From Acidocella aquatica (GTDB taxonomy: Bacteria > Pseudomonadota > Alphaproteobacteria > Acetobacterales > Acetobacteraceae), in contig NZ_BSOS01000042.1 of assembly GCF_030160635.1 (NCBI RefSeq), positions 1 to 32,779 of the forward strand: a DNA stretch of 32,779 nucleotides. Reading direction: 5' to 3'. Below are positions 1 to 32,779 of this stretch, piece after piece. Within the stretch, counting starts at the first letter, position 1. Each line of letters starts with the position of its first letter. A model generated the notes under the pieces. It had not been told where the DNA came from. It saw only the letters and a program-made list of their open reading frames with translations, and made no database searches. Both the position numbers and the translations under genes were made by a program.

Positions 1-196
1 GATGCTTGGCGTCCGCCGCAATCGTGCGCAGCGTCTCCGCCGCGGTCTTGAACAAGATGGTATAGATACCCGACCGCCAACCAGCTCGTCCATAAGACGG
101 GGCTATCTGCCCCGACTGTCAATGCCGCGCTGGCCTGTCTGGAGCGCTCCGGGCATTGTTGAGGAGGGCACCGACCCGCTCCCGACTGCGGCCTGA
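1..196 (+). pseudogene. Remnant of a Fic-family protein, C-terminal winged-helix part
   Basis: Three reading frames must be joined to recover a Fic C-terminus. Bases near 78-160 read NQLVHKTGLSAPTVNAALA followed by CLERSG, the winged-helix tail that follows the Fic domain in many stand-alone Fic AMP-transferases. The frame then shifts and the text continues as IVEE directly into EGTDPLP, which is how such proteins usually end. The roughly 20 residues that normally separate those two pieces are missing, so there is at least one frameshift and a small deletion. The catalytic Fic domain would lie left of the window. It is dead as read. A TGA at 194-196 ends it, 13 bases before the next remnant. 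Family assignment rests on recognition of the tail only. Confidence 0.55.
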
Positions 197-209
197 AGGA
201 AGGAAGCCT

Positions 210-398
210 GTGCGTATCGAATCTGTCGCCCTGTTTGGCTTCCGCTGTTGCGGAACCAATCCGATCGCGGTACCCACCTTATCGGAGATTACGGCCGTCG
301 TTGGGCCGAACGTGGCGGGCAAGAAGATGCTTTGGCGCGGTCGAGGGAGAAGGCGAGGGGGCTCGTATAGCCAAGCCTCAGCCGCTCGCCCATCTTAA
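210..398 (+). pseudogene. Truncated OLD-family/AAA ATPase, N-terminal stub
   Basis: A GTG at 210, preceded by the purine-rich GAAGGAAGGAAG, opens 62 codons. The first 40 residues look like the start of an OLD-type ATP-dependent endonuclease or SMC-like AAA ATPase: RIESVALFGFR, then SEITAVVGPNVAGK at about residues 25-38. The Walker A motif is degenerate, because the Ser/Thr that should follow GK is a second lysine. From residue 40 onward the sequence is arginine-rich and unlike the family, and it stops at 396-398. OLD proteins are normally 500-700 residues, so this is an N-terminal stub with the nuclease part lost. It directly follows the Fic remnant, which suggests a decayed defence or toxin locus. 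Confidence 0.55.
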
Positions 399-800
399 CA
401 TTGTCAACCTCGTGCTACATAAATGCATTTTTTAGTGTGGGGTTATCATAGCGCTAATATTACTTCATTCGCCCGCTGCAGTGCGCCGCGCCCTGCGTAA
501 GCTGGAGCCGGACATGCCCGTATTTCGACGGAAGACCAAATTCTCGACGGCCAGCGCGGGTCCCTATCGGGCGCAGGCTGCAACGAAGCCGAAGCCATGG
601 ATGCCCTTACCCACCGCCAGCTCTAGGAAACCAGCCGATATCGCCCCAGCGGCACCGGACGTCGATAGGAGCTGCGCTGGGAATTAGATTGCGTAGCGCA
701 GGCAGAACAGGCGGCGCGGTCACGGCTATCAATCGAGACGACTCAGGCCGGTTCGCCTCTCTCGATCGCGATGACGTTCAGTTTTGCCGCCGGCGCTTTT
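399..800. other. About 400 bases with no supported gene
   Basis: An A+T-rich patch at about 400-470 is followed by G+C-rich sequence with only short, mutually exclusive open frames and no convincing ribosome binding site. One frame near 540-625 is vaguely reminiscent of a ParB-like fragment but is too short to name. This is best read as decayed DNA between the left remnants and the 3' end of the minus-strand operon. Confidence 0.5.
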
Positions 801-1955
801 TCATGGAATGGCAACGGCGTGGCCGCATTTTGGGCAGGCCGTCTTGTGGCAGGCGCGGCAAAAACTCTTGCCGCAGCCCAGGCAAGGGGCTTGGCCGGCG
901 GGCTCGGTGAGATGTAATTGCTCGTCACAGACGAGGCGGGTGATACCAAGCCCCAGCCCCCAGTCGCAGGGCGGTGGCTCTGCCATGCGGGTCAGCGGGT
1001 GCCAATCGAGCTGTATCAATCGCTCGCCCTTGCGGCGGCGGATCAGCACCTCCAGCCGTTGCACAGGTACGAATAATTCCAGGACCTGCACGCCCTCGAC
1101 GGTGACGCGCAGCGCATAATTATGCCGCAGATCATCGACCTTGGCGCGATACTCGCGCTCGATGGCTTCAACCCGCAGGGTCTCCCGTTTTGCATCGGCT
1201 TCGGCCTTGCTGCCCGGGATGCCAGCCAGTCCCGCAAGGCGCTTTAGCGACTCCCGGCGTAGATCATCGTGATAAGCGTGCAGCCGGTCGTGGTCGCGCG
1301 TCAGACGGCGCTGCATGGCCCGGAAAAAATCCGCCAGTTCGGCTCGCACTGCTGCGTCCAGTGCCGGCTGCACCCTGGCTTGCATCGTGGCGGCGTTCCA
1401 ACCCTCTCCCGCGGCTGCGCGCACCTCCCGCTCGGGCGCCAGCCAAACCGCATTGTCGGCGAGTGCGTTACGCAAACGCGGTAGCATAGCCCCAAGTGCG
1501 GCGCCCGTACCGGTATTGAACCCCATCCAGAGCAGGGCCTCGCGCTTTTCATCGGATAAGGCGGTGCTGTGGAAACATAAAATCAGGCACCGCGTCCAGG
1601 CCGTGCGCTGCGCCTGCAAACGCCAGATCGCATTCGGCAGATCGAGTGCCTGGCTGAGCAGACGTTCAGGATCGCCAGTGAAATACGGTGGTGGCAAGGA
1701 GACCTGGCGTTCGGCATATCTTCCATCGTCACCCAACACCGTGACGAAACGGTCCAGCCAGCCGCCCTCCATGCCAATGTACTGGCTAGTGTCCGGCATC
1801 TCGCGCCCAAAACCAAGCCGCGCCAGTTCCGGCCAGTTCATTATGGCGCGCAACTCTGGCGGCGCGATCACGGCGAGGCCATCAGGTTCGATTGGCTCGA
1901 CAGCGGCGCCCCGGCGTTCCATTAATTCCGCGACAAAATCGCGCAACGCGGCCAT
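801..1955 (-). CDS. Protein of unknown function with C-terminal zinc ribbon, partner of the SNF2 helicase
   Basis: This is a 384-residue protein that I do not recognise as a named family. The N-terminal half is mixed. Residues of about 190-290 are highly charged and probably helical or coiled coil, with many Arg/Glu/Asp around LTRDHDRLHAYHDDLRRES. The last 30 residues hold three CxxC pairs (CLGC, CRAC, CPKC) spaced four residues apart, a compact zinc-ribbon-like knuckle usual in nucleic-acid-binding or protein-docking modules. The ATG lies 10 bases downstream of the helicase stop codon, with AGGGG just before it, so the two genes form one minus-strand operon. By context it is probably a dedicated partner of the helicase. 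A DNA repair, chromatin-remodelling-like or defence role is inference only. Confidence 0.8.
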   Translation of the reverse strand: MAALRDFVAELMERRGAAVEPIEPDGLAVIAPPELRAIMNWPELARLGFGREMPDTSQYIGMEGGWLDRFVTVLGDDGRYAERQVSLPPPYFTGDPERLLSQALDLPNAIWRLQAQRTAWTRCLILCFHSTALSDEKREALLWMGFNTGTGAALGAMLPRLRNALADNAVWLAPEREVRAAAGEGWNAATMQARVQPALDAAVRAELADFFRAMQRRLTRDHDRLHAYHDDLRRESLKRLAGLAGIPGSKAEADAKRETLRVEAIEREYRAKVDDLRHNYALRVTVEGVQVLELFVPVQRLEVLIRRRKGERLIQLDWHPLTRMAEPPPCDWGLGLGITRLVCDEQLHLTEPAGQAPCLGCGKSFCRACHKTACPKCGHAVAIP

Positions 1956-1965
1956 TTTCTAACCC

Positions 1966-4281
1966 CTACGCGGTTTCAAAATCTTCACCGAACAACGCGT
2001 CGTCGAGCGCCTTGGCGTCGCTGTACTGATGCAACGCCTGATCGAGCCGGCGGCCGATATCATTGAATGCCGCTGTCCGTCCTGCCTCGGTCGTTTCCAG
2101 CCAAGCGTCCAGGACCAGCTCGGCAAACCCGCGCTCTTCCTCCAACTCACCTAGAATGGCCCCTGCCTCGCCAACCACAAGCTCGAACATATTTATTTTC
2201 TCGTCGAGCAGGCGCAGCACCTGTTCATCCGCGGTGCCGCGCGTCACCAGGTTGAAGACGAAAACCTCCCTGGTCTGGCCGATGCGGTCGATCCGGCCGA
2301 TCCGCTGTTCAATGGCCATGGGGTTCCACGGGATGTCAAAATTGATCAAGGTGTTGCAGAACTGGATATTGCGCCCCTCGCCGCCGGACTCGGTGCATAA
2401 CAGCACGCCAACCCGCTCCCGGAAATCAGCGATCGCGGCATCTTTGGCGGGACCGCTCATGCCGCCCTCGAACCGGGTAAAAGAAATACCGTTTTTGGTC
2501 AGTAGGTCCGCCAGGCTGGACATGGTCTCGCGGTGATGGATGAATACCAGCTTTTTTTCGGTGGGGTTGCGGGCCAGCAACTCCAGTAGCGTGGTCTCCT
2601 TCGCGCCGGTGCCCAGCGCCGTCCAGCGCGCGCCCAGTTGCTGCCATGGCGTGGCGTCGGTCTGGCGCGCGGCAAAGCGGGCGATGGCGGCTGCGGCTGC
2701 GGCGGGCGAGGAACCGGCAGCCCCCAGCAAATGGTGCATCGCCAGACGATGACGGTTCTGGTGGCCGTCGGCGGCGAGCGCGCGAACCATGGCAGCCAAC
2801 TCCTGATAGGCGAAATCCTCACCGGCGCCGGCGTCGGCGTAGCGGGTAGAGGCGTTCCGGCGGGGCAGTTTGAGCGCCACCACGGCGCGCGTGTTGCGGA
2901 TCATGGCGTCACGCATCAGATCGCGCAGCCGTTCCGGATTCGCCGGCTGGCGCGGCTTACCCGCGACCATATATCTGGCGCGGAATTCCTTTTGCGTCTT
3001 AAAAATCCCGGGCTTGAGTAATGTGAGCAAATTATACAGCTCGATCAGATTGTTCTGTACCGGGGTGGCCGAAAGCAGCAGCAGAAACCGCTTGGTCAGC
3101 CCATCCACCAATTTATAGCTGGCGCTGGTGTGGTCACGCAGATGGTGGGCCTCATCAACGATCACCAGATCAAAAGACTGCGCCAACAGCCGGGCAGCAT
3201 GTTCACTCCGCCGGGCGAGGGGCAGCGAGGCGATGATCTGCGGCGCGGCCCAGAATTTTGCCGGGTCATCACGCAGTAGCGTGTCATAGCTGGTGACGCA
3301 GGAGATGCCGAATTTGGTCTCCAGCTCTTCCCGCCATTGGCCCACCAGTGTTGCTGGGACCAGAATCAGCACGCGCGCCACCATGCCGCGCAGCAGATAT
3401 TCCTTGAGCACCATGCCGGCTTCGACAGTCTTGCCCAGCCCGACTTCATCGGCGAGCAGGACGCGGCCATGGAACTGCTTCATGACCTTGCGCACGGTCT
3501 CGGTCTGATACCAGAACGTCTCGATACCTTGCAGATGCGGTAAGCAGAGTAGTTCGTCGAATCCCTCGGCCAGACCGAGATGCGCCAGTTGCGCGCGCAG
3601 ATTGAACCAAGCGCCTTCGCTCTCGCCCGGCCCAGCGCAGGCTGAGAGAAAGGCGGTCAGATCCGCTTCGATGGCCAGGGGAATTTCCACTGGGAGTTGT
3701 TCCAGGGCGGATAGCGACGGCGTTGCCGCTGGTGCGACTGTCGGAGCTGACAGTGCAGGTGCCCTCGCGAGAGAGCGTGGTTTTGTGCCAAGCTTCGCCG
3801 TGGCGGCCCTAGCTGAGGGTTTGTGGCCGCGCGCCGCAGTTGCGCGGCCCATTATGGCGTCGAGCGCGGTCATCAACCAGGATTGCTGCGCCACGGCTCC
3901 TGGAAAGACGCGCCAAGCATTCACCCAATCGGCCAGCGCGTGCCGCTGTAACAGATCGCGCGCCGCCGCAAGTTTGTTCTGTTGCCCCAGCGCCAGTGCC
4001 GCCAATAGGTGACAGGTGCTCCCCGGCACATAGCGCTTGGCATAACGCTTGAGGTAGGTTTGCGCCTTGTCGGCCCGGCCATCCAGCAGTGCTGCCGTCG
4101 CGGCCAAGCACAGAATATGCGGATCTCCCGGACAGGCGCGCTCGGCGGTCTCCGCCAGCGCCAGATAACCGTCCTTGCTCCTTGCGCCGGCAAAGGCATT
4201 TTCGAGCAATCCGCGCCACTCCTCGGGATTGGCCGCAAGATTTTGGCCGGACTGGGGCAAATCGGCGGAATGGGGCGGCAT
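1966..4281 (-). CDS. SNF2-family DEAD/DEAH helicase with TPR-like N-terminus
   Basis: This is a 771-residue superfamily 2 helicase-like ATPase of the SNF2/RapA type. The core is complete: Walker A DEVGLGKT near residue 277, DEAH near 377, the motif III signature LLSATP just after it, and the motif VI arginine-finger segment QRIGRIDRIGQ near 657. Residues of about 35-130 are Ala/Leu-rich paired helices resembling tetratricopeptide repeats, followed by an Ala/Pro-rich linker to about 200. Such proteins translocate on double-stranded DNA and displace bound proteins rather than unwind. The chosen ATG at 4281 lacks a good ribosome binding site. A strong GGAGG sits before an ATG at 4309 in another frame, so the true N-terminus is uncertain. 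It is followed 10 bases later by the zinc-ribbon gene. Confidence 0.88.
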   Translation of the reverse strand: MPPHSADLPQSGQNLAANPEEWRGLLENAFAGARSKDGYLALAETAERACPGDPHILCLAATAALLDGRADKAQTYLKRYAKRYVPGSTCHLLAALALGQQNKLAAARDLLQRHALADWVNAWRVFPGAVAQQSWLMTALDAIMGRATAARGHKPSARAATAKLGTKPRSLARAPALSAPTVAPAATPSLSALEQLPVEIPLAIEADLTAFLSACAGPGESEGAWFNLRAQLAHLGLAEGFDELLCLPHLQGIETFWYQTETVRKVMKQFHGRVLLADEVGLGKTVEAGMVLKEYLLRGMVARVLILVPATLVGQWREELETKFGISCVTSYDTLLRDDPAKFWAAPQIIASLPLARRSEHAARLLAQSFDLVIVDEAHHLRDHTSASYKLVDGLTKRFLLLLSATPVQNNLIELYNLLTLLKPGIFKTQKEFRARYMVAGKPRQPANPERLRDLMRDAMIRNTRAVVALKLPRRNASTRYADAGAGEDFAYQELAAMVRALAADGHQNRHRLAMHHLLGAAGSSPAAAAAAIARFAARQTDATPWQQLGARWTALGTGAKETTLLELLARNPTEKKLVFIHHRETMSSLADLLTKNGISFTRFEGGMSGPAKDAAIADFRERVGVLLCTESGGEGRNIQFCNTLINFDIPWNPMAIEQRIGRIDRIGQTREVFVFNLVTRGTADEQVLRLLDEKINMFELVVGEAGAILGELEEERGFAELVLDAWLETTEAGRTAAFNDIGRRLDQALHQYSDAKALDDALFGEDFETA

Positions 4282-4338
4282 TGGGACTCGGCGTTGTGAC
4301 GTGGCTCATCTTGTTGCCACCTCCAGGATGGGTGTCAA

Positions 4339-4623
4339 TCAGCGTGCGCAAATTGGCCTGTGCGCAAATGAGCGATCGTGCCGACGGCTAGCGGTAACAG
4401 CAATATCGCGGCGCTCGTTGATAAGGCACCCAGCCAGCGCCGGTACCAGCTGTTTGCGAATTTTTAGGTAGCGCGTCACGTGTATCAGTTCGTCGAGCCG
4501 GCCAGGCGAGTTGAGAAGATCAAACCGCCCTTCGCGCCAGAGGACCATGAGATGTGCCGGGAGCAATGCTTCTGAAAGAAACACGCCGATAAGGATGTTG
4601 GCGTCGATGACAAGCTGAAGCAT
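4339..4623 (-). pseudogene. C-terminally truncated PIN-domain (VapC-like) toxin
   Basis: This encodes 94 residues. The start is typical of PIN-domain ribonuclease toxins: VIDANILIGVFLS with the first catalytic Asp at residue 7, and a second acidic position in LDELIHV. After about residue 75 the sequence turns into Arg/His-rich text without the third acidic cluster (usually a D-x-D-D motif) and the last strand, and it stops 57 bases before the helicase ATG. PIN toxins are normally 125-140 residues, so the active site is incomplete. No partner antitoxin is recognisable upstream. The gene lies head-to-head with hipB, sharing its repeat-bearing intergenic region. It may be a remnant that once headed the helicase operon. 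Confidence 0.6.
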
Positions 4624-4689
4624 TGGCGGGCATCAAGCCGGACTGAGATCGTGCGCCTGGCCAAGCCAATAGGCCGAACACTCGGTGAA

Positions 4690-4809
4690 ATATGCACGAT
4701 CGGGAATATCTAACTGAATATTTGGCCAAACACTGAAACATATTCCCGTTCGCGCATATTTTTGTGGATATTAAGCCAAATGCCGGACTATATTCCCGCT
4801 CAGGAATAT
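4690..4809 (+). promoter_or_regulatory. Three operator-like palindromes at exact 50-bp spacing before hipB
   Basis: Palindromic boxes occupy 4690-4709, 4740-4759 and 4790-4809. The last is nearly perfect: ATATTCC, six bases, GGAATAT. The first keeps the right arm and the second keeps the left arm. Flanking sequence is also partly repeated, with GGCCAAA at 4724-4730 and AGCCAAA at 4774-4780, so the unit is a degenerate 50-bp repeat present about three times. The form resembles the known HipB operator of E. coli, TATCC-N8-GGATA. The third box ends 13 bases before the hipB ATG and overlaps TATATT, a possible -10 element. This fits cooperative autorepression by HipB; the divergent PIN/helicase operon could be controlled too. 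Confidence 0.7.
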
Positions 4810-4822
4810 TGATCGACAAAAC

Positions 4823-5065
4823 ATGGACGACAAAAATCTAGCAAAGGCTTTTGGCGAGATGGTGCGGAGCAACCGGCGCAAGGCGAGGTTGACCCAGGCT
4901 GAACTCGCCTTGCTATCCGGCACTGGAATTCGGTTTATCATCGACCTTGAGGCTGGCAAGCCGACTTGCCAGCTTGGCATGGCTTTGAGGGTCGGCAAGA
5001 CGATGGGGATCGAGATGATAGCCGCGCCAGACAAGACCGATTCGGGTGTGCCGGACTTCGCATGA
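4823..5065 (+). CDS. hipB: HipB-like antitoxin and transcriptional repressor
   Basis: This is an 80-residue protein with an XRE-type helix-turn-helix over about residues 10-65: the first helices RSNRRKARLTQAELALLSG, then the recognition-helix region GIRFIIDLEAGKPT. This is the size and layout of HipB, which binds operator DNA as a dimer and holds HipA inactive. Its stop codon overlaps the hipA start (ATGA at 5062-5065), the usual coupled order for this toxin-antitoxin pair. The start is 13 bases after the third palindrome, so a repressor bound there would block initiation. Reading frame and motifs are intact, although the partner hipA is interrupted. It may survive as an orphan repressor. Confidence 0.85.
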   Translation: MDDKNLAKAFGEMVRSNRRKARLTQAELALLSGTGIRFIIDLEAGKPTCQLGMALRVGKTMGIEMIAAPDKTDSGVPDFA

Positions 5066-6548
5066 TGACTGTCCCGGTTTTCTACGAAACGCTGATCGTT
5101 GGTGAAATCCTGGCAGATAAGGCCGGGCCCTTGTCGTTCAACTATGCAGAGGAATGGCTAGCGCGCGCCTCGGCGTTTCCGATTTCCGTTCTAGCCCGTA
5201 TTATGCGTCACTCCGACCACGAATAGGTAAACCTCTGAAATTTCTACACATTCTAACATACGACCAAGCTTGCAGCTGTTTTCAGGGCTTTTTAGAATTA
5301 GAAGCAATTTCAATGCCTTGCTGGACGTTCGCCGACCCTCATGAATTATCCGGGCTAGCACCGTTAAGTGCCGGCGGCATGCCGCCGGCCTTGTTCACGC
5401 CTTGGCTCGCCAACCTGCTCCCCGAAGGGCCTGCGCTGACCACGATCGGGCAAAGCGCCGGCGTCTCCCCAGGTGATGTGCTCGGCATCCTTGAAATGAT
5501 TGGCCACGACACGGCTGGCGCGTTGAGCATCGGCGGACCAGCGAAACGCGGGCAGCCAAGCTATTCAAAGCCGGTCGGCGACCAGTTGGAGCGGATTATC
5601 AACGACCTGCTGCGGCGTCCGTTTCTTGTTGGAACGGAAGGGGTATCCATGAGCCTGGCGGGCGCCCAGGAAAAACTACCGGTGGCGCTGGTGGACGGCG
5701 AGATTGTGATTCCGCTAAACAACAACCCTTCCACACACATCCTCAAGCCTGACAATACGCGGCTGCCAGGCAGCGTGCAGAACGAGGCCGTATGTCTCAC
5801 GCTGGCAAAAATGATCGGGCTGAACGTGGCAAATGTCACGACCGGGCTGGCTGGCGCGCGGACATATCTGCTGGTTGAGCGGTATGACCGGGTGATGAAG
5901 GCGGACGGCTGGGTGAGGTTGCATCAGGAGGATTTTTGCCAGGCGTGCGGCAAGCCGCCGTCCTCGAAATACGAGCATAACCAAACGGGCCTGCGCGGGC
6001 CCGGATTGCCGGATCTGTTCAATGGTGCCAAGCAGTTTTTACCCCCGCAGGACCAACTCGCCCTGTTGGACGCGGCGATTCTGAACGTGCTGATTACGAA
6101 TGTTGATAGCCACGCGAAAAATTATTCCATCCTGATTAGCGGGGCGGGTGCCCGTTTAGCACCACTCTATGATCTGATGTGCGGCCGGGCTTGGGATCAT
6201 ATCACGAAAAACATGGCGCAAGATATTGGAGGCAAGAACCGGGGCAGGTACTTGTTCCGGCGGCATTGGGAAAGGCTGGCGGAAGCGTGCGGGTTTAACA
6301 AGCGCATGCTTGTCCAGCGGGTAATAAGTTTGGCGAACCAGGTCTTGACGAAGGTGGACGATGCCGCCGCCGCTGTTCAGTCGATGCCTGCCGGTGGGCA
6401 TTATGGGATGGATCAGGTCGTTAAGGAGATTAAAAGCCAGGCCAATGCCACGATATCAAATATTAGGGCGGTAAATCAGCCCGATTCGACCGAAGGCGAC
6501 GAAGAACCCGAGGATGATGGTGAACTGATCAGCCCAGCTAGCCCGTAG
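5062..6548 (+). pseudogene. hipA: HipA-family serine/threonine kinase toxin, interrupted by a short insertion
   Basis: The frame opening at ATG 5062 encodes the HipA N-terminus (GEILADKAGPLSFNY, EEWLARASAFPISVL) but meets a TAG at 5224. The rest of the protein continues in another frame to 6548. Between them lies a 160-bp insert at 5195-5354 flanked by CTAG. Removing 164 bases joins the parts as SVLAPLSAGGMPPALFTPW and gives exactly 440 residues, the normal HipA length. Kinase features are present downstream: SLAGAQEKLP, the HipA phosphate-binding loop segment; NVDSHAKN, the catalytic loop; LAPLYDLMC, the metal-binding segment. Starts inside the insert, such as ATG 5310, could still yield an N-terminally altered product. 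Identification is firm. Loss of normal function is inferred. Confidence 0.85.
5195..5354. mobile_element. 160-bp MITE-like element inserted in hipA
   Basis: The element is flanked by CTAG direct repeats at 5191-5194 and 5355-5358. Its ends form an imperfect inverted repeat: CCCGTATTATGCGTCA on the left against CCCGGATAATTCATGA on the right, 11 of 16 matching. It is more A+T-rich than the surrounding gene and encodes no transposase. Excision with one target copy restores the hipA frame perfectly, which is strong evidence that it is an insertion. A CTAG duplication fits the YTAR targets of IS5/IS427-type transposases. A TA duplication, with the element starting GCCCG as in IS630/Tc1-like elements, fits equally well because the target is palindromic. 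The parent element is unknown. Confidence 0.8.
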
Positions 6549-7282
6549 GTGGGCTATGGTGAAATTAACAATAGGATCGTGTCTACAGGCACGGAATCCC
6601 TCAGAAGGTCAGACCGGTTCACCAGTCGCAATGGCCCGGGGAGAGGTGTTTGAGTTCTTGGTGATCGCCCGCTGTTCGGCCGGCTCCATGTAAAATTCTC
6701 GAGAACCGGTACGAGTGGCGGTACCCGCGCCTCCAGCCCCTCCAAACCTGAACAGACAAACCAGTTCCCAGGCTCCCTGTGCTGGTAGTGTAGCGGCGGA
6801 CGAATTTCGCACCGGCGGTGCGGGTATCGGCTACCGCAAATCGGTCAAAAGCCTTTTGCATCGCCTCGTCTTCGGCCACCGAAAGCGCCGTACTCGCGAG
6901 ATACTCGCCCTTCCGGCACACCCTGAGCAACGGTCGATCCTCCACATCGGCAGCACCGGCCTGATCGGGCCGCAGGCGAAGGATGGAACCGGGAAATGCA
7001 AATGGACGCGGATTCCGCGGGTAAAAACGCCGCCGTTCGCAAGATCATCGGCCATTCGCATTCGGGTGAGCAAAGAAATTGAAATGGAAAGAACGAAGAA
7101 AAGAACGCCATACCGCTTACGACGAGCGCGCCACAAGGGGTTGTCGCGCGAGCGCTCCCGCGTGCCGAAGCACGCGCCCTTGTCCCGCGCCCGCGCAGCG
7201 GTCGCCTGGAGAAATTGATGAAAGAGAAAAGCCGAAACCGGCGGATCTCCAACCCATCGAATTTCAACTGGAGAACTCTTCC
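6549..7282. other. 730-base gap: possible decayed minus-strand gene plus hairpin leader
   Basis: No single open frame here is convincing. On the minus strand between about 7063 and 6610, protein-like stretches appear in different frames, for example GEYLASTALSVAEDEAMQKA near 6900-6840 and EFYMEPAEQRAITKNS near 6690-6645, suggesting a frameshifted relic. From 7076 the plus strand carries a polypurine tract and then a G+C-rich leader to the TOPRIM gene. In it, ACAAGGG (7133-7139) pairs with CCCTTGT (7177-7183), and a perfect CGCGTG/CACGCG hairpin (7159-7176) abuts the second arm. The leader is open in frame with the TOPRIM gene back to 7079, but the ribosome binding site favours the start at 7283. 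Confidence 0.5.
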
Positions 7283-8236
7283 ATGACCCGGCAAGATGAC
7301 GAATTGGAACAGCTTCGCAGCTCGGTGAATTGCGGCACAATACTGGAGCGCCTGGCTTTTGGCTGGAGCCTCGACAAGACAGAAAGTACCAGGCGGGCTC
7401 TGAAATACCGCCGTGGCCCGGGCGAAATCATCATCGTCAACCATGACGGGAAAGGCTGGTTCGACCCGCAGAGCGATGCGAAAGGGGATATCTTCAACCT
7501 TGTTCAACATCTTGATCCTGGGCTCAATTTTGGTCATGTGCGCAAGCAATTACGCCGCGTTGCTGGCATCGCACCGGCTTATCCGGAGCTGCAGAAGACC
7601 TCCAACGCAATAACCGTGACGAAACCCCCGGCCGAACGCTGGGCGGCACGCCGGCGTCTGAGCCGTGGCTCTCCCACCTGGCGCTATCTCAACGAGACCC
7701 GCTGCCTGCCCGAAAAAATCCTGGCGGCGGCCGATGCCGCCGACGCGGTCCGCGAGGGCCCTTATGCCAGCGCTTGGTTCGCGCATCGCAACCAGGGCGG
7801 CAGCCTGACGGGCATTGAGATGCGCGGCCCGAATTATCGCGGCTTCTCAGGCGATGGAACCAAGACCCTTTTCCGGTTGCCCGGTGGCAAGGGGCCGATG
7901 TCAAGGCTTGCGATCTTTGAGGCGCCGATCGACGCGCTCAGTATGGCGGCATTTGAACATATCCGGGGTGACACGCTCTACGTGGCAACCGCCGGTGGAA
8001 TCGGGCCTGCCACCGTGATTGCGCTGACCCAGCTGCTGAACGACCTTTCAAGCCGGGCCGGCGCAGTTGCCGCCGTCGGCACGGATAATGATCCGCCCGG
8101 CGAGCGTCATGCCAAGCGGCTCATTGCAATGATCGAGGCGGCGAACGTGCCTTGGGAGCGATTGATACCGCCGGACGGCGCCAAGGACTGGAATAAATTT
8201 TTGCAGGTCCAAGCGGGCAGGGGAGACGACCAATGA
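7283..8236 (+). CDS. DUF3991/TOPRIM-domain protein (primase-like)
   Basis: This is a 317-residue protein. The N-terminal 100 residues resemble the DUF3991/CHC2-like region (GKGWFDPQSDAKGDIFNLVQ). The C-terminal half is a TOPRIM fold with the conserved Glu at about 213 (LAIFEAPIDALS) and the Asp pair at 268 and 270 (VGTDNDPPGE), the metal-binding signature of primases and topoisomerases. Proteins of this kind are frequent on conjugative plasmids and are thought to act in plasmid DNA processing or priming. No primase polymerase motif beyond TOPRIM is seen, so activity is uncertain. The start was chosen at ATG 7283 because GGAGA sits at a proper distance. The stop overlaps the next start (ATGA), showing translational coupling to the HD protein. 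Confidence 0.82.
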   Translation: MTRQDDELEQLRSSVNCGTILERLAFGWSLDKTESTRRALKYRRGPGEIIIVNHDGKGWFDPQSDAKGDIFNLVQHLDPGLNFGHVRKQLRRVAGIAPAYPELQKTSNAITVTKPPAERWAARRRLSRGSPTWRYLNETRCLPEKILAAADAADAVREGPYASAWFAHRNQGGSLTGIEMRGPNYRGFSGDGTKTLFRLPGGKGPMSRLAIFEAPIDALSMAAFEHIRGDTLYVATAGGIGPATVIALTQLLNDLSSRAGAVAAVGTDNDPPGERHAKRLIAMIEAANVPWERLIPPDGAKDWNKFLQVQAGRGDDQ

Positions 8237-8895
8237 AAACAATACGCGCCTGGGTGCGCCTCAGCCCTTCAGGCCGGCAACTGAATCTGCTCGATCCTGA
8301 TCCAGATACCTGGAATGACGCCGACGTCGCGGTTGGCCTGTCCCGGACCTATCGCTGGGGTGGCCATTCGGCCTGGGATTTACCGCTCTCCGTCGCGCAG
8401 CATAGCCTTACGGTTTTGGCGATTCGACAAGCGCAGCCTGGCGCGAAGCTTACGAGGGGTCAGGCGTTGCGGGAGCTTCTGCATGATGCGGATGAAGGGT
8501 TTCTGTCCTTCGACTGCATTACCCCGGTCAAACCGCATCTCGGAGACGGGTATGCCAGTCTTGTCGCACGCCTACAGGCTGCCATCGTCACACGCTATCA
8601 GCTGCCCGCCTGGTCAGCCGATGAACATGCACAGCATAAACAGGCTGACCGGCTGGCTGCGGCGAGCGAAGCACTGAATGTCGTGGGCTGGAGCGCGCAC
8701 GATATCCGCCACACCCTTGAAATCGAAACGCCTCCACTCTCACGCGATCCCCTGACAACGCCGGTCGGGATGCGGGCCTGGCAGCCCTGGCCGCCGCAGC
8801 TCGCCGCCGAACTATTCCTGCAGGAGCTGACCAAACTCTCAGCGGGCCGGAACGGCCGAGGACCAGCCGGCGAAATGGAGGCGCCATATCCTTAA
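8233..8895 (+). CDS. HD-domain phosphohydrolase (YfbR/YfdR-like)
   Basis: This is a 220-residue metal-dependent HD hydrolase. The ligands are in the expected order: His57 (SVAQHS), His84-Asp85 (LLHDADE) and Asp139 (KQADRL). This arrangement is that of 5'-deoxynucleotidase-like HD proteins, which act on nucleoside monophosphates, and such proteins recur on plasmids and phages. The gene is coupled to the TOPRIM gene by a 4-base overlap, suggesting joint work in nucleotide or DNA metabolism after transfer. The TAA at 8893-8895 is followed in the same frame by 72 open codons, so the protein may once have been longer. Substrate is not deducible. Confidence 0.8.
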   Translation: MKTIRAWVRLSPSGRQLNLLDPDPDTWNDADVAVGLSRTYRWGGHSAWDLPLSVAQHSLTVLAIRQAQPGAKLTRGQALRELLHDADEGFLSFDCITPVKPHLGDGYASLVARLQAAIVTRYQLPAWSADEHAQHKQADRLAAASEALNVVGWSAHDIRHTLEIETPPLSRDPLTTPVGMRAWQPWPPQLAAELFLQELTKLSAGRNGRGPAGEMEAPYP

Positions 8896-9114
8896 CGATG
8901 CGAAGGAAAATTCTTCAGAGGGGCTAACGCCAGCCAGTTGCAGGCAGCCAATACCGATGGTCCCGTGCTGGTCTTCTCCGGGGCGGGTACCCACCGCATC
9001 GATGGCCGGCTTTACAAACAATGGAAGAAGCCATCATCCGGCAGCGCTCCGGCATCAAGCCAGTTGGGAGACAAAACGCTAGCCGATTGTGATTTACTCA
9101 AGAAATTTCAATAA
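8896..9114 (+). pseudogene. In-frame open stretch after the HD gene, possibly a detached C-terminus or relic
   Basis: Immediately after the HD stop codon the same frame stays open for 72 codons to the TAA at 9112-9114 and reads protein-like text, including DGPVLVFSGAGTHRIDG. There is no ATG, GTG or ribosome binding site that would start it separately. It could be a former C-terminal extension cut off by a nonsense mutation, or a relic of another gene. The family is not recognised. Confidence 0.3.
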
Positions 9115-9191
9115 AAATATAAAGATAATGAAATTTTTGCCGTGGTCGCCGGACCGGCCGCAACGATGTTTTGCGGTCCGCTCTGGTACGA

Positions 9192-9656
9192 ATGCGCGTT
9201 TATTATGCCGCCGTTGAGCACGTCGCAAATGACGGCTCGCGCCACGTCTGGGCCGCGATTTGCCTTGTAAATTACAACCGGCGTGCCAGAGATGGTTTCA
9301 TCTTTGGATACAAAGACATGTCAGATGAGATGGGGCCTTGCGAGGTGGAGTGCCCCGTAGAAATCCTGGCTCTTCTCACGCCGACAGAATCCAAAAATGC
9401 GAGTGAATGGCGTGAGAAATGCCGGAAATTCGCCGCCCGCAAAGCGGAGAACGCCAAAAAACCTGACCTGAAGCCGGGCCAACTCGTAGAGTTCGAGCAT
9501 GCGATCTACATGACCGACAGCACGACACACAAAACCCTGCAGGTTGTTCGCCCTGAAAACCGGCGTGTTATCTTCCGATCGCCCGAGACTGGAGACACCT
9601 ACGCGATCCGCAATGTGAAGCAGCGGGCCTACAAAATTCTCGACCAGACCGCGTAG
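9192..9656 (+). CDS. DUF6927-like conserved plasmid protein, short form
   Basis: The 154 residues match from memory the body of a conserved family of plasmid and phage proteins: YYAAVE at the start, FGYKDMSDEMGPCE, CPVEILALLTP, then a WREKCR segment and a Lys-rich stretch. Full-length members usually have further N-terminal residues before YYAAV, so this copy appears short at the front. No ribosome binding site precedes ATG 9192, and a TTG at 9171 is an alternative start. The frame is open only to about 9125, ending at a TGA in an A+T-rich stretch. Function is unknown. It may be a truncated but still expressed gene. Confidence 0.6.
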   Translation: MRVYYAAVEHVANDGSRHVWAAICLVNYNRRARDGFIFGYKDMSDEMGPCEVECPVEILALLTPTESKNASEWREKCRKFAARKAENAKKPDLKPGQLVEFEHAIYMTDSTTHKTLQVVRPENRRVIFRSPETGDTYAIRNVKQRAYKILDQTA

Positions 9657-9728
9657 CGCAGCACTTCGCGATTTCCACCATCAACATTTCAACATCACCC
9701 GGTTTGCCGGGCGAAGGAGTATGTGCCC

Positions 9729-10340
9729 ATGACAAAATCGAACATTGTTTTAGCCCATGACGACCCCGATGCGCCAACAACCCCTGCACTTCGCCGGCGC
9801 CTGGAAATTGCGGGCCACTTGCCTTCCCCGGCACGGCCGTCCGCCCGTCACTTTAATTGCCTGCTTTGCGGCTGCAATATCGGTAGCGATCTTGACGCCG
9901 ACCGGACTCTTGGTGCCTGTGGATCATGCAAATCCAGGCCGGAAGCCCGCCAGCTCAAGGCGGCGTCAAGCACTGCCGCGGCGCGCAGCTTCACTGAGGC
10001 GGAAAAATCCCTGATCCGCAAAACGCACGGTTACATCCCGATCCAGCAGCTGCTCGGTATCCTAAACGAGCGTCTCAAGAACGATCTCGGGCCGAATGCC
10101 AAGCCTTACACGGCAGAGCAGCTGCACGCCGAGATCACGAAAGTCGCCGGTCCAATCGCCAGCAATGGCAATGGATGGGCGGCGCTCCGGAAATTGCTCG
10201 CGCACGCGCGCCAGACCGGAACTCTCGACCTCATCACCGACCAGATCATCGCGGATTTCGCGGTGGTCTTTCTGCTGACCGCCAACCAAGTTATCCGGTT
10301 GAAGGACGTTCTCCTCAGCCGCGAGGAGGACGAACCATGA
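9729..10340 (+). CDS. Small zinc-binding protein of unknown function, first gene of a coupled trio
   Basis: This 203-residue protein has two cysteine pairs (CLLCGC near residues 44-49 and CGSC near 64-67) that could form a zinc knuckle, followed by a helical C-terminal half rich in Leu and Ala. The start at ATG 9729 is favoured over the in-frame GTG 9723 because GGAG at 9716-9719 is then spaced about nine bases away. The stop codon overlaps the ATG of the HerA-like ATPase (ATGA at 10337-10340), so the two are translationally coupled. I do not recognise the family. The context suggests a DNA-binding adaptor for the ATPase, which is inference. Confidence 0.75.
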   Translation: MTKSNIVLAHDDPDAPTTPALRRRLEIAGHLPSPARPSARHFNCLLCGCNIGSDLDADRTLGACGSCKSRPEARQLKAASSTAAARSFTEAEKSLIRKTHGYIPIQQLLGILNERLKNDLGPNAKPYTAEQLHAEITKVAGPIASNGNGWAALRKLLAHARQTGTLDLITDQIIADFAVVFLLTANQVIRLKDVLLSREEDEP

Positions 10341-11284
10341 AACGCAATGTCATACGCCGGGACGAAATGCTCACCGCCCAGCTCAAGCTTGGCGGCCAGC
10401 CGATCGAGCTCGCGCAATATGCATCCACGGGGCTGCTCGCCATCGCGGTCGGGCCACGCGGCAACGGCAAAACCAATGCCGGGCTGTTGATGGCCGAGCA
10501 GCTTGCCGCTCAGGGCTGGGTCAGTGTTCTGATCGATCCCGAAAGTGAGCTGGAGGCCCTGTACGGTGCCGCGGTGCCCGACCCGGAAGCGTTGCGGGCG
10601 AGCCTGGACGCCCGCGCGACGCGCATCGTCGTGGTTAGCGCCAAGGACGCTTCGGAGTTCGTCCCCTATGGCCGCGTCATCCTGGAGGCCGCCGAAGAGC
10701 ACAGGAAGCCGGTCTTCGTGGTGATCGATGAGGGACAGCTCTTTAGCACCAGCAGCCGAGCCAAGACCGGCGATGCCGGGGAGGCCGCGGATATCATCAA
10801 CCAGTTCGCCGGGCGTGGCCGGAAACGCGCGCTGGATCTGTTCATCACCGCCTTGCGCTACACCGGCACGCTGCAACGCCTGCTCTTTGCCAACAAGAAC
10901 CTGACCCTGATTGGTTGCCAGGAAGACCCCACCGCCTGGTCGGCCCTGGCGCCGCAGTTCAAAGGCTCCCAGATCGGCTATTCCGATTTGAACGCTCTAT
11001 CGACTGGGGAATTCTTCTGCTTCAGCAGGGGAGGGGTCGAGAAAATCCGGATGCCAATGGCAAAGGCTTTAAAGGCCGTCGCGCCGAAGGCGAAAATCAT
11101 CCACCGGGCGCTGCCATCCACTTTCAACCAATGGACGCGCGCCATGAGCGAGATCCCGGCCGAGCGTCTCGAAGCGCTGACCGATCCCGTGGTCAGTCTG
11201 CTGGGTGCGGTCGCGGGCCTCACCTCGCAGCCAATGGTAACTGGCATTTCCGCGCTGCAGGACGAGCTGGAAGCGCGGCAATGA
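10337..11284 (+). CDS. HerA/FtsK-like P-loop ATPase
   Basis: This is a 315-residue ATPase. Walker A is GPRGNGKT at residues 39-46, Walker B is VFVVIDEGQ ending near 134, and GRGRKR near 159-164 is a candidate arginine-finger or sensor segment followed by FITALRY. This order and the Asp-Glu pair fit the HerA/VirB4/FtsK superclass of hexameric DNA- or protein-pumping motors, in a minimal form. It overlaps both neighbours by four bases (zinc-binding protein before, multi-HTH protein after), so the three are made together. No membrane segment or typical coupling-protein N-terminus is present, so it is not a standard conjugation coupling protein. It may move or load DNA bound by the multi-HTH partner. 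Confidence 0.8.
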   Translation: MKRNVIRRDEMLTAQLKLGGQPIELAQYASTGLLAIAVGPRGNGKTNAGLLMAEQLAAQGWVSVLIDPESELEALYGAAVPDPEALRASLDARATRIVVVSAKDASEFVPYGRVILEAAEEHRKPVFVVIDEGQLFSTSSRAKTGDAGEAADIINQFAGRGRKRALDLFITALRYTGTLQRLLFANKNLTLIGCQEDPTAWSALAPQFKGSQIGYSDLNALSTGEFFCFSRGGVEKIRMPMAKALKAVAPKAKIIHRALPSTFNQWTRAMSEIPAERLEALTDPVVSLLGAVAGLTSQPMVTGISALQDELEARQ

Positions 11285-13239
11285 AAAACGCGGCACCGTC
11301 AAAGAGCCTCCCGGCCTGGAAGCAGTTTATCATTGAGCATGGTTGGCGCGCGATCGCATCCGATCTGGCCTTCATCCTTGGTCAGCCAGTCAATGCGGTG
11401 GTCACCTTCCGCCAAACCGGCGTGTGCAGGAAGCTGGCCCAAACAAATAGCTTCGCCGCCCTGTTCGCGCTCTGGAACGGGCGGGAGCCTCTGGAGGAAG
11501 AATGGCCAGTGCCGAGGAAGTATCGGGAGCATCGTGGTTACGAGTGGCAGCCGCCAGAACTCGCCTTGCTGGCAAGCATGGTGGGCAGTTTCGGCACGGC
11601 CGAGATTGCCCAAATCCTGACCGAGCGGCTGCGCCGGATCACCGGAGATCCCCAAGCTCTGCGCAATTCCCAAGCCGTGCAACTCGCCATGAACAGGATC
11701 GGCCTGCAGAGCAGAGATGTCGTCGGCGGCATCACCACTGCGGAAGTCGGGAAAGAAATCGGGTCGCTGACGATCATCAACCAGGCGATTGCCAAGGGTG
11801 ATCTGAAGGGAATGCGGGTCGGGCGGCGCTGGGTTATTCCCCATGCCGTCTGGGCGGCATGGAAGGCCAAGCGGATTTTCCCGCCCGAAGGGTTCATTCC
11901 GCTTCGGAGCCTGAAGGAACCGCTTTCCATTCGCTCGGACAAGCTCTCGGAATTCGCGCGCATGGGACACGTCCCCTCCGCCGTTCGCTGCAATCCATAT
12001 GGGTCCAAAGGCCCGTCCACGCGGTTCGGCACCTGGTTCATCGATCCTGTGGTGGCTGAACAGCTGATTGCCGATCGCCACGCTGGGCGGCCGATGCCGT
12101 GGCACGGTAAACCCTTGGAGGATAATCTCCGGACCACCTTCAAACTCTGGCAGGCGCGGCAACACCCATCGGGCTGCAAAACCTGCGCCGAAATCTGGGG
12201 CGAGGGCGGCGCTCCCAAGCAGTTCGAGGATTACGCCAAGCGTTACCCGGCGCTTGCCCATGGCGCAAAACGGCATCTTACCATGCCATGGAGCCCCGGA
12301 CTTACGCTCGACGAGGTTGCCCAAAAGGCCAAATGCGACCGCGCCCGGGTCCAGTGCGCCATTGCAACCGGCATGCTGGATGCCACCAAACACGGCCGCA
12401 TCGAATATGTCACGAAGACAGATGCGACGCGCTGGATCACTCGCAAATGTCCGGTTGGGGCGCGGGAGGCATCCTGGATTTCGCTTCCCACGGCGGAGAA
12501 GCTTTATCTGTTCAGCACAAGGCAGCTGAAGCAATTCATCGCCGCGAAAAAGCTCAAGACCAGGATCGGCACAGCGGGCGCGCAGCGCGGCATTCTGTAT
12601 GTCGCGAAGGACCAGTGCTCCCGGTTGCGCCAATCGATCGGATTTTCGGAGCAGGAGGCTGCCCGCCGGATTGGCGTTACCGTGGCGCGGCTCCGCGAAC
12701 TGCTCAATGGCGTCAATTGGCGCAAAAGCAGCGCCATTCCCCTGGTGACCGTGCAGGCGGTCATCAAGCGGCGGCAATCTCAGCCAGGCTACACCTTCGA
12801 ACAGGCGGCCGAAATTCTGGGCAAGCCAGTTTCCTGGATTGAGGCACGGCAGGCGGACGGCACAATCCGCGTTTTGCAGACAAAGTGGGACCGGTCGCGC
12901 ATCTATCTGTCCGAGCCGATGATGACCCGGCTCCGGCAATTCGCTGGGCCAAATGATGATGCCCAGCTTCTGTCAGCCGATTGGCTCAGGCTCAGCGATG
13001 CGGCGTTCGAAGCCGGCGTCACGACCAGCACAATCATCAAATGGGCGGAAACCGGCGCGCTTGATCGACGGCAATCCAAAATCGGTTGGCGTTACCATCG
13101 TGACCACGTTCGCGCACAAGCCAGGCTGTACTGGAAAGCCATCCGCCTTCACCGCGCGACGCCGCCCGAGTGGTTGCAGGCGGAGCGGCAAATTCGCGCG
13201 GGCAATTCGTCCACCACAGACTCTCACGCCAACCCGTAA
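11281..13239 (+). CDS. Large protein made of serial helix-turn-helix modules
   Basis: This is a 652-residue soluble protein composed almost entirely of short DNA-binding-like modules. Excisionase/MerR-type winged HTH units, with a helix-turn-helix, a short basic wing and often a hydrophobic strand plus helix, can be picked out near residues 150-198, 205-262, 340-388, 400-450, 454-498, 503-553 and 569-617. Two further HTH-like segments lie near 22-50 and 88-142. Examples are TTAEVGKEIG..GMRVGRRWVIP and TFEQAAEILGKPVSWIEAR. It could read a long DNA site or an array of sites. Its start overlaps the ATPase stop by four bases. No catalytic motif is seen. The family is unrecognised. Module boundaries are by eye. 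Confidence 0.78.
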   Translation: MKNAAPSKSLPAWKQFIIEHGWRAIASDLAFILGQPVNAVVTFRQTGVCRKLAQTNSFAALFALWNGREPLEEEWPVPRKYREHRGYEWQPPELALLASMVGSFGTAEIAQILTERLRRITGDPQALRNSQAVQLAMNRIGLQSRDVVGGITTAEVGKEIGSLTIINQAIAKGDLKGMRVGRRWVIPHAVWAAWKAKRIFPPEGFIPLRSLKEPLSIRSDKLSEFARMGHVPSAVRCNPYGSKGPSTRFGTWFIDPVVAEQLIADRHAGRPMPWHGKPLEDNLRTTFKLWQARQHPSGCKTCAEIWGEGGAPKQFEDYAKRYPALAHGAKRHLTMPWSPGLTLDEVAQKAKCDRARVQCAIATGMLDATKHGRIEYVTKTDATRWITRKCPVGAREASWISLPTAEKLYLFSTRQLKQFIAAKKLKTRIGTAGAQRGILYVAKDQCSRLRQSIGFSEQEAARRIGVTVARLRELLNGVNWRKSSAIPLVTVQAVIKRRQSQPGYTFEQAAEILGKPVSWIEARQADGTIRVLQTKWDRSRIYLSEPMMTRLRQFAGPNDDAQLLSADWLRLSDAAFEAGVTTSTIIKWAETGALDRRQSKIGWRYHRDHVRAQARLYWKAIRLHRATPPEWLQAERQIRAGNSSTTDSHANP

Positions 13240-13253
13240 AAGGAACTCAACTT

Positions 13254-13754
13254 ATGGCCGATTATCGTTCGCCAACCGTTGTCCAGCAGATGATTCCGGT
13301 GTCAGATATGACCTCGCTTGAACATTTGCTTCTGACAAATATTTTTGACGCTGAGCCTCATGAAGATAAACTCTATCTCTCCACCTATGAATCACCTGCT
13401 TCGTTGATTTGGGTTAGCCGGGCCGAACTCGAAGTAGCGCTCGCCGCCCCGGAAAATGCGATCTATAAGAAAGTGGCAGATTTCACAGAAGACTTGCAAA
13501 AGTCTCCCGCCTCGGAAACCTCGGTCATGCTGGATGTGAGCATGATGTCCTGGGAGGTGATGTTGCAAAACGTCATCAAACGCTCCGAGACACTAAAATA
13601 CATATCGGCGGTCACGTCATATACCTGCTCAAAAATGCGCTTAGACGGATGGGGTGGCTATGTCGTTCTTATCACTGCCGGTATGATCAGCGGCAAGGGC
13701 ACAGACGACATTCTCGGCGAAATGCTCGAAGACGCGGGAATCGAGGACGAGTAG
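13254..13754 (+). CDS. Hypothetical acidic protein
   Basis: The 166-residue protein starts 14 bases after the multi-HTH stop, with AAGGA at a good distance from ATG 13254. It is acidic overall and soluble, with no signal peptide or clear membrane helix. There is a Met-rich middle (VMLDVSMMSWEVML) and an acidic C-terminus ending GIEDE. I do not recognise the family. It is probably the last gene of the operon that begins at 9729, since a hairpin-rich leader follows directly. Confidence 0.7.
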   Translation: MADYRSPTVVQQMIPVSDMTSLEHLLLTNIFDAEPHEDKLYLSTYESPASLIWVSRAELEVALAAPENAIYKKVADFTEDLQKSPASETSVMLDVSMMSWEVMLQNVIKRSETLKYISAVTSYTCSKMRLDGWGGYVVLITAGMISGKGTDDILGEMLEDAGIEDE

Positions 13755-13756
13755 CC

Positions 13757-13930
13757 GCCGGTAATCGTAATTGGAAATGAAAACATACAGGAAGCCGATT
13801 ACCGCAGCGCGGACCGCCCGGGCAAAGGGCGGGTCCTCGCCATGCTCGCCTGCAGGCTGCGCGTGGCTCTGGTCCCCCACGGCGAACGGTTAGGCGTTCG
13901 CGTGGGCCTTTGCCCGCCCGTCCCGGCCGC
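13757..13930 (+). promoter_or_regulatory. Structured leader upstream of ardC, shares sequence with the segment at 15650
   Basis: Nested inverted repeats are visible. CGGTAATCG (13759-13767) pairs with CGATTACCG (13796-13804). GGGCAAAGG (13820-13828) pairs with CCTTTGCCC (13907-13915). An inner hairpin (arms about 13876-13888 and 13895-13906) abuts the last arm. Between them GGGCGGGTCCTCGCCATGC and then GCGCGTGGCT recur, one base different in the first, in the leader at 15482-15812. The function is unknown. Candidates are a structured 5' UTR, a single-stranded promoter or a repeat element. Confidence 0.6.
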
Positions 13931-13959
13931 GGGGTTGGGTTCGGGAAAGGAGAATTCGA

Positions 13960-14922
13960 ATGGCTTACAAAAAATATCCATCCCAACCCAAACGTGATCA
14001 CTACCAGGAGGTGACGGATCAAATCGTCGCGGCACTTGAGCAGGGCATCATTCCCTGGCGGCGGACCTGGAATCAAGGCGCTTGCGGCATGCCGATGAAC
14101 TGCACGACCGGGCGCTTCTATCGAGGCATCAACACGTTGCTGCTCGGTTTGGCGCAGGCCATCAGCTTTGGGGATGATCCGCGCTGGTGTTCGTACCGCC
14201 AGGCGCAGGCTCGCGGCTGGCAAGTACGGGGCGGAGAACGTGGCAGAACCATCGTCTTTTACAAACGCATCCTGAAAAGCCAGGAGGCGCGTGACGATGG
14301 CAGCGTACCCTACTTCCAGCTCCTGCGTTTCTCGACGGTGTTTCATGCATCGCAGATCGAGGGCATCCCGGAATATATAAAGCCGGAGCCTGGCAGTGTG
14401 TCATGGCAGACCCCGGAAGCCATCGACACCATCATCGACAATAGCGGTGTCGATGTTCGCTATGGCGGTGGACAGGCATTTTACTCCCCATCCACCGACC
14501 GTGTGCAAATGCCAGTGCGAGAAGTCTTCGAAAGTCCAGAGGCTTTCGCGCAAACCGCAGCACACGAATTGGGTCACTATGCCGCGAACGACCGCCGGCT
14601 TGGCATAAGCGAAGGCGGGCGTTTCGGTTCGCGCGCGTACGCGGCGGAAGAGTTGAGGGTGGAAATCGGTTCCGCCATGGTCTGCTCGACCCTGGGCATC
14701 GACCCCGACATTTCCAACACGGCTGCCTATCTTGCGAACTGGTTGGAACGACTAAAAAATGATAATCGCGAGATATTCCGTGCCGCAGCTGATGCGCAGC
14801 GCATCGCGGATTATCTGCTCGGCTTCCACCCGGACTACGCCGCCTACATCGCCGGCCAAGGCCGGGAAGAAGCCGATGATAAAGGTACGGAGGATGATTC
14901 CGAAGTCCAGGAGGCAGCCTGA
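13960..14922 (+). CDS. ardC: ArdC-family antirestriction protein
   Basis: This is a 320-residue two-domain protein. Residues 10-130 match the ArdC N-terminal single-stranded-DNA-binding region (QIVAALEQGIIPWRRTW, FYRGIN, a Tyr/Trp-rich segment, VFYK). Residues of about 150-310 are a zincin-like metallopeptidase domain with HELGH at 202-206 and a downstream AEEL that can supply the third ligand. ArdC proteins of conjugative plasmids protect incoming DNA from host restriction. The ribosome binding site AAAGGAG sits before ATG 13960. Its stop overlaps the next start by one base. The position, just after a hairpin-rich leader and shortly before a DarB-like protein, fits an anti-restriction block in a plasmid leading region. 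Confidence 0.9.
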   Translation: MAYKKYPSQPKRDHYQEVTDQIVAALEQGIIPWRRTWNQGACGMPMNCTTGRFYRGINTLLLGLAQAISFGDDPRWCSYRQAQARGWQVRGGERGRTIVFYKRILKSQEARDDGSVPYFQLLRFSTVFHASQIEGIPEYIKPEPGSVSWQTPEAIDTIIDNSGVDVRYGGGQAFYSPSTDRVQMPVREVFESPEAFAQTAAHELGHYAANDRRLGISEGGRFGSRAYAAEELRVEIGSAMVCSTLGIDPDISNTAAYLANWLERLKNDNREIFRAAADAQRIADYLLGFHPDYAAYIAGQGREEADDKGTEDDSEVQEAA

Positions 14923-15041
14923 TGCGCTTCAAGCGCTGGCCGCGTGTCGAAGCCTATCAGGAAACCGAAACGTCAGCACAGGCGGACTTTCTTCTTCTGC
15001 CTGCCGAAGACTGCTTCTTTTTCACGGAGATAATATCATGA
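14922..15041 (+). CDS. 39-residue microprotein coupled to ardC
   Basis: ATG 14922 shares its A with the ardC stop codon, and a strong GGAGG lies nine bases upstream. The frame runs 39 codons, MRFKRWPRVEAYQ through FFFTEIIS, and stops at 15039-15041 in a four-base overlap with the next gene's ATG. Overlaps on both sides and a good ribosome binding site make translation likely. It could encode a functional peptide or serve mainly to couple translation. It has a basic start and an aromatic FFF near its end, but no membrane span. No family is recognised. Confidence 0.6.
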   Translation: MRFKRWPRVEAYQETETSAQADFLLLPAEDCFFFTEIIS

Positions 15042-15481
15042 CCGAGACGCTTACCTTAAAACACTATGAAGTTGACGAAGCCGGCAGGTACGGCAGCATC
15101 CAAATCGAGATCAGCACCAACCAATTTTCCGGTGTGCGTATCATGTGCCGCGATCAAGCCGCGGGTGAAACCGAAATATGGGTCGAAAATAGCAATGGCG
15201 TGTTGTCTTTGCATGTTTATGCTCCTGATCATATGGAGTCACAGGAAAACCCAATTCCGATGACAACGGATGCCCCTTTCATCAATGCTCGGCTATCCTA
15301 CAAGCAATCCATCGTCGTGATCGGGGATATTGACTCCACCACCGGCGTTACCGCCGCGCTGCTCCTACGAGGGGAAGACCCCGGTGAGGATGCCGCGCTT
15401 TCGGAACGCATCACCCGGATAACCAGGGAGGCGGCCGATCGGCTCCCCGAACTGGAAATCCTCGCGCCGGGAGGCTCCTAA
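15038..15481 (+). CDS. Hypothetical protein in the ardC operon
   Basis: This is a 147-residue soluble protein, probably beta-rich in its first 90 residues (KHYEVDEAGRYGSIQIEIS, EIWVEN, SLHVYAPD), with a C-terminal helix RITRITREAADRLPEL. GGAG lies upstream and the start overlaps the 39-residue gene. It belongs to the ardC transcription unit by spacing. The function is unknown. As a small protein next to ArdC it is a candidate anti-defence or accessory factor, an inference from position only. Confidence 0.72.
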   Translation: MTETLTLKHYEVDEAGRYGSIQIEISTNQFSGVRIMCRDQAAGETEIWVENSNGVLSLHVYAPDHMESQENPIPMTTDAPFINARLSYKQSIVVIGDIDSTTGVTAALLLRGEDPGEDAALSERITRITREAADRLPELEILAPGGS

Positions 15482-15812
15482 ATGAATTGACCGCATTTTT
15501 GAGCGCGTCTCAATAACCCGCTCCTTCTGCTGCCTCACGGCAGGGAAATGCGAATGCGATGGATCATCCAGCGTTCCAGCGCGCGGAATGAAATCAAAAA
15601 GGAGAGAAGAGAGAAAAACGAGGGGCGGGCGTACCACGCCGGCCTTGTCTGGCAAGGGGCGGGTTCTCGCCATGCTCGGCCGCAAGCGGCTTGCGCGTGG
15701 CTGCGATCCCACGCTGCAAGCAGCGCGCCCTGGCCAGCCTGCATCCGGCGCGGACGCGGGGGAGGGAGATTCGAGAAATATGGAATTCGGATCGCCACAT
15801 GGAAAGGAGCGC
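15482..15812 (+). promoter_or_regulatory. 330-base hairpin-rich leader, second copy of the ardC leader motif
   Basis: A polypurine stretch (about 15589-15635) is followed by CCTTG/CAAGG and then the shared block GGGCGGGTTCTCGCCATGC from about 15657, a GCCGC/GCGGC hairpin, GCGCGTGGCT, and a GCTG/CAGC hairpin. The hairpin after the shared block has different bases from the one at the equivalent place in the 13757-13930 leader (GCC/GGC there), yet both can pair. No supported gene lies here. GGAAAGGAG near its end serves the next gene. Confidence 0.55.
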
Positions 15813-16181
15813 ATGATGTTCGATCCAACGGAATACATCAAGAAAGCCAAAACGGTCGATGGCGGCCATCTGTCGATCGGCCGTGGCGGCTACACATTGC
15901 ACTACGCTCAAGGCAGCACACTCGGCGGCTACGATGTCGACAATATGAAGGCACTTTGCATCGAGGCCGGTTTGCCCGTCATCGATTCTCGGTGTGTCTC
16001 GTTCGATCTTGTTGCAGATTTGGCGATCAGCGGCCCGATGGCCGCCGTCGGCACCGCGCCGCGTTTCTTCATGTCGCGCGCCTTCTCCCATGTCTCCCTG
16101 GCCGAGTGGGTCGCGTCCTACCGCGCTGCCGGTGCTGAAGTCCACAACATGCCGGAGGTGTGTGATGAACCGGCATCTTAG
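15813..16181 (+). CDS. Hypothetical protein
   Basis: This is a 122-residue protein with GGAAAGGAG just before tandem ATGs at 15813 and 15816. It is Gly-rich early on (GGHLSIGRGGYTLHY, GSTLGGYDVDN) and ends with a helix around SHVSLAEWVASYRAAGAEV. No transmembrane segment or named motif is seen. It overlaps the following gene by 17 bases, so both are in one operon behind the hairpin-rich leader. The function is unknown. Confidence 0.72.
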   Translation: MMFDPTEYIKKAKTVDGGHLSIGRGGYTLHYAQGSTLGGYDVDNMKALCIEAGLPVIDSRCVSFDLVADLAISGPMAAVGTAPRFFMSRAFSHVSLAEWVASYRAAGAEVHNMPEVCDEPAS

Positions 16182-16512
16182 CCGCTCATACAAGAGGCGC
16201 GAGCGCTACCTCCGCCAGCACGGCCGGATCACCGACAAATACCAGCTCCACGCCTGGTGGCTGCGTGGGATCGCGGACCAGGTTGCCGGCTCCTTCCGGC
16301 CGCCTTTGCATCCCGATTTGTATGACGAGTACGACAATGGCGGCTGGTGCGTCCGCAATGGCTACGTCGTCATCAGCGATCTCCAGGCGCTGAAAGTCAT
16401 GATCGCCGAGACGGTGCGCGGTTTGCCCTATCGGCGCGCTCGCTTCGCGCAGGATCATCCCGATCTCTTTGCCCTGCTCGAACAGGGCTCGGGCGAAAAC
16501 TACCGCCAGTAA
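16165..16512 (+). CDS. Hypothetical basic protein
   Basis: This is a 115-residue protein with a strongly basic start (RSYKRRERYLRQHGR) and an aromatic middle (HAWWLRG). ATG 16165 follows GGAGG within the end of the previous gene, giving a 17-base overlap and probable coupling. The basic N-terminus could bind nucleic acid. An intrinsic-terminator-like hairpin follows 30 bases after the stop. The family is not recognised. Confidence 0.72.
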   Translation: MNRHLSRSYKRRERYLRQHGRITDKYQLHAWWLRGIADQVAGSFRPPLHPDLYDEYDNGGWCVRNGYVVISDLQALKVMIAETVRGLPYRRARFAQDHPDLFALLEQGSGENYRQ

Positions 16513-16541
16513 CCGACAAACTTCCATCAACCCAGGACAAG

Positions 16542-16567
16542 CGCCGCCCCAATGAGGGCGGCGTTTT
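16542..16567 (+). terminator. Intrinsic terminator-like hairpin
   Basis: CGCCGCCC (16542-16549) pairs with GGGCGGCG (16556-16563) around a six-base loop, followed by TTTT. It ends 19 bases before the start of the methylase/helicase gene, so it may end the upstream operon or act as an attenuator for that gene. Confidence 0.65.
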
Positions 16568-16586
16568 GCATTTGAAGGACACCAAA

Positions 16587-19500
16587 ATGCCCATGCCCCC
16601 GAAAGACAATTTCGACCTTTTTGCCAACGATTTGTTCGGCAGCACAATGCTGTCGTCCGATGCGATGATACCGATTGGCCTGATCCGGATTCCTATGAAG
16701 GAAGATCCGAACGAGCCCGACGAGAACGCACATCTCTATGACGATCCCGCGACGCGCGCTGCGTCCTCTCCCGTCGCCGAAAATGAGCAAAAGTTCGACG
16801 CGCGCAATTTCCGGCTCTCCGGCACGCGCAATCTCTCGGCGGGCTGGAAACACCGCGCCCAGGATAACCTTGCCGCGATCCGCCTGATGCAGCAGATCGA
16901 GGAGGAGGGCAGGGGAGCCATGCCCGAGGAACAGGCGCAGCTCGTAAAATTCTGCGCCTTCAGCAGCACCGATCTCGCGCAAAATGTGTTCCGCCGCGGG
17001 GCGGAGGAGCTCAAATCCGGCTGGGCCGAGATTGCCTTGGAGTTGGAGGCGCTTGTCTCGGCCGAAGAGCGCGCCGGGCTGATGCGGGCGACGCAATACG
17101 CCCATTTCACGCCGGAATACATCGTGCGTGCCATGTGGGCGGCTGTCTTGTGGCTTGGCTTCGCCGGCGGATCGGTGCTGGAGCCCGGCTGCGGCACCGG
17201 TCTGTTCATCGCCGGCAGTCCTGAGCATATCGCCCAGGCCAGTCATTTCACCGGGATCGAGGCCGACCCGATCACGGCGAAAATCGCCGCCCAGCTCTAC
17301 CCGGAGAGTGATATCCGCTTTGAGGATTTTACGCGCGCCAAGTTGAGCGGCGATTATGACCTCACCATCGGCAATCCGCCCTTCTCGGACCGCAGCCAGC
17401 GCTTCGCCGAGGTGAAGCCCGCGGTGGCGCTTTCGTTGCACGATTATTTCATTGCCAAATCCGTCCGCGCCCTGCGTCCAGGCGGCATCGCCGCCTTCGT
17501 CGTGAGCCGCTGGACGATGGATAAAACCGATTCCACCGCTCGACGCCTGATCGCGGAGATGGCGGATCTGCTCGGCGCCGTCCGCCTGCCCGAGCGCGCG
17601 ATGCGCCAGGATGCCGGGACCGACGTGGTGGTGGATGTACTGTTCTTCCAGCGGCGCGGGGAGGGTCAGCCCGGCAACGCCATGGCATGGCTGGATACGT
17701 CAGAGGCCGTCGCGCCGCTTGAGGATTCACCCGGCTTTGACGTGAACACCTTCTTCCTGGATCACCCCGAGATGGTGCTGGGCTTGCATAGCCGCACCAG
17801 CAGCCCCTACGGACTGGTTTACACCTGCAAAGGTCAAGCGACTGGCGGCGATTTGGAAGCCGCGCTGAACACCGCCCTGCAGGCGCTCCCCAGGGGCATC
17901 CACCAGCCGCGCACCGAGACCCTGCGCAAGCCGGGTGAGGCGGCCCGCAAAATCTACGCTGGCGGCGTCGCCGATGGCGCCACGGTGCGAGAGGGCAGTT
18001 ATCTGGTCATCGCCAACCGGCTGCATCAGGTCATCGACGGCATCGCCACGGAAATCCCTGTCAAGCGCGGCAAGGGCGAGGGCATCCCCGTCAAATCGGC
18101 TCATATCATCGATGCGATGATCCCGATCCGCGATGCGGTTCGGGCCATCCTGCGCGCCCAGGAGTCCAACCGGCCCTGGACCGAATACCAGCGGGCACTT
18201 CGCCGCGCCCATACCAAGTTTGTTCGCAACCATGGGCCAATTAACAAGACCGAGATCACCACGATCACGGATGAGGACACCGGTCAAACCAGGGAAATGG
18301 TGCGCCGGCCGAATATCGCGCCGTTCGCCGATGATCCGGACGTTTGGCTGGTCGCATCGATCGAGGATTACGATCAGGAGACGGGCAAAGCCCGGCATGG
18401 CGCGATTTTCACCCAGCGGGTGATCCACCCGCCAAAAGCCCCGGTCATCGTCACCGCGGCGGATGCCCTCTCGGTTTGCCTCCACGATACCGGCCGGGTC
18501 GATATCGAGTACATTGCGGAATCCCTTTGCATTTCCAGGCAGGAGGCCGAGGCCGCGCTTGGCCGTGCGGTGTTTCTCAACCCCGAGAATCGCGCCTGGG
18601 AGACGGCGGATGCCTATCTCTCAGGGCCGGTGCGTACCAAGCTCGCCGTCGCGCAAGCGGTGGCGGTGCTGGAACCGCGTTTTGCCGCCAATGTGGAAGC
18701 CCTGCAGGCGGCGCAGCCAGTCGATCTGAAGCCGTCCGAAATCACCGCACGCCTCGGCGCACCCTGGATTCCACCGAAGGTCATCGCGCTGTTCTGCAAG
18801 GAAATCCTCGGCGTCGAAACCGCGGTGCGGCATATCGCCGGGCTTGGCTCCTGGATGGTCGACAGAAAAGCTTTCGAGCAGGAGGCCAGCTCCGCCACCG
18901 AATGGGGCACGGCGCGCCGTCATGCCGGTCATCTCGTGGACGACGCGCTCAACGCCTCGATCCCGCAAATCTGGGACGTCTGGTACGAGGACGGGCAAGA
19001 GAGACGCAAGCTGAACCCGGAGGAAACCGAGGCCGCCAAGGAAAAGCTTTTTAAGATCAAAACCGCTTTTCAGAATTGGGTCTGGACCGAGGCGGAGCGG
19101 GCCGAAGAGCTTTCCAACATCTACAACGCCACCATGAACAACATGGTGCCGCGCCATTTCGATGGCTCGCATCTGACGCTGCCCGGCGCCAGCACCGTGA
19201 TCAATTTCTACCCGCACCAGAAGCGCGTTATCTGGCGGATCATCACAGCCGGCGGCACCTACATGGCGCATGCGGTCGGCTCCGGGAAAACATTCTCCAT
19301 GGCGGCGGCCGTCATGGAGCAGAAACGCCTGGGTCTGGTAAACAAGACCATGATGGTTGTGCCCGGCCATTGCCTCGCCCAAGCCAGCCGCGAATTCCTA
19401 CTTTTATACCCGACCGCCAGAATCCTGGTCGCCGATGACGTGAATTTCGCCAAGGCCAAACGCAAGCGCTTCCTGGCGCGCGCCGCGATGGGGGATTGGG

Positions 19501-21779
19501 ATTGCATTATCATCACGCATGCCGCCTTCCGCTTCATCCCGATCCCGGCCGCCTTCGAGCGCACGATGATTCAGGAGCAGCTCGATGCTTTTGAGGCGAT
19601 GCTCGACGACGTCGACAGCGACGACCGCATCAGCCGCAAACGGATCGAGCGGATGAAGGAAGGTTTTGAGGCGAAACTCGAGAACCTTGGCGAGGGCACG
19701 GATGATTTTCTGACGATCAGCGAGATCGGGGTCGACCAGATCATCGTCGATGAGGCGCAGGAATTCCGCAAGCTCGCCTTCCCGACCAACCAGACCACGC
19801 TGAAGGGCGTCGATCCGAATGGCTCTCAGCGCGCCTGGGATCTGTTCGTGAAAACCCGCTTCATCGAGACGATCAACGCTGGCCGGCCCCTGGTGATGGC
19901 CAGCGGTACGCCGATCACCAACACCATGGGCGAGCTCTTCACCCTGCAACGCTTCTTTGCCCAAGAAATCCTGGAGCGCATGGGCCTGCAGCATTTCGAC
20001 GGCTGGGCCAGCAATTTTGGCGATGCCCGCACCGAGCTGGAATTGCAGCCCTCCGGCACTTACAAGCCGGTCACGCGGTTCTCGGAATTCGTCAATGTGC
20101 CGGAGCTGATCGATATTTTCCGCAGCTTCGCCGACGTCGTACTGCCCGCCGACCTCCGCCAATACGTGAAACTGCCCAACGTTGCCACGGGCACGCGCCA
20201 GGTGATCACGGCGCAGCCGACCAAGATGTTCAAATCGTACCAAAAACATCTGGCTGCGCGGATCAAGGCGATCCAGGAGCGCAAGGGCAAGCCAGAAAAA
20301 GGCGACGACATTCTTCTCAGCGTGATCGGCGATGGCCGTCATGCCGCAATCGATCTGCGCTTTGTAGCCCCTTCGTTGCCCAACGACCCGGAGAGCAAGC
20401 TCAATCTGTTGATTGAAAACGCCTTCCGCATTTATGAGGAGAACAAGGACAATTTATACGAAATCGCGCCCGGGGTGCCTTACGAGACCGCCGGCGCCGG
20501 CCAAATGATTTTCTCCGATCTAGGCACGCTCGCCGTCGAGGCCAGACGCGGTTTCTCGGCCTATCGCTGGATCAGGGAGCAGCTGATCGCAAAAGGCGTT
20601 CGTGCCAGCGAGATCGCCTTCATGCAGGATTTTAAGAAACCCTCCGAGAAGCAGCGCCTGTTCAACGCCTTCAATGCCGGTCAGGTCCGCTTCCTCATCG
20701 GATCGTCCCAAACCATGGGGACGGGTGTGAATGCCCAGAAGCGTCTGAAGGCGCTGCACCACCTCGATGTGCCATGGCTTCCCTCCGACATTGAGCAACG
20801 CGAGGGGCGGATCATCCGCCAGGGCAATCAAAACGAAGAGGTCGAGGTTTACTGCTATGCCACCCTGACCTCGATGGATGCCCCGATGTGGGGGCAGAAC
20901 CAGCGCAAGCAGCGCTTTATTGAGGCGGCACTCAGCGGCGACCGCAGCATCCGGCGCCTTGAAGACGCTGGCAGCCAGGCCAACCAGTTCGCGATGGCGA
21001 AAGCCATCGCCTCGGGCGACCAACGGCTGATGCAGAAAGCCGGGTTGGAGGCCGAGATCGCGCGGCTCGTCCGGCTGCAGGACGCGCATATCGACAATCA
21101 AATGGCCGTTCGCCGCACCATTCAGGGTGCCAAGGCGTCCATCGAGCACAATCAGCAGCGCATAGTTGATATCACCGCCGATATCGCGCAGCGGGTCGAA
21201 ACCCGCGGCGACCACTTCGCGCTTGCCCTCTCCGATCGCCGGTTCACCGAGCGCAAGGCGGCGGGAGCGGCGATTTTGACCGCCATCATGGAGGCTGGCT
21301 GGGATGATACCAGCAAGATTGCCGGCGCATTTGCGGGATTCAAGTTTGGAATAAAACTCCACCGCGATCGCAAATTGCTGATCGAAGGGTCCGAATTCGT
21401 CATTCAGCGGCGCAATAAGCGGGACGTGCTGGAGATTCCGGAAAACCCGACGCCGCTTGGCATCATCGCGCGCCTGGAAGCCTATTTCGGTCGCATCGAC
21501 GCGGAGCTTGAGGAAGCCGAGCTCCGGGTGGCGGAAGGCACTCGCCGTGTCGCGGATTACGAACCGCGCCTCGGCGCGCCCTTCGATCTGCAAGGCGAGC
21601 TCGATGCCAAGATGGCCGAGTTGCGGGACATCGATATCGCGCTCGCGGAGACCAAGGAAGAGCAGACCGCGGAAGAAGATGAGTTCGCCGATATCTTCGG
21701 GCCGATCGGCCGCGCAGGCGATTGTGATGAGTTGGATGATACCAGCAGCGAAAACGCCGAGGGTGCATCCCCCGAATAA
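16587..21779 (+). CDS. DarB-like fused N6-adenine methylase/SNF2-type helicase
   Basis: This is a 1730-residue protein. The N-terminal part carries an adenine methyltransferase: the AdoMet site EPGCGTG near residue 198 and the catalytic NPPF near 262. The C-terminal half is a superfamily 2 helicase: AVGSGKT near 896, DEAQ near 1054, SGTP near 1105, and QREGRIIRQG near 1404. It is followed by a charged, probably coiled-coil tail. The combination and size match phage P1 DarB and its plasmid relatives, which protect entering DNA from type I restriction. AAGGA lies before ATG 16587. The frame is open far upstream, but the chosen start has the ribosome binding site. With ArdC nearby, it forms an anti-restriction block. 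A methylase-based epigenetic role is an alternative. Confidence 0.88.
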   Translation: MPMPPKDNFDLFANDLFGSTMLSSDAMIPIGLIRIPMKEDPNEPDENAHLYDDPATRAASSPVAENEQKFDARNFRLSGTRNLSAGWKHRAQDNLAAIRLMQQIEEEGRGAMPEEQAQLVKFCAFSSTDLAQNVFRRGAEELKSGWAEIALELEALVSAEERAGLMRATQYAHFTPEYIVRAMWAAVLWLGFAGGSVLEPGCGTGLFIAGSPEHIAQASHFTGIEADPITAKIAAQLYPESDIRFEDFTRAKLSGDYDLTIGNPPFSDRSQRFAEVKPAVALSLHDYFIAKSVRALRPGGIAAFVVSRWTMDKTDSTARRLIAEMADLLGAVRLPERAMRQDAGTDVVVDVLFFQRRGEGQPGNAMAWLDTSEAVAPLEDSPGFDVNTFFLDHPEMVLGLHSRTSSPYGLVYTCKGQATGGDLEAALNTALQALPRGIHQPRTETLRKPGEAARKIYAGGVADGATVREGSYLVIANRLHQVIDGIATEIPVKRGKGEGIPVKSAHIIDAMIPIRDAVRAILRAQESNRPWTEYQRALRRAHTKFVRNHGPINKTEITTITDEDTGQTREMVRRPNIAPFADDPDVWLVASIEDYDQETGKARHGAIFTQRVIHPPKAPVIVTAADALSVCLHDTGRVDIEYIAESLCISRQEAEAALGRAVFLNPENRAWETADAYLSGPVRTKLAVAQAVAVLEPRFAANVEALQAAQPVDLKPSEITARLGAPWIPPKVIALFCKEILGVETAVRHIAGLGSWMVDRKAFEQEASSATEWGTARRHAGHLVDDALNASIPQIWDVWYEDGQERRKLNPEETEAAKEKLFKIKTAFQNWVWTEAERAEELSNIYNATMNNMVPRHFDGSHLTLPGASTVINFYPHQKRVIWRIITAGGTYMAHAVGSGKTFSMAAAVMEQKRLGLVNKTMMVVPGHCLAQASREFLLLYPTARILVADDVNFAKAKRKRFLARAAMGDWDCIIITHAAFRFIPIPAAFERTMIQEQLDAFEAMLDDVDSDDRISRKRIERMKEGFEAKLENLGEGTDDFLTISEIGVDQIIVDEAQEFRKLAFPTNQTTLKGVDPNGSQRAWDLFVKTRFIETINAGRPLVMASGTPITNTMGELFTLQRFFAQEILERMGLQHFDGWASNFGDARTELELQPSGTYKPVTRFSEFVNVPELIDIFRSFADVVLPADLRQYVKLPNVATGTRQVITAQPTKMFKSYQKHLAARIKAIQERKGKPEKGDDILLSVIGDGRHAAIDLRFVAPSLPNDPESKLNLLIENAFRIYEENKDNLYEIAPGVPYETAGAGQMIFSDLGTLAVEARRGFSAYRWIREQLIAKGVRASEIAFMQDFKKPSEKQRLFNAFNAGQVRFLIGSSQTMGTGVNAQKRLKALHHLDVPWLPSDIEQREGRIIRQGNQNEEVEVYCYATLTSMDAPMWGQNQRKQRFIEAALSGDRSIRRLEDAGSQANQFAMAKAIASGDQRLMQKAGLEAEIARLVRLQDAHIDNQMAVRRTIQGAKASIEHNQQRIVDITADIAQRVETRGDHFALALSDRRFTERKAAGAAILTAIMEAGWDDTSKIAGAFAGFKFGIKLHRDRKLLIEGSEFVIQRRNKRDVLEIPENPTPLGIIARLEAYFGRIDAELEEAELRVAEGTRRVADYEPRLGAPFDLQGELDAKMAELRDIDIALAETKEEQTAEEDEFADIFGPIGRAGDCDELDDTSSENAEGASPE

Positions 21780-21808
21780 TCCACCAACCCTTACCGGAGG
21801 CCCATCCC

Positions 21809-22333
21809 ATGCTCCCACGGGCAATTGCCGCCGCGCTCCAGCTTCCGAAGCTGGACGCGGCAGATTTTACCGATACGAAATTCGACACGGCCGAGGTCAA
21901 AGCCAAATTTGGTAACAATCTTTTGCGCTTCATCGCGGAGGACTTTCCAAAAACCTTGTGGACGAAGGCTTTTTATCGCCGGCTGTCCATGATTTTTTCG
22001 AATATTGCTCACTATAATGAGCACGGATTCTGGGAGACGTGGTTTGAGACCACGGCGGACCAGATCGAGTTTTTGCTGAACATCGCGCAATATCCATGTT
22101 GGGGCGATCCCGCTTTTACCTACAGCGATGTTGAGACGATTATCGGAAAGCGGGTCAAAACCTGTGGCGTCATTGCGTGGAAGCAGAAACTTCTTGTTGA
22201 AGAACGCAAAAAGAAAGACCTGGCACAACTCGCACGGTTGAAGGAAATTTACGAGCCGGAAACTGTAGCGCCGCTCAGCCTCCTTCAGGTTGCCGCGTCT
22301 TCTGACATGACCCAAACCGATCTGTTTTCCTGA
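21809..22333 (+). CDS. Hypothetical protein downstream of the methylase/helicase
   Basis: This is a 174-residue protein with CCGGAGG upstream of ATG 21809, 29 bases after the large gene, so it is probably cotranscribed. The sequence is largely helical and aromatic (NIAHYNEHGFWETWFETTADQ) with a basic, Lys-rich segment near residues 125-140 (EERKKKDLAQLARLKEIYE). It has no named motif and no membrane helix. It could be an accessory to the DarB-like protein, by position only. Confidence 0.72.
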   Translation: MLPRAIAAALQLPKLDAADFTDTKFDTAEVKAKFGNNLLRFIAEDFPKTLWTKAFYRRLSMIFSNIAHYNEHGFWETWFETTADQIEFLLNIAQYPCWGDPAFTYSDVETIIGKRVKTCGVIAWKQKLLVEERKKKDLAQLARLKEIYEPETVAPLSLLQVAASSDMTQTDLFS

Positions 22334-22587
22334 AGCCCGCCGCCACACGGCGACGCCCGACCAAGCCACGCCTCGCACCACCGTCATGAACTGCATTGTT
22401 GCTGGCATGAGGTGCGGCCGGGCACCGCTCCGCTCCATCGCCGCCTGCGCAACCCTGCCTCGCGCCCGCGAGAGCGGGCGTCAAGGCAGGACCGCTCGCC
22501 GGCAATGGTGCCCGTCCTCACCCCATGCACATCGCCCGAAGATCGCGGGAATTTTCCCGCGATCAAAATGACTGAAGGAAAACGAAG
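22334..22587 (+). promoter_or_regulatory. Structured leader upstream of parB with a 24-bp palindrome
   Basis: This 250-base stretch without a gene holds two clear structures. At 22454-22490, CCTGCC/GGCAGG arms enclose GCCCGC/GCGGGC arms capped by GAGA, a GNRA-type tetraloop. At 22541-22564, GATCGCGGGA and TCCCGCGATC form an almost perfect palindrome ending 23 bases before the parB ATG. The palindrome could be a ParB or other repressor operator, or part of a single-stranded promoter. The ribosome binding site AAGGA lies just after it. Confidence 0.6.
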
Positions 22588-24264
22588 ATGGAACTGAGAA
22601 AAGTCGATCCCCGCGTGCTGCTGGAAGATCCCAATAATACGCGCAGAACACAGGTTCACCCTGCCTATGACGATCAGCTGCTTGCCAGCATCATCGCCAC
22701 CAGCGGCCCGGTACAACCGCCCGTCATTAAGGAGCGTAATGGCATCCTCTACATCTCCGCCGGGCATCGCCGCGTAAAAGCGTGCATCCGTGCTGAGATG
22801 CCCGAAATCTACGTTCTCGTCGTCCAGTCCGACGAGAAGGCGGATATCATGGCCTCGCTGGCGGAAAACCTCGTTCGCCAGGGGCTCAACACCGTCGATA
22901 CCTGGCGTGCAATGGAAGCATTGATTGGCGCTGGCTGGACCGAGGATGCTGTTGCCACCGCGCTCAACCTGCCCGGCCGCACCGTCAAGCGCCTGCGCCT
23001 ATGCGGGAGCATCCACAACGCGGTTCTCGAACAGATGGCGAAGGGAGATGAGCCCAACGAGCGCGAGCTTCGCATTATCGCCTCGGCGCCGCGTGAAGAC
23101 CAGGCCGAAGCCTGGAAAAGCTTCAAGCCAAAGAAAAATGAACCCGTTGCATGGCACAGCTACGCGCGTTCCCTCGATAAACGGCGCATGTACGCCCGTG
23201 ATGCGAATTTCGACGACGCCACGGCAAAAGCCCATGGCGTCGTTTGGAGTGAGGATCTTTTCGAGCAAGGCGATCAGGACAGCCGGTACACCACCCAGGT
23301 CGATGATTACCTCGGTGCTCAGCACGAATGGATGGAGCATCATCTGCCAAAAAAAGGCGTCATCCTAACCGTCGGCACCGATGGCCAGCCCAAGTTGCCG
23401 CCGAAAGCCGTGCGTAACCACGGCAATCCGAAAAAAGCCGACATCATCGGTCACTATGTCGATGACCGTACCGGCAAAATAACCACCATCGCCTATTCCA
23501 TGCCGGCGGATAAGCCGGCTGCAAGCGGCAAGGGCAAAGGCAAGGCGGGCAATGCGCCGGCGCCTGAGGAGATCGCCCCGGCGCCCAAGACCCGGCCGCC
23601 AGTCACCCAGGACGGGCTGAAAATGATCGGTGATCTGCAAACCGATGCCCTGCACAAAGCCTTCGCTGAGGACGAGATCGACGATCTGACCTTGATCGGC
23701 CTGCTCGTGCTCGCCTTCGCAGGCAAGAATGTCGATGTTCGCACCGGCATTGCGAATGAGGAGCTGCGCGGCCACCATGGGCGCGAAATCCTCGCCGGCC
23801 GGATTACGGAAAACGGCATCCTCACCGCCGACCCCGACACGCTGCGCAAAGCCGCTCGGGATGCCCTGCAGATCGCGCTGGGGCTCCGGACCACCAATTA
23901 CGGCGGCAATAGCGGGCTCGTTGCCCGCATCGCCGGCGCCGCCGTCAACGCCGATCGTCATCTCGGTGGCATGGCCACCGAGGAGTTCCTCTCCTGCCTG
24001 TCCAAAGCCGAGATCGAGGCTGTCGCATCCGCCAACGGCATCCTGCCGAAACCCACCGGGAAGCTCACCCGCGCGGCTGTCATTGCCCAGTTTAAGGACG
24101 GTGATTACGTCTATCCCGGTGCGACATTCGGCCTTGCGGCTGATGAAATCGGCGCACATGCCGCGGCTGGAAATCCCCGCAAGCACAACTTCAGTGATGT
24201 CGAACCGGAGGATGGCGAACAACTTAACGATCCCGACGCGGCAGACCTGGAGGACGCCGCTTAA
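22588..24264 (+). CDS. ParB/RepB/Spo0J-family protein, no ParA neighbour
   Basis: This is a 558-residue protein. Residues 1-100 form the ParB N-terminal domain with the nucleotide-binding AGHRRVKA near 58-65 and AENLVRQGL near 92-100. A helix-turn-helix follows (EDAVATALNLPGRTVKRLRL, about 119-138). The remainder is a long extension with an Ala/Pro/Lys linker near 305-345 and an acidic tail. True partition ParBs are about 300 residues and sit beside ParA. This one is larger and solitary, as are ParB-like proteins in leading regions of conjugative plasmids. A role in early plasmid establishment or regulation is more likely than segregation. An intrinsic terminator follows. Confidence 0.88.
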   Translation: MELRKVDPRVLLEDPNNTRRTQVHPAYDDQLLASIIATSGPVQPPVIKERNGILYISAGHRRVKACIRAEMPEIYVLVVQSDEKADIMASLAENLVRQGLNTVDTWRAMEALIGAGWTEDAVATALNLPGRTVKRLRLCGSIHNAVLEQMAKGDEPNERELRIIASAPREDQAEAWKSFKPKKNEPVAWHSYARSLDKRRMYARDANFDDATAKAHGVVWSEDLFEQGDQDSRYTTQVDDYLGAQHEWMEHHLPKKGVILTVGTDGQPKLPPKAVRNHGNPKKADIIGHYVDDRTGKITTIAYSMPADKPAASGKGKGKAGNAPAPEEIAPAPKTRPPVTQDGLKMIGDLQTDALHKAFAEDEIDDLTLIGLLVLAFAGKNVDVRTGIANEELRGHHGREILAGRITENGILTADPDTLRKAARDALQIALGLRTTNYGGNSGLVARIAGAAVNADRHLGGMATEEFLSCLSKAEIEAVASANGILPKPTGKLTRAAVIAQFKDGDYVYPGATFGLAADEIGAHAAAGNPRKHNFSDVEPEDGEQLNDPDAADLEDAA

Positions 24265-24279
24265 CGCCGCCTCGAAAAT

Positions 24280-24307
24280 CCATCCGGCTTCGGCCGGGTG
24301 GGCTTTT
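24280..24307 (+). terminator. Intrinsic terminator after parB
   Basis: CCATCCGGC pairs with GCCGGGTGG (one G-T pair) around a TTCG loop region, followed by GCTTTT. It lies 16 bases after the parB stop codon. Confidence 0.7.
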
Positions 24308-24383
24308 ATTGCCGCTCAACCGCGAAGCACCGATCGGGATGCCCCCGCAGCTGTGCTTTCGCATAGAACAAGGAAACCGCCAC

Positions 24384-24833
24384 ATGATTCGACATTACTT
24401 CGCTCAGCGTTCTCGCGGCGGTGACAATCCGCTCCGCATCGGGACCATCGCCATTGGCGCCATCTATTACATTCAGCCTGACCATTGGTGGCGCGAGCGC
24501 TTCCGCGGCGCTCCCACCTGCCGCGAGCCCTGGATCGTTGAAGCATTTTTCAATGGCACTGTCGAAGCAGCATTCCGTGACCCGTCCACGCGGCAATGGC
24601 GCAGCCTTTATATCAAGGGCCGCTCAGACGTCGCGCTAATCCGCTCGCTGAGGACCGGTCGTTCTCAACGGATCGCCGTGCGCATCCTGCAGCTTCATGA
24701 TGACGAGGGGCTGTCCCCCGGCCCCCAGAGCTATCCCACGCTGCCCCCAGCCGCTATCGTGGATGGCTATTTGCGCCACCAGTACGGCCTCCATCCCTCT
24801 GCCCAGAAGACTGCCGAATCTTCAGCGAACTGA
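24384..24833 (+). CDS. Hypothetical protein
   Basis: This is a 149-residue protein. AAGGAA precedes ATG 24384. It is rich in aromatic and basic residues (IQPDHWWRERFRG, EAFFNGTVEAAFRD) with a probable beta core and a Pro-rich C-terminal third. It lies between the parB terminator and the ssb leader, so it is probably transcribed alone or by read-through. No family is recognised and there is no secretion signal. Confidence 0.68.
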   Translation: MIRHYFAQRSRGGDNPLRIGTIAIGAIYYIQPDHWWRERFRGAPTCREPWIVEAFFNGTVEAAFRDPSTRQWRSLYIKGRSDVALIRSLRTGRSQRIAVRILQLHDDEGLSPGPQSYPTLPPAAIVDGYLRHQYGLHPSAQKTAESSAN

Positions 24834-25206
24834 GGCGGCGAAATGCGGAGAGATTTAGAAAAACCGTAGAAAGCAGATAAATATTAGAGAGAAAAAGTAC
24901 AAAATACTACGTCCCTGATGGGACGGCAAAAGCACATGCCGGCCACTCACATCACCTCGTGCTTCAAGCGGTCTGAACCGGCGCCGGATGCCGGTCTAGC
25001 CCGTGCTGCGCACGCCGCTTCGCGGTTGCAGGCCGCTTACTTCGCAGGGCCGTCCCCGCAAAAATCCGCGCAGACGCGCCCTGCTCGCGCGCAACCTTCC
25101 AGGCCAGACCGGCACTCGTCCCCGGTTCATTTTGACCGCACACGAGATGACGCGAGTGGCATCGGCCATTCGCCTCGCGCGTGATGAAATGAAAAGGATT
25201 ATGAAA
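24834..25206 (+). promoter_or_regulatory. Leader upstream of ssb with A+T-rich block and hairpins
   Basis: An A+T-rich, purine-rich block (about 24850-24908) contains possible promoter hexamers and ends in a perfect CGTCCC-TGAT-GGGACG hairpin (24910-24925). It is followed by a G+C-rich stretch with ACCGGC/GCCGGT and CCGC-TTCG-CGG hairpins. The last 30 bases are again purine-rich. The sequence ATCGGCCATTCGC near 25161-25173 also occurs near 7047-7059, before the TOPRIM gene. Open frames here are short and the conserved SSB start is at 25207. Confidence 0.5.
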
Positions 25207-25638
25207 ATGGCTGGTTCTGAAAACATGGTTATCCTGATGGGGAATCTCGGCAAAGACCCGGAAGTTCACACGACAGGGAGCGGCAATATGATTGTCAATC
25301 TTTCGGTTGCCACAACAAAATCATGGAGGGATCGCGATAGCGGTGAAAGACGCGAACGCACCGAGTGGCACCGCGTCGTAATCTATAGCGACGGGCTTGC
25401 CAAAGTTGCAGATAAATATCTGCACAAGGGCAGCAAAGTTTATCTTCAAGGTTCGTTGCAGACGCGCAAATGGACCGATAACAATGGCCAGGACCGTTAT
25501 AGCACAGAAATCGTGCTGCAACCTTATGATGGTAAGCTCATCATGTTGGATGGCCAAAATGCTCAACGCACTGGCGGCTCCAAAGCAGAAGCTTCGGCAC
25601 CCGCAAATGGTGACCTGGATGGCGAAATCCCGTTCTGA
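25207..25638 (+). CDS. ssb: Single-stranded DNA-binding protein
   Basis: This is a 143-residue SSB. The OB-fold starts at MAGSENMVILMGNLGKDPE and includes TEWHRVVIYSDGLAKVADKY and KVYLQGSLQTRKWTD. The tail ends in DLDGEIPF, the acidic tip that recruits replication and repair proteins. AAGG is nine bases before ATG 25207; an in-frame ATG at 25201 is too close to it. The 143 residues are a usual length for plasmid SSBs, shorter than many chromosomal ones. In leading regions SSB is expressed early to coat incoming single strands and limit the SOS response. The hairpin-rich leader before it fits that context. Confidence 0.93.
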   Translation: MAGSENMVILMGNLGKDPEVHTTGSGNMIVNLSVATTKSWRDRDSGERRERTEWHRVVIYSDGLAKVADKYLHKGSKVYLQGSLQTRKWTDNNGQDRYSTEIVLQPYDGKLIMLDGQNAQRTGGSKAEASAPANGDLDGEIPF

Positions 25639-25656
25639 GTCCGCGAAAAATATTAA

Positions 25657-25691
25657 GTGCCTGGTTCGGACATCGCGCACCGGGCGCTTTT
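25657..25691 (+). terminator. Terminator-like hairpin after ssb
   Basis: GTGCCTGGT and ACCGGGCGC pair over nine positions with two G-T pairs, loop 13 bases, followed by TTTT. It begins 18 bases after the ssb stop codon. Confidence 0.5.
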
Positions 25692-25728
25692 CGTTGTCCC
25701 AACAACCGTCTCTACCAAGGAGAATGCC

Positions 25729-26013
25729 ATGCGTGCCTTGAACCGTATCACATGCAAAGCCGTCGGCCACGAGCCCCTTTATTACCAGGCCCGATTGACG
25801 AAAGATTGTGAATTCATTTGCGGTAACTACGCTCGGTGTTCCCGCTGTGATTCTGACGATTCCGTTAAAATCCACACGCTGGGCCTTCTCGACTTTTCAG
25901 CCTGGTTTCAGCTCGCCGGCCCGGCGTGTGGATTTACACTGACTGAATTGCATCGAGGAAAGTGGCGCGCCCTGCGCCGCTCATTCCGAAAGCGAACCAG
26001 CTACTGCCCTTAA
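25729..26013 (+). CDS. Hypothetical small cysteine-containing protein
   Basis: This is a 94-residue protein. CCAAGGAG precedes two ATGs; only 25729 gives a long frame. It contains CKAVGH, CEFICGNYARCSRC, and a basic C-terminal tail (KWRALRRSFRKRTSYC). The cysteines could form a zinc-binding knuckle, and the basic tail suggests nucleic-acid contact. It is flanked by terminator-like hairpins and is probably its own unit or part of a read-through operon after ssb. The family is not recognised. Confidence 0.68.
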   Translation: MRALNRITCKAVGHEPLYYQARLTKDCEFICGNYARCSRCDSDDSVKIHTLGLLDFSAWFQLAGPACGFTLTELHRGKWRALRRSFRKRTSYCP

Positions 26014-26021
26014 TCGCAAAC

Positions 26022-26078
26022 CCGGCATCCATGCCGGTTTTGATGGCAAGCCCTACATGTGCGGGACTTGCCCCATCC
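26022..26078 (+). terminator. Two adjacent hairpins between small genes
   Basis: CCGGC/GCCGG (26022-26037) is followed by TTTT and looks like a weak intrinsic terminator. Just after it, GATGGCAAGCCC pairs with GGG-CTTGCC-CATC (about 26042-26077). The second hairpin lies upstream of the DUF2958 ribosome binding site CAGGAG and could affect its translation. Confidence 0.45.
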
Positions 26079-26099
26079 AAAACCAACCAGGAGATTCCC

Positions 26100-26444
26100 A
26101 TGCAGTTACTGACTCCCGAACAACGCGAGACCATGCTCGCCAATGGCCGCCACTACCAGAGCGATCCGGATTTTGAACCGAAGCCCGTGGTTAAACTCTT
26201 CACGCCATGGGGCGCCTGCACCTGGCTGCTCACCGACCTTGATCCAGAAGATGAGGACATCGCAAGTGGACTTTGCGATCTCGGCTTTGGTGAGCCGGAA
26301 ATCGGCAGCGTCCGCATCTCCGAGATCGAGAGTATTCGCGGGCCAGGCGGCCTACGTGCCGAACGCGACGCCAACTTCGTCGCCAATGAAACCATCGGCG
26401 CCCACGCTGCCCGCGCCCGCATCGACGGGCAAATCCTCACCTAA
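26100..26444 (+). CDS. DUF2958-domain protein
   Basis: The 114-residue protein matches the small DUF2958 family common on alphaproteobacterial and gammaproteobacterial conjugative elements. It opens with LLTPEQRETMLANG, then PVVKLFTPWGACTWLLTDLDPEDEDIASGLCDLG, of which the segment VKLFTPWGACTWLLT is the family signature, and GEPEIGSVRISEIES. It fills the domain entirely. CAGGAG lies before ATG 26100. A strong terminator follows the stop. Its biochemical role is unknown. The family is typically found beside ArdC, ParB and SSB genes, as here. Confidence 0.88.
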   Translation: MQLLTPEQRETMLANGRHYQSDPDFEPKPVVKLFTPWGACTWLLTDLDPEDEDIASGLCDLGFGEPEIGSVRISEIESIRGPGGLRAERDANFVANETIGAHAARARIDGQILT

Positions 26445-26478
26445 CCTGATTTGCCCCTCACGCCATTTCCGTCAACCC

Positions 26479-26511
26479 GGCCCGGACCGCAATCAGCGTC
26501 CGGGCCGTTTT
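26479..26511 (+). terminator. Strong intrinsic terminator after the DUF2958 gene
   Basis: GGCCCGGAC (26479-26487) pairs perfectly with GTCCGGGCC (26498-26506), followed by GTTTTC. It sits 34 bases after the stop codon and 21 before the next start. Confidence 0.8.
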
Positions 26512-26527
26512 CTTATGGAGCATCCCC

Positions 26528-26764
26528 ATGACCGAAAAATCCAACATTCGCCTTCGCTACAGCTCAGTCGATGGTTGCACGAAGAAACAGAGCTTCACCT
26601 CGCTCGCGGACGCCCAGCGCTTCGCGCATCACTGGATCGGACCCCATCCCGAAATCGGCCGCACCTACGCCATCAGCGGCGACGGCATTGGCAAGATCGA
26701 AGCCGCCGGCGTCACGCTTGCCGCTTTGTTCCCCGAGCCGGGAAGCAGGGATCAGGTATCATGA
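26528..26764 (+). CDS. Small hypothetical plasmid protein
   Basis: This is a 78-residue protein. GGAG lies nine bases before ATG 26528. It has a basic beta-rich start (NIRLRYSSVDGCTKKQSF) and a helix AQRFAHHWIG, and ends EPGSRDQVS. It opens a run of five small genes in which each start overlaps the previous stop. The stop here overlaps ATG 26761 by four bases. The function is unknown. Confidence 0.72.
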   Translation: MTEKSNIRLRYSSVDGCTKKQSFTSLADAQRFAHHWIGPHPEIGRTYAISGDGIGKIEAAGVTLAALFPEPGSRDQVS

Positions 26765-27147
26765 AAATCCCGCAGCATGTTCCTATGGACGACGACACGA
26801 TCATCATCATCGATGGAATTTCCACCATCACGTGGTCTGGCTTTTTGCGGGTCAATTTCTTCGAACCGGAGGAAGCCGAGGAAATGCGGGCCGCCCCCCA
26901 GGGGCGCGGCGAATACCACGGGGGAGGGGGAGCAGCTGCGGAATTCCACCTCACCCTGCTGACGCACAAGGTCACTGAATTTAATTTGTGGGAAGTTGAA
27001 AAACTTCCTGTCAACCAATCTGTGCTTTTTACCGGACTGGCCCCCGATGACCTTACCTGCGAAACCAGCAGCATCGGTCTGCGGCTCGGGCGTGCTTTTG
27101 CGCTTAGCCAAATCCACTCTGGCACTCAAATCAGGACGACCGCATGA
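26761..27147 (+). CDS. Hypothetical protein with glycine-rich segment
   Basis: This is a 128-residue protein coupled to both neighbours by ATGA overlaps. It is acidic near the start (VPMDDDTIIIIDGIST), has a glycine-rich stretch GEYHGGGGAAAEF near residues 51-63, and probably has beta structure afterwards (EFHLTLLTHKVTEFNLWEVE). There is no signal peptide. The family is not recognised. Confidence 0.7.
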   Translation: MKIPQHVPMDDDTIIIIDGISTITWSGFLRVNFFEPEEAEEMRAAPQGRGEYHGGGGAAAEFHLTLLTHKVTEFNLWEVEKLPVNQSVLFTGLAPDDLTCETSSIGLRLGRAFALSQIHSGTQIRTTA

Positions 27148-27476
27148 CCGACGATGCGCTCAGGTCATTCTTTGACGAGTCCCGCTCCCTCCTGGAATCT
27201 CACGGCTTCAAGCTCGCCATCCCAGAGGGTATCGACATCGCCTTCTGGTGGGAAAAACGCCTTGCCGATGGCTCGACCGTCTCGATTACCTATGGCGATC
27301 AGGAGCCGTTCGGCGCCCCCTCGTTTCCAGACTGGTCGCTCTCCCATGGGTTTTTGGACGGGGGCGACTTCGCAATTACAGTGGGCCTCACCCTCCCGGA
27401 AGCCCTTGCGCAAGCCGTAGTCTTCGAGTGTGGCGTCACTTCTGTCGTTGGAGGGAGCCATGGACACATCCACTAA
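27144..27476 (+). CDS. Hypothetical protein
   Basis: This is a 110-residue acidic protein. ATG 27144 overlaps the previous stop by four bases. It has an N-terminal helix (ALRSFFDESRSLLESHG), then beta-rich text with aromatic residues (IAFWWEKRLADGSTVSITYG). Its end overlaps the next gene by 17 bases. The function is unknown. It shares the coupled arrangement of its neighbours. Confidence 0.7.
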   Translation: MTDDALRSFFDESRSLLESHGFKLAIPEGIDIAFWWEKRLADGSTVSITYGDQEPFGAPSFPDWSLSHGFLDGGDFAITVGLTLPEALAQAVVFECGVTSVVGGSHGHIH

Positions 27477-27753
27477 ATGCGCCATCTTTCAAACCACGGA
27501 TGGCCGCTTACGGCTCGATCGGATTTCCGGCGAGCGGGCTTCTCCCGTCGCCTACGCAAGTCCAGTCATCGACCGCAAAGGCGCGATCACCGGCGGGCAA
27601 TTACAACCGATCGTCGTGGTGCAAGGTTCCCGCAGCAAGGTTTGGCCGGATGCCACCGAGGCTCTCGCCTCGACTAAACTCCTGACGGTGGCGGCGCTGC
27701 GACGCCTCATTCATGAGGTATGCGCAACAGCCACCGCAGGAGCATTGCTATGA
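27460..27753 (+). CDS. Hypothetical protein
   Basis: This is a 97-residue protein starting at ATG 27460 inside the end of the previous gene, with GGAGGGAG immediately before it. It is beta-rich in the first 60 residues, then has a helix (LLTVAALRRLIHEVCATA). Its stop overlaps the next ATG (ATGA at 27750-27753). No family is recognised. Confidence 0.7.
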   Translation: MDTSTKCAIFQTTDGRLRLDRISGERASPVAYASPVIDRKGAITGGQLQPIVVVQGSRSKVWPDATEALASTKLLTVAALRRLIHEVCATATAGALL

Positions 27754-27983
27754 ACTACATCGCGCGCTTGCAGGGCGAGGCCGACGCTGCTCATGCGAAG
27801 ATAGCGGCAAAAGATCAGGCCATCCAGGCGTTTCGGGTGCATCTGCACGGCGAAAAGTTCCGAGGTTTTGAGCCCGATGGCTCTCGAAAAGACTGGATTG
27901 CGGTCGCCGACGTCCTGGCATGGTTAACCATCATCAAAGATGCTGAGCCCGGACAGGCCGATGACGCCGTGGAACCGGCATGA
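27750..27983 (+). CDS. Small hypothetical protein
   Basis: This is a 77-residue protein that begins in a four-base overlap with the previous gene, with AGGAG upstream of ATG 27750. The first half is a probable coiled coil (ARLQGEADAAHAKIAAKDQAIQ is the heptad-like region, residues about 5-26), and the rest contains RKDWIAVADVLAWL. It is the last gene of the coupled small-gene run; 59 bases separate it from the antitoxin gene. The function is unknown. Confidence 0.7.
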   Translation: MNYIARLQGEADAAHAKIAAKDQAIQAFRVHLHGEKFRGFEPDGSRKDWIAVADVLAWLTIIKDAEPGQADDAVEPA

Positions 27984-28042
27984 AAAAATGGCCCTGAGCC
28001 GCGAAATCTGCTATTGCTGATCCCAAGTCCTGGAGATCAGTC

Positions 28043-28420
28043 ATGAACGACCTGGTTTTCCGCTCGGAAGCCAAGATCAGCGCCCGTGATTTCACCTCTT
28101 TCTCACTCGAAAAGAGCCTTTCCATGAGTGTCACTCAAAAAACATCGGCAGCGTCGACGCTGCGCCACGACATTACAACTGCCATCGACACTGGCGTCAA
28201 CGTCGCGGCATTCATTCGTGACCTCGCAGGTCGACATGGTGTCAACTTCGTTGAATCTGATCTCGACCGGTTCGCGGCGGCGGCCTCTCGCCTCTCGGAT
28301 GCCGAGGTTCAGCCTGACGAAACCGCGGATCTGCTCCTTGCCATCTACCGTGCAGGCGTGATCTCGAATGACGAGAACATCGCGCTCTACAACGCTCATC
28401 TGCGCCAGACGATTGGATGA
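28043..28420 (+). CDS. Putative antitoxin of the Fic module
   Basis: This is a 125-residue protein directly before and overlapping the Fic gene by four bases, the usual antitoxin-toxin order. CTGGAG precedes ATG 28043. The C-terminal third is helical (DETADLLLAIYRAGVISNDEN) and resembles the short helical VbhA-type antitoxins. The canonical inhibitory motif (Ser/Thr)-x-x-x-Glu-(Gly/Asn) is not exact: SNDEN has one residue too few. Assignment as antitoxin therefore rests mainly on position. A more distal start at the second Met run (SMSVTQKTS) is possible. Confidence 0.6.
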   Translation: MNDLVFRSEAKISARDFTSFSLEKSLSMSVTQKTSAASTLRHDITTAIDTGVNVAAFIRDLAGRHGVNFVESDLDRFAAAASRLSDAEVQPDETADLLLAIYRAGVISNDENIALYNAHLRQTIG

Positions 28421-29127
28421 CTTTCGATCCTTTTGGGGATTTTGATACAAAAGGATATTTGCGCAACCGCTTTGCGGACAAGCTGCCGGAAGTCGTCAAA
28501 CTCAAAGAGCATGATACTTTCCGGCGCCATCTCGGCGACGCGCTTGCCGCACTTGCCGCGCGCCCGTCTCTCAACTACCGCGACGTGCTCGATACTCATC
28601 GCCGCCTGTTCACGGATTATTATCCCTCGGCCGGGCAGGATCGCGCCGTGATTCTTCCCGATCAGGCCGTTGGCAAGGCAGGACGTTACGACCTTTTCGC
28701 TCACCCGCTCGATTGCCAGCGAGCCGTCGAACACGGCCTGATTCTCGGACAACAGATCGCCACCATGCGCCAAAAACCCGGAGAAGTGATTGGGTTATTG
28801 GCCTTCGGCCATCCCTTCCTCGAAGGCAATGGGCGCGTTCTGATGGTCGTTCACAGCGATCTCTCCAGACGGGCCGGGATGCATATTGAATGGGAGAAGG
28901 TTGAGAAAGAACCATACATCGCTGCCCTGACCATGGAGCTCGAAGGGCCAGGAGCAGGCCGCCTGGATACTTTCCTCGCCCCTTTTGTCCGGGATGGTGC
29001 CAAACAGCCCGCACAGACGGCAACGTTGATGGCACGCAATCCCGGCCTCGGGCGATCTTCAGCATCTAAACCAGGTACAAGCGATGACTCCTCACCGACG
29101 CCTCGGCAATCCGGGCCATCGCCATAG
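28417..29127 (+). CDS. Fic/DOC-family protein
   Basis: This is a 236-residue Fic-fold protein. The active-site loop is HPFLEGNGR at residues 132-140, with the catalytic His132 and the anion-hole glycines intact. Fic enzymes transfer AMP or other phosphate-containing groups to target proteins. The canonical motif continues with two residues and an Arg; here that position is Met (VLM), a change that may alter nucleotide handling or be normal in this subfamily. Residues after about 195 form a low-complexity Ser/Pro/Ala tail. It overlaps the putative antitoxin by four bases. A hairpin follows. It may act as a toxin-antitoxin module for plasmid maintenance. Confidence 0.85.
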   Translation: MTFDPFGDFDTKGYLRNRFADKLPEVVKLKEHDTFRRHLGDALAALAARPSLNYRDVLDTHRRLFTDYYPSAGQDRAVILPDQAVGKAGRYDLFAHPLDCQRAVEHGLILGQQIATMRQKPGEVIGLLAFGHPFLEGNGRVLMVVHSDLSRRAGMHIEWEKVEKEPYIAALTMELEGPGAGRLDTFLAPFVRDGAKQPAQTATLMARNPGLGRSSASKPGTSDDSSPTPRQSGPSP

Positions 29128-29149
29128 CCTGAACTCTCTTATTCAATGG

Positions 29150-29177
29150 CTCCCGCATTTTTTCGGAAATGCGGGAG
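29150..29177. terminator. Perfect 11-bp hairpin between convergent genes
   Basis: CTCCCGCATTT (29150-29160) and AAATGCGGGAG (29167-29177) pair perfectly around TTTCGG. It lies 22 bases after the Fic stop codon. There is no U-tract after the plus-strand arm, so it is a stabilising or weakly terminating structure rather than a classic terminator. The stretch from there to 29324 is G+C-rich and shows no gene. Confidence 0.5.
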
Positions 29178-29324
29178 GGATCGGCGTGTTCTGACTAAGA
29201 ATGGCCCCGGCTTCATCGGCAGCCAAGCCGCCCACGGGTCGCCACTGACACTAATGACTCGGGCGCCCGGCGCGTCTGCGCGGCCTGGGCGGTCCTGGTG
29301 CCCCATGCCGCGTCTGGGCGGGTT

Positions 29325-29552
29325 TCAGCCCCTCCCACCGCCTTGGCGGGCCGTTGCCCGGTTCGCCGCCTCGACAAGCCAGGCCCCCGCCTCCCGCGTG
29401 TCAAACGGCACCCATGGCTCGTGCATCTCCACCAAGGTCAAAGCCCGGCATTGGCCACGAGCAATCTCGCAAAGCCGGTTTGCCTCCAACGCTGCTCGGG
29501 CCGAGACATTTAGATGATGGTTGGCACGGCGGCCCAGTGCGAACGCGTTCAA
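29325..29552 (-). CDS. Small hypothetical protein with TTG start
   Basis: This 75-residue frame begins at TTG 29552 right after AAGGAGG, 12 bases downstream of the preceding minus-strand stop. The spacing to TTG is short, so a later start (for example GTG in the next few codons) is possible. The text is plausible coding sequence, with NVSARAALEANRLCEIARGQC and EPWVPFDTREAGAWL. It follows the 116-residue gene in a two-gene minus-strand unit. The family is not recognised. Confidence 0.5.
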   Translation of the reverse strand: MNAFALGRRANHHLNVSARAALEANRLCEIARGQCRALTLVEMHEPWVPFDTREAGAWLVEAANRATARQGGGRG

Positions 29553-29564
29553 CTCCTCCTTTTG

Positions 29565-29915
29565 CTAGGCATCGATCGCCATACGGCTCGCCCGATACGC
29601 TTCATCAGCCAGCCGCTTCGCCTCGATGCAAGCCGCAATCGCCGGCGCCAGCACTTCCTCACGCAACGCCGTGAAGAAGTTCCGGCGGGTCGCATTGCTC
29701 TCCGGCTCGACCATCGCCGCGAGATTTTGCGCCATGTCCCGATCCGCCGCGTCCCGTAGATCCGGATCAAAATCCTCGATCTCAAGAGCCTCGACCAGAT
29801 GCGGAATCATCCGCCAATCCGGCGCCAGGTCACACATCATCTCATAACTCGCACGCGCACGCTTCTCGACGGGGAAGCGGACTAGATTTTCGTGCCAAAC
29901 ACCTTCGATAAGCAT
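29565..29915 (-). CDS. Hypothetical acidic protein
   Basis: This is a 116-residue protein, MLIEGVWHENLVRF onward. ATG 29915 has a strong CAGGAGG at the right distance; the frame is open further upstream, but that extension lacks a ribosome binding site. The sequence is acidic and helical (HLVEALEIEDFDPDLRD, FFTALREEVLAPAIAACIEA). It probably pairs with the small TTG gene that follows. The function is unknown. Confidence 0.65.
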   Translation of the reverse strand: MLIEGVWHENLVRFPVEKRARASYEMMCDLAPDWRMIPHLVEALEIEDFDPDLRDAADRDMAQNLAAMVEPESNATRRNFFTALREEVLAPAIAACIEAKRLADEAYRASRMAIDA

Positions 29916-30028
29916 CGCAAGACCTCCTGTTGATGCGTCAAGCATAGAAGAATCGAAGACCAATCATCAAGCGATACCCTGTTGAAAATAGAAAATTTTG
30001 TTTCTCGTGGCGCTCCCGCGTCGCTTCT

Positions 30029-30280
30029 TTATCCGGCCGCCCGCCTGTCACCCTCCCAATCCTGGGGCGGGTCTGAAGAACTCCCGGCCTGGCCGTGTTG
30101 CGGCGGTTCCGGCTTTCCTTTTTGGCCGGGCTGCTGCCGTCGCACCTTGATGCGGCTGGGCAGCTTGTCGTGCTTCCATTCGCCCGATTCTGCAATGAAT
30201 CTCACCGCACCTGTTGCGCTGGAGACGACGGATCTGCACCCGCCTCGCGCGGCCTGTGCGGAATGCCTGGCTTTAAGCAT
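30029..30280 (-). CDS. Small basic hypothetical protein
   Basis: This is an 83-residue basic protein with AGGAGA and AAGG upstream of ATG 30280. The central text GAVRFIAESGEWKHDKLPSR followed by a Lys/Arg/Pro/Gln-rich tail looks like real coding sequence with G/C-ending codons. The opposite strand also has open frames, so strand choice is by codon pattern and ribosome binding site. It may bind nucleic acid through its basic tail. The function is unknown. Confidence 0.5.
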   Translation of the reverse strand: MLKARHSAQAARGGCRSVVSSATGAVRFIAESGEWKHDKLPSRIKVRRQQPGQKGKPEPPQHGQAGSSSDPPQDWEGDRRAAG

Positions 30281-30447
30281 CGAGCCTTTCTATTCTCCTG
30301 TCTGCGCCGCATCATCATTGCGCATCGGGTGGGTTCTCTGCCTCAACCTTGTTGCCTCCAAAATCCCGGCAAGGCGGAATCCGACTGACCGCCGGTAGAC
30401 CGGCAGGTGTTACCCTGGCCCTTCTCGGGACGGGCGCGGTTGCGTGG

Positions 30448-30681
30448 CTACCGATCAATCCGAGTTTTCCCGGATCGAAAATCTTCTGGCTCCAGCTCAT
30501 CGTTTTTGCCGAAGCGGCGCGGGATGCGGCCGGGCAATGCTGGCATGTTCCCGCCTGCGAGTTTGGTTTGGCGCCCCTTGCACGCGGCATGAAAGCGGGG
30601 AGGGTCCTCGTATGCTTTCGGCGCCTTCGCCACACCGAATGAACCTGATTGCAATAATACAAATACAGCGGTCTGTTCCAT
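30448..30681 (-). CDS. Possible small hypothetical protein
   Basis: A 77-codon frame starts at ATG 30681 and ends with the charged stretch FGKNDELEPEDFRSGKTRID. There is no clear ribosome binding site, and competing frames on both strands are of similar quality. It is listed because the start coincides with an arm of a 22-bp inverted repeat and the product composition looks protein-like. It could equally be non-coding. Confidence 0.3.
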   Translation of the reverse strand: MEQTAVFVLLQSGSFGVAKAPKAYEDPPRFHAACKGRQTKLAGGNMPALPGRIPRRFGKNDELEPEDFRSGKTRIDR

Positions 30682-30977
30682 GCCGGGATCGTCTTCGGTT
30701 CGCGCGGTCTAAGCCCCGTTCCGCCCGGCCTCCATCCCCGATTTGCAAGCAAATCGCCTGCGGTGGCGCGTCTGCTCGCTGTGGACCGGTAGCCGGTCGG
30801 CTCCGCCGTCCGCCTGCCGTTCCACGCCAGCGCAAAGCCAAGTTGCCCGGATCGCAGCCCAAAAGAAGGGCCGCGCTCCGCTCAACCCGGCTTCGCTTCG
30901 ACCGAGCACACACGCCAGGGAGGATGCCGCTCGGCCCGGGTCTTTTTTCGACAGCACCGAAGACGATGCCGGCATGG
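30678..30977. repeat. 22-bp inverted repeat bracketing a hairpin-rich segment
   Basis: The sequence at 30678-30699 reappears inverted at 30956-30977 with 21 of 22 bases matching (the arm ends read ACCGAAGACGAT and CCGGCATGG). The 256 bases between the arms are G+C-rich and contain GATTTGC-AA-GCAAATC (30740-30755) and a GACCGG/CCGGTC hairpin near 30781-30795. No transposase or gene is supported inside. It lies just upstream of the gene at 31018, so it may be its leader, a recombination site or a MITE-like element. Confidence 0.6.
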
Positions 30978-31017
30978 GGCCGACAGCTTCGGATTATTGA
31001 GAAGGTTCATTTTTATC

Positions 31018-31623
31018 ATGGCTCAGAAACCCAACACCAAAACTTCGAACGTCCCCGCTTCCAAAGCCGCGCCGCGCACCCAGGCCAAACCCGCCTACAC
31101 GCTGGAACGCGCCATGCTCCTCTGCCCGAACGCAAACCTCGCCGCCAATCTGGAACGGACTTTCGCGCTGGACGCCGTCGATTACAACGAAATCCGTGAA
31201 ACCACCGAGGAGATGATCGGCACCCACGCCAAGATCCTCGCCCCCATCGATGAACGGGCCATCGAAATCCACCTGCAGCGCATCGTCGGCTCTTTCGTCG
31301 GCTCCGCCTGCGCCGCCGGGGAGTTCTACAGCGCCAAGGTCTCGGACGCGAAAAACCTCACCAGCAAGCTCGGGAATGACGATCGCGACGAAGACCGGGA
31401 GCCGATCTACGGTCTCGAAAGCAAAGCCCAGCGCGCCCGCGAATTCGCAGCGAAGGCCGGGATGCAAGCCTACGGGCTCCTCGCCGCAGCCCAGGGGGCG
31501 GTCGACGCCTTCGCCGCCGTGACCGGCTCCGACTGGAAACCTTACCAGCCGGCCCAACCCGCCGCCCAGGGCGTGACGCGTCAGGCAGCCAAAGCGGAAG
31601 TCGACGCCTTCGACGTCCGCTAA
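31018..31623 (+). CDS. Helical hypothetical plasmid protein
   Basis: This is a 201-residue soluble protein with a basic, Ala/Lys/Pro-rich disordered N-terminus (about residues 1-27) and then a helical body (LERAMLLCPNANLAANLERT, EIRETTEEMIG, KAQRAREFAAKAGMQAYGLL). GAGAAGG lies 11 bases before ATG 31018. A hairpin-rich leader precedes it and a strong terminator follows, so it is a single-gene unit. I do not recognise the family and see no catalytic motif. Confidence 0.78.
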   Translation: MAQKPNTKTSNVPASKAAPRTQAKPAYTLERAMLLCPNANLAANLERTFALDAVDYNEIRETTEEMIGTHAKILAPIDERAIEIHLQRIVGSFVGSACAAGEFYSAKVSDAKNLTSKLGNDDRDEDREPIYGLESKAQRAREFAAKAGMQAYGLLAAAQGAVDAFAAVTGSDWKPYQPAQPAAQGVTRQAAKAEVDAFDVR

Positions 31624-31632
31624 AAGCAGCAG

Positions 31633-31662
31633 GGGCGGGGTCTCAAACCTCGCCCTTTTTTT
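31633..31662 (+). terminator. Strong intrinsic terminator
   Basis: GGGCGGGGT (31633-31641) pairs with ACCTCGCCC (31647-31655), one G-T pair, loop CTCAA, followed by seven T. It starts nine bases after the preceding stop codon. The remaining sequence to 31845 is G+C-rich with short inverted repeats and no gene. Confidence 0.85.
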
Positions 31663-31845
31663 GTCGGGTGCCAACTCCACCACAGAGGGGCACGCTCGGG
31701 TCAGCTGCGCAGGCCCGCTCCGGCGCAGAGCCTGCGGCTCCGCCCCGATCGCAGACCGGCACAGCAACCTCTCATGCCGGTGAACCGGTGAACAACCTGT
31801 CAAAAAATGGAGAAACTCACGCCAAATCGTGCTAAGTAACAACCC

Positions 31846-32427
31846 ATGAACATCGCGCTCCGCAAGTCCTGGACCCAAGACGAATTCTTTTCTTGGGCAC
31901 AAAGCCAGGAGATCCGCTACGAATTCGACGGCTTTCAGCCCGTGGCCATGACGGGCGGAACCCTCAACCACAACCGGATTTTTGGCAATCTTTTCACCGG
32001 CCTGAAGACTAGGCTGAGAGGAGGAACGTGCGTACCACTTGGTCCCGACGCTGGCGTCGAAACCGTCAATGACGCTGTCCGCTACCCTGATGCGCTGGTA
32101 ACTTGCACCAAATTCGACGGCGGAGCTCACAAGGTTCCAGGGGTCGTGGTGGTCTTCGAGGTTCTCAGCGCCACCTCCGGCCGCATCGACCGGATCGTCA
32201 AGGTGCGGGAATACGCGGCCGTGTCCAGCATCCGCCGCTACGTCATCCTCGAATCCACCAGCGTAGGGCTCACCGTGTTTGAGCGTGGTGAGGCTGATGA
32301 GATCTGGCGTACCACCGTTTTGACCGCTGAAGACGTCCTCCGCATGCCCGAAATCGGCATCGAGATCCCGGTGACGGATATCTACGAAGACATTACCTTC
32401 CCTGATCAGGAAGACGCCCAGGTTTAA
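31846..32427 (+). CDS. Uma2-family putative endonuclease (DUF820, PD-(D/E)xK fold)
   Basis: This is a 193-residue protein that fits the Uma2/DUF820 family over its whole length. It has WTQDEFFSWA at the start, YEFDGFQPVAMTGG with Glu26, VRYPDALVTC with Asp82, and VVVFEVLS with Glu105 of the restriction-nuclease-like core, then a basic helix RIDRIVKVREYAAV with Lys119. Members are abundant in cyanobacteria and other bacteria and on mobile DNA; the true substrate is poorly defined. No clear ribosome binding site precedes ATG 31846. It follows a strong terminator and has its own unit. A role in defence or DNA processing is inference. Confidence 0.85.
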   Translation: MNIALRKSWTQDEFFSWAQSQEIRYEFDGFQPVAMTGGTLNHNRIFGNLFTGLKTRLRGGTCVPLGPDAGVETVNDAVRYPDALVTCTKFDGGAHKVPGVVVVFEVLSATSGRIDRIVKVREYAAVSSIRRYVILESTSVGLTVFERGEADEIWRTTVLTAEDVLRMPEIGIEIPVTDIYEDITFPDQEDAQV

Positions 32428-32779
32428 GAGCCGCCGGCTGGGTTGCTTTCGTTAGCCATGCCCGCCGGCTGGGTCCGCAGATGTTCAAGGGCGCATTGGA
32501 TTTCCTGCGCGCCACTGTGCCGCCTGCGATGACTGCCCCCGGTCTACCGTCGGTGCGGTGGTGGGTCCGCTTGCAATTCTGCCCTGGGTGGCTTTGCGAC
32601 GGTCTGCTTCTCGATCAGAATTTTGAATACCGGAAATTCGGCTAAAGGCCGGGTCGGTGATACCGGCCTGACCGCTTCCTGGCGGGCACCCCAGAAAAGC
32701 GGCCATTCCCAAGTCGTGGAGAGTTTCGGGCGCCTCTTGGCGTACGAAAGTCCCCGAGGAACGAACCCGCGGTCCAGAG
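32428..32779. other. 350 bases at the right edge without a supported gene
   Basis: CCGCCGGCTGGGT occurs twice about 30 bases apart (near 32431 and 32462). After it, frames are open on both strands for 50-75 codons without ribosome binding sites or recognisable motifs, so no gene is called. Confidence 0.5.

Follow-up and report, generated by a model that had tools for sequence, protein, structure and literature searches.

The window, i.e., the whole stretch of Acidocella aquatica DNA analyzed here (32,779 nucleotides), carries a block of genes on its plus strand. These encode a DUF3991-TOPRIM protein (7283-8236; PF13154 and PF13155), an ArdC-like antirestriction protein (13960-14922; PF08401 and PF18818), a small protein of 122 residues (15813-16181, recognized as an ORF and by its coding score; 133 residues from the ATG at 15780, the gene caller's start), a large helicase/N6-methylase-like protein (16584-21779; Pfam Helicase_C, with Eco57I below the cut-off), a protein with a ParB N-terminal domain (22588-24264; PF02195 at E 1.6e-5, 1 bit under the cut-off, with homologues annotated as ParB), a single-stranded DNA-binding protein (SSB; 25210-25638, caller start 25207; PF00436), a DUF2958 protein (26100-26444; PF11171, E 3.9e-38), and a protein with no assigned function (31018-31623). 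The gene for the last recurs in several such blocks, with tblastn homologues in L008, L010, L012, L089, L108, and L147 (loci are cited by our own L numbers). Gene calls and Pfam matches bore out the initial annotation in that the TOPRIM, ArdC, 122-residue, ParB, SSB, and 31018 genes all lie on the plus strand. The helicase/methylase gene is part of the same co-directional run and has matches in 2,007 plasmid records, 975 of them over 80% or more. Among the small genes of the block, which the initial annotation put forward as candidates for anti-defence functions should its leading-region reading hold, good family matches were obtained only for the DUF2958 protein and a Fic-type protein. The 122-residue product matches no Pfam, NCBIfam, or PADLOC family, and ten small proteins gave no NCBIfam family at all and, for nine of them (the Fic-type protein being the exception), no PADLOC family.

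The initial annotation also placed an intergenic segment of 150 to 370 bases, rich in inverted repeats, before each of the six genes named above. This spacing holds for ArdC (205 bases), the 15813 gene (331), ParB (254), and SSB (373), and fails for TOPRIM (734) and 31018 (~1.1 kb). In addition, a near-perfect palindrome with 11-base arms and no strand, read off the sequence, lies directly before ParB (22541-22564), where it is possibly an operator or a terminator.

Samuel et al. (2024, PMC11541004) described anti-defence islands in leading regions, in which the T-strand close to oriT carries genes for anti-restriction proteins, methylases, and SSB; these gene types also occur in the block in the window. 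The promoter search described there relied on Frpo similarity plus a -35/-10 consensus, and the words Alphaproteobacteria, Proteobacteria, and Rhizobi are absent from its main text. The block also resembles Ti/pAt-type and Acetobacteraceae plasmid backbones, which share TOPRIM, helicase/methylase, ParB, and ArdC genes and are alike in their direction with respect to traA or mobF. Homology thus favors the earlier proposal of a leading region, and the relatives agree with it for the most part. A nic motif with an inverted repeat lies on the expected strand in L088 (1 mismatch) and in L153 (3 mismatches; a shorter core also matches the opposite strand nearby). In four MOBF plasmids the block and mobF are co-directional with mobF downstream, a geometry read from gene layout with oriT not located, and in two Ti-type plasmids the block faces the traC/D/G - traA junction. 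The exception is L008, where the gene for a MobA/MobL relaxase is turned towards the block and a search for a nic site gave nothing convincing; the MOBQ motif revealed no oriT in L008, L010, L014, or L087. Since the genes point towards oriT in the relatives, the entering strand would be the template strand. For the window, whose contig ends at 32779, before any oriT, this geometry is supported by homology. Strand-mutation skew (G+T excess on the T-strand) was dropped as an indicator, given that skews vary between plasmids.

The segments preceding ArdC and the 122-residue gene contain related elements (blastn similarity), which we term family A. Both elements, at 13819-13916 (plus strand; 74.6 bits, E 9e-15) and 15649-15737 (plus strand; 73.6 bits), match the family's covariance model, R1, of which they are themselves building sequences. 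Construction of R1 started from 73 exact-pattern instances, of which 61 were fully flanked and 52 were left after dropping those >92% alike (53 trimmed, 41 modelled), and the search pattern in part determines the core of the model. The model describes a short, branched, structured, and covarying DNA (86 positions, 28 pairs). Its covariation score was 0.331 for 41 sequences, against 0.097 when shuffled and 0.04-0.09 when slid; on 96 distinct rows, which were aligned to the model and hence biased towards it, the score was 0.413 against 0.108. DNA similar to the ArdC element was found in 10 plasmid records, and 9 of the 10 best places fall under no annotated feature. Family A is not universal, because, of 337 genomes searched across the class under strict filters, 2 have the element, compared with 10 of 41 in a set of relatives (the element's own genome counted in both). 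It recurs in Acetobacteraceae-type blocks, but a search of four rhizobial blocks did not find it, the best match being no better than E 0.26. No Rfam 15 family matched the window at gathering score (a single match over 5000-32779, E 4.6, falls under its own gathering score), and L009, L010, and L012 yielded nothing at that score but two suhB matches. We regard family A as a conserved, structured DNA element without an Rfam counterpart.

The R1 matches share the strand of the next called gene in 40 of 42 cases, and in 27 of the 42 the start codon of that gene lies 42-165 bases downstream; this set, 8 members of which overlap a called gene, includes several close relatives and some R1 building sequences and excludes two L090 duplicates, one weak L081 match, two matches in L009, and one in L107. 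Where an exact-pattern instance is followed by a called gene, the two share a strand in only 42 of 67 cases, because one subclass, A2, is not a gene leader (38 of the 73 instances; next gene on the same strand in 10, on the opposite strand in 22, and none in 6). A hand-picked set of 44 downstream proteins (26 of the 31 A1 genes, the window's ArdC, and 17 plasmid genes) includes ArdC (n = 4), helicase (4), ArdA (3), SSB (2), C5 methylase (2), and ParB (1). Family A thus fronts ArdC, ArdA, SSB, ParB, DNA-methylase, and helicase genes in other plasmids.

The segment before TOPRIM hosts a different element, family B (7134-7182, plus strand), a CAAGGG...CCCTTG element with an unexceptional folding score (z -1.3). 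Ten instances were seen among the loci examined, and a single Roseomonas plasmid accounts for 6, all within its block. Across plasmids, the same gene position is occupied by different element types: the ArdC position has family A in the window and family B in L009; the SSB position has a long hairpin in the window and family A in L012; and the 31018 position has a long hairpin in the window and family A in L010, 94 bases upstream. This exchange, together with the gene-wise orientation of the R1 matches, argues against the hairpins being mobile palindromic repeats (REP/MITE-like) that have accumulated in plasmid gaps. Such an origin would suit the varied contexts of A2, 14 of whose 38 instances follow a same-strand gene at a distance of 26-85 bases, and the two identical inverted copies in L014, and we consider it improbable.

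Single-stranded DNA folding of the six segments was scored as z against 100 dinucleotide shuffles, for the coding and the template strand. The three segments with short elements are unexceptional by energy: TOPRIM (7133-7215; z -1.3 coding, -1.3 template), ArdC (13805-13930; -2.2 and -2.3), and 15813 (15640-15770; -0.1 and -1.3). For them, the signal above chance comes from sequence and covariation seen across other plasmids rather than from energy. The other three are exceptional and fold better on the minus (template) strand than on the plus strand, i.e., a long hairpin before ParB (22400-22545; z -6.67 minus, -2.76 plus), another before SSB (24930-25185; -7.04 and -4.72), and a 308-base hairpin before 31018 (30678-30985; -11.36 and -6.53). 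The claim that all six segments are rich in inverted repeats thus stands, by energy, for ParB, SSB, and 31018. Both the z values and the difference between strands at 31018 are approximate, because a rerun with 60 shuffles shifted them (coding/template: ParB, -3.3/-5.8; SSB, -3.6/-8.0; 31018, -8.7/-9.9). Taken as a class, block gaps show no clear excess of structure over control gaps. With one duplicate gap taken out, a template z below -3 was found in 22 of 79 co-directional block gaps versus 6 of 26 control gaps, taken from two long contigs in the same genome, and a coding z below -3 in 13 of 79 versus 7 of 26. The control contigs, C5 and C94, are presumed chromosomal, and C94 bears a T4SS-like locus; leaving it out gives 19 gaps, with the template strand lower in 4 of the 7 structured ones. 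Hairpin richness alone was therefore dropped as proof, the long-contig gaps being about equally structured.

Several of the segments are conserved above the start of the adjacent gene, namely, ParB, ArdC compared with L015, 15813 compared with L040, and SSB. In one relative, 183 of 188 bases of the ParB segment are unchanged, compared with 410 of 450 at the start of the gene. For SSB, two relatives match the segment at 92% and 86% identity, whereas their ssb coding DNA matches at 64%. Compared with L040, the ArdC segment (140 of 153) falls below its gene (423 of 450); the TOPRIM segment was left out of the L015 comparison, as the gene start lies outside that locus. The SSB fold is maintained in relatives by conservation and G-T changes. 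The 31018 fold is common to two near-identical relatives at 47% identity, with compensatory changes at 21 of 116 pairs and other mismatches at 21 pairs, and the predicted fold is thus maintained by compensatory changes. Alifold chooses pairs allowed on the given strand, which biases G-T counts, and consensus energies are the fairer measure. These were lower for the template than for the coding strand in SSB (-85.5 versus -63.6), 31018 (-73.5 versus -53.1), and ParB (-63.0 versus -51.6).

Among gaps with z below -3, the template strand folded more stably than the coding strand in 20 of 24 block gaps (18 of 22 without the window) and in all 7 from own-genus loci with a family A match, compared with 4 of 8 on the long contigs and 1 of 2 in transfer regions. 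Over all gaps, block and control differ only weakly in strand (pooled p 0.035; p 0.06 when the main block set is taken by itself), and rhizobial blocks lack the bias (template more stable in 5 of 8). For the three long hairpins, the best fit is folding of the strand expected to enter first, as judged from the relatives. Family A itself shows no strand preference: one kept T-G pair set aside, 24 G-T and 23 A-C cells were counted in 80 of 102 rows (rows >90% alike removed). Structured RNAs typically have a balance of G-T and A-C unlike this one. A 5' leader RNA (attenuator or antiterminator) acting on the mRNA would explain why elements sit directly before start codons and why family A keeps a U-G pair in 91 of 95 cells. 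The scarcity of G-T, as low as A-C in family A, and the weaker folding of the long hairpins on the coding strand make this reading as improbable as that of mobile repeats. Structured antisense RNAs transcribed off the minus strand would likewise give better minus-strand folding, and are in our view very improbable, given that family A is poor in wobble pairs and that matches at Rfam gathering score are absent from the window, L009, L010, and L012, except for suhB.

Entering-strand folding brings to mind the Frpo/ssi single-strand promoters of F-like plasmids, for which a -35/-10 pair has been reported (PMC9849209). As described there, Frpo1 and Frpo2 are long hairpins with imperfect pairing, located ahead of ssb and further leading genes, and in the F leading region, too, similar copies occur within one region (two F copies are 89% alike) and genes are read towards oriT. 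Folding of F segments for comparison gave template z values of -5.3 to -6.3 for ardB, ssb, and 63-64 kb, and the coding strand folds better in 2 of 8 cuts. A long hairpin of this kind on the presumed entering strand was found in three of our six segments (minus-strand z -6.7, -7.0, and -11.4), minus-strand entry being taken from the relatives. The sequences differ, since four F segments gave only short, weak blastn matches to the window (best E 0.016); R1 found nothing in the F stretch L148 at E 1. Compared with Frpo as described in PMC9849209, the window's elements are without a -35/-10 pair and family A is short and branched. The idea that the hairpins form a -35/-10 duplex found no support: family A has a conserved TTG in its outer stem, but no AT-rich -10-like hexamer was found at the usual spacing, 16-18 bases past the TTG, in 87 sequences. 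Nor do ordinary sigma70-type promoters stand out, with 6 sigma70-like sites in 12000-31100 versus 6.1 expected in an E. coli-type scan. Alphaproteobacterial promoters may be looser than such a scan assumes.

The hairpins might instead serve to initiate synthesis of the complementary strand on the incoming DNA, as ssi/primosome-like or primase sites, possibly with the plasmid's own TOPRIM protein acting there. Template-strand folding, multiple copies per leading region, the missing -10 box, and a TOPRIM protein encoded in the block would all agree with priming. We nevertheless find this unlikely, because priming alone would not require elements to precede individual genes in gene orientation, as they do, with a distance to the start codon of 42-165 bases in 27 of 42 matches.

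The reading that we prefer, to which we give close to an even chance, is that the block forms the leading region of a plasmid, conjugative or mobilizable, in which hairpins on the entering strand start early transcription of leading genes. The block would be the first region to enter, read towards an oriT expected beyond the window's right end, and each leading gene or small operon would tend to have a hairpin-forming DNA element ahead of it. During conjugation, the minus strand, i.e., the template of the block genes, would enter single-stranded with its 5' end first; its hairpins would provide local duplexes from which transcription could begin before the complementary strand exists, and ArdC, methylase/helicase, ParB, and SSB could be made immediately. 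The element would work in a Frpo-like manner with a sequence unrelated to Frpo. We infer that the geometry of the window is as in the relatives, that transcription would start at the hairpin, and that it would be shut off upon conversion to double-stranded DNA. More tentatively, and with rather less confidence, we postulate that Alphaproteobacterial conjugative plasmids have their own families of single-stranded DNA hairpins, without Frpo sequence or standard promoter boxes, that express each leading gene off the incoming strand, possibly through a dedicated factor recognizing the conserved core.

Enterobacterial plasmids are known to have single-strand promoters. If Acetobacteraceae and other Alphaproteobacteria have a structured, covarying element before their ArdC, ArdA, SSB, ParB, and methylase genes, early expression in the recipient would become testable beyond the enterobacterial plasmids. 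In addition, the element alone would flag new leading genes, most such small genes matching no family.

The window corresponds to the complete contig C42 (32,779 bases) of a draft genome in 137 contigs, and its plus strand holds most of the called genes between ~7.2 and 31.6 kb. This block encodes a DUF3991-TOPRIM protein, ArdC, a helicase/N6-methylase-like protein of 1,731 residues, a ParB_N protein, SSB, DUF2958, and a Fic-domain protein (28417-29127, also matched by the PADLOC candidate PDC-S04), along with many small genes of unknown function. Matches to the helicase/methylase occur in 2,007 plasmid records and cover 80% or more of the protein in 975, so the block represents a common plasmid kind. 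A HipA-like kinase gene (5154-6548) lies directly ahead of it, and the gap preceding that gene contains an inverted repeat of 22 bases (91%; 4688-4761).

The initial annotation placed hairpin-rich segments before six genes: TOPRIM, ArdC, a small gene at 15813, ParB, SSB, and a conserved gene at 31018. When the segments were folded as DNA and compared with dinucleotide shuffles, the folds preceding ParB, SSB, and 31018 were exceptional, also in a rerun with other shuffles, and those preceding TOPRIM, ArdC, and 15813 were not. As a class, gaps in blocks of this kind were not clearly more structured than the gaps on two long, presumably chromosomal contigs of the same genome, and comparative evidence was therefore needed. 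The lowest plus-strand fold z-score of the whole sliding scan (-5.5) fell downstream of SSB (25801-25950), where an inverted repeat of 25 bases (84%) is found at 25861-25942.

Two of the segments host similar copies of a short structured element, family A, located before ArdC (13819-13916) and before 15813 (15649-15737). The ArdC-side copy matches 10 plasmid records, and 9 of the 10 best places lie under no annotated feature. An exact-pattern scan of genome contigs uncovered 66 stretches, which by title are alphaproteobacterial (57), Proteobacteria only (4), or from other groups (5). A first alignment of 41 diverse sequences, out of 53 trimmed, gave a fold of 28 pairs comprising an outer stem with a conserved TTG, a long inner stem that bears a variable hairpin, and another hairpin. 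Covariation in this set, whose inner stem was fixed by the search pattern, was 0.331 (0.097 when shuffled), with both sides changed in 150 cells and one side in 7. In a larger alignment fitted to the covariance model (102 hits, 96 distinct, from 82 sources), covariation reached 0.413 versus 0.108, with 433 double changes, and 5 of the 7 inner-stem pairs varied on both sides. Family A matches no family in Rfam, and the model had no hit at E 0.1 in 14 long-contig and 7 transfer-contig stretches of the A. aquatica genome. Two MAGs, named Nitrospinia and Scalindua, carry AT-rich forms of the variable hairpin. A second block in the same genome, on contig C52 (loci L115, L147, and L165), carries ParB and helicase genes together with a family A element and a homologue of the 31018 gene.

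Among the 42 model hits kept from two scans, the next called gene is on the same strand in 40, and in 27 of these it begins 42-165 bases on. A hand-picked set of 44 downstream proteins includes LPD29 (5), LPD30 (5), ArdC (4), helicase (4), ArdA (3), SSB (2), C5 methylase (2), ParB (1), and ParA (1). The exact-pattern instances count against a direction rule (n = 73; next gene on the same strand in 42, opposite in 25, none in 6). This difference lies in A2, a subclass with a 3' extension that makes up 38 of the 73; its next gene is on the same strand in 10, opposite in 22, and absent in 6, and 14 of the 38 sit 26-85 bases after a same-strand gene. A scan of 46 A2 neighbors found T4CP (4) and resolvases (3). 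A2 copies are mostly other than gene leaders. They are present in loci L014, L018, L019, L029, L048, L057, and others; in L014, a 25 kb Shinella plasmid, a near-identical inverted family A pair (17205-17290, plus strand; 21917-22002, minus strand) brackets a stretch with parA/parB and a toxin-antitoxin system.

A second repeated element, family B, includes the TOPRIM segment and has 10 instances, six of them within the block of one Roseomonas plasmid. Genes behind it include TOPRIM, ArdC, and helicase, and the next gene is on the same strand in 9 of 10, one of the nine depending on a called gene whose coordinates overlap those of the element. In two Roseomonas plasmids, the helicase/methylase gene is directly followed by minus-strand suhB/mmgR RNA matches (L009:24944-25019 and L012:15198-15272). 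Identity of the SSB hairpin to its counterparts in two relatives is 92% and 86%, against 64% for the ssb coding DNA of these relatives. Of the 101 pairs in its consensus fold, 8 include G-T, 1 A-C, and 7 other mismatches, and none is compensatory. The 31018 hairpin is 47% identical to its counterparts in two near-identical relatives and has a fold in common with them (116 pairs; 21 compensatory, 16 G-T, 3 A-C, and 21 other mismatches). Identity is 183/188 for the ParB segment and 410/450 for the adjoining gene start. Against locus L015, the ArdC segment shows higher identity than its gene (143/153 versus 357/455), but against L040 it does not (140/153 versus 423/450).

By consensus energy, each of the three long hairpins is more stable on the template (minus) strand, and the segments upstream of SSB and ParB in this and related plasmids have the lower z on that strand in 10 of 11 cases. 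Among gaps with a minimum z under -3, the template is more stable in 20/24 from blocks, 7/7 from own-genus loci that yielded a family A hit, and 5/8 from rhizobial blocks, versus 4/8 on the long contigs and 1/2 in transfer regions. When every gap is counted irrespective of its structure, the strand difference between blocks and controls gave p = 0.035 pooled and 0.06 in the main block set alone. The F plasmid leans likewise (6 of 8 cuts), except for a 479-base cut before ssb and 61986-62400. Wobble pairs do not call a strand for family A itself (24 G-T versus 23 A-C); their scarcity, judged without an RNA control, makes it look DNA-like.

The nic consensus is printed in PMC3832669. In four MOBF plasmids, the block heads to mobF, which has the same orientation and lies some 20-45 kb further along, and in the F plasmid similar gene kinds head towards oriT. 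In L088, a plasmid of 13 kb in which a family A element precedes parA, a nic motif (one mismatch) with its inverted repeat lies on the minus strand between T4CP and mobC/mobQ; this strand would therefore be the first to enter, in the direction of the element. Likewise, given the strand of a nic motif (three mismatches, with an inverted repeat) in an Agrobacterium pAt, TOPRIM, helicase, ParB, and DUF736 would be leading genes that are read from the strand that enters. Both readings assume the usual polarity of the nic motif. Locus L010 has the pAt layout before traA, and no nic motif was recognized in it. Locus L008 disagrees, as its MobA/MobL gene faces the block. The A. aquatica genome has three MOBF relaxases, all on contigs other than C42 and not linked to it.

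Promoter boxes in the hairpins, as in Frpo, found no support: no AT-rich -10 follows the conserved TTG of the family A outer stem at the usual distance, and E. coli-type promoters occur at chance level in 12000-31100. A literature search, mostly outside subscription journals, returned among the matches listed no account of such elements in Alphaproteobacteria. The main rival explanation is that the hairpins instead prime complementary-strand synthesis. The best account is that hairpins of the incoming strand, through a putative promoter step, would bring about early expression of the block genes.
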